From contig CAJTDX010000033.1 of assembly GCA_910575155.1 (NCBI GenBank), positions 1 to 35,063 on the forward strand: a stretch of DNA of 35,063 bases, written 5' to 3'. This document shows, in pieces, positions 1 to 35,063 of this stretch. Every line of letters starts with the position of its first letter. The stretch's first letter is position 1. The position numbers and the translations under genes are program-made. Source of the stretch: Lachnospiraceae bacterium. Its GTDB lineage: Bacteria > Bacillota > Clostridia > Lachnospirales > Lachnospiraceae. The notes under the pieces were generated by a model that saw only the letters and a list, made by a program, of their open reading frames with translations, was not told the origin of the DNA and searched no databases.

Positions 1-154
1 AGATGTGTGTCTCACAAGGTCCTCATTTTACTCATTTATTCTGTTTTTTGTTGCCCTGTCAGGCTAAATTATAATCTGCCAGCAGGATATGGAGCTTCTG
101 CTGTGACATAGTATTTTTTAGGCATCATCCCCTTCCTGATATAGATGGAATCCT

Positions 155-865
155 CTAATCTTTTTGGATTTTATGCAGCAGCTCTTGGAAATTCTGTGCA
201 TTTTCTTCAAACTGGGGCAGGAATCCCTCCCCAGTGTCATAATGCAGGTAAAGAACTACAAAGGCTGCTGTCCATACCAATTCCATTACTTGGGGCCTGA
301 ATTTCTTTTCCATCTTCCTGAAAATTATGCTTGTCTCCATGATAACCTTCTGCCATTTGATAAAAAATTCATCCTCAATGGGAATCCCACAATGCCCCAG
401 CCACTCCCTCACAGTATGGGATTCTGCATTGTCACCACATCCAGGGCTGCTGAAAATATATTGGACATCTTCCACAGAAATATCCTTGATGTTCCCTCCT
501 GCATCCCCAACCTGCAAGAATCTCCCTATGGGGAACAGGGCACATACAGATGGCTTGGATTTATGGACCATGCATTTCCTATCTTTCAGCAGGGGGCATC
601 TTTTCACATGCCCCTTGGGTTTGACCCTCACAATGGGGACCCTTGAGTCTTCCCCTGCATAAACCTCACAATACTTTTTTACCAACTTTTCTGGGGGCAT
701 GCCCAGTTCCCTGGACATATTGTAGACATCCCTGGGGTTCAACAAAATGTCTTCCCTATAGGTGCAGCATTTTCCACAGCATGTACAATGGAATTTGAAT
801 GTCCCATCAATGCCAATCTCCCTTCCCCCAAGGCTGGAAATGATGTTTTTTAATGTTTCATCCAT
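155..865 (-). CDS. YkgJ-type cysteine-cluster (metal-binding) protein
   Basis: The protein is about 236 aa if it starts at the ATG at 865, which sits 8-10 nt behind a GGAAAGGAGGAG ribosome binding site; the frame stays open to 1000 without a comparable site. Near residues 27-34 it carries a CTCCGKCC cluster followed by YREDILLNPRDVYNMS. Two further cysteine segments follow, RCPLLKDRKC and SVCALFPIGRF. This is the pattern of the YkgJ/CxxCxxCC family, thought to chelate zinc or iron-sulfur. In clostridia such proteins are usually cytosolic and of unknown substrate. The C-terminal ~90 residues look helical and are not recognised. It lies downstream of the SfsA-like gene on the same strand with a gap of about 100 bp. 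Family assignment is firm; biological role is unknown. Confidence 0.8.
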   Translation of the reverse strand: MDETLKNIISSLGGREIGIDGTFKFHCTCCGKCCTYREDILLNPRDVYNMSRELGMPPEKLVKKYCEVYAGEDSRVPIVRVKPKGHVKRCPLLKDRKCMVHKSKPSVCALFPIGRFLQVGDAGGNIKDISVEDVQYIFSSPGCGDNAESHTVREWLGHCGIPIEDEFFIKWQKVIMETSIIFRKMEKKFRPQVMELVWTAAFVVLYLHYDTGEGFLPQFEENAQNFQELLHKIQKD

Positions 866-963
866 CTTCTTCTCCTCCTTTCCTCCTCCATTGTACCTTC
901 CTTTTCCCTCTTTTAATTTCTTGCAAAAATGCACTTTCTCTGCCCATCCTGCTTCTGCTCCCT

Positions 964-1686
964 TCAGCTTAATAAAACCTTGTCTGTGATGTTCTGGCAT
1001 GACAAAAGGGTGATCCCATCTGGTTCTAACCTTAGGTCAATAACCCAGAATTCAGTATTTTCCTGCAAATCTGCCCCAAAGAGCCTGCTCAGTTCCCTGC
1101 ACAGGAAACCCTTCATCTTGTCATTCAGCCCATGCTGGAACACTGTCAGGAGAATAAACCTCTTATTTCCATTCTCCATCCTTGAAACCATATCCCTATA
1201 CCTTACAGCCTTCCCATCAGTCAGCATCAGGGACTTTACCTGCAACCAGCCATCCCCTGCTGCATTCAGGATGGCATCTGGCACATTGAGTTCAATATAG
1301 GCATCCCCTAATATGAAATCTGGCCCTTCTTCCCTGCTTTCTATTTTCCTGCTGGCTATACATCCACCAGCCAGTTCTTCCATGTGGTGGTTGGCAAGGA
1401 AAAATCCAACTGCCTGCTCAAAAACTATGGGCTGCAAACAAATCCAGCCCTTATTTTCTGTCACTATGCTATCCAGGGAGAAAGCCATCACTGAATATCC
1501 CCCACCATCTGGGCTTTTCCCCTCTGAAACAAGGCATGGTGTCCCACACTCACTGACATTCCCCCTGACAGTTTCAGGGCAGTAAATTTCCAGTTCCTCC
1601 CCATCCAGAACCAAAACTGTTGACTTGTTTTCTTTGGTTAATAAGACAGCCTCCTTCCATTCTTCCTCAAAATAATACTTCTCCAC
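964..1686 (-). CDS. SfsA-like protein (putative DNA-binding/nuclease fold)
   Basis: A 240-aa protein starting at a GTG at 1686, seven bases behind AAGGAGG. The segment CPETVRGNVSECGTPCLVSEG resembles the SfsA stretch that reads like CPNTGRM..L..PGTPVLLSEG. A later segment, LQVKSLMLTDGKAVRYRDMVSRM, resembles the SfsA stretch EVKS.TL..G...FPDA.S.R. SfsA proteins have a PD-(D/E)xK nuclease-like fold and were named for sugar fermentation stimulation; some bind or cleave nucleic acid. In this copy the usual E-V-K appears as Q-V-K, so an acidic catalytic residue may be lost. The N-terminal F-KRPNRF-like motif is not visible. The call rests on pattern memory of the family, not a database search. An unrelated restriction-like fold is the main alternative. 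Confidence 0.45.
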   Translation of the reverse strand: MEKYYFEEEWKEAVLLTKENKSTVLVLDGEELEIYCPETVRGNVSECGTPCLVSEGKSPDGGGYSVMAFSLDSIVTENKGWICLQPIVFEQAVGFFLANHHMEELAGGCIASRKIESREEGPDFILGDAYIELNVPDAILNAAGDGWLQVKSLMLTDGKAVRYRDMVSRMENGNKRFILLTVFQHGLNDKMKGFLCRELSRLFGADLQENTEFWVIDLRLEPDGITLLSCQNITDKVLLS

Positions 1687-1805
1687 AGATTCCTCCTTCC
1701 CCTGCTTTGCTTTCCTGTTCCTTTTTCAGCATAGCACAGGGGGATTTCTGTAAAATTTAGAGAAAATTCCATAGAAAGCCAGCCCTTGCCCTTTAAAAAA
1801 ACACA

Positions 1806-1840
1806 AAAAAACAGGACACACCCCTGTGAATCCTGTTTTT
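1806..1840 (-). terminator. Rho-independent terminator after the SecB-like gene
   Basis: The stem pairs AAAACAGGA with TCCTGTTTT around a loop containing a minor CACA/TGTG pairing. A long A run on the plus strand gives a U tract on the minus-strand transcript. It lies about 125 bp past the stop of the SecB-like gene. A closely related hairpin occurs at 2488-2527. Confidence 0.7.
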
Positions 1841-1963
1841 CTCTTTCCCTTATATTTTGTACCTATAAAAATGCAGCAGGCTTTTGCCCCTTATCCCTGT
1901 CCTCCCTCTATCCCAATGTCCCCTTAACTGTCTGTGTCTGGCTGGAAGCCTGCCAACTTTTTA

Positions 1964-2341
1964 TCACCCACATACAGGCTCCAGGTCTTTTTTCTCCACT
2001 GCAACCTCCATCAAGCCACTTTCTATTGAGAGCATCCTTATAATCTGGTCTGCATAAGGGAACAGGCTGTCATAGCACTTCAGCTGTTCCTCTTTTGGAA
2101 ATTTGCCATTTTTAATGCCATCCACATGGAAAATCCCCTCCAAAACCAGTTTAAGGTGAAATTTACTGGAATCTTCCATCCCCAAATATTGTTCCAGCAC
2201 TGCCACTGCCATGTCTTCTCCTGGTTCAAAACTGACAGAAAATTCCATATGGTCTGACAGACTGACCTCCCCAGACTCTTCCAGTTCATTCAGCAGCTCC
2301 AGCCTGCTGATCTTGTAGCCTAACAGTTCTACTTTTCCCAT
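1964..2341 (-). CDS. SecB-like export chaperone
   Basis: A 125-aa protein from an ATG at 2341 preceded by AAGGAGGAGGAAG. The C-terminal stretch SLFPYADQIIRMLSIESGL matches the SecB signature LFPYAR..I..L....G-P. The middle (FHLKLVLEGIFHV) fits the beta strands and the 'v.G.F' segment of that fold. SecB holds secretory proteins unfolded for SecA; in many Gram-positives SecB-like proteins are solitary or belong to toxin-antitoxin-chaperone modules. No adjacent HigBA-type pair is visible here, since its neighbours are the SfsA-like and Rpn genes. The XRE gene at 3671 and the HigA-like gene at 8802 are further away. Substrate is unknown. It could serve the large exported proteins coded at the right side of the window, but that is inference. 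Confidence 0.6.
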   Translation of the reverse strand: MGKVELLGYKISRLELLNELEESGEVSLSDHMEFSVSFEPGEDMAVAVLEQYLGMEDSSKFHLKLVLEGIFHVDGIKNGKFPKEEQLKCYDSLFPYADQIIRMLSIESGLMEVAVEKKDLEPVCG

Positions 2342-2351
2342 CTTCCTCCTC

Positions 2352-2413
2352 CTTTTCCCAGTCTAATCCTTGTATTTCATTGCTTTTCCCAGTCTAATCC
2401 TTGCATTTCATCA
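2352..2413. repeat. 31-bp tandem duplication upstream of the SecB-like gene
   Basis: Two near-identical 31-bp units (2352-2382 and 2383-2413), each containing TTTTCCCAGTCTAATCCTTG, sit immediately upstream of the ribosome binding site. A recent slip or unequal crossover is likely. The second unit would be in the 5' leader. Confidence 0.8.
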
Positions 2414-2487
2414 CTGCCCTGCAAGCATACCATAAGAAAGTGCCTTATAAACCCTGCAAAAACCAGCCCTGCCCTTTAAAAATCCAC

Positions 2488-2527
2488 AAAAAAAGCAGGA
2501 CAGCATATCTCTGTGAACCCTGCTTTT
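2488..2527 (-). terminator. Rho-independent terminator after the Rpn-family gene
   Basis: The stem AAAAGCAGG / CCTGCTTTT is followed on the minus strand by a U tract. It ends the transcript of the Rpn-family gene, whose stop is at 2581. The surrounding 60 bp is similar to the region at 1785-1840. Confidence 0.7.
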
Positions 2528-2580
2528 CTGACACTTCTATTAAGAACCCTTACAATATAGACAATGGAACCTGCCAAAAA

Positions 2581-3438
2581 TTATGTTGCCATCTGCAACT
2601 CTTCCTTCTGGATTTCCAATACAGCCTCTCTGGACAACCCTGAATACCTGATAATCTTCTCCAATGGCTCATTCCCATGTATCATTTCCCTTGCCATCTC
2701 TTTCTTAGCCTCATACTTTTCACTTTCCACATATGACCTCATCACTTCTTCCTGATCATACAGCTCCATCAACATGCTCAGCACCTCCTGCTCTTTTCTT
2801 TCCAGATACTCCTTCAATACATCCCTGTCCTTACATATCCTGATGGTCTCTTTGATTGCCTTCCTTGTCCTGCCATAAGCCTTCACCTGCTCATTGCACA
2901 CTTTTGTGAATACTACATACTGGTTTATTATATCCCCCTCTTTGCCATCATAGATCATTTTCACTTTTAAATCCAGGCAGACCTGCTCCCCACCAAAAAA
3001 TTCCCCTGCAAATGAAATCTCTTCTGGCCTTGTCTTCCTGTCCCCAGTATAGATGACATAAACCTCTGGCTTTGGCATCTTTAATTTTTTACTGTTATAT
3101 ATGTTCTGCCTGGTTTCATTGAAATATTCCCTGTATGTCTGCACAAGGTACATCAATGCCCTGAATATGATATTGGGTGTCCATGTGGACTGGCTTTCTA
3201 TCAGAATCAATAAAGTTGAGCCTACCCTGAAGCCTATATCATTATAGATGTCATTTACAAGGACATTGCTGACTGTGACATCTTGCAGGTCATCTTCTGT
3301 AACACCCCTGTCCTCTGGGTGCAAAGCCTGGTACAGCTGCACCAAATACTTTTTTTCTTTGAATAATGAAGTAAAGACACTATCTTTCAAGGTGTGCTTT
3401 ACTATCCCATCATCATTCTTCTCCTCTTTCTCTCCCAA
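2581..3438 (-). CDS. Rpn family / PDDEXK_2 transposase-like nuclease
   Basis: A 285-aa protein starting at a TTG at 3438, eight bases behind AGGAGGTG. The N-terminal part (KDSVFTSLFKEKKYLVQLYQ) and the nuclease core NDIGFRVGSTLLILIESQST are typical of the Rpn/PDDEXK_2 family. The D and the E-x-Q of that core match the catalytic D...ExQ pattern. These proteins act as recombination-promoting or abortive-infection-type DNases and are abundant in clostridial genomes. The C-terminal ~90 residues are rich in K and E (KEYLERKEQEVLSMLMEL), as in family members with a coiled tail. The active-site residues look intact. It is monocistronic with its own promoter and terminator. Confidence 0.85.
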   Translation of the reverse strand: MGEKEEKNDDGIVKHTLKDSVFTSLFKEKKYLVQLYQALHPEDRGVTEDDLQDVTVSNVLVNDIYNDIGFRVGSTLLILIESQSTWTPNIIFRALMYLVQTYREYFNETRQNIYNSKKLKMPKPEVYVIYTGDRKTRPEEISFAGEFFGGEQVCLDLKVKMIYDGKEGDIINQYVVFTKVCNEQVKAYGRTRKAIKETIRICKDRDVLKEYLERKEQEVLSMLMELYDQEEVMRSYVESEKYEAKKEMAREMIHGNEPLEKIIRYSGLSREAVLEIQKEELQMAT

Positions 3439-3474
3439 CTCTTCACCTCCTGTATAACTTTGTTCCTCATTACA

Positions 3475-3503
3475 ATATTAACATGAATTGTTTTTATTTT
3501 CAA
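3475..3503 (-). promoter_or_regulatory. Sigma-A-type promoter of the Rpn-family gene
   Basis: The minus strand reads TTGAAA, a 17-bp spacer, then TAATAT, about 37 bp upstream of the TTG start at 3438. Both boxes are close to consensus and the spacing is ideal. Confidence 0.6.
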
Positions 3504-3670
3504 TTTCAAAATCTGCCTGCTGCATGGATAAGGCAATGTACTGCTTTCCCAAGATGAATATATAAATTTTACATGGACTGTGGGGCTAAGGAATTGGAGG
3601 GATGGGGAAGGAAGCCTTGCTTATAATTTCTCCCCCATCCCCCTCATTTTCCCAGTGGCTTTTTCAAAGG

Positions 3671-4006
3671 CTACTTATTGTTGTTATAGAGAGCAATGCA
3701 TTCATCAACCACATTTTCCACAATCCTTACCTGCTGTGGGGTCAGCTTATCCAGCTTTTCAGACAGCAGGAGCTTGTCCTTGTCAATAATATCCCCTGTC
3801 AGGAGGTAGTCTGTGCTTACCCCTAATGCAGCAGCCACTTTCATCAGGTTCTCTGGCCTCATCCCCCTCTTTCCTGATTCAGCATATGACACAAACTGAG
3901 TGGTTAATTCACTCAGTTCAGCCAGAGCCTCCTGGGTCAGCCCCAGTTTCTTCCTCCTCTCCATGATCCTTTGTCCCATTTCTTTGAGGTACAGTTCCAC
4001 ATTCAT
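3671..4006 (-). CDS. XRE-family transcriptional regulator
   Basis: A protein of 111 aa if it starts at the ATG at 4006 behind GGTGGAAGGA; a GTG at 4018 in the same frame is the alternative. An HTH_3 domain covers about residues 10-70 (GQRIMERRKKLGLTQEALAELSE followed by YAESGKRGMRPENLMKVAAALGVSTDYLLTG). The remaining C-terminus (KLDKLTPQQVRIVENVVDECI) looks like a helical dimer tail. A 10-bp perfect inverted repeat lies about 40 bp upstream and between divergent promoters, so it probably represses itself and possibly the plus-strand gene at 4209. Such regulators are common on mobile elements. Confidence 0.9.
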   Translation of the reverse strand: MNVELYLKEMGQRIMERRKKLGLTQEALAELSELTTQFVSYAESGKRGMRPENLMKVAAALGVSTDYLLTGDIIDKDKLLLSEKLDKLTPQQVRIVENVVDECIALYNNNK

Positions 4007-4043
4007 CTTTCCTTCCACCTTTCTTCTTATTGTGAAATTCTAT

Positions 4044-4070
4044 CAACATTACACTTGTTTTGTAATGTTG
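4044..4070. promoter_or_regulatory. Palindromic operator between divergent genes
   Basis: CAACATTACA and its exact reverse complement TGTAATGTTG are separated by 7 bp. On the minus strand it overlaps a plausible promoter (TTACAA, 17-bp spacer, TAGAAT) for the XRE gene. On the plus strand a promoter at 4076-4103 begins six bases beyond it. It is the likely binding site of the XRE protein coded next to it. Confidence 0.6.
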
Positions 4071-4075
4071 GTCTG

Positions 4076-4103
4076 TTGACAAATTTCAACTATATGCTAT
4101 CAT
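4076..4103 (+). promoter_or_regulatory. Promoter for the gene at 4209
   Basis: A perfect TTGACA -35 box, a 16-bp spacer and TATCAT lie about 105 bp upstream of the plus-strand gene. The -35 box lies just beside the palindromic operator. Confidence 0.5.
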
Positions 4104-4208
4104 TTATGGATACAGCCATTCCCACTGCCCAATGCATTTTTGCCAGAAAAGCCAAAGGCATGGATGGTATATGCTTGGCATATCAAATGAAAAGGAGGCT
4201 GATTTTTT

Positions 4209-4856
4209 ATGTCAGGCAAAGTAACCCAATTTATGAAAACACAGAAGTACAGGTTTGATTTTGGTGCAGATGGCAAGCTGTACACCACCATCTTCCATGG
4301 GAAAATCCCACAGCCAGAATTAAGGGGCATGGTTTCCTCCCTGCAAAACTGCCTGTATGGAAAAACCCCAGATGTGATATTCTCATACCTGAAGCTGCAC
4401 CACCTGGAATTTTCAAACTTTCACAGCACTGAATCCACATTGGGGAAGGAGAAAGCCATGGGGTGGGCAGCCTATCTCCTACACTCTGACACTTATGGAA
4501 AAGTGGAGGAAATCCTTGGGGATGCTGACATTTATTATTCTGTCATGGACTGCCAGGAAAGCTCCCCTGAAGGATACTGTGAAGGCTGTTACTATGCATT
4601 AAGCAGGCTGCCACTTGGGGATGGGGAGTTCCAGCATAATTTTATTGGGCAGGCTTATCTCTGCCATAGGGAAACCTGTGAGGAATGTGGATATTTTGCC
4701 ATCAGGAAAGCTATTGGGAATGTCCTTTACACCATTGACAGCTCAGAGGGCAAGCCTGTCCTCCCAACTTTTGGATGTGTGGACATGGCTGCCCTGTTAG
4801 CAGAAATTGAGACTATCAATTCCAAAGAGGATGCCATCAAAACAGCCATTAAATAG
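4209..4856 (+). CDS. Uncharacterised cysteine-rich protein
   Basis: A 215-aa protein from an ATG preceded by AAAGGAGG about nine bases upstream. I do not recognise the family. The N-terminal half has a beta-rich start (KYRFDFGADGKLYTTIFHGKI). The C-terminal half holds paired cysteines (GYCEGCYY, CHRETCEECGYF), which could bind a metal. It has no signal peptide or membrane segment, so it is probably cytosolic. It has its own promoter, is divergent from the XRE regulator across a palindromic operator, and is followed by a hairpin terminator, so it looks like a real single-gene unit under XRE control. Codon use is CG-free like its neighbours. Confidence 0.65.
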   Translation: MSGKVTQFMKTQKYRFDFGADGKLYTTIFHGKIPQPELRGMVSSLQNCLYGKTPDVIFSYLKLHHLEFSNFHSTESTLGKEKAMGWAAYLLHSDTYGKVEEILGDADIYYSVMDCQESSPEGYCEGCYYALSRLPLGDGEFQHNFIGQAYLCHRETCEECGYFAIRKAIGNVLYTIDSSEGKPVLPTFGCVDMAALLAEIETINSKEDAIKTAIK

Positions 4857-4912
4857 CACTGGCATCAGGCAGTCCCAAACATGAGATATTGAACATAAGA
4901 TCATTGATACAG

Positions 4913-4944
4913 GCTCTGGTGGGCATCACCCATCAGGGCTTTTT
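4913..4944 (+). terminator. Terminator after the gene at 4209
   Basis: An 11-bp stem with two GU pairs (GCTCTGGTGGG / CCCATCAGGGC) is followed by five T. It lies 57 bp after the stop codon. Confidence 0.6.
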
Positions 4945-5147
4945 CAACCCAAAAATAATATGCCTGTAACCTGCCCCATCACTGCTGCACAGCAGTTTCC
5001 TAAGTGGGGGAACATGCATTTTCCATCCTTCCATACAAGGAAGGAAAGGGAAGAAAAAGCAAAGAAAAAGAAGGGGTTTTCCTTCCCCTTCCCATCATTT
5101 TTCCATATCCCTGTTTTTATCAGTTATTTCCCAATATCCTCCCCCTC

Positions 5148-5447
5148 TCACAGCTCCACACCTTTAACCATATCCAGGGAAACCAACATCCCCACAGTAT
5201 CTTTTACCCCTGCCAAATAAGACAGGTCTGAGTATCTATGGTTTGTAGCCCTGACATCTGAAACATAATTGTTTATAATTTTTACCTGCCCCACTGTCAG
5301 CCCAAGCCCCAGGAACTCCTCTTCTGCCTTATCCTCCTCCCTGCTGCATTTCTGATATATTTCATCATCCCAAATAAGGGCATCCCTGCTTCTGTCAATA
5401 AAGTTTCCCAAGCCTTTTTTCAATAAGTCATCTATCAGTCTGTCCAA
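5148..5447 (-). CDS. Small helical protein of unknown function
   Basis: A 99-aa protein beginning at a TTG at 5447 behind GGGGGAGGAAGG; an ATG slightly upstream runs into a stop in another frame, so TTG decides the start. The sequence is acidic and mostly helical (YQKCSREEDKAEEEFLGLGL, then VKIINNYVSDVRATNHRYSDLSYLAGVKDTVGMLVSL). It resembles the short clostridial hypothetical proteins that end in a helix of the type 'Y..G...G..L'. Function is not known. It is coded just downstream of the signal peptidase gene on the same strand, 57 bp away from that gene's stop. Confidence 0.5.
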   Translation of the reverse strand: MDRLIDDLLKKGLGNFIDRSRDALIWDDEIYQKCSREEDKAEEEFLGLGLTVGQVKIINNYVSDVRATNHRYSDLSYLAGVKDTVGMLVSLDMVKGVEL

Positions 5448-5504
5448 GCCTTCCTCCCCCTTTTCTCCATCTTTTCAAATATTTTTCTGCCCCTGCATGC
5501 AATA

Positions 5505-6008
5505 TCACAGCCAGCCAATCCTTGTGAATGGGAAGGCTATCAGCCTTGCCTTTGCCTTGAGGTTTGCAGCAGGCACATATTTTTGTTTCCAGAACCTGCT
5601 GTCATTTGAATTGTTCCTGTTGTCCCCAAGGAAAAAATAATGCCCTTCTGGAACTTTGTAAACCCCATCCCCCCTCCTGTTCTGGGGGCCATTGGTGAAA
5701 GAATTATCCAGTTCAACACCATCAGCATATACTTTGCCATTTTTTACCACAATTGTCTCCCCTGGAAGCCCAACCACCCTTTTGATATAGAGCATCTGTG
5801 GATGGTCTGGTGGTGTAAACACCAGGACATCATACCTTTCAATATCCCCTTCCCCTATCCCATATCTGGAACAGATGACATGGTTCCCAGGCTCAATGGT
5901 CCCTGCCATGCTTTCTGTTGGGACAACAGTCAGCATGAACACACACTTAAATAAAATAACTACAATAACCAAAACTGCCACATAAATGATAAATCCTCTC
6001 CTCTTCAA
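5505..6008 (-). CDS. lepB: Signal peptidase I (first copy)
   Basis: A 167-aa type I signal peptidase if translation starts at the TTG at 6008, which follows GGGAGAGGAGG; the frame runs open to 6191 only because the leader is tandemly duplicated. Residues 6-29 form one membrane anchor. Then come VPTESM with nucleophile Ser33, YIKRVVGLPGE with general-base Lys76, and the conserved GDNRNNSNDSR box. The enzyme removes signal peptides from Sec-exported proteins at the outer face of the membrane. The short length with one anchor is the Gram-positive Sip form. It is paralogous to the copy at 22044, with which it shares most motifs. Catalytic residues are intact. Confidence 0.92.
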   Translation of the reverse strand: MKRRGFIIYVAVLVIVVILFKCVFMLTVVPTESMAGTIEPGNHVICSRYGIGEGDIERYDVLVFTPPDHPQMLYIKRVVGLPGETIVVKNGKVYADGVELDNSFTNGPQNRRGDGVYKVPEGHYFFLGDNRNNSNDSRFWKQKYVPAANLKAKARLIAFPFTRIGWL

Positions 6009-6215
6009 AATAACTGCCTCCTCTCCCTTTCTTTTTCCATATCTTACCACTGGCCATCCTTGGAAGGCTTTTGCAGAAACCATCCACTCATTTGGAGGCC
6101 CTCCTGTTTCCCTCCAAAATAACTGCCTCCCCTCCCTTCTTTTTCCATATCTTACCACTAGCCATCCCTGGAAGATTTTTGCAGAGACCATTAAACCATT
6201 TGGGTGTTCCTTCTA
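6007..6215. repeat. ~109-bp tandem duplication of the signal peptidase leader
   Basis: Two similar units start at 6007 and 6116, each with AAAATAACTGCCTCC and the block TTTTTCCATATCTTACCACT. Each carries a copy of the GGAGG ribosome binding site and the first codons. It duplicates the leader of the signal peptidase gene, so only the proximal copy drives the enzyme. Confidence 0.75.
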
Positions 6216-6332
6216 TATAATATAGGGAGGTTCCCCATGGGGCAGTTAAAATTTCCATATCCCCTCCCTACCATATTTAATAATGTAAATGTAAAAAAAC
6301 CATTGGAGGACAGAAAGAAAGGAAGTATAAGA

Positions 6333-6830
6333 ATGGGAAAAGGGAATGGAAGGTGTGCATGCTGCACTACAGAAAATATTGGATTAGATTTGTCAAGCTG
6401 CTGGATGGATGGGGAAACTGGCACTGGGCATGGATGCAGGAGGCCACCCATCAAAACAGTTGCAGTCATAAAACCCATTGACATAGAAATTAGGAACAGG
6501 ATTGGTGGTTTCTTCAGGGGGTACAATATCATTTCATATGGATTCACAGATGCATCCCTGAACATTGATGTGGTATTCTTACTGAATGGCTATGCCTGCC
6601 TTTGCAGGGATGGCATTGCCACAGCCAAGCCAGGGAATACCACAGTCTCCCTGGTTTCAGGGAAGAAACCCAAAGGGCTGATGCAGCAGTTGGGTGACTC
6701 TGAGATTGCTGTTGAGAAAGAGGGGCAGGGAATTTACCACTTCCAATACATGCTTGATTTCCAGGTTGTTGTCCTGGAAGAGCTGCCAAGGCAGGAAAAA
6801 GCATGGCTGGAGGGGCTGATGGCCCAGTAA
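6333..6830 (+). CDS. Conserved clostridial hypothetical protein with altered N-terminus
   Basis: A protein of 165 aa if it starts at the ATG at 6333 behind GGAAGT; the frame is open from 6204. The part PIDIEIRNRIGGFFRGYNIISYGFTDASLNIDVVF...GYACL and the later IEKEG-GIYHF-like segment resemble a widespread Lachnospiraceae family of unknown function. That family has a PLDIEIKN.IG.FF..YNI...K...D...ID....V.GYA core and possibly a nuclease-like fold. The first ~45 residues are cysteine- and glycine-rich and do not look like the family's usual N-terminus, so the gene may be truncated or rebuilt at its 5' end. A hairpin terminator follows. Confidence 0.5.
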   Translation: MGKGNGRCACCTTENIGLDLSSCWMDGETGTGHGCRRPPIKTVAVIKPIDIEIRNRIGGFFRGYNIISYGFTDASLNIDVVFLLNGYACLCRDGIATAKPGNTTVSLVSGKKPKGLMQQLGDSEIAVEKEGQGIYHFQYMLDFQVVVLEELPRQEKAWLEGLMAQ

Positions 6831-6847
6831 AAAATGACACAGAAGAA

Positions 6848-6879
6848 AATGGAATCTGCCATGGGCAGGTTCCATTTTT
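6848..6879 (+). terminator. Terminator after the gene at 6333
   Basis: The stem AATGGAATCTGCC / GGCAGGTTCCATT, with one GU pair, is followed by a T run. It lies 17 bp past the stop. Confidence 0.75.
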
Positions 6880-7056
6880 GCATTCAGGGAAAAGCCATGG
6901 ATACCAGCAGACAACCTTTGTGAAAAAGAAAGCATCATGCCCCACCCCTGGCCCATAATGGAATTACCATACATTTTCAGTGCCATCCAATGCCAATCCA
7001 TGGAAAAAGCCCTGACAGAATCCCTGCCAAGGCTTTTCCTATAAAATGTGCCCTTT

Positions 7057-7395
7057 TTATAAGCACAGTTGAATCCCTATTGCTTTTTTCACCAGCCCAA
7101 CATAGACAGTATGCTGGATGCTCCCCATCTTCCTCTCAAGCCTGTCCTTATTGATTGAAGTGATCTGCTCTGCCAGTACTATGCTTGGCTTTTTCAGCCC
7201 ACATTCCTTAATTAAAACATGGGTTGGAAGCTCTGCCTTGCACATCTTACTTGTAATAGGGATAACAGTAATTACTGGTGAATGCTGGTTGGCTTTATTA
7301 TTAGAAATAACCAGCACAGGCCTTCCACCTGTCTGCATGCTGCTTCCAGCCTCCCCTTCAAGGTCTGCCCAAAAAATATCTCCATATCTGCACAT
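7057..7395 (-). CDS. MazF/PemK-type toxin, no adjacent antitoxin seen
   Basis: A 112-aa protein from an ATG at 7395 preceded by AGAGGAGGACAT. The start YGDIFWADLEG, the block GGRPVLVISNNKAN and the block VITVIPITSK are hallmarks of MazF/PemK/Kid endoribonucleases. IVLAEQITSINKDRL matches the conserved region near the C-terminus. Such toxins cut mRNA at short sequences and are neutralised by a small upstream antitoxin. No convincing antitoxin frame is present between 7396 and 7880, so this is an orphan copy or is controlled in trans, as is common for the EndoA-like lineage in clostridia. The region upstream carries only short tandem repeats. The family call is firm. Confidence 0.88.
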   Translation of the reverse strand: MCRYGDIFWADLEGEAGSSMQTGGRPVLVISNNKANQHSPVITVIPITSKMCKAELPTHVLIKECGLKKPSIVLAEQITSINKDRLERKMGSIQHTVYVGLVKKAIGIQLCL

Positions 7396-7691
7396 TCTAT
7401 GTATGTCCTCCTCTTCTGAAAAATTGTTTTCATATACAAAATGGTCTTTTCCAAAAAAGAAATTTCACAAAAAACAGCCACAGCAATCTTCAAGGACTGC
7501 CATGGCTGATTTATAATACTATAGAAGGTTTTGTTGGAACTGAATACTTTATGTCATTAGAGGAAATATAAATACTGGACTCAATAGTTGTCATACATTA
7601 ACTATAAGAATTATTTTCCTTTCTTCCCACTCCTCTCTCTTTTCCCAGAACCTACATTCCAGGGTATCCCCATTTACTGCTGCCTCTGTCT

Positions 7692-7875
7692 TCCCTCCTC
7701 TTCTTTATTTTGTACACACTAAATATGGATGTTTTCCCTAATTAAATTTTAAGCCCTATGGTTTCCCTCCCTTTCTTTATCTTGTACATGTTAAATATGG
7801 ATGCTTTCCCCAATTAAATTTCAAACCCCATGCCTTCCCTCCCTTTCTTCATTTTCATTACACAATAAATATGGG
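7692..7875. repeat. ~72-bp tandem repeat, about 2.5 copies
   Basis: Units containing TTGTACAN(4)TAAATATGGATG, then CCCTAATTAAATTT or CCCCAATTAAATTT, then CCCTCCCTTTCTT start near 7692, 7764 and 7836. The last is partial. The 480 bp between the MazF gene and the resolvase leader otherwise holds nothing I recognise. Confidence 0.7.
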
Positions 7876-7965
7876 TTATCTGAAAAAATATATTTCAAAG
7901 CTATCTTCCAGCAAGGGGTCATCCATTTCTGCTAAATCCCCACTCCCCATCCCAATGCTATACTC

Positions 7966-8056
7966 TTTGTAAAAGCATACTTTTACAAATAACTGAAATG
8001 CCATGGGAAAAGTGTTTGTAAAATACCATGTGCAGGGTTTGCAAATGTTTGTAAAC
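7966..8056. other. Probable res site of the serine resolvase
   Basis: A perfect 10-bp inverted repeat (TTTGTAAAAG, centre CATA, CTTTTACAAA) at 7966-7989 is followed by a half-match GTGTTTGTAAAATAC near 8012-8026. An imperfect palindrome GTTTGCAAAT / GTTTGTAAAC lies at 8037-8056. Three related dimer-type sites just upstream of a resolvase gene are the usual arrangement of res subsites I-III. Spacing is shorter than in Tn3, so the assignment is an inference. Confidence 0.5.
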
Positions 8057-8092
8057 ACAGGGAAGATTTAGAAACAGGAAGGGAGGAAAAGA

Positions 8093-8749
8093 TTGGGAAA
8101 AACAGTAGGATATGCAAGGGTAAGCTCCAGGGAGCAGAACCTGGACAGGCAGCTTATAGCCTTAAGAAAATATGTGCCAGAAGACATGATAGTGGCTGAC
8201 AAAGCAAGTGGCAAGGATTTCAACAGGGCTGGATACCAGTCATTGAAAGTTGGGATTGGGAAATTAGCCAGAGGGGACACCTTATACATTAAGTCTTTGG
8301 ACAGGTTCTCCAGAAACAAGGATGAGGCAAAGAAGGAGCTACAGTACTTTTCAGGGATTGGGGTCAGGGTAAAAATCCTTGACATCCCTTCCACTATGGC
8401 TGAGGTTGCAGCAGGGCAGGAATGGGTCCTGGATATGATAAACAACATTTTAATAGAGGTGCTGGCTTCAATAGCAGAAAATGAGAGGGCAACCATCCTT
8501 GCAAGGCAGGCTGAGGGGATTGCTGCTATGCCAGTGGATGGGGAATCTGGGAAGAAAATCAGTAAGAAAACTGGCAGGTGCATTGGAAGGCCACCCATCC
8601 AGTTCCCAGAGTATTTTGAGTTTTACTATAGGAAATGGAAGGACAAGGAGATCACTGCAACCTCTGCCATGAAGTCCCTGGGGCTGAAGACCAATTCATT
8701 TTATAAGCTGGCCCACAGGTATGAAGCTGAGCATGGCATTGCCCCATGA
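8093..8749 (+). CDS. Serine recombinase / resolvase (TniR-like)
   Basis: A 218-aa protein starting at a TTG at 8093 behind GGAAGGGAGG. The N-terminus VGYARVSSREQNLDRQ contains the catalytic serine (about residue 11). It is followed by DKASGKDFNRAGYQ, DTLYIKSLDRFSRN and the long E-helix region EVLASIAENERATILARQAEGI, which are the landmarks of small resolvase/invertases. The C-terminal tail (SAMKSLGLKTNSFYKLAHRYEAE) is the helix-turn-helix that reads DNA. It probably resolves cointegrates or multimers at the sites just upstream. Tn5053-type relatives of Tn7 carry such a resolvase, but here it lies 8 kb from the tns genes, so linkage to them is uncertain. Confidence 0.9.
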   Translation: MGKTVGYARVSSREQNLDRQLIALRKYVPEDMIVADKASGKDFNRAGYQSLKVGIGKLARGDTLYIKSLDRFSRNKDEAKKELQYFSGIGVRVKILDIPSTMAEVAAGQEWVLDMINNILIEVLASIAENERATILARQAEGIAAMPVDGESGKKISKKTGRCIGRPPIQFPEYFEFYYRKWKDKEITATSAMKSLGLKTNSFYKLAHRYEAEHGIAP

Positions 8750-8766
8750 AGCCCTGCCCATAATAC

Positions 8767-8793
8767 AAGGCACTGCCTTTTAAGCAGTGCCTT
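8767..8793. terminator. Hairpin between convergent genes
   Basis: A perfect 10-bp stem (AAGGCACTGC / GCAGTGCCTT) sits between the resolvase and the convergent HigA-like gene. There is no long T run, so it is a weak terminator or an mRNA-stabilising end. Confidence 0.45.
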
Positions 8794-8801
8794 ACCATCC
8801 C

Positions 8802-9221
8802 TTATATAAAATCAATGCTCAGGCCCATGCCCAGCCCATCAGCCAGCCTTTGGATGGTTGCCAGGGATGGGTTGGATATCCCCCTCTCAAACCTGCTGAT
8901 GTCAGCCTGGTTTATCCCAGTCAGGTCAGCCAACTGCTGCTGGGTAATCCCAGCCTGGAGCCTTGCCTGATACAAAGAAATTCCAAAACCATTACACATG
9001 CCTGTACCATACTGGTTCCCCAAAGCCCTGTCTGGGAGAGCCTTACCCCTGACTTCTTTCTGGAGCAGATCCAGTAAGTCATAGGCAATCCTTACCTCAG
9101 CCCTCCTATTCTCCCTCTCTTCAAATAATTTTCTTATTTTCCCTTCATCTTCCTGGGATATTTCCTGGTTTTCCAGCATTTCCTCCAGCATCTGGCAAAC
9201 CCTAATGCCTTTCTCTTCCAT
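8802..9221 (-). CDS. HigA-like antitoxin / XRE regulator with C-terminal HTH
   Basis: A protein of about 139 aa from the ATG at 9221 behind GGAAGGGG; a TTG two codons upstream is possible. The helix-turn-helix is at the C-terminus (LYQARLQAGITQQQLADLTG, then INQADISRFERGISNPSLATIQRLADGLGMGL). The N-terminal ~75 residues are charged and helical (MLEENQEISQ-like, EERENRRAEVRIAYDLLDLL). This layout matches HigA/MqsA-like antitoxins that follow a HigB toxin, but no HigB toxin frame is seen next to it. It may be an orphan regulator or the relic of a toxin-antitoxin pair. Confidence 0.8.
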   Translation of the reverse strand: MEEKGIRVCQMLEEMLENQEISQEDEGKIRKLFEERENRRAEVRIAYDLLDLLQKEVRGKALPDRALGNQYGTGMCNGFGISLYQARLQAGITQQQLADLTGINQADISRFERGISNPSLATIQRLADGLGMGLSIDFI

Positions 9222-9376
9222 AAGCAAACCCCTTCCTTATTTTGAATTCCTACTATAAATATGGGATTTTGCATTGCTGGAAGGAAATGTGGAACACCAA
9301 CACTATGTACCTGCTCCCCAGAAGTGCTATGCACCCCTGGGAAACATCCCATTCTTTTCCAGCCATCACCTCCTCC

Positions 9377-9691
9377 CTAAATTTCTTCCAACCCAAACAT
9401 CAAATTTTCTTTGTATTTGTACAATTCATCCAGCTCCTCCATTTCCCTTTCTGCATAGGGGTGGACCCCATCCAGTGTGATGGCCCCATCCTTCAGTAAC
9501 TGGATGAGGGAATCTATCTTGCCTTTCTGGTAAGAAATCTTAAGCTCTATCTCCCTCTCCTCCTCCTCTGGGTCATACTCATCCTGCATATCCCTAAAAG
9601 GGCAGGGCCTCATCCTCTCTGGGGCAGCGCCCACAGGCCCTGATGCATTTACACATCCTTCCAAGCATTTGATTAATATTATCTTTTTCAT
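9377..9691 (-). CDS. Small acidic protein, unknown function
   Basis: A 104-aa protein whose ATG at 9691 follows AGGAGG at six bases, so it is probably translated. Its start lies inside the 3' part of the upstream gene (9594-9881) in another frame, giving a 98-bp overlap. The C-terminal two thirds are charged (DEYDPEEEEREIELKISYQK, then MEELDELYKYKENLMF) and helical. The first ~35 residues, which overlap the other gene, are low in character. Translational coupling or an old frameshift between the two frames are both possible. One of the few CG dinucleotides of the left half lies in the overlap (near 9638). Confidence 0.5.
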   Translation of the reverse strand: MKKIILIKCLEGCVNASGPVGAAPERMRPCPFRDMQDEYDPEEEEREIELKISYQKGKIDSLIQLLKDGAITLDGVHPYAEREMEELDELYKYKENLMFGLEEI

Positions 9692-9881
9692 CCTGTACCT
9701 CCTGTTCCTCCTGTGCTTCCTGGCATTGGCAATTAATGACTACAAACTCAAATGGCTGCTGAAATGGCTGCTGTTCTTCTTTCCATCCATTCTCCTCCCT
9801 TCTCTTCATTGCCCTGGATATGATCTCATCCACCTTTTTCTTTTCCTGTGCTGTTAAATAGTTCTCTAAATTTCTTTCCAA
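9594..9881 (-). CDS. Small charged protein, unknown function
   Basis: A 95-aa protein starting at a TTG at 9881 behind AAGGAGG; the nearby ATG is in a different frame. The N-terminal half is helical and basic (ENYLTAQEKKKVDEIISRAM). The middle is Q/E-rich (EEQQPFQQPFE, EAQEEQEVQDEKD). The end has a cysteine group (MCKCIRACGRCPRED). It may bind a metal through these cysteines. No family is recognised. It forms a two-gene unit with the overlapping frame at 9377. Confidence 0.5.
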   Translation of the reverse strand: MERNLENYLTAQEKKKVDEIISRAMKRREENGWKEEQQPFQQPFEFVVINCQCQEAQEEQEVQDEKDNINQMLGRMCKCIRACGRCPREDEALPF

Positions 9882-10025
9882 ATTGCATTCCTCCTTCTTA
9901 TGTTGAACCTGTTTTTATTTACAGGTATATGATAGCAGATTGAAACTGTGGGATATTTTTGCAGAGATCAATAAGGGACTGGATGCAGCAGGCTAATCTG
10001 GAAACTGAATTTACTTATATATATG

Positions 10026-10414
10026 CATCACATTTAGCTGATGGCAGAAACACACAATGCTTTACACTTTACATCATCTTTAGCTGATGCCTGGGTTAAG
10101 AATAACCCCTGAAATTCTGCATCACATTTAGCTGATGATAAAATTCCATATGGCAACCATTTTTTACATCACCTTTACTTGGAAAGGAAACTCCACAGGG
10201 CAGGCATTTTATGTATCACCTTTACATGATGGTAAAAAATTAGAGTTTTTTATTCCTTCATGCATCACCTTTACATGACAATAAAATCATGGCAAACACT
10301 TGTTTTATGCACCACCTTTACATGACAAAAAGCCTCAAGATAATTGCCTGCTTATACACCACATTTACTTGGAACCAGAGTGGTTTCCTGCCTGTGCATC
10401 ATATTTAACTGATG
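10026..10414. repeat. Nine 18-bp palindromic repeats at ~47-bp period
   Basis: Copies begin at 10026, 10072, 10120, 10167, 10214, 10263, 10310, 10357 and 10397. The consensus is CATCACMTTTASMTGATG, with CATCA and TGATG as inverted arms. Steps are 46, 48, 47, 47, 49, 47, 47 and 40 bp, and the intervening ~29 bp are unrelated. The region 9,900-10,400 has no gene. No cas gene is present and copies vary, so iterons, a partition site or operator array are more likely than CRISPR. It lies downstream of the Rep-like gene. Confidence 0.85.
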
Positions 10415-10896
10415 CTTAGTATACAGTGGAATTTTCCATGCCCCATTGGGCTGGACACAATCCCCAGGCATATCCACAAAGCATGGCTTCCCTTCTGTCT
10501 GGTTCCCACATTGGCTGGAAACCTTGCAGCAGGCTTATGCCTGGCCTGCCCACTGGCACATGGAGGCCTGCATTTCTGATATTCCTTTAAAATATCAGTG
10601 GTTTTCAATGGGGGCAATGATTCTTCCTGTTTCTTCCCATTGCAGCCAGCCCTGATTAATAAAGCCCTCTGTTTTTTCTTCCCTATAAAGTTCCTGATGG
10701 CCTTCCATGCCAGGAAAGCTTTCCTGGCCCAGACATTATTTTTATTCCTTATGTGGGTTTTCTGAATTGTGTATAACTTATTACACAATTTTCTTTTTGG
10801 TGGGCCTCCCAGCCAGGGAACCCTGGCTGTAGTCCACACATATGCACCATCCCCCTGTGCTGCCTTTGCATGCCTATCCTTCTGGATGCCCACCAT
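10405..10896 (-). CDS. Possible small basic protein downstream of the Rep-like gene
   Basis: The frame would give 163 aa from an ATG at 10896 preceded by GGAGTGGGG and overlaps the end of the Rep-like gene by 23 bp. The protein is strongly basic (RKLCNKLYTIQKTHIRNKNN, ARKAFLAWKAIRNFIGKKKQ). It would suit nucleic-acid binding, but no family is recognised. Its last codons run into repeat nine of the palindromic array, which argues against the 3' end being a conserved gene. It is reported as a possible coupled gene only. Confidence 0.3.
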   Translation of the reverse strand: MVGIQKDRHAKAAQGDGAYVWTTARVPWLGGPPKRKLCNKLYTIQKTHIRNKNNVWARKAFLAWKAIRNFIGKKKQRALLIRAGCNGKKQEESLPPLKTTDILKEYQKCRPPCASGQARHKPAARFPANVGTRQKGSHALWICLGIVSSPMGHGKFHCILSIS

Positions 10897-11707
10897 CCCC
10901 CACTCCAGGCCCCTCCTCTGGAGCCTTCCCAGGGTTCTTCCCTTCCCATTTCTTCCTCCTCTCCTCCCTCTGCTCACTCCTTGCCTTGACTACCCTGGAG
11001 TCAAATTCACAATAGTCATGCCTCCACCCTTCTGATTTCCATGTCACTTTGTCATCAAGGACATAAACATTGGATGGCCCACTCTTGTATATGGTGACCA
11101 GGCTGTTCTCCTCCAATAACCTGATTGCCCTCCCAACTGACCTGCCAGACACCCCAAACTCCTCCTCGAACACCTTGTATGGGCAGGTGAGCTTGTTATA
11201 TTTGTCTGACTTCCTTGCCATGTACATGAATATTGCAGCAGCCAGCCCATTCTTTGCTGCAACCTTCTCAAAGTCCTTTGTCCTGTTGTAATTCCACTGC
11301 CCCCAGTTCCTATATGTGCTGTTTTTCTTTTTCTGTAAAACTTCCTTCATCCCCTCCATTGCTGCCTGGCCGCTTAAGTACCTCATCCATTCCTGTAGTT
11401 TTTGTTTTGGCTCCTTGCCAGACTCCATCAGGTTCTTTAAAACCTGCCTGTCCTCCTGGGCCCTCTTATCCCTCTTTCCTTGGAGGTCTTTTCCCAGCCC
11501 TGTCTCCATGGCTTCCTTCCAGCACTCATCCTCTGTCATCCCCAGCTTGTCGATTTCCTCAAATATATTCTGTATTTTCCTGCCTTTTGCCTTCCCTTCA
11601 TCCATGAACTTGGACATGGCCTCCTGGAACATCATCCCCTTTGTCTCTTTCACTATGTCCCTTGTCCCTGCTGCCCCTTCCATACCCTTCTTATCATCCT
11701 TGCCCAT
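10874..11707 (-). CDS. Plasmid Rep-like protein with winged helix
   Basis: A 277-aa protein with ATG at 11707. The region from about residue 130 (NYNRTKDFEKVAAKNGLAAA, ARKSDKYNKLTCPYKVFEEEFG) is followed by VSGRSVGRAIRLLEENSLVTI, a winged-helix recognition segment. The tail SGPSNVYVLDDKVTWKSEGW, HDYCEFDSRVV closely resembles the C-terminal block of RepL-like and other plasmid replication initiators (N.Y.LND.VAW...... F.A.V). The N-terminal ~110 residues are charged and unrecognised. Initiators of this kind bind iterons; the palindromic array begins about 460 bp downstream. The gene suggests the window is, or contains, a plasmid or integrated plasmid-like element. A phage or element-borne transcription factor is the alternative. 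Confidence 0.6.
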   Translation of the reverse strand: MGKDDKKGMEGAAGTRDIVKETKGMMFQEAMSKFMDEGKAKGRKIQNIFEEIDKLGMTEDECWKEAMETGLGKDLQGKRDKRAQEDRQVLKNLMESGKEPKQKLQEWMRYLSGQAAMEGMKEVLQKKKNSTYRNWGQWNYNRTKDFEKVAAKNGLAAAIFMYMARKSDKYNKLTCPYKVFEEEFGVSGRSVGRAIRLLEENSLVTIYKSGPSNVYVLDDKVTWKSEGWRHDYCEFDSRVVKARSEQREERRKKWEGKNPGKAPEEGPGVGDGGHPEG

Positions 11708-12159
11708 ATCCTCAACCCTTCCTTTCCAAATTTACAACTAACTGCCAATTCTTTCCAGACATGCATGGCTGGCTTATCTGCTGCCTTGCCTGCCCTGTCT
11801 GTACCATAGTCACTGAAATTGGAAAAAGGAGCCTTTTATTGCCATGGCTGTGGGAAATCCCTGGAAACATAGAAAAAAAATATGCCATAAAACCAGAAAA
11901 CCAGCCTGCCCAGCCCTTATTTTTCCAATAAAAGGACAGCCAAAAAACACATGATAGATGGCCCATTTGGTTGTCCTGTTAAATTATTAGAAGTAAATAA
12001 TGCTAGGCTAAGGATGGTGATATGTCTGGTCATCAGCATATCCCTTAGATAGTGCATTATTGAATTGCCCTGCCTCTGCAAGGTTTCCCTATTATGGCAT
12101 ATTTTTCCAGGGAAGTCAATACATTTTTTGAAACCAGCTTACAATATACAGAATTTTTC

Positions 12160-12390
12160 TGCCTGTCTGGTTGGCAGACATATCTGGCTAACCTATAAGC
12201 CATATATGTCCACTATCAAAACCCCTGGAACCCTTGTAAATTGGGCATTTGAGCCTTCCCACACTGGAAATGTCTCTATATCTAATTAATGAGTAGCCAA
12301 TGTGTAGCTTTTTCCCCTCCATTTCCTTTTCTTTTTCCATAAAAGGATAAAAGGAAGCTGGGGGGAATAAGATAAAAAACTTCCCTGCCT
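12160..12390. ncRNA. Structured ~230-bp unit, copy 1
   Basis: The unit holds at least three stem-loops. GTCTG/CAGAC lies just before a 13-bp stem at 12177-12210 (GACATAT-TGGCT with AGCCATATATGTC, one mismatch). A long hairpin near 12310-12375 pairs TTCCTTTT with AAAAGGAA. It is repeated at 12815-13045 with its hairpins kept. No credible protein frame crosses it. It looks like a structured RNA or a repeated DNA element. Confidence 0.5.
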
Positions 12391-12401
12391 TAGGATGTGT
12401 G

Positions 12402-15214
12402 GGGGAGCTTTGCTCCCCATATCACAAAGTAAAAGGCCTTTCAGGTTGTGGGGGGTATAGGGTTCTGGATAACATATAGGCCCCCTCAAGCCAGGGAATT
12501 GGATGTTTCACAGGCTATGGGTTAATCCCACCCTGGGCTCTCTTGGCTGTTCCAAGCTGTGTGTAGCCTGCAAAGTAAAAAACCTTTCTGGCTGTGGAAG
12601 GCTGGATGTCCCTGGCTCACCTGTCAGCTTTCTCATGCTGGGGATGTGTCACAGGCTATAGGCTGTGGCAACCCCACACTGCATTGGCTGTTCCATGTTG
12701 TGTGTAGCCTGCAAAGTAAAAAACCTTTCTGGCTGTGGGGGCTGTAGGATCCTAAATAACATATAGGTTTCCCCATGCCATGGGGCATTGAAATGCCCTA
12801 TATTATGGATGGAATTTACATAACCTGTCTGGTTTGCAGACATATATGGCTAACCTATAAGCCATATATGTCCACTGTCAAAACCCCTGGAACCCTTGTA
12901 AATTGGGCATTTGAGCCTGCCCACACTGGAAATGTCTCTATATCTAATTAATAAGTAGCCAATGTATAGCTTTTTCCCCTCCATTTCCTTTTCTTTTTCC
13001 ATAAAAGGATAAAAGGAAGCTGGGGGAATAAGATAAAAAACTTCCATGGGTTGGCAAAGCATTCAGCCTTTCCCATGCCAAGGGGGCATCTTCCAGGGCT
13101 GGATGCTGTGCCAGCCCATGGACTTCCCTGCCTTAGGATGTGTGGAGGGGAGCAAAGCTCCCCATTACTGCAAAGTAAAAAACCTTTCTGGCTGTGGAAG
13201 GCTGGATGTCCCTGGCTCACCTGTCAGCTTTCTCATGCTGGGGATGTGTCACAGGCTATAGGCTGTGGCAACCCCACACTGCATTGGCTGTTCCAAACTG
13301 TGTGTAGCCTGCAAAGCAAAAAACCTTTCTGGCTGTGGAAGGCTGGATGTCCTTGGCTCACCTGTCAGCTTTCTCATGCTGGGGATGTGTCACAGGCTAT
13401 AGGTAGTTTCAATCATGGACTGCCCTGGCTGTTCCAGGCTATGGACATGACCTTGCTGCAAGACAAAAACCTCCAAGGCTGTGGGGACACCAATGCCCTG
13501 CTGGGGATGTGTCACACAGGCTATAAGCTGTGGCAACCACACACTGCATTGGCTGTTCCATGTTGTGTTCAGCCTGCAAAGTAAAAAACCTTTTGGGTTG
13601 TGGAAAACTGAATGTCCTTGGCTCACCTGTCAGCTTTCTCATGCTGGGGATGTGTTACACAGGCTATAGGTAGTTTCAATCATGGACTGCCCTGCCTGTT
13701 CCAAGCTATGGGCATGACCTTGCTGCAAGACAAAAACCTCCAAGGCTGTGGGGACACCAATGCCCTGCTTTATGCCATAAAGCCAACCTGACACCCTTGC
13801 CATGGTTAATACAGGCTGCCACCCATAGTATGTGCAGCACCCTAAAACATGGCAGGCAGGTGCATGCCTTGGGCATCATATCCTGGATGCCTGCTGCCCA
13901 GGGCATGGGAGCAAAACATATGTTATTGGTGTTATTTGTGTTACAGGGCATCCAAAGCTGTAGGTTTGTCCCTACATGCTGCTGGCATGCCTGGGCATGC
14001 TGGACTTGTATCCATGCACAAAACATGTGTATACTGATATCCTGGGCAGGCAGATAAACTTAGTGTTATTGGTGTTATTGCTGTTATTCCAGAAATTACA
14101 CCAAATACAGTTATTGTGGATTCCCCATTAATAAGGATGTGCCTGGACATGCATGTTGCACAGGCTGTACATTGCTTATAGGTAAAACACAGCACACCTA
14201 TGCAGTCTTAACTGTTCCAGTCTGTGAGGGGGAGCAGGCTCCCCAACTGCAAAGTAAAAACCTTTCCAGTCTGTGCAAGCCTGTAGGTTTTTGGTGATAG
14301 AAAATCCATGTGCATCCCTACACACATTGGCATAGGGGGAAAGTTTATGTTATTGGTGTTATTGATGTTATGCCATCCCCAACATAGACAGCATTTGATA
14401 ACCTTCAACATGTTGAAACACCCAAACCAGGCATTCCCTGTTTGGGTTTAGGTTGTGGCTTCCCAGGGAACATTCTGGCTTCTGCAAGTTGTGAGGAACT
14501 CCAAAGTAAAAAACTTTGTCAGGCTGTGTAGGTTTGAAAATTTCTGGTGCATGGAGGTTTGGGGCTGTATAGCCATAACAGTATAACAGGAATAACAGTA
14601 CATTTATCTCTTGTGGTTTGTCCAATATATAACAGGAGTAAACTTCTGGTGCATAATGCCCTATGTCTGTATGGATTTAGGCTGTGGCATGGCCTGTAAC
14701 TTTCTGGCTTCTGCAAGTTGTGGGGAACCCCAAAGTAAAAAACTTTGTCAGGCTGTGTAGGTTTGTAAGTTCCTGGTGCATGGGGGTGTATAGCCATAAC
14801 AGCATAACAGTAGTAACAGTACATTTATCCCTTGTAGGTGATCCCAGTAAATTTGCCATACAGCAGCCTGCCAGCCCCTGGTGAATCCTGCCCATTGAGG
14901 TTGTGGCATCCCCTGGAATCTTCTGGCCGCTCCAGGCTGTGTGGGACTCCAAAGTAAAAAACTTTGTCAGGCTGTGTAAGTTTGAAGGTTCCTGGTGGAT
15001 GGGGCTTTTTGTAGACACAGCCATAACAGTATAACAGGAATAACAGGAATAACAGTACATTTATCCCTTGTGGTTTGTCTAATGTATAACAGGAGTAACC
15101 CTCTGGTGCATAATGCCTATGTCTGTATGGATTTAGGTTGTGGCATCCCCTGGAACTTTCTGGCTGCTCCAGGTTGTGTAGGGAACCCCAAAGTAAAAAA
15201 CTTGTCCAGCCTGT
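12402..15214. repeat. About 13 copies of a hairpin-plus-27-nt motif in gene-free DNA
   Basis: The core CAAAGTAAAAAACYTT is followed by a CWGGCTGTG-like end. Copies lie at about 12424, 12571, 12712, 13171, 13312, 13458, 13577, 13724, 14250, 14502, 14731, 14950 and 15189. Several are preceded by a short G/C hairpin (GGGGAGC...GCTCCCC at 12402, 13147 and 14229; GGGGAACCCC at about 14722). In the right half the core is itself palindromic (CAAAGT / ACTTTG). Between them are ~100-bp blocks such as CATGCTGGGGATGTGTCACA repeated three to four times. The 3.4-kb stretch from 12,000 to 15,470 has no convincing gene. Confidence 0.75.
12815..13045. ncRNA. Structured ~230-bp unit, copy 2
   Basis: A near-identical copy of 12160-12390. 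Its central stem at 12839-12872 is a perfect 13-bp pairing (GACATATATGGCT / AGCCATATATGTC), so the mismatch of copy 1 is absent. The loop AACCTATA is kept in both. Confidence 0.5.
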
Positions 15215-15280
15215 GCAGGTTTGGAGGTTCTTGGTGTATAGGGAATTTTGGGTGGCACATTCATAACAGGAGTAACAGTG
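13922..15280. repeat. Clusters of 8-9 bp TAACA iterons in both orientations
   Basis: Short arrays read GTTATTGGTGTTATT at 13922, 14063 and 14348. Arrays of the reverse sense, ATAACAGTATAACAGGAATAACAG and variants, lie near 14573, 14793, 15021 and 15261. Each array has two to four units at 8-9 bp spacing. This resembles iterons or a protein-binding centromere more than coding DNA. Confidence 0.65.
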
Positions 15281-15431
15281 CTTTTGGTTATTGGGAATTA
15301 CCCAGCAGATTTGCCATGCAGCATGCCACCTGCAAGTAACCACAACAGCACCTCCATCCATTGGGATTAATCCAAGGCCCAGCATTATGCTGTCTGGATG
15401 CACATAGCAGGCATGCCCTGCCTGGATGCAT

Positions 15432-15467
15432 AAAAAAACTGCCTGGACTGATATCCTGGCAGTTTTT
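15432..15467. terminator. Bidirectional terminator
   Basis: The stem AAAACTGCCTGGA / TCCTGGCAGTTTT has T runs on both strands. It ends the minus-strand gene at 15481 and marks the right border of the repeat region. Confidence 0.75.
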
Positions 15468-15480
15468 GAAACTGTTACTT

Positions 15481-15864
15481 CTATATAAGGCTGTCATTCA
15501 TGATGTTGTGGTTCCTTTCCCCACATAAATTCAGTGGTTCCATGCCATATCCATAAAATTCTGCAAAATGTTCAACCTTCCCTATCAATAATGGAACCAA
15601 CTCACCATGCCCATGCTCATGGAAGGCTTTGTCAATCTTCAGGGACTTGCCTGACCTCTTTATGGAAACCCCTGCCACAAGTGGGACCTCCTCCAAAATA
15701 TTGGGTCCCAAATACAAACATCCACCTATGTATTCATGTATCTGGAGGATTCCCTGTTCCTCCAGCCTGTCATAGACAAACATGCTGTCCCCTGCATTTA
15801 TTGGTGACTCCCTCTTTCTCATTTCAGCTAATTCACTGCTTGTAATAAAATTACTGTCTCCCAT
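15481..15864 (-). CDS. Hypothetical protein
   Basis: A 127-aa protein from an ATG at 15864 with AGAAGGGAG upstream. It has no signal peptide or membrane helix. Visible pieces are FVYDRLEEQGILQIHEYIGG, LVAGVSIKRSGKSLKIDKAF, HEHGHGELVPLLIG and FAEFYGYG. The HEHGHGE stretch is histidine-rich and could bind a metal. No family is recognised. It is a separate unit with a good hairpin terminator downstream, which together with the ribosome binding site supports it being real. Confidence 0.55.
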   Translation of the reverse strand: MGDSNFITSSELAEMRKRESPINAGDSMFVYDRLEEQGILQIHEYIGGCLYLGPNILEEVPLVAGVSIKRSGKSLKIDKAFHEHGHGELVPLLIGKVEHFAEFYGYGMEPLNLCGERNHNIMNDSLI

Positions 15865-16021
15865 CTACATAATTCTCCCTTCTTAGGTTCATACTCAACA
15901 ACAACTACTACCATGCATTTCCCACATCAGGGCTGCATTCCCACCACTCTCTGGGAGGATGCCCCCAGCCACTTCTGAGCCAGAGGGAAAACCATCCCCC
16001 AGTTTCAAGTGCAGGGCTATT

Positions 16022-16288
16022 TCACCTTTTCCCATGGTAGGGATCATCCATGATTTTGTGGCAGGTTTCCAAGTCCCCAATGTCATAATGCCCATGGTTC
16101 AAAGTCTGGAGCTTTTCATTCCAGCAAGTCCATACAGCATATTCCCCAGAGTCCTTCCTGGCTGCCACCATGAAAAGGTGTGCATCTTCCACATGCCCTG
16201 ATTTCCTCCTTGCCTCCACCACCTCATAAGATGGCAGATGCTCCTTAAAATACTTCTCAATATTAATGGCAGCTTCACTAAATCCCAT
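16022..16288 (-). CDS. Small conserved protein (LNHGHY motif)
   Basis: A protein of 88 aa from the ATG at 16288, which follows GGGAGGAGGTGGAAC; the frame is open further upstream but without such a site. The core FMVAARKDSGEYAVWTCWNE, then LQTLNHGHYDIGDLETC, is like a family of short clostridial proteins of unknown function that share a 'Y.VWT.WN....LN.GHY' pattern and often occur on mobile elements. The lengths agree. Function is unknown. An inverted repeat (CTATTTTC / GAAAATAG, 16352-16381) sits about 70 bp upstream and may be an operator. Confidence 0.6.
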   Translation of the reverse strand: MGFSEAAINIEKYFKEHLPSYEVVEARRKSGHVEDAHLFMVAARKDSGEYAVWTCWNEKLQTLNHGHYDIGDLETCHKIMDDPYHGKR

Positions 16289-16533
16289 GTTCCACCTCCT
16301 CCCATACAGCCACTGCTGCCTCTGTCTTGGCATATGGTTATTATATCAACACTATTTTCCCTTGGTTTTTAGAGAAAATAGCTCCCCCTCCCTTTCCCAG
16401 TGCCCTCAGGGGCATGGCTGGATGGGGGTTCTTTCATAATTCCATGATACCATCTTTATCCCCACAGGCTTTTTTGCAGAAAACAGCCACCCCACACTGA
16501 ACCTTGCCTGGGAAGTGGCACTTGGAATGCCCA

Positions 16534-17892
16534 TCACCCAGGCTGCTTCCCTTCCAGGACTAAGGCTGTGATCTCTTCCCCCATGCCCCTGCCTGCATGT
16601 CCCTTGAGGTATGGCAGGGCCTTCCCTGCCCTCTCCCTCTTCACCCCTGAAACCCTCCTCAGGTCACTCCAGTACACCTTGCCTTCCTTCTCCACCTTCA
16701 GTTTCCCATATGCCCATGCCAGCCTCCTTGCCCAGTTTTCCTCATAGCTTTCTTCATATTTTTCCAGGGCTCCCCTGCACTTTGGCATGTTCCCCAGCCT
16801 GTGTGGGGAAATCCCCACAGCCCTGCATAACAGCCTCTCTGTCACCCTCCCTGGCCTGCCCATGCCATTTAGCTTCCCTTGATATATTCCTTTGGCTGTC
16901 TGCTGAAATATGGGAAGCATTTCTTCATCATATTGGTTCCAATCCTCAGGGATGTCTCCCTTTGGGCATCTGGCATCCTGGCTCTTCTGTATCTGCTCCT
17001 TTGATAACCTTGGATGCAGCAGTCCATGGGCTGGGATTCCCAGAAAGAATGCTATTTGTGTCACTATGGAGAAATCAGTCCTTTGCCCTGATAGGGTTCT
17101 TTGAATCTGATATATACTGGCTATATCCTTGATATGGATTTCTTTGAAATACCCCTGCATGCCATCTGCAAGTAATTGTGTATTCCTGACCTTCCCAGTG
17201 GATTTCAGGTACTTTGTACCCTCCATCCCTGCATACAGGATGGCACTGGCTGGCACACTCCCCTCAAAATCTACAGGCTCCTGGAAAATTTCTTCCATAT
17301 AAGATGCAAACTCCCATTCCAGTGGGATTACATCATTCCTTGCCTGCCTTTCTTCCAGAGCCATTTCAGCAGGCTCCAGAATAAATGACTGGCTGCTCTT
17401 TGCTGGCACACCTGAATTTTCAAGCCTGCACTTATGCTTTGTACACACAGGCATATTCCTGATTTGGTGGGTTCTATGCCAATATGCCTCACCATAAATT
17501 TCCCTGTCTTCCACTATGCACAAAGGGCAGTATTTTAAATACTGATCTCCTTCATCCCTTGGCAGGATGGAAAACAAATGGTGGGCATCACAGAAATCAT
17601 TTGTAAGCCTGTGCAGGGCATTTTTCTTGTTTTCTGGCCCTATGAACCTTGCATACTGTGGGAACATGGTATGCTCCAGGACCAGCTCCTCCATTGGATA
17701 TATTTGCCTGATTTCCTGTTCCATTTCTGGGTTCAGATGCCCAACAAATTCTTTACTTGGGTTGCAGTGCCTGTTAAATAAAAGTTCCCCCAAGAATGCC
17801 TTGCTTGTTGGATAGCCTGAGTGGACAAAACACCTGCAAAACCAACTGTACACCAGCTCATCTGGGTAGATTTCTGGCATGAACCCAATCAC
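16534..17892 (-). CDS. tniQ: TniQ-family target-selection protein
   Basis: A 452-aa protein; the GTG at 17892 overlaps the tnsC stop, and an ATG four codons later is the alternative. The N-terminus MPEIYPDELVYSWFCRCFVHSGY is the classic TniQ opening (P.PDE...SW..R). A zinc site follows with C122-P-L-C125 and C150..H153 (YCPLCIVEDRE, PVCTKHKCRL). The remaining ~300 residues resemble the TnsD/TniQ C-terminus with helix-turn-helix content. TniQ/TnsD binds the attachment site and recruits TnsC, so this gene decides where the element inserts. It is the last gene of the tns operon. Length suits a standalone DNA-binding TnsD-like form rather than the short CRISPR-associated TniQ. Confidence 0.88.
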   Translation of the reverse strand: MIGFMPEIYPDELVYSWFCRCFVHSGYPTSKAFLGELLFNRHCNPSKEFVGHLNPEMEQEIRQIYPMEELVLEHTMFPQYARFIGPENKKNALHRLTNDFCDAHHLFSILPRDEGDQYLKYCPLCIVEDREIYGEAYWHRTHQIRNMPVCTKHKCRLENSGVPAKSSQSFILEPAEMALEERQARNDVIPLEWEFASYMEEIFQEPVDFEGSVPASAILYAGMEGTKYLKSTGKVRNTQLLADGMQGYFKEIHIKDIASIYQIQRTLSGQRTDFSIVTQIAFFLGIPAHGLLHPRLSKEQIQKSQDARCPKGDIPEDWNQYDEEMLPIFQQTAKGIYQGKLNGMGRPGRVTERLLCRAVGISPHRLGNMPKCRGALEKYEESYEENWARRLAWAYGKLKVEKEGKVYWSDLRRVSGVKRERAGKALPYLKGHAGRGMGEEITALVLEGKQPG

Positions 17893-19133
17893 ACTGCCAC
17901 CTCTTCTATTAAAATCCCCTTGCCAGCCAGCAGCCCCACTGCATCCATCCCTTTGGCATCTGGACTACCCAGGATATCTGAAACCAGAACCCTTGCATCT
18001 GGTTCTTTTGGGGTTATTTCCTTTGGTTTTACAATCCTGCCTTTCTTTGCAGCAGGGGCTGCCTGCTTCCCCTTCTTCACATCCATCTTCACAAAATCCT
18101 GCACATTTTTAAGCCTCTCCTCATATGCCAGCAGGATTGTTTCCCTGTCCAGCTTCTCCTTCCCAGTCAGAATTGCTATCTGCTGGGCTTCCATGATGAT
18201 AGACACCACAAGGGCAAGTATGCCTCCACTGCATTCATAGAGTAGCTCCACCAATCCAGGTGTGATTCTGGATGGTTTGGACACATACTGGTAAGAAAAC
18301 AAGGTTCCACAGAATTCCATGAAATACTCATTGCAGGGCAGGGCATGGTATGTCAAGCCAACACTTCTCCTTGCAAGCTGCATTTCATTGCTGAAGAACA
18401 GCTCTGTCTCTGGCAGCCCTACCATGCAGATGGCAACCCCACTGGAATTAATAAGCTGTGTCATGGCAGACACTAAGTTTACCCCACCTTTGTTCCTGCA
18501 TATGTTCTGGCATTCATCAATCACAACCAGCAGTATATTGTTAAGTGCCACCTGGGAAACTGTCCCTATTAAGCTGTCAATGGATGCCCTGTTCTTGACA
18601 GCCATCTGCTGGTAACTGGTTCCTATAGCTATATCTACTTGGGATAATATGGCAAGCAGCAGCCCTTTCACTGAGCAGTCATGGGGACATTGGACATTCA
18701 CACAAGGGATAATCTTTGCATATGGCTCTTTGGTGATGATGATTTCCTCCCCACCTGCAAGTGCTATACTCTTTGCCAGTGCAGTGGATTTCCCTATTCC
18801 ACTTGGCCCTATAATAGAGAAGCTGTCTGAACCTCCAAGCACAGAATGGTAGCTTAGCCCCTGCAACCTCCTGTGGTTCTGGTTCCCCTGCACCACTGCA
18901 TCCCTGGTCTGCTTTTTCTTCAAGGAATGCAGCATTGACAGGTAAATCTTGCTGTATATCTCATAGCTCATTTGTGATGGCAGATAAATGTCTGCCACAT
19001 CATTTAATGCCACAAGCCTTGCCCCAGCATCAGCCTTACATATTTCTGGGTCATAGGCTGGCAGGGACAGCATTGCATCTTCCAGCTCCTTCCCCATCAT
19101 CATTTTTGGCATCTTGCCAATGAAATCTTCCAT
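17889..19133 (-). CDS. tnsC: TnsC-like AAA+ transposition regulator
   Basis: A 414-aa AAA+ ATPase. Walker A is at residues 109-117 (GPSGIGKST) and Walker B at 201-207 (LLVVIDE, followed by CQNI). The stretch SGVAICMVGLPETELFF is the sensor-1 region typical of TnsC/TniB. The N-terminus DVADIYLPSQMSYEIYSKIY resembles the TnsC lead-in. The tail is lysine-rich (KKGKQAAPAAKKGR). It would polymerise on DNA at the site marked by TniQ and activate TnsA/TnsB. The start ATG lies 3 bp from the tnsB stop and the stop overlaps tniQ, so the three are translated from one operon. Confidence 0.9.
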   Translation of the reverse strand: MEDFIGKMPKMMMGKELEDAMLSLPAYDPEICKADAGARLVALNDVADIYLPSQMSYEIYSKIYLSMLHSLKKKQTRDAVVQGNQNHRRLQGLSYHSVLGGSDSFSIIGPSGIGKSTALAKSIALAGGEEIIITKEPYAKIIPCVNVQCPHDCSVKGLLLAILSQVDIAIGTSYQQMAVKNRASIDSLIGTVSQVALNNILLVVIDECQNICRNKGGVNLVSAMTQLINSSGVAICMVGLPETELFFSNEMQLARRSVGLTYHALPCNEYFMEFCGTLFSYQYVSKPSRITPGLVELLYECSGGILALVVSIIMEAQQIAILTGKEKLDRETILLAYEERLKNVQDFVKMDVKKGKQAAPAAKKGRIVKPKEITPKEPDARVLVSDILGSPDAKGMDAVGLLAGKGILIEEVAV

Positions 19134-19136
19134 CCA

Positions 19137-20960
19137 CTACACCTCCTCCATGAAATCCCTGTGCCTGGCCTTCACTTCCCTTTTCCTTGTCTTCCTCACA
19201 TTTTTCAAATTGATATCCTCACTTTCCTCTTTAGCATTCACAATCTTCTCTATATGGGATGCCAAATCTACCCTGCCTTGCAGGTTCTGGTGGATTGCTT
19301 TGTCCACTATGGATTTCTGGGCATCCTGCATCTGTTTTACCTCTGCAAATCCCTTCCCAGAGAACCTTGACTCAATGAGCTGGAATTTAATGAAATCCCC
19401 ATGTTCAATGAGGTAAATTACATCAGAAGACTCTGGGTTATATGCTGCCACTGCATCCCTGCCTGTCAAATAGTCCTCTGTGAAATCCTTTTCCTTGGAA
19501 TCATATCTCAGCCCCATTACAAGTAATCCTCTTCTTGTAAATCTCCCTTTAATTCTTGGCAGCAGTGTCAATATCAGCTCCCTTGGTGTAACATCAATCA
19601 GGTTGCATCCCTGCTGTTTCCTACCCCATTCAAAAATACTGTTTGGGTATGGCTGCACCTGTGCCTCCAGCATTGTTTCTGTATATGGGTAGTCCTCCAG
19701 AATCCTCTGTGAATTATGATAAAGGATAGAATGAATGATGACTTTCTCATAATCCTCTATGGTGAGTTTGGCTCCCTTTCTGTAATCAGGGGCAAGCCTC
19801 TTCCCTGCATCCCTGTCCACATACCCATGATCCATCAGGTAGGGCTTTGCTGTCCTCTGGAGTAATTGGAAGCTCCTTTCCACTATGGATTTCAGTTCTG
19901 GCCTTAGGGCTGGCAAATTAATCAATGTCACCCCCAGCTCTGTAATCTGTGAAAAAGTCTCTGACTTATACTCACTGCCCATGTCAGACACAATGACTGA
20001 TGGCATCTGGCTTGAGTCCCACTGCTCCCTTTTGATGAAAATCCCAAACCTCCTGCACCACTCCACCTTGTCTGCAATGACATTGAGCATTAAATCCCTC
20101 AGTGAGTATGTCCCCCCTTCCCATGTGAGTGAGTATCCCATGACAAACCCATTGGAAAAAGAATCTGTGAGGATTGTCAGCACAGGCCTCCCAACCAGGT
20201 TCCCTGCACCATCCACCAGATAGATGTCACAGATGGTCGCATCCACCATCCCTGTTCCTACATTTGGGGAAAATTCCTGTACACCATCACCCAATAAAGG
20301 CCTGTGATTTCTTTGATAGTCCTTGATCCCATTCCTTGAAATCAATGCATTCTGCATGGTTTTATACTTGCTGTAAAAATACCTGAACTGGTTGTATGTT
20401 GGGTATTCAGGAGTCAGCTTCCCCTCCCCATCACAATATTTTTCTTTGAGCATGTAGGTGTATGCAGTCTTCAGGCTGTTCTTATGCCTTGTAAAATAGA
20501 ACTTGTTCAAAGCCCACCTGAAATTCTTTTCATCCTCTGTCAGCCCCCTTTCTGGGACAGCCCTCCCTTTTGGCACAAGGGCTGATATGCTCTGGTACAC
20601 CAGGTACTGGCACAGGTATTTCCTCACTGTCTGCACTGAAATCCCATGCATCCCTGCAACTTTCCTTATAACAGTTGCCCTCATCTTGTCATCATCCAGA
20701 AATGGCAATATCCCAGCAACAACAGTGAACCTTTGATGTGCCATGCTTTTTTCCCTTGGTTTTAAATCCCTTTCCTCTTCCCTCCCTGTTTCTTTCCCCA
20801 GTTCCCCTTCAGGGCATACCTCATACTCTGAAATTTCATCCAACCCATACCACTTTGGCATAGTTTTCTTAATACAATCTATAAGCAGAACATTCTCTTC
20901 TTCCACTGCCAAAATCCTGTATATAATCCCATCCCACTTTATCAGTTGGTTTTTCTCCAC
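19137..20960 (-). CDS. tnsB: TnsB-like DDE transposase
   Basis: A 607-aa protein. The N-terminal ~220 residues carry DNA-binding helices (RKVAGMHGISVQTVRKYLCQYL is one helix-turn-helix). The RNase H-type core has D240 (MVDATICDIYLVD), D326 (VIVSDMGSEYKS) and E361 (SIVERSFQLL), a DD(35)E arrangement. A Mu-type C-terminal beta domain follows (TRRGLLVMGLRYDSKEKDF). The tail is basic with KNVRKTRKREVKARHRD, which could contact TnsC. It binds repeated sites at the element ends and carries out the 3' cleavage and strand transfer. Catalytic residues look intact. One of the rare CG dinucleotides in this part lies in this gene (near 20237). Confidence 0.92.
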   Translation of the reverse strand: MEKNQLIKWDGIIYRILAVEEENVLLIDCIKKTMPKWYGLDEISEYEVCPEGELGKETGREEERDLKPREKSMAHQRFTVVAGILPFLDDDKMRATVIRKVAGMHGISVQTVRKYLCQYLVYQSISALVPKGRAVPERGLTEDEKNFRWALNKFYFTRHKNSLKTAYTYMLKEKYCDGEGKLTPEYPTYNQFRYFYSKYKTMQNALISRNGIKDYQRNHRPLLGDGVQEFSPNVGTGMVDATICDIYLVDGAGNLVGRPVLTILTDSFSNGFVMGYSLTWEGGTYSLRDLMLNVIADKVEWCRRFGIFIKREQWDSSQMPSVIVSDMGSEYKSETFSQITELGVTLINLPALRPELKSIVERSFQLLQRTAKPYLMDHGYVDRDAGKRLAPDYRKGAKLTIEDYEKVIIHSILYHNSQRILEDYPYTETMLEAQVQPYPNSIFEWGRKQQGCNLIDVTPRELILTLLPRIKGRFTRRGLLVMGLRYDSKEKDFTEDYLTGRDAVAAYNPESSDVIYLIEHGDFIKFQLIESRFSGKGFAEVKQMQDAQKSIVDKAIHQNLQGRVDLASHIEKIVNAKEESEDINLKNVRKTRKREVKARHRDFMEEV

Positions 20961-20975
20961 ACCAGTCCTCCCAGA

Positions 20976-21443
20976 TTAATACACTTTATACATCCACTTA
21001 TTACAGAACACACACCTACAATGATGATTTTCCTTTGAATCAAACATGTCCCCACAATTTCTGCACACATACCTTTGTGGGACTGGCTTCTCTCTATGAA
21101 AAATAGATTCATCATCTTTCCCTTCCAAAAAGGAGTACCCATAAGTCTCATTCATCATCTGGGCATACTTCCTCCACTTCTCCCCATGACTCAGACATCT
21201 AGGGCAGGTATGGAACACCCCCTGAATTATCACTTCTTTCAGCTCCTTTAAAGGGCAGGTGTCTTGCAGCAAATCTTCCCTGATAATAATTGAGAAATTA
21301 TAACAGCCATAATCATTGTATAACCCAAGAAACCCTTCTATATTCCCTTCTTTAATTTCAAAAACTTTCCCATTCTGAACTGGGATGCCTGCTTTCCTCA
21401 TTTCCCCTATGCATTCTAAAAAAACTCTCTTTAAATCATACAT
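20976..21443 (-). CDS. SprT-like protein lacking the HExxH active site
   Basis: A protein of 155 aa from the ATG at 21443, nine bases after GGAGAAGAAGG; this start overlaps the tnsA stop. The block KELKEVIIQGVFHTCPRC, LSHGEKWRKYAQMMNETYGYSF aligns with SprT-like clostridial proteins, where the first part reads IIHE(L/I)(L/F)HTC. Here H-E has become Q-G, so the zinc-binding first histidine and the catalytic glutamate are missing. The C-terminal zinc ribbon is kept (YVCRNCGDMFDSK, CRCVFCNKW). SprT/Spartan proteins bind DNA, so this may be a DNA-binding pseudo-enzyme. It is embedded between tnsA and tnsB in the operon, which suggests a role in transposition, but that is inference. Confidence 0.7.
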   Translation of the reverse strand: MYDLKRVFLECIGEMRKAGIPVQNGKVFEIKEGNIEGFLGLYNDYGCYNFSIIIREDLLQDTCPLKELKEVIIQGVFHTCPRCLSHGEKWRKYAQMMNETYGYSFLEGKDDESIFHREKPVPQRYVCRNCGDMFDSKENHHCRCVFCNKWMYKVY

Positions 21444-21873
21444 TGTCATCATCCTTCTTCTCCACAACAATCCCCCAGTCCAAAACTCCCCTCTTGCCCC
21501 AATATTCCCTGGATGCATCCAGCAGCTTGGCAGTCAAGGGCTTAGCCAGATGCTTCCTAAACACACACTCCCTTACCATCAGCTCCCCATCCACCTTTGT
21601 GGCAACAAAATCTGAGCAGTATTCCCCCAGTTCCAGCCCCTCCAGCAGAACCTGGCATCTGAACCCTTTCACATCAGGATTCTCCTGCAACTTATCTGCA
21701 TATCTGGATTCTACATCATTAAAAGTCTTTACTACCCCATCTGAACATTTGCTCATTGTCCTCTTCTCACACCTGCTGCCCTTATAATTTTTCTTCTTCA
21801 TTCCCATCATCCTTTCTTCAGGCACTTGCCCTATGGGGATTCTATCATAAAAAAATTTCCAGCTTCCCTGCAA
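21436..21873 (-). CDS. tnsA: TnsA-like endonuclease subunit
   Basis: Up to 145 aa. The core FNDVESRYADKLQENPDVKG (S..E....L..NP.V.), then CSDFVATKVDGELMVRECVF and KPLTAKLLDASREYWGKRGV, DWGIVVEK follows the TnsA plan. The conserved E, the later D of the YxxDF motif, the acidic strand and the 'R.YW..RG..W.IV' helix can all be seen. The usual E-x-K of the nuclease is here R-E-C-V-F-R-K, so the lysine is displaced. The real start may be one of the internal Met codons (residues 22-26, MMGMKKKNYKG). TnsA makes the 5' cuts that free the element. It heads the tns operon. Confidence 0.65.
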   Translation of the reverse strand: MQGSWKFFYDRIPIGQVPEERMMGMKKKNYKGSRCEKRTMSKCSDGVVKTFNDVESRYADKLQENPDVKGFRCQVLLEGLELGEYCSDFVATKVDGELMVRECVFRKHLAKPLTAKLLDASREYWGKRGVLDWGIVVEKKDDDNV

Positions 21874-21961
21874 AAAACTAATGGGGGTTCTTCTTTGGGA
21901 CAGGGGAAAGGGAGGGCTAAGGAATAAAAAAAGAAAGGGAAGATATATTTAATGCTCTCAG

Positions 21962-21989
21962 TTGACAGCATTCAACAAAATGGTATACT
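21962..21989 (+). promoter_or_regulatory. Promoter of the second signal peptidase gene
   Basis: TTGACA, a 16-bp spacer, then TATACT, 55 bp upstream of the ATG at 22044. Both boxes are near consensus. It diverges from tnsA. Confidence 0.75.
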
Positions 21990-22043
21990 TATGGTTGGGA
22001 AAGAAAGATTCCTATAAAGAATGGAAGAAAGAAGAAGAAAGCC

Positions 22044-22565
22044 ATGGATAAATTCCAGAAAAAGTGTTGCATATTTTTGTTATTCTATGCCATGTTCTGT
22101 GCTGTCATTTCATTCCTTTTCCATACAGTATGGATGTTAAACTACATCCCCTCTGAAAGCATGGAAAACACCCTCAGGGAAGGTGATTTTGTCATTGCAT
22201 CCAGACTAGAGACTGGGGAGGAAGACATAAAAAGGTATGACATATTTATTTTTGTCCCACCAGACAATCCAGAGGAAATTTACATTAAAAGGGTCATTGG
22301 CCTGCCTGGGGAAACCATTGAGGTGTTTGATGGTGAAGTTTATGCTGATGATGTAAAATTAGACAACTCCTTCATAAAGGAGCCACAGGATGGGGATGGG
22401 GATGGCAGCTACATTGTACCTTCAGGGCACTACTTTTTCCTTGGGGACAACAGGAACAATTCAAATGACAGCAGGTACTGGGTGGATGAATATGTCCCCC
22501 TTGATAACATAGTGGCTAAGGCAACACACATTATTTTCCCCTTTCAGCACAGGAGAAAAATATGA
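22044..22565 (+). CDS. lepB: Signal peptidase I (second copy)
   Basis: A 173-aa type I signal peptidase with one N-terminal membrane anchor (residues 8-30). Motifs are IPSESM with Ser39, YIKRVIGLPGE with Lys82, and GDNRNNSNDSR. The parts KVYADDVKLDNSF and VPSGHYFFLGDNR closely match the copy at 5505, so the two are recent paralogues. The C-terminus differs after FPF (copy 1 ends FPFTRIGWL, this one FPFQHRRKI). This hints that its last codons were replaced at a recombination joint. Its 3' end overlaps the convergent HD-like gene by about 105 bp. It is the closest signal peptidase to the giant adhesin and may process it. Confidence 0.93.
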   Translation: MDKFQKKCCIFLLFYAMFCAVISFLFHTVWMLNYIPSESMENTLREGDFVIASRLETGEEDIKRYDIFIFVPPDNPEEIYIKRVIGLPGETIEVFDGEVYADDVKLDNSFIKEPQDGDGDGSYIVPSGHYFFLGDNRNNSNDSRYWVDEYVPLDNIVAKATHIIFPFQHRRKI

Positions 22566-22982
22566 CCTCTTGTGGATGTTGTTCACATCTGTCACTATCT
22601 GGGTATCTCCTTTTTTCAGCATTTCATTCATTTCATCTGTTTCAACCAGCACACTGTGCAAGAGCCTTAAAGCAGTTGCTTCAGGAATGACTGGCTCTAC
22701 CTCATCACCCTTGACAGCTATGGTATGGGCAAGCAGCATCACATCCTCACCAGAAATGTCCTGCCTTGCCTCCTCATTCTGCATAAGCTCCATTGCCTTC
22801 TTCTGCACCTTTGTATAGGAGCAGATGGATGGGCCATACATTAAGTCAGCTACAGTATAGTTATAACCCTCATCTATAGTGCCAATGACACCATTGTAAT
22901 AAAGGATGGATGCAGCAACCATCAGGTCTGAATCAAGGTTCTGCTGGCTGGCAACTGTCTTTGCAACCTCCATCAGCTTCAC
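22461..22982 (-). pseudogene. Decayed YhaM-like HD-domain fragment
   Basis: A 173-residue frame from a GTG at 22982, five bases after a GGAGG and overlapping the adhesin stop. It aligns by eye with the C-terminal half of YhaM-type 3'-5' exoribonucleases: NLDSDLMVAASIL, then YNYTVADLMYG, EDVMLLAHTI, IPEATALRLLHSV, and a final RSYFSPVL like the RSFYKP ending. The metal ligands are lost: HD(L/I)GK reads YYNGV, GHI reads PSI, and SHHG reads AVKGD. The N-terminal OB part is absent. The last ~35 codons run antisense into the signal peptidase gene. It is either a relic or a small non-catalytic protein coupled to the adhesin. Confidence 0.55.
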
Positions 22983-25900
22983 TGTAGCCTCCAGGATGCC
23001 ACTCTGCCTGGAGAATCAGCAATGTGCCCATTGGTTTTTGGGTTCAGTGCAACTGTGTCAATGACAGGGATGATAACCCTCTGCTCCTTGTCCCAGAAGT
23101 CCCTGTGGGCTGCCACAAGCCTTGTGCCTGCCCCTGTTTTCTCATAGATTTCTTCATATGCCACTATGATTTTGCCTGCAAGCTTTGAGGCATCAAACTT
23201 ATACTCCATCACCCACTGGCCTGATCCTGTGGAGTCTGGGATGGCATCCATTTCTGCCTCCACCCTTACATCCTTTGAGTCTGTAAGCACACTGCCAGTC
23301 TCCATGTCAATGAGCTGCCCCCTGATGACATAGGAAAGCCTTGGGTCAAAGCCCTTGTAGGTGATGGTGTCAGTGAGCAATGCATCTTCCTTTGCATCCA
23401 GCACTTTTGTCTTTGTGCCTGCATCCAGCAGGGAAGTCTCAAGTGTTGGGTTTATGTAGACTGTCTGGTTCAAGTCCCCAATGTCAGTGTGCTTTGCCAC
23501 AAGGATTTCATGGTCTGCACCATCATAACTGGTGACAAGGTACAGCTCCTCAAATACCACAAACACCCCATTGTTCTGCTTGTTTACATCAAAAGACAGC
23601 CTGACTGAGCCAGAAGATGACTCTGGCTGGAACACAAGCTCATTCTTAGATGCCCCTCCTGCAAGGATGTCTGTGCCTGCATGGATGGTGCTGTTTTTGT
23701 CCACCACTTTCCCTTTCAGCTTGTAGGTAAGCCCAGGGATGAGGTTGTCATAGGAAAATGTGTCAATAATCCTTGCCCTGTCTGGGCTTGCAGTTGCAAA
23801 TATATCCTCCACCATGGCCCTTGTCCATACTTTTGGGATATAGTCAGTCTGATCCTCATCCAGTATGTCCTCATGGTCTGCCACAAGGAAGGAGCTTTCC
23901 CCATTGAGCAGGTACAGCCTTTCAAACACTACCAGTGTCCTTCCTGCAAAGGACTCTGCATTGAGGTCAAAAATTACCCCTCCCTGCTTTGTGGGCTTGA
24001 TTGTCCCATCCACAGCATCTATGGTGACTGGGGTTGTAATCACCTGCTCTGTGCCAGAGTCATCCACAACAATCTTACCAGTGGACTTGTCCCTCAGCTC
24101 AGACACCAGCCTGTACTTGTATTTTGGGTTCAGCTTCTTATAGTTCACAGTGTCATGGATTTTCAGTCCCTTTTCAGCATTTGAGATGTGGTTCCTGGTT
24201 TTTTCATCCAGTGCAAGGGTGTCTATGTATGGAAGGTATGCCCTCTGGTTTTCATCCTCAAAATCCTCATGGTCTGCAATCAGCACCCACTGGCCTGAGC
24301 CATTGCTGTTCTTTTCAATGTAAACATACTCATAGACCACAATGGTTTTCCCTGCAAGGGTGTTTTTAATTGTGCCATCTGGGTTTTTCACCAGCGCTGC
24401 AAAGCTGATTGGGATGTCCCATGTGCCAGATTCAGATGCTGCTGTGAATACCTGCTCTGGGACTTCCACAGTTTCCCCATGGACATCCACCAGCTCCTTC
24501 TTAGTCTCCACATCAATCACTTTTGTCTTTACCTTATAGTCTGCACCCACCATCATTCTGGAGTAGGAGATAGTGTCAGTGAGGCTGACAGTTTCCCCTG
24601 CATAGGAAACATCCAGGCCAGTCTCATTGTCTTTCAGCTTTGTGGTGATTTTTGGGATCAGGAAGGACTCTGACTCATCCCCAAGGTCCTTGTAGTCTGC
24701 CACAAGCTCACTGCCAAGGGAAATCTCCACATAGGACACATACTTCCTGTCCCCACACCCTGTGGCATCAAACTCAAAGGAAATGTCCCATGTGCCTTCC
24801 CCAGTTTCACTTGCAATCTGTTTCTGTGTAGCCTGCATGTTGAAAATTTCATTGTTGTTTGCATCCAGGGCAGGAGCCTGGGTTTTCACATCCATCAGCC
24901 ATGCTTTGACAGTATATTCCCTCCCTGGCTCATAGTTCTTATAGTAAATGGTGTCATTCAGCACCTGGAACCTTGTGCCATGCCCTTCCTGCAAGGTGTC
25001 ATCCTTATACATGCCTGCATAGATGATGCCTTCCCCATTCAAGCCTTTCCTCTCATTCTGTGTGCTGATGATGTCTGTCCTCTGGTCAGGGAAAGTCAGC
25101 ATCTCAAGCTTGTCATCCATGCTTGTTGCCACACCAAGCCCACCATTCAGCACATTCCCTTCTGCATCTGCACCCCAGATAACCCTGCCTGAACCATCAG
25201 CCCTTTCTGTTACTTTGTGGTAGTTAATGAACACTATTGTATGCCCCTTCAAGGCTGTGCCATCCACAATTGCACCCACCTCAAACCTCACAGTGTCCCC
25301 AGCATTGATGCCCTTATTTGCAGTACTGAATTCTGTCTTATATTGCTCACTGGTTGTATCAGGGTCTGAGTATTCACTTTTGTTTTTCCAATTCACCCTA
25401 AGGAATTTTTTGTCATTCAAATCATAAATCTTTGTGGTTATTGTGTAGGTTGCATCCACCTTTGGCAGTGTCTTTACCTTTATTTTGTCCAGGATGGAAA
25501 CTGCCCTGGATTGGGAGTCAGCATACTGCTGGTTGGTGTCAAGACATATGGCGCTTGTGGAAATCTCAGGGTATTCTGGGTTGTCATCAATAATGATGGC
25601 AGCACCTTTCTCATTCTTTGGTATCCAGTCATTGTCTGTATTGATGATAGGTTCATTCATTATTTTCCCATCCACACTGTACTGGTGGATAATCTTGCCT
25701 TCACTGTTCACCATTTCAGCAATATACAGTGCCAGGCCTTCTGAGAGCTTGGTGGTTGGTGCTTTCCCAGAGCCATACCCTTCCATTGTGCCAGAAAGGG
25801 AGAAACCAACAGGTGGCTCCACTTCCCTGACAACATAAGTCCCTGCCTGCCCAAAGTACCTGGTGTACTCTGCCTTGTCAGAGGTCAGGAAGTCATTCTG

Positions 25901-28900
25901 GAAGAGCCTGTTCCCATCCCCATCCTCTTCATAAAGGAAGTTCCCAGACTCATCCACCTTAGGGTAGCAATCAATCCCATACTTTGCATTGATATCAGTC
26001 CTGCCTGCTGCCTCCCTGTATGGGGCTGAGCCAAGGCCTGCATCATTTGCCAATCCTGTCCTGAAGGTGAATGTTGCAGTGAGGCTCCCTTTTTTGGTAG
26101 CCTCCAATGCACTGCCAAATTTCTGATCTTTATAAAAGGCAACCTCAAACCTTGCATTGGAGAGATCTGCATTGTCATAGGTATTGCCACCTGCATTCCT
26201 TTTATATAAGTAGAGGTAGAGTGGCCCACTGCCTTTGATTGAAGCACTCTGGTCTTTGTCATTTATGTCAGCATGGTCTGCAATCAATACCCAGTTCCCT
26301 GAGCCATTGCTGTTTTTCTCAATATAGAGGTACTGGTACACCACAATGGTTTTCCCTGCAAGGGTGTTGGTTACAATGTTATTTCCATCAGTCCTCACAC
26401 CTGCTATGGAGAAATGCACCTTATGCTCCCCATTTGAAGAACTTGGGGTGAATGTTTTGTCAGCATCCCTTACAGAAGCCTTGCTGCCCCTGGCATCCAC
26501 CAGCTCCTTGCCTGTCCCCAAGTCCATTACCACAGTTTCCACCTTGTAGTTGGCATGTGGGATTAAGTTCTTATAAGTGATGGTGTCCTCAAAGCTGATG
26601 GTTGGGCCATTTTCAGCAATGTTAGTGTTTGTTTCCTCACACCTGAGCTTTGTGGTGATTTTTGGGACCAGGAATGTTTCCTTCTTATCATTGATTTCTT
26701 TATGGTCCACAATCAAATGGTCATTTTCATACACTTCCACATATGCCACATATTTCTTCCCCTTGCTGTCTGTGGCATCAAAATTGAATGGGACATCCCA
26801 TGTGCCACTGCCAGATGCACTTGCTGTCCTTTTTTCTTCCCTTATGCCACCAACCATATTCCCAGTTTCAGCATCCACAAGCCAGTATTTAACAATATAT
26901 GGCCTCTTTTTCTCAAGGTTGGTGTAAGTGATAGTGTCCTTAAGCGCCTGGTCTTTGCCTGCATAAATGATGGACTCCCCAGTGCCTGCCTTCCTGTTGG
27001 CATCTGTACCAATAATGCTTGTGGAAATCCCATCAATGATGTAGATTTGCTCCATTTTATCATCCTTGCTGGAGGCTTTGCCAAGGCCATCATTTTCCCC
27101 TTTGCCCCAAATGGCAGAGCCTGAGCCATCAGCCCCCTGCTTTACAAGCAGGTAGTTCACAAATACCAGCGTATGCCCTTTTAAGTCAGAAATGTCCACT
27201 GTAGCCCCCACTTTGAACTGCACCTGTGAGCCAGCATTCACATGCCCGTCAGCCCCTGTGCTGAACTCTGTCTTGAACTCTTTCCCAGTTTTATTCCCCT
27301 CTGAATAATTACTTTTTTTCTTCCAGCTTACTGAAAGAGGAATATCAGTCCTGTCGTCTTCTGTACCAAGATCATACAGCTTTGTGGTTACAAAGTATTT
27401 TGCAGAAATTTTTTCCAGTGTGTCAATGGTAACAGTGTCCTGCACACTGATAGTCCTATAGGCAGAGCCTGCATACTGTTGGTTAGTGTCCAGGCAGACA
27501 GCTTCTGACTTCATATCAGGGCTGTCTGGGTTATCAACTGTGATGATGGAAACTCCAGTATCAAGAATCTCAGGATCATCAGGGTCAGGCTCATTGTAAG
27601 CACTGATGATGTTTGTGTTTGTTTCTTTCCCATTGATATAGTATTTATGGTAAATTTCTCCATCACCATTTTTTGTTTCCTCAATCTTCAAGGCCAGCCC
27701 ATTTGTCAGGATATCTGTGCTTGGCATGTCCTTGTTGTCTGTGCTTTTGCCATAACCTTCCATTTTTCCTGTTAACAGATAACCAACAGGAGGCTTAATC
27801 TCTTTGATGATGTAGGTCCCTGGCTTCCCCCAATATTTTGAGTATGCCTCATGCCCTGAAACAAGGAAGTCATTAATGATGTTACCATCATCATCTTCTA
27901 TGAAGTTTCCATCATTGTCCTGTTTGGGAGAAAAATCAATCCCATAATCATAATTGTTGTCATCTGCCATATCCTTAAAAATCTTTGTTCCTGGGCCATT
28001 TCTCTTTGCTGACTTGGTTGAAAAAGTGAATGATGCAATCAGATTCCCATTTTTATATGCACTTTCTGGGCTATTAAAGCCTTTATCATAGTACTGAACT
28101 TCAAACTGTGCATCCCTCAGGGTTGCACTTTCAATTTTTTCCCCATCAGCGCCTTTTTTATAAAGGTAAAAATAGAATGGGTCAGATAATGGATTCTTCC
28201 CAAATTTATATTTCACTTTGAGAACTCCTGAACCCATCTGTGTAGTTTGAGTCATGTGCTGGGTGTACAATCCAAAAATCAAAAATCCATCAGTACTCTG
28301 AGTATTATCTTCATGGTATTCTTCCAGGAGTCTGATGGCTATTTTTCCTGCAAATTCATTGTTGCCGCCTCCATGTTCGCCAATCGCTGGGGTTTTAATG
28401 TGGGCACAGTGCATCTGCAATTCCCCAAGCGCCCCAAACTGCTTGATTAGCTCATTAATTGTCATTGACTCATCATCAGTCATTGGAATCCCGTCTGCTG
28501 AAGTGCGTGTAAAATCACCAAGGTTAACAAAAAATGGGCAGGTTGAGCTGCTTCCAGCACCTTCCTCTGGTATGTATGCAAAATTAGTTGCAGCGCCGCC
28601 ATTTACATAATTCATGATGTTTGTGGCAACAGAATCAGCATTTGTGCCAGTGCCTGTGTAAAGCATAGTGATATTGCTCCCAGCTAAAGCAGCAGAGCCT
28701 TTAGCATAATACTTCATTGAGGTAGTGCCATACATAACATTCCTCAGGGATGGCATTCCATCTAAATCCACTGGCTCAGAGAGGTAGATGGGTGGCTGGT
28801 CAGATGGGAGATAGGGGTGGCTCTCTGGAAGCTGGCTGCCAGACATATTGCCCAGATCAATGCCTGCTGCATCTGATTTTTCCATGAAGTCCAGCAGTTC

Positions 28901-30247
28901 ATCAGAGAGTGATTCCCTTCCCTCAGTCACTTCCACTGAAGTTACAGCAGAGGGGGAAACTTCCATGGATAATTTTCCAGTTTCAGGATCATATGTATAT
29001 GCATCCTTGGATGTGGGTAGGCCATTCACCAATACATTCAGGTTCTCAGGATCCATCCCCTTATCAACAGTGACATCTGTTTTTAAGGAAAAGATTTTCT
29101 GTTCAGAAGAAGAAAGTTCTATCTCTTCCTTTTTTTCATCTACTGAAACCATATGCACTTCTGAAGCCATGGACTCATCACTGTTTTTGCTGACTTTGTT
29201 AAAAACCTGCATGAACTGCACTTGAAGGTTCATGAAAATGTCTTTGTCTGGCTCTTCCTGGCTTTTGTAAAGCGCTTTTGGAATGTATAGCAATCCAGTT
29301 GCTTTATCATAAATACACCCCTCCACAGATTCCCCATTTAAGTTGTTCAGTGCAACAGCAAAATCCTGCACAATGTAAGCTGTGTCTTTAATCATGGTAT
29401 TTGCGCATGCCACAAAGTAATCACTGTCTTTGTTCATGTCATATACAATCACCCAGGCATCAAGCTGTGAAATGAATTTTTTTACATTCTTTTCAAAATT
29501 TTTATCTCCTGATTCAATGCTGCTTATTACACTGTCTATGGTGTCATTTTCTGCCACATATTGCCCATCAAAGAGGGTATTTTTCACAAGTAGTACATTT
29601 GCCATTTTAATGTCATCACTGTCAACAGAAATGTATTTTTCATTCAAGTTACTCTTAATATAACTTTCAGTGATTACATCAGTTATGACTTCCTCTACTT
29701 CTTCTTTGGAAATGTCCATATCTTCTACAATGTCATGATACTCAATGCCATCATCAGAAGATTTAGATTTTTCATCATCCTTGATGTTTATGGTAGCAGT
29801 AGAAGAAAAAGTGACTTCTACAGAAACATTTTTCTCAGGCATGGAAAAGGAAAAGGCATTATCCACTGTGTCTGCCTGTGACAATGTTTTGCCTGTTTCA
29901 GAGTCTTTTAAAGAGAGTGATTCTACATAATACCCATCATCAGGAATGCACTCAATCTCTACATCATCCCCTGCCTTAAATGCCCAGAGAGATCCATCAT
30001 TTTCAATCTGTTCCATTTCTCCATCATCATTGATGTGCATCATCTGATAACCATCCTGGGATGCAGATGAATTGTTCATGCTGTCCTCAGAAAACTGAAT
30101 CAGCCCATTCTCTGTATCAGTTAACGTCACAGTGTAACTTCCATCAGGGTTGCTTTCAGCAGCATGTGAAATGTTCACAATTCCAGCAGGTATGCACATC
30201 AGGGATGCTAACAGTGCAGAGGTAGCCTTTTTCAAGAATTTCATCAT
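22979..30247 (-). CDS. Giant VaFE/Cna-B repeat surface protein, anchor missing
   Basis: About 2,422 aa from the ATG at 30247 behind AAAGGAG. Residues 3-30 form a Sec signal peptide (KKATSALLASLMCIPAG, then HAA). A ~450-residue acidic N-terminal domain is followed near residues 550-690 by a segment with CPFFVNLGDFTR and MHCAHIKTPA. Two ~650-residue modules follow, starting near residues 690 and 1340, each with a SpaA-like domain (FYFYLYKKG / LYLYLYKRN) and several VaFE ester-bond domains (the pattern GKTIVVYEY, LIADHEDFEDENQ). Further VaFE repeats run to the end. The family is a sortase-anchored adhesin or pilin-like stalk, but this gene stops after HIADSPGRVASWRLQ with no LPXTG, so it is truncated. 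It is rich in rare CG dinucleotides. Confidence 0.85.
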   Translation of the reverse strand: MMKFLKKATSALLASLMCIPAGIVNISHAAESNPDGSYTVTLTDTENGLIQFSEDSMNNSSASQDGYQMMHINDDGEMEQIENDGSLWAFKAGDDVEIECIPDDGYYVESLSLKDSETGKTLSQADTVDNAFSFSMPEKNVSVEVTFSSTATINIKDDEKSKSSDDGIEYHDIVEDMDISKEEVEEVITDVITESYIKSNLNEKYISVDSDDIKMANVLLVKNTLFDGQYVAENDTIDSVISSIESGDKNFEKNVKKFISQLDAWVIVYDMNKDSDYFVACANTMIKDTAYIVQDFAVALNNLNGESVEGCIYDKATGLLYIPKALYKSQEEPDKDIFMNLQVQFMQVFNKVSKNSDESMASEVHMVSVDEKKEEIELSSSEQKIFSLKTDVTVDKGMDPENLNVLVNGLPTSKDAYTYDPETGKLSMEVSPSAVTSVEVTEGRESLSDELLDFMEKSDAAGIDLGNMSGSQLPESHPYLPSDQPPIYLSEPVDLDGMPSLRNVMYGTTSMKYYAKGSAALAGSNITMLYTGTGTNADSVATNIMNYVNGGAATNFAYIPEEGAGSSSTCPFFVNLGDFTRTSADGIPMTDDESMTINELIKQFGALGELQMHCAHIKTPAIGEHGGGNNEFAGKIAIRLLEEYHEDNTQSTDGFLIFGLYTQHMTQTTQMGSGVLKVKYKFGKNPLSDPFYFYLYKKGADGEKIESATLRDAQFEVQYYDKGFNSPESAYKNGNLIASFTFSTKSAKRNGPGTKIFKDMADDNNYDYGIDFSPKQDNDGNFIEDDDGNIINDFLVSGHEAYSKYWGKPGTYIIKEIKPPVGYLLTGKMEGYGKSTDNKDMPSTDILTNGLALKIEETKNGDGEIYHKYYINGKETNTNIISAYNEPDPDDPEILDTGVSIITVDNPDSPDMKSEAVCLDTNQQYAGSAYRTISVQDTVTIDTLEKISAKYFVTTKLYDLGTEDDRTDIPLSVSWKKKSNYSEGNKTGKEFKTEFSTGADGHVNAGSQVQFKVGATVDISDLKGHTLVFVNYLLVKQGADGSGSAIWGKGENDGLGKASSKDDKMEQIYIIDGISTSIIGTDANRKAGTGESIIYAGKDQALKDTITYTNLEKKRPYIVKYWLVDAETGNMVGGIREEKRTASASGSGTWDVPFNFDATDSKGKKYVAYVEVYENDHLIVDHKEINDKKETFLVPKITTKLRCEETNTNIAENGPTISFEDTITYKNLIPHANYKVETVVMDLGTGKELVDARGSKASVRDADKTFTPSSSNGEHKVHFSIAGVRTDGNNIVTNTLAGKTIVVYQYLYIEKNSNGSGNWVLIADHADINDKDQSASIKGSGPLYLYLYKRNAGGNTYDNADLSNARFEVAFYKDQKFGSALEATKKGSLTATFTFRTGLANDAGLGSAPYREAAGRTDINAKYGIDCYPKVDESGNFLYEEDGDGNRLFQNDFLTSDKAEYTRYFGQAGTYVVREVEPPVGFSLSGTMEGYGSGKAPTTKLSEGLALYIAEMVNSEGKIIHQYSVDGKIMNEPIINTDNDWIPKNEKGAAIIIDDNPEYPEISTSAICLDTNQQYADSQSRAVSILDKIKVKTLPKVDATYTITTKIYDLNDKKFLRVNWKNKSEYSDPDTTSEQYKTEFSTANKGINAGDTVRFEVGAIVDGTALKGHTIVFINYHKVTERADGSGRVIWGADAEGNVLNGGLGVATSMDDKLEMLTFPDQRTDIISTQNERKGLNGEGIIYAGMYKDDTLQEGHGTRFQVLNDTIYYKNYEPGREYTVKAWLMDVKTQAPALDANNNEIFNMQATQKQIASETGEGTWDISFEFDATGCGDRKYVSYVEISLGSELVADYKDLGDESESFLIPKITTKLKDNETGLDVSYAGETVSLTDTISYSRMMVGADYKVKTKVIDVETKKELVDVHGETVEVPEQVFTAASESGTWDIPISFAALVKNPDGTIKNTLAGKTIVVYEYVYIEKNSNGSGQWVLIADHEDFEDENQRAYLPYIDTLALDEKTRNHISNAEKGLKIHDTVNYKKLNPKYKYRLVSELRDKSTGKIVVDDSGTEQVITTPVTIDAVDGTIKPTKQGGVIFDLNAESFAGRTLVVFERLYLLNGESSFLVADHEDILDEDQTDYIPKVWTRAMVEDIFATASPDRARIIDTFSYDNLIPGLTYKLKGKVVDKNSTIHAGTDILAGGASKNELVFQPESSSGSVRLSFDVNKQNNGVFVVFEELYLVTSYDGADHEILVAKHTDIGDLNQTVYINPTLETSLLDAGTKTKVLDAKEDALLTDTITYKGFDPRLSYVIRGQLIDMETGSVLTDSKDVRVEAEMDAIPDSTGSGQWVMEYKFDASKLAGKIIVAYEEIYEKTGAGTRLVAAHRDFWDKEQRVIIPVIDTVALNPKTNGHIADSPGRVASWRLQ
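22989..23013 (-). promoter_or_regulatory. Hairpin over the ribosome binding site of the HD-like frame
   Basis: CTCCAGG and CCTGGAG form a 7-bp stem with an 11-base loop at the adhesin/HD junction. The GGAGG used by the HD-like frame sits in the 3' arm. It may hide that site unless ribosomes arrive from the adhesin gene, or it may mark a recombination joint. Confidence 0.4.
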
Positions 30248-30353
30248 CAATTTAATCTCCTTTCATATTTTTTTAGTCTTTTGAAATTGGTATTTCCCAT
30301 TGAATATGTAACTTTTTCTTTGAAGGGAGGGGATGGAAGAGGAAATAATCAAA

Positions 30354-30388
30354 AAAACAGTCCCCTTGCTGGAGCAGGGAACTGTTTT
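30354..30388 (-). terminator. Terminator after the fibronectin-III gene
   Basis: The stem AACAGTTCCCTGC / GCAAGGGGACTGTT, with one mismatch, has a U tract on the minus strand. It separates that gene from the adhesin. Confidence 0.75.
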
Positions 30389-30406
30389 TCTGAGTTATTT
30401 AGTTTT

Positions 30407-31063
30407 TTATCTCCAGTTGATAGTGTAGCCAGCATGAACCTCATTGTGTATTTTTCTTGCACTCCTGTAATGCTCAGCATGGACATTACCATTGGGAACC
30501 CTGATCTGACAGGTGTTACATACAATATATGTTTCATTTATTTTTCCAATGGTGTTAACATTAATGGATTTTAACTTTCCATAGACAACTTTTCCATTTT
30601 TATCCTTTCTATAAGCTCTCACCTTGATTTTATATCTTGTGTTTGGCATTAAGCCTTTAAGGGTGTAAGCTGTCTTTTTGGTAGTTTTTTCATAGACAAT
30701 GGGTGTTTTGTGGGAAGCACCTGGAGTATATTTTATCCTCTGATAAATGAGTATTTGATATCCAGATACCCCCTTCACTTTGTTAAACTTGATTTTCACA
30801 GAGCTTTTGCCAACCTTTACTTTCTTCAAGCTCTTCACCTGCCCTGGCTTTTTTACTTTGGCAGATTTAACAGCTTTGGCATCCTGGGAAACCTTGGCAC
30901 TGCCAAAAAGGTTTGACTGTCTGTTCACCACACCCTCAGGCTCTGCCTTGGGCAGTGTGCAGAATTCAACAGCAAGTGCAGAAGTCAGCAGCAATGCCAA
31001 TACCAGTGTAATCACAATGGATGTCAGGGTTGAATGTTTCATCTTCTTCATTTTTTTCAACAT
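30407..31063 (-). CDS. Secreted or membrane-anchored fibronectin type III protein
   Basis: A 218-aa protein from an ATG at 31063 behind AAAGGAGGACAATAAT. Residues 8-32 (HSTLTSIVITLVLALLLTSALA) are a signal peptide or anchor. A lysine-rich linker leads to one FN3 domain (VKSLKKVKVGKSSVKIKFNK, GVSGYQILIYQRIKY, NTRYKIKVRAYRKDKNGKVV), about residues 74-170. The last ~45 residues hold a CNTC pair and VHAEHYRSARKIHNEVHAGYTI. FN3 modules in exported clostridial proteins aid binding to carbohydrate or protein surfaces. It lies upstream of the adhesin on the same strand with its own terminator, so it belongs to the same surface-gene cluster. Confidence 0.75.
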   Translation of the reverse strand: MLKKMKKMKHSTLTSIVITLVLALLLTSALAVEFCTLPKAEPEGVVNRQSNLFGSAKVSQDAKAVKSAKVKKPGQVKSLKKVKVGKSSVKIKFNKVKGVSGYQILIYQRIKYTPGASHKTPIVYEKTTKKTAYTLKGLMPNTRYKIKVRAYRKDKNGKVVYGKLKSINVNTIGKINETYIVCNTCQIRVPNGNVHAEHYRSARKIHNEVHAGYTINWR

Positions 31064-31190
31064 ATTATTGTCCTCCTTTAATGGAACCAGTTTTACTGGT
31101 TACTCCTTCATAAATTATTCATTTTTTATCTATATTTTAAACTTTTTGTTGAAAAATATCAACAAAAAGAGAAATTAAAAGAATTTTGGA

Positions 31191-31225
31191 AAGAAGGAGA
31201 ACAAGTTGAGTCCTCCTTCTTTTTC
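31191..31225 (+). terminator. Hairpin with T-rich end
   Basis: AGAAGGA and TCCTTCT pair, followed by TTTTCTTTTT on the plus strand. No plus-strand gene ends here, so its use is unclear. The 340 bp between the FN3 gene and 31407 otherwise hold only the terminator at 31333. Confidence 0.35.
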
Positions 31226-31332
31226 TTTTTCCTTTTCATATTCTTTTTTAATATGGGGAAGAGAAGGAAAGAAATTTTGAAGGAAGGGAGAGGAAGATAG
31301 CTGCTGCATGGTGGGAATAGAAGGAGGGGGAC

Positions 31333-31367
31333 AAAAAAAGCCTGCATACCTGTTTGTATGCAAGCTT
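31333..31367 (-). terminator. Terminator of the JAMM operon
   Basis: The minus strand reads AAGC, GCATAC, loop, GTATGC, GCTTTTTTT. It lies 40 bp past the stop of the small gene at 31407. Confidence 0.8.
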
Positions 31368-31406
31368 TCTCAATTTCAGCTTATCCTTGTACCCTGGCAA
31401 TCTTCT

Positions 31407-31613
31407 TTAGGCTTGTATTGCTAACAAGGGCTTGGGATCAGGCAAATTTTTACCTTCTTCCCTTCCCTGTTCTTCCAGCAGAAGAATTCTCCTTTGCCTT
31501 TCCTCATGGGACATATTTTTTATTTCATCAGGAATCTCAACATTATCATCAATAATAAGGATTTTCCCATCCCTATGGAACCCAAGTGATTCAATCATTT
31601 TCTTCTCCATCAT
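31407..31613 (-). CDS. Small partner protein of the JAMM gene
   Basis: A 68-aa protein whose ATG at 31613 overlaps the stop of the JAMM gene (ATGA) and uses the AGGAGGTGAA at that gene's end. It is highly charged (DGKILIIDDNVEIPDEIKNM, SHEERQRRILLLEEQGREEG). The middle NVEIPDEIKNMSHEERQRRI resembles the tail of short proteins that accompany JAB/JAMM genes in clostridia. The C-terminus KNLPDPKPLLAIQA is proline-rich and may be a peptide that the neighbouring peptidase recognises. No catalytic motif is present. Coupling indicates that the two act together. Confidence 0.7.
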   Translation of the reverse strand: MMEKKMIESLGFHRDGKILIIDDNVEIPDEIKNMSHEERQRRILLLEEQGREEGKNLPDPKPLLAIQA

Positions 31614-32179
31614 TTCACCTCCTGAAAATCAATCTTGTAACTTCTTTTAAGTTCATTTAAAGCTCTAATTTGAGCCTCTTTTTCATCATTCCCATATTCA
31701 CTGAATTCTTGTATATACATTCTGTATAATTCATCTGGAGTTTTTTGTTTGGATATATAACTATAGACTGTTCCATCATGACAAATTACAAGGCATACTG
31801 CATAATTATGTTTGAAACATGAATTAAAATCTGCAATGCTTGGTGGCATACTGTTTGGGTGGGTATGCATGGCAATCAAATTTTCCTTTCCATTGATTGC
31901 CCTATAAATGGAATGGGTGTATACAATGCCTTTTTCAATCTTTTCATCCAAGGCACTTGCCACAATCTCTCCTGTATCCCCATCAATCCAATACATATCC
32001 TCATACAATGTGCCACTCCTGTGTTTCAGCATTTCCTTTGCCTTAGAATATAGGATTTTGTTTATTTTGTCATGTTTTGTGATTTTGTCAAATTTTCTCC
32101 TGAATAACCCACTGTCAATATATGCATTATTAATGGCAGTGCTTTTGTTCCTTCCATATCTTTGGTATTCTAATGACAT
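31610..32179 (-). CDS. JAMM/JAB-type metallopeptidase-like protein
   Basis: A protein of 189 aa from the ATG at 32179 behind AGAAAGGAGAAACA; an upstream ATG at 32209 lacks a site. The key block LIAMHTHPNSMPPSIADFNS gives the JAMM zinc pattern H-x-H-P...S-x-x-D, with upstream acidic residues in YWIDGDTGEIVASALDEKIE. In eukaryotes JAMM enzymes remove ubiquitin. In bacteria they occur in cysteine and molybdopterin pathways, phage tails, polymorphic toxins and ubiquitin-like defence systems. No E1/E2 or ubiquitin-like gene is seen here. It forms a two-gene operon with the 68-aa protein. The catalytic pattern appears complete. Confidence 0.75.
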   Translation of the reverse strand: MSLEYQRYGRNKSTAINNAYIDSGLFRRKFDKITKHDKINKILYSKAKEMLKHRSGTLYEDMYWIDGDTGEIVASALDEKIEKGIVYTHSIYRAINGKENLIAMHTHPNSMPPSIADFNSCFKHNYAVCLVICHDGTVYSYISKQKTPDELYRMYIQEFSEYGNDEKEAQIRALNELKRSYKIDFQEVK

Positions 32180-32245
32180 TGTTTCTCCTTTCTTATATTT
32201 TATACTCATTTCATCCCTCTGTCAATTACAGCTTTTATCTATGGT

Positions 32246-32275
32246 AAAAGGAGGCTTTAACTCCTGTTTTTTTTA
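32246..32275. terminator. Short bidirectional hairpin terminator
   Basis: AGGAG and CTCCT form a small stem, followed by GTTTTTTTT on the plus strand. On the minus strand it would end the truncated adhesin copy. The remaining gap 32,180-32,520 shows no gene. Confidence 0.5.
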
Positions 32276-32520
32276 GGAAAGTTCTATCTTTCCAGAATAT
32301 GGAGGGGGATATGTCATGAAATTTAAAGAATGTGGGCAGTGGGAAATAGGAACACTCAGGCTGTATTTTCTTATCAGAAGAAAGGAAACATTCTTACTTC
32401 CTTGTTTTTTCTTTGTTAAAGAATCAGGAAAGAGAATAAAAAAAAGATGGGAATCTGTCTTCTTCCTCCCTAATTCTATTCCCTTTTCTGATTCTGGAAG
32501 AAAGTGAAGAAGATGGAGAG

Positions 32521-33750
32521 TCAGAAGTTTTTAAACAATAAAAAAAGAGCATCTTTATCCATACCCTTGTCAACTGTAACCTCAGTCTGCATAGAGAAAA
32601 TTTTCTGTTCAGAAGAGGACAACTCAATTTGTTCTTCCTTTTCATCCACAGAAACCATATGAACTTCAGAAGTCATGGGCTCCTCACTGTTCCTGCTTAC
32701 TTTGTTGAAAACCTGCATGAACTGAATCTGGATATCCATGAATTTTGCCATACCACCCTCAGCCTCATAGAGCTTTTTGGGTATATAAAGCAAGCCTGTT
32801 TCCTCTTCATAGATACAGCCATCCACAAGCTCACCATAGTCATTGTTCCTTGCAACATCATAATCCTGAACAGTATAAGCCAGATCCTTCATCATGTTAT
32901 TGGAATAAGCCACATAATACTTGCTGTCTTCATCCAAGTCATATACCATAGCATAAGAAACAAGCTGTGACATGAATTTCTGCATGCTTGCATCCAATTC
33001 ATCCTCACTGCTGTCTGTATCCTCAATTGTTCCCATGACACTTTTTATAGTGTCATTTTCTTCAACAAAAGCACCATCAAAGATGGAATGCTTGACTAAG
33101 AGCATGTTGACAAGGGAGGTTTTGCCACCAAGCTTAATATATTTCTCATTTACATTACTCTTAATATAGCTCTCTGTAATGACATCAACCACTACCTCCT
33201 CTACTTCCTCTTTGCTGATATCCATATCCTCTATGATGTCATGGTATTCAATCTCATCAGAGGATTTAGATTTTTTCTCATCCTTGATATTGATAGTTGC
33301 AGTGGATGAAAAAACTGCCTCCACAGATATATTTTTCTCTGGCATGGAAAAGGAAAAAACATTATCCACTGTGTCTGCCTGTGAAAGTGTTTTTCCAGTT
33401 TCAGAGTCCTTTAATGCCAGTGTTTCCACATAATACCCATCATCAGGAATGCACTCAATCTCAACATTGTCACCAGAATTGAATGCCCACAATGATCCAT
33501 CATTATCAATCTCTTCCATCTCTCCATCATCACCTATTTGCATCATCTGATAACCATCCTGAGATGCAGATGAATTGTTCATGCTGTCCTCAGAAAACTG
33601 GATCAGCCCATTCTCTGTGTCTGCAAGTGTGACTGTGTAACTGCCATCAGGGTTGCTTTCAGCAGCATGTGAAATGTTCACAATCCCTGCTGGGATGCAC
33701 ATCAGAGATGCAAGCAATGCAGAAGTAGCTTTCTTAATGAATTTAAACAT
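32521..33750 (-). pseudogene. Truncated second copy of the adhesin 5' end
   Basis: A 409-codon frame that matches the first ~395 residues of the giant adhesin, including the signal peptide (KKATSALLASLMCIPAG) and the blocks NPDGSYTVTL, NNSSASQDGYQMM and SSEQKIFS. The match ends at VTVDKGMD, after which the frame reads KDALFLLFKNF and stops. No repeat module or anchor follows, so it would give only a free secreted N-terminal domain. The upstream AAAGGAG leader is conserved too. It has no CG dinucleotides that I noticed, unlike the long copy. It could be a donor for gene conversion with the full gene, or a relic of duplication. Confidence 0.85.
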
Positions 33751-33850
33751 TATATTTAATCTCCTTTCTCATTTTTTATTTTAGAAGTTTCATTGATCCA
33801 TACAAATATGAAATTTTTTGGTGAGGAGGTGTGTAAGATAATTAAAAAAA

Positions 33851-33888
33851 ACAGTCTTGGACTTGTCATCCAAGGACTGTTTTTTTTT
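33851..33888. terminator. Bidirectional terminator upstream of the truncated adhesin
   Basis: ACAGTCTTGG pairs with CCAAGGACTGT (one bulge), with T runs on both strands. It matches the terminator position seen upstream of the full adhesin. Confidence 0.75.
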
Positions 33889-34035
33889 CAAGAGTACTGT
33901 ATAAATATAAAGGTGAGCATCTTTTATTTCACAGAATCTATTGACAGAAAAGGAAGGATATGGTAAGGTGTAAAAGAAGAAAGAAATGTTATTTTAGAAA
34001 ACAGTGTAGAGTGTTTGTGTACTGCACCTGGTGTG

Positions 34036-34126
34036 GAGTGCCTGTATTTCAGGGTATCCTATGTTTTCTCCATCATCATTAATGTGCATCATTTGGGTGT
34101 AGAGTCCATGTATTTCAGGGTACACT
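34036..34126. repeat. Direct repeats flanking a tiny adhesin fragment
   Basis: TGTATTTCAGGGTA occurs in two 25-bp repeats starting at 34036 and 34102 (offset 66 bp). Between them, 34067-34092 matches adhesin positions 30018-30043 except for one base. It looks like debris of a third adhesin copy. No gene is seen from 33,890 to the window end. Confidence 0.65.
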
Positions 34127-34142
34127 TTGTTAAGGCAAAGAG

Positions 34143-34183
34143 AAACCCTTATAACTTTGAGGTTATAAGGGTTTTCTTTTTTT
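34143..34183 (+). terminator. Strong hairpin terminator
   Basis: A perfect 13-bp stem (AAACCCTTATAAC / GTTATAAGGGTTT) is followed by a long T run on the plus strand. No plus-strand gene is visible ahead of it. Confidence 0.75.
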
Positions 34184-34342
34184 ATCAACACTATTCTTTA
34201 CCAGGAAAATCTTTAGAAATTATTCCTTTTCAGATTCCTGCTTATATCAGGCTCACATATGATATACTTTGCAGTCTGAGGGATGACATTCCTTACAAAA
34301 TTCAGTGCATGCTTATCCATTGTTTCATCAAGGATATTCCTG

Positions 34343-34935
34343 TTTTTGGCAGAATGAGACAGTCCTGGTGGTTTTCCTCCAGCCTGTAATAAATCCACTG
34401 CCAAAAACCTTGCCATCCTGCCAAATCCAAAATTTTTGGCATTCCACAGATACCCCCACAAATGCCCTATTTATAGGCTTCCTGGCAATCTTACAGATGT
34501 AATCTGCCAAAAATCTCTTCCAAAATGCCAAAAACATTCCCCTATCTTGCCAAAAATTAAATTTTTGGCATCCTCCATATAATCGAACCCCTTTATTTCT
34601 GGGCATTTCAGCCATTTCAATCATTAGGCATCTGCCAAAAATCCTGCCAAAAATATCCCCATCCTGCCAAAAACTAAATTTTTGGCACTCCCTCCCTGTT
34701 TTTGGCACTTCCCAGATCACCTCTATCAACTGAAATCCCTTCCTCTCTCCTATCTTCTTTCCTCCAGATTTTCCCTCCCCAAAAACTGCCAAAAATCTTG
34801 CCAAAAATCCCTCTATTTTGCCAAAAACAAAATTTTTGGCATTTCCACAACAATTTTTAGTGCAAAACTACTAACATCCCAGTCCACTCTATCCATATTT
34901 TTATTAACATCCAACAAATTCCATCTGCCAAAAAC
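34343..34935. repeat. Dense TGCCAAAAA / TTTTTGGCA repeat field
   Basis: At least 15 copies of TGCCAAAAA or its reverse complement occur in 600 bp. Four of them face each other as palindromes centred near 34430, 34559, 34676 and 34830 (TGCCAAAAA, 3-6 bp, ATTTTTGGCA). Pairs of direct copies precede each palindrome. No credible gene lies here; frames crossing it repeat the same peptide because of the DNA repeat. It could be a transposon end, an operator field or an iteron origin. Confidence 0.8.
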
Positions 34936-35063
34936 ACCATTTCCAAAAAATACTATGTCATGGCAGAAGCTCTATATCCTCATGGCAGATTTTATCCTAT
35001 CCTCCCTCCTCTTCTTCTCCTCTCTTCTTCCTCCCTCTCTTTTTTCCAAAATAATATCATAAA

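Follow-up and report, generated by a model that had tools for sequence, protein, structure and literature searches.

A Tn7-like transposon almost free of CG dinucleotides in a Lachnospiraceae genome

A Tn7-like element just past ppdK

The DNA analysed here, a 35,063-nt stretch that we call the window, makes up the core of a Tn7-like transposon, with genes for TnsB, TnsC/TniB and TniQ and a TnsA-like gene (Table 1). The element is inserted 15 bases after ppdK, a gene that matches TIGR01828 above cut-off, with a target duplication of GCAGT. Its left-end 108-mer is 100% identical to C8:143626-143733, the end of contig C8 beside ppdK, where the flank reads GGGAGCAGT on one side of the junction and TGTCACAG on the other. 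The right-end 108-mer is 100% identical to the start of contig C54 (C54:1-108); at this junction CCATGACA runs into GCAGT, which together with the C8 side gives the 5-bp duplication. The core appears to be flanked by direct repeats of ~0.8 kb, and the four 61-nt repeats are, from their position, probable TnsB-binding sites. ppdK also adjoins a related element in locus L036 and a related tnsB in L038; these are 2 of 24 other tblastn loci, many of them without host flank on the ppdK side.

The TnsA-like gene encodes 145 aa, lies upstream of tnsB and is present at 15 of 17 tblastn loci. It matched no entry in the family libraries, and a profile search of the PDB yielded no TnsA chain; plasmid-borne remote kin of TnsB adjoin genes annotated as TnsA. 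In L031 and L032, a gene 34-35% identical stands in place of TniQ, within CpG-free DNA. The TniQ, TniB and AAA_22 matches all score higher than the cut-off. No Cas genes were found among the 22 distinct window proteins scanned in Pfam, PADLOC on 10 proteins returned only a weak Csa3-like helix-turn-helix match, and no tRNA or Rfam family was found in the window. The Rpn-type gene served as the marker for locating other CpG-free copies. Some related contigs end within the repeat array.

Table 1. Features of the window, with positions counted from its first base.
Feature	Position	Strand	Basis or remark
Left end	1..108	-	starts TGTCACAGCAG at 108, reading outward
Terminal inverted repeat arms	61..119 and 34945..35003		59 nt, 83% complementary, 34,825 nt between
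CxxCxxCC (YkgJ-type) metal-binding protein	155..1000	-	PF03692
SecB-like protein (weak)	1964..2341	-	PF02556, E 3.8e-5, below cut-off
Rpn-type PD-(D/E)XK nuclease/putative transposase (weak)	2581..3438	-	TIGR01784, E 1.9e-5, below cut-off
Helix-turn-helix regulator	3671..4018	-	PF01381
Signal peptidase I	5505..6191	-	PF10502
PemK/MazF-type toxin of toxin-antitoxin pair	7057..7395	-	PF02452
Serine recombinase (resolvase family)	8093..8749	+	PF00239
Helix-turn-helix regulator	8802..9227	-	PF01381
Winged-helix (HTH_36-like) protein (weak)	10874..11707	-	below cut-off
Array of diverged repeats	12100..15450	.	10 copies of a 43-nt unit plus larger units
TniQ, TnsD-like target selector	16534..17892	-	PF06527, E 6.8e-18
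TniB/TnsC AAA+ ATPase	17889..19133	-	PF05621, E 1.2e-10; AAA_22
TnsB transposase	19137..20960	-	profile against Tn7 TnsB (7pik), E 1.3e-67; tree
TnsA-like endonuclease (putative)	21436..21873	-	position and SDF...VREC motif
Second signal peptidase I	22044..22565	+	22215-22524 71% identical to 5546-5855
Large surface adhesin with T-Q ester-bond domains	22979..30250	-	2,423 aa; PF18202, 7 stretches
CG-richer adhesin stretch	26901..29500	-	15 of the 25 CG, o/e 0.13
Second, shorter adhesin copy	32521..33750	-	repeat families D3, D7, D12
61-nt repeat, four copies	34386..34846	+	TGCCAAAAA...TTTTTGGCA
Right end	34956..35063	+	starts TGTCATGGCAG

Near-absence of CG within the element

The window holds 25 CG dinucleotides where its C and G content predicts 1,618, an observed/expected ratio (o/e) of 0.0155, which is neither near 1 nor like that of related clostridia. 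A preliminary description had estimated about 25-30 CG and plentiful TG and CA, as the count and the ratios for TG (1.45) and CA (1.37) bear out; GC stands at 1.06, and G+C, at 43.5%, is not lowered. That description was also right that the depletion covers genes as well as gene-free DNA. Across 24 chosen coding sequences we counted 23 CG against 1,101 (sd 27) for the same proteins in 200 draws of host codon usage. The DNA outside them has 2 against 526 expected; masking five further likely ORFs leaves 2 against 405, and masking every non-overlapping frame of at least 100 aa leaves 0 against 243. Arginine is, as had been noticed, almost always AGG or AGA (AGR 323/324, CGC 1/324 in the 24 coding sequences), and the host uses CGN codons freely. 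The repeat array alone has 1 CG against 180 expected.

Residual CG are concentrated in one stretch of the adhesin gene, without which the window has 10 against 1,502 expected (o/e 0.007). This stretch was probably exchanged more recently; positions 27,503-28,976 of it have no aligned partner in L030/L130. The CG at 9628 falls in an arginine codon (CGC) of an overlapping frame and may be under constraint. Compared with the host, CG is scarce both within genes and beyond them; for GATC and CTAG the depletion is measured across the element as a whole. GATC has an o/e of 0.33 in the window itself and of 0.27 across four copies (excluding the CG-bearing insert of L134), against 0.72 in the host; in the prophage-like contigs C36 and C51 and the ICE-like C48, pooled, it falls to 0.10. 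We rejected the idea that avoiding several 4-bp palindromes explains the whole loss: non-palindromic contexts are equally empty, and the residual CG are not palindrome-poor, GCGC being their commonest context (9/25). The ban holds for coding and gene-free DNA alike and whatever the flanking bases.

The rest of the genome does not share it. The preliminary description had treated CG loss as a trait of the genome, a view that fails on 76 other stretches (1.34 of 4.19 Mb), whose o/e is mostly 0.85-1.07; the lowest, 0.56-0.58, lie in two prophage-like contigs. The chromosomal flanks have o/e 0.82 and 0.85 against 0.015 inside, and depletion stops at the contig ends. Equally sharp, element-confined edges recur in L031, L200 and L209. 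The CG ban follows the element, not the host, and something seems to remove CG from this piece of mobile DNA alone while the chromosome stays normal.

At least six genomes, all from a single genus, hold copies or remnants. The five closely related TnsB genes group as a single clade (support 100/99) and all have o/e 0.00-0.01, against 0.40-0.70 in the sister clade; the CpG-free TnsB genes have one origin, and their clade was found in one Lachnospiraceae genus. Among assembled genome contigs, 4 of 14 TnsB loci are CpG-free, and these match G004, G022 and G043 of that same genus. The sole relative on a viral contig is 53% identical with o/e 0.97, no plasmid match reaches 60% identity, three other element proteins found no viral match, and a DNA-level search with positions 1-25000 brought up no related record among plasmids or phages. 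Chromosomes also hold embedded remnants that are CpG-free, in contig C53 (0 CG against 54 expected) and in G013, G022 and G023. One copy (G004:C30) has an insert in 12107-17000 that contains 125 CG, so the presence of CG is not immediately lethal. The insert says nothing about ongoing decay, since its homologues are similar in CpG (o/e 0.37-0.77 in 10 of 13, 1.27 in 3).

Ongoing CG loss: a possible ban weighed against CG-to-TG decay

CG loss is ongoing: over 16 copies, only 3 singletons create a CG where ~153 are expected, a roughly 50-fold suppression of nearly every CG-creating change. This is a rough count, the expectation being crude (site counts only, without context rates) and the copies not independent, because they exchange segments.

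An equilibrium ban and conversion of C to T predict different bases before G. In the window they are A.300, G.306 and T.391, compared with.322/.304/.374 expected under a ban and.256/.242/.503 under conversion (KL*2N 17 versus 382). Outside genes the values are 36 versus 184, and under three stricter masks 13.5-28 versus 96-146; the ban is not an exact fit either, at 17-36 on 2 degrees of freedom. Replacement bases outside genes therefore lie far nearer an equilibrium ban than CG-to-TG decay, and fit neither exactly. Singletons A>T and G>T before G number 25 outside genes (ban 21, conversion 34-35) and 13 in the four-fold subset (10 and 19). Over all sites they number 75, nearer conversion (81) than a ban (44), and with genes and array masked 19 (ban 15, conversion 21); these two counts tell against a ban.

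Third codon positions lean to decay. There, T has taken the place of C before G, and A and G stay about as frequent; at four-fold sites preceding G, T stands at.379 and G at.277, nearer C-to-T conversion. The replacement of Pro CCG by CCA alone also counts against a ban, as do the A>T singletons found within tns genes (9/40 before G, 4/80 elsewhere). Ala and Thr codon use, by arithmetic on codon counts, fits renormalisation. All 30 CG sites of the outgroup are lost, 14 by a single transition and 16 not by single transitions. Because synonymous third-position routes favour transitions, four-fold sites alone cannot tell selection from mutation, and DNA outside genes is the better test.

Explanations and known systems

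What lies at this locus is an ordinary-looking Tn7-like transposon under a near-absolute, still active CG ban, which we infer to be selection at the level of DNA. Our preferred reading, to which we give a probability of about 0.5, is that the element has been selected to escape a CG-directed barrier against mobile DNA. Copies bearing CG would do worse because such a barrier in their hosts acts on them, by cutting DNA that enters or transposes much as restriction does, or by silencing it or keeping it under surveillance; the chromosome would be protected or escape examination, and the element would evade through its sequence, much as phages do with 4-6 bp restriction sites, here with a 2-bp target. 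Sharp element-confined edges, the single CpG-free clade, the scarcity of CG-creating changes, the base mix before G, the count of A>T and G>T singletons outside genes, the loss of all 30 outgroup CG sites, the unlowered G+C and the depleted GATC speak for it. Against it, the chromosome's own CG would need protection, and C36, C51 and C48 keep o/e 0.56-0.69. Of the three causes proposed in the preliminary description, CG-targeting restriction is the best supported, through GATC and the ~50-fold suppression, although the barrier itself was not found: the 22 window proteins scanned (Pfam, with PADLOC on 10) include no CG-specific nuclease or methyltransferase. The genome has 11 PF00145 stretches, of which the one compared with the PDB is nearest M.HhaI. 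More tentatively, a bacterial immune-like system might recognise bare CG in mobile DNA and spare the chromosome, this transposon lineage having beaten it with CG-free DNA; such a system would parallel animal CpG discrimination of self from non-self, or targeted transposon silencing.

CpG-targeted mutagenesis, one of two main rivals, in which the element and not the chromosome is methylated at CG or struck by a CG-specific deaminase that turns CG into TG or CA, is rather doubtful. It would account for the third positions, the all-site changes, raised TG and CA and loss in every context, and, if targeted, for a spared chromosome. The base mix outside genes, Ala and Thr codon use, the G+C and the 16 non-transition losses argue otherwise; so do CG at 9628, 20238 and 34584, which persist in copies differing locally by 5-13%, the lack of any CG-type enzyme among the 22 proteins, and our estimate that an o/e of 0.015 needs CG loss at ~50-fold the normal exit rate. 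CG methylation with poor repair, as first proposed, keeps its third-position and all-site support and is disfavoured as sole cause, the host being undepleted and the base mix outside genes nearer a ban. With selection doing no more than preserve gene function, mutagenesis of this kind would be a bacterial counterpart of transposon methylation or fungal RIP.

Composition inherited from an unseen CpG-free host or vehicle (plasmid or phage), from which copies repeatedly reach the genus, is the other main rival and is unlikely. Chromosome-embedded remnants have regained almost no CG (1 against 17 expected in G013a), and copies diverged under the ban while the surrounding chromosomal DNA did not; both points suit it. 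No CpG-free host or replicon appeared among the TnsB loci or the viral and plasmid matches, and a wholly CpG-free genome would itself need explaining. Selection on RNA, codons or immune sensing (tRNA supply, CG-cutting RNases, TLR9 escape) is very improbable. The arginine codons fit it; outside genes the DNA is no less depleted, transcribed and untranscribed DNA are depleted close to equally, and the host's CGN usage is free. Nor should ~36 kb of CpG-free DNA in an ordinary 4.2-Mb genome hide a cell or alter host sensing, which leaves the earlier TLR9 proposal unsupported; we rejected it along with codon-only readings. A foreign or misassembled contig is suggested by the separate contig and its alien composition and has a negligible chance of being correct, given the exact overlaps with C8 and C54, the duplication beside ppdK and same-element pieces with resolved junctions in other assemblies, one on a 3.2-Mb contig.

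A CG-directed barrier, if it exists, would add a new type of defence and offer a practical means of moving DNA into Lachnospiraceae; targeted mutagenesis, if true, would give bacteria something like transposon methylation or RIP. Sequenced gut bacteria include copies and remnants, hosts at ~0.9 and the sister clade at 0.40-0.70, so the cause is testable if carriers can be cultured.

With Tn7, Tn6022 and their kin the element shares TnsB, TnsC/TniB, TniQ, a TnsA-like gene, inverted ends, the 5-bp duplication and a site just past a conserved housekeeping gene; the ppdK target, the CpG-free DNA and the apparent ~0.8 kb flanking direct repeats are distinct. The words 'pyruvate' and 'CpG' are absent from the main text of two surveys of Tn7 (PMC10293859, PMC8649781). 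In the open-access literature searched, we came across neither a prokaryotic sequence whose CpG o/e approaches 0.01 nor a precedent in which only a mobile element is depleted. Fungal repeats subject to RIP and methylated vertebrate transposons undergoing CpG decay likewise lose a dinucleotide specifically from mobile DNA. Both are cases of C-to-T decay, which usually inactivates genes, whereas in this element the tns genes remain open and the sequence outside genes comes closer to a ban. CpG-poor Mollicutes with M.SssI- or M.MpeI-type methyltransferases also under-represent CG, the target of those enzymes. According to passages of PMC9465063, Mollicutes are the only prokaryotes from which CpG methyltransferases had been described, and depletion is genome-wide and mild in Mycoplasma agalactiae (0.46-0.5), compared with 0.015 in one mobile element and ~0.9 in its host here. 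Restriction-site avoidance in phages and plasmids likewise yields mobile DNA lacking short motifs that the host tolerates, as with GATC and CTAG here; plasmid genes, according to passages of PMC10359461, avoid 6-bp palindromes more than core genes do, and not 4-bp ones. Such avoidance mostly targets 4-6 bp, whereas in this element the motif has 2 bp and its loss is nearly total.

CG depletion in the element but not in its genome

The window holds 25 CG dinucleotides where 1,618 are expected. The 24 coding sequences that we selected contain 23, compared with 1,101 (s.d. 27, 200 draws) for identical proteins written in host codon usage; outside them there are 2 against 526 expected, and when five further likely open reading frames are also masked, 2 against 405. 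Positions 26,901–29,500 of the large adhesin gene account for 15 of the 25 (observed/expected ratio (o/e) 0.13), leaving 10 CG versus 1,502 expected in the remainder. Part of this residue is old: the CG at 9628, an Arg CGC codon in an overlapping frame, is present in five of six copies at local divergence of up to 10%, that at 34584 in all three (up to 14%) and that at 20238 in three of five (up to 8%).

The depletion is not a property of the genome. The host assembly (G000) comprises 4.19 Mb in 148 contigs, of which we scanned 1.34 Mb as 20 stretches, then 36 readable stretches out of 40 (four read as N, one of them partly), then another 20. The first 20 gave o/e values of 0.64–1.03, and the stretches scanned lay mostly at 0.85–1.07. 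The lowest values came from contigs C36 (0.64 and 0.56) and C51 (0.58), followed by C48 and C67 (0.69 each); by eye, from their large open reading frames, C36 and C51 look like prophages and C48 like an ICE. C36 (L019, L115) and C51 (L070) are related to each other and carry a reverse transcriptase gene; C48 is locus L068. The sole long CG-free run that the scan found beyond the window, 1,473 bases on C53 with 54 CG expected, contains a stretch 92% identical to window positions 2390–3790; in the runner-up, 13 were expected. Chromosomal DNA flanking the element has an o/e of 0.82 (last 2 kb of C8) and 0.85 (first 2 kb of C54).

A Tn7-like transposon and its relatives

By anatomy, the element is a Tn7-like transposon: TniQ, TniB/TnsC and TnsB gave clear profile matches, and the TnsA-like gene upstream gave none in the libraries searched. 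The window's first 108 bases recur exactly at the end of C8 and its last 108 at the start of C54; because these terminal 108-mers also end other contigs, the window is apparently the entire contig C33. Host DNA resumes in C8 and C54 at GCAGT/TGTCACAG and CCATGACA/GCAGT (slashes marking the junctions), indicating a 5-bp duplication, and the element starts 15 bases past the stop codon of ppdK (assigned by TIGR01828). Both 108-mers in the window face outward, adjoining AAAAAATACTA. In contig C31 of the related genome G022 (L209), with one end resolved, the order is core, right end, a CpG-free purine-rich spacer, left end and CG-containing host DNA, with about 820 bases from right to left end; L036, which is a relative and comes from an assembly of uncultured Lachnospiraceae, has the same order next to ppdK. 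These orders suggest direct repeats of about 0.8 kb on either side of the core, in G000 by extension from the two loci; occurring twice, they would explain why contigs break at the element ends. Two related Tn7-like loci of higher CpG content, L036 and L038, both adjoin ppdK, so this gene seems to serve the transposon family as a conserved attachment site. Some related contigs stop within the diverged-repeat array listed below, and no Rfam match was found in the window.

Coordinates of features in the window and in related loci
Feature	Location	Strand	Description
Left end	window 1–108	−	
Rpn-like marker gene	window 2581–3438	−	
Reading-frame pair	window 9377–9881	−	overlapping
Diverged-repeat array	window 12100–15450		43-nt unit ×10, AAAGTAAAAAACTTT-like hairpin core, several longer repeats
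TniQ	window 16534–17892	−	
Adhesin gene	window 22979–30250	−	
Right end	window 34956–35063	+	
CpG-free remnant	G013:C1 904.6–916.8 kb		in ordinary chromosome
CpG-free remnant	G013:C1 2551.3–2555.1 kb		in ordinary chromosome
CpG-free remnant	G000:C53 2171–3643		in ordinary chromosome
CpG-free remnant	G023:C2		in ordinary chromosome
CpG-free remnant	G023:C5		in ordinary chromosome
Insert in adhesin slot	L134 (G004:C30) 12107–17000		genes for a BspA-like leucine-rich-repeat surface protein and a 565-aa protein

Four of 41 related genomes, counting the source genome itself, had a TnsB match, one of them remote (32%), and the named genome collection had 14 loci. The five close copies (window and L030–L033) have CpG o/e values of 0.00–0.01 in TnsB and form a single clade (support 100/99). 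The five genes of the sister clade, which come from other assemblies (most of them labelled Lachnospiraceae) and were encountered in none of the 29 genus genomes, lie at 0.40–0.70, and seven remoter genes at 0.58–0.98. TnsC occurs in 4 of the 29 as six genes, one of the two in G043 being a remote relative (45%; o/e 0.66). The Rpn-like gene has matches in 24 of the 29; of 30 fetched loci (best matches only), four were dropped as too short and 26 entered a tree, 11 of them CpG-free (0.00–0.03) and 15 at 0.57–1.13. In that tree the CpG-free rows require two changes, although they may have had a single origin. Those 11, in genomes G000, G004, G013, G022, G023 and G043, show other parts or remnants of the same element, with sharp edges. 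Examples are a region of about 12 kb on a 3.2-Mb contig of G013, which DNA of ordinary CpG content interrupts, and one of about 4.7 kb on G022:C31. Some chromosomal remnants are cut by normal-CpG DNA. Within CpG-free DNA, TniQ is replaced in L031 and L032 by a 34–35%-identical gene, and the insertion sites of these copies may differ in line with it.

Base composition and substitutions at missing CG sites

Decay of CG to TG/CA predicts host base frequencies before G, except that the share of C passes to T (A/G/T.256/.242/.503); a ban on CG predicts the other host bases scaled up (.322/.304/.374). The host has A.256, C.206, G.242 and T.297 before G, and the window A.300, C.003, G.306 and T.391. 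The misfit (KL × 2N) was 17 under a ban and 382 under conversion in the window, 30 and 1,003 in the other copies, 36 and 184 outside genes (21 and 138 without the repeat array), and 28/146, 14/101 and 13.5/96 under three stricter masks. A ban is by far the nearer fit, though inexact on two degrees of freedom.

Singleton substitutions outside genes also leaned to the ban, with 25 (ban 21, conversion 34–35), but favoured neither model with the array masked, with 19 (15 and 21). Other results point to conversion: all-site substitutions before G fitted it, with 75 (44 and 81; four-fold subset 13, 10 and 19), T at third codon positions before G reached.423 (.332 and.453), and Pro CCG was replaced solely by CCA. 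Constraint can explain the third-position lean to T, because transitions there are always synonymous in these codon families, and the lean may include a mutational share. Among 30 sites where the sister clade agrees on CG, none remains CG in the CpG-free clade, 14 having been lost via one transition and 16 otherwise; GC sites were kept at 73 out of at least 104. At four-fold sites before A and C in the tns genes of five copies, A/C exchanges outnumbered transitions between copies; host genes likewise had many A/C changes before A.

Comparison of copies indicates that the loss is still under way. Between the window and the fetched locus L130 (15.3 kb aligned), C/T differences amount to 0.25% before G and 2.5–3.8% before A, C or T. 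Sixteen aligned copies contained 3 CG-creating singletons against about 153, a rough expectation from the count of comparable changes in copies that recombine; a 50-fold shortfall is not marginal. Remnant G013a had 1 CG-creating change against 17 expected.

Proposed selection against CG and the search for precedents

GATC is the non-CG tetramer most reduced relative to the host (window 0.33, four copies 0.27, host 0.72), followed by GACC/GGTC (0.45; host 0.77) and CTAG (0.13; host 0.28). Pooled, C36, C51 and C48 strongly avoid GATC (o/e 0.10) and GGCC (0.18). With these motifs reduced in the element and GATC in those contigs, mobile DNA here thus carries restriction-avoidance marks, among which CG is the extreme case.

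The likeliest reading, to which we give a probability of about 0.5, is that selection keeps the element free of CG, with a putative host barrier working against this dinucleotide in mobile DNA. In G004:C30 the adhesin slot of a CpG-free copy is taken up by an insert containing 125 CG (its two genes have o/e values of about 0.55), so a resident copy can survive CG at least for a time. That suits a barrier acting during transfer better than one acting during residence; alternatively, this copy may have stopped moving. The C terminus of the insert's 565-aa protein appears to resemble the end of a C5-methyltransferase. Targeted CpG mutagenesis, for which the third-position lean speaks and against which the base mix before G speaks, is a less likely alternative. 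Less probable still is that the composition stems from an unseen CpG-free home.

Restriction-site avoidance is known, in the part of the source available to us, for motifs of 4–6 bp (PMC10359461), and in the mostly open-access literature, available in part, no earlier case of such a CpG loss turned up, whether in a mobile element or in a bacterium. In Mollicutes, as described in the accessible portion of PMC9465063, CpG depletion extends across the genome, at about 0.5, whereas here it is confined to the DNA of a Tn7-like element, with 25 CG for 1,618 expected.
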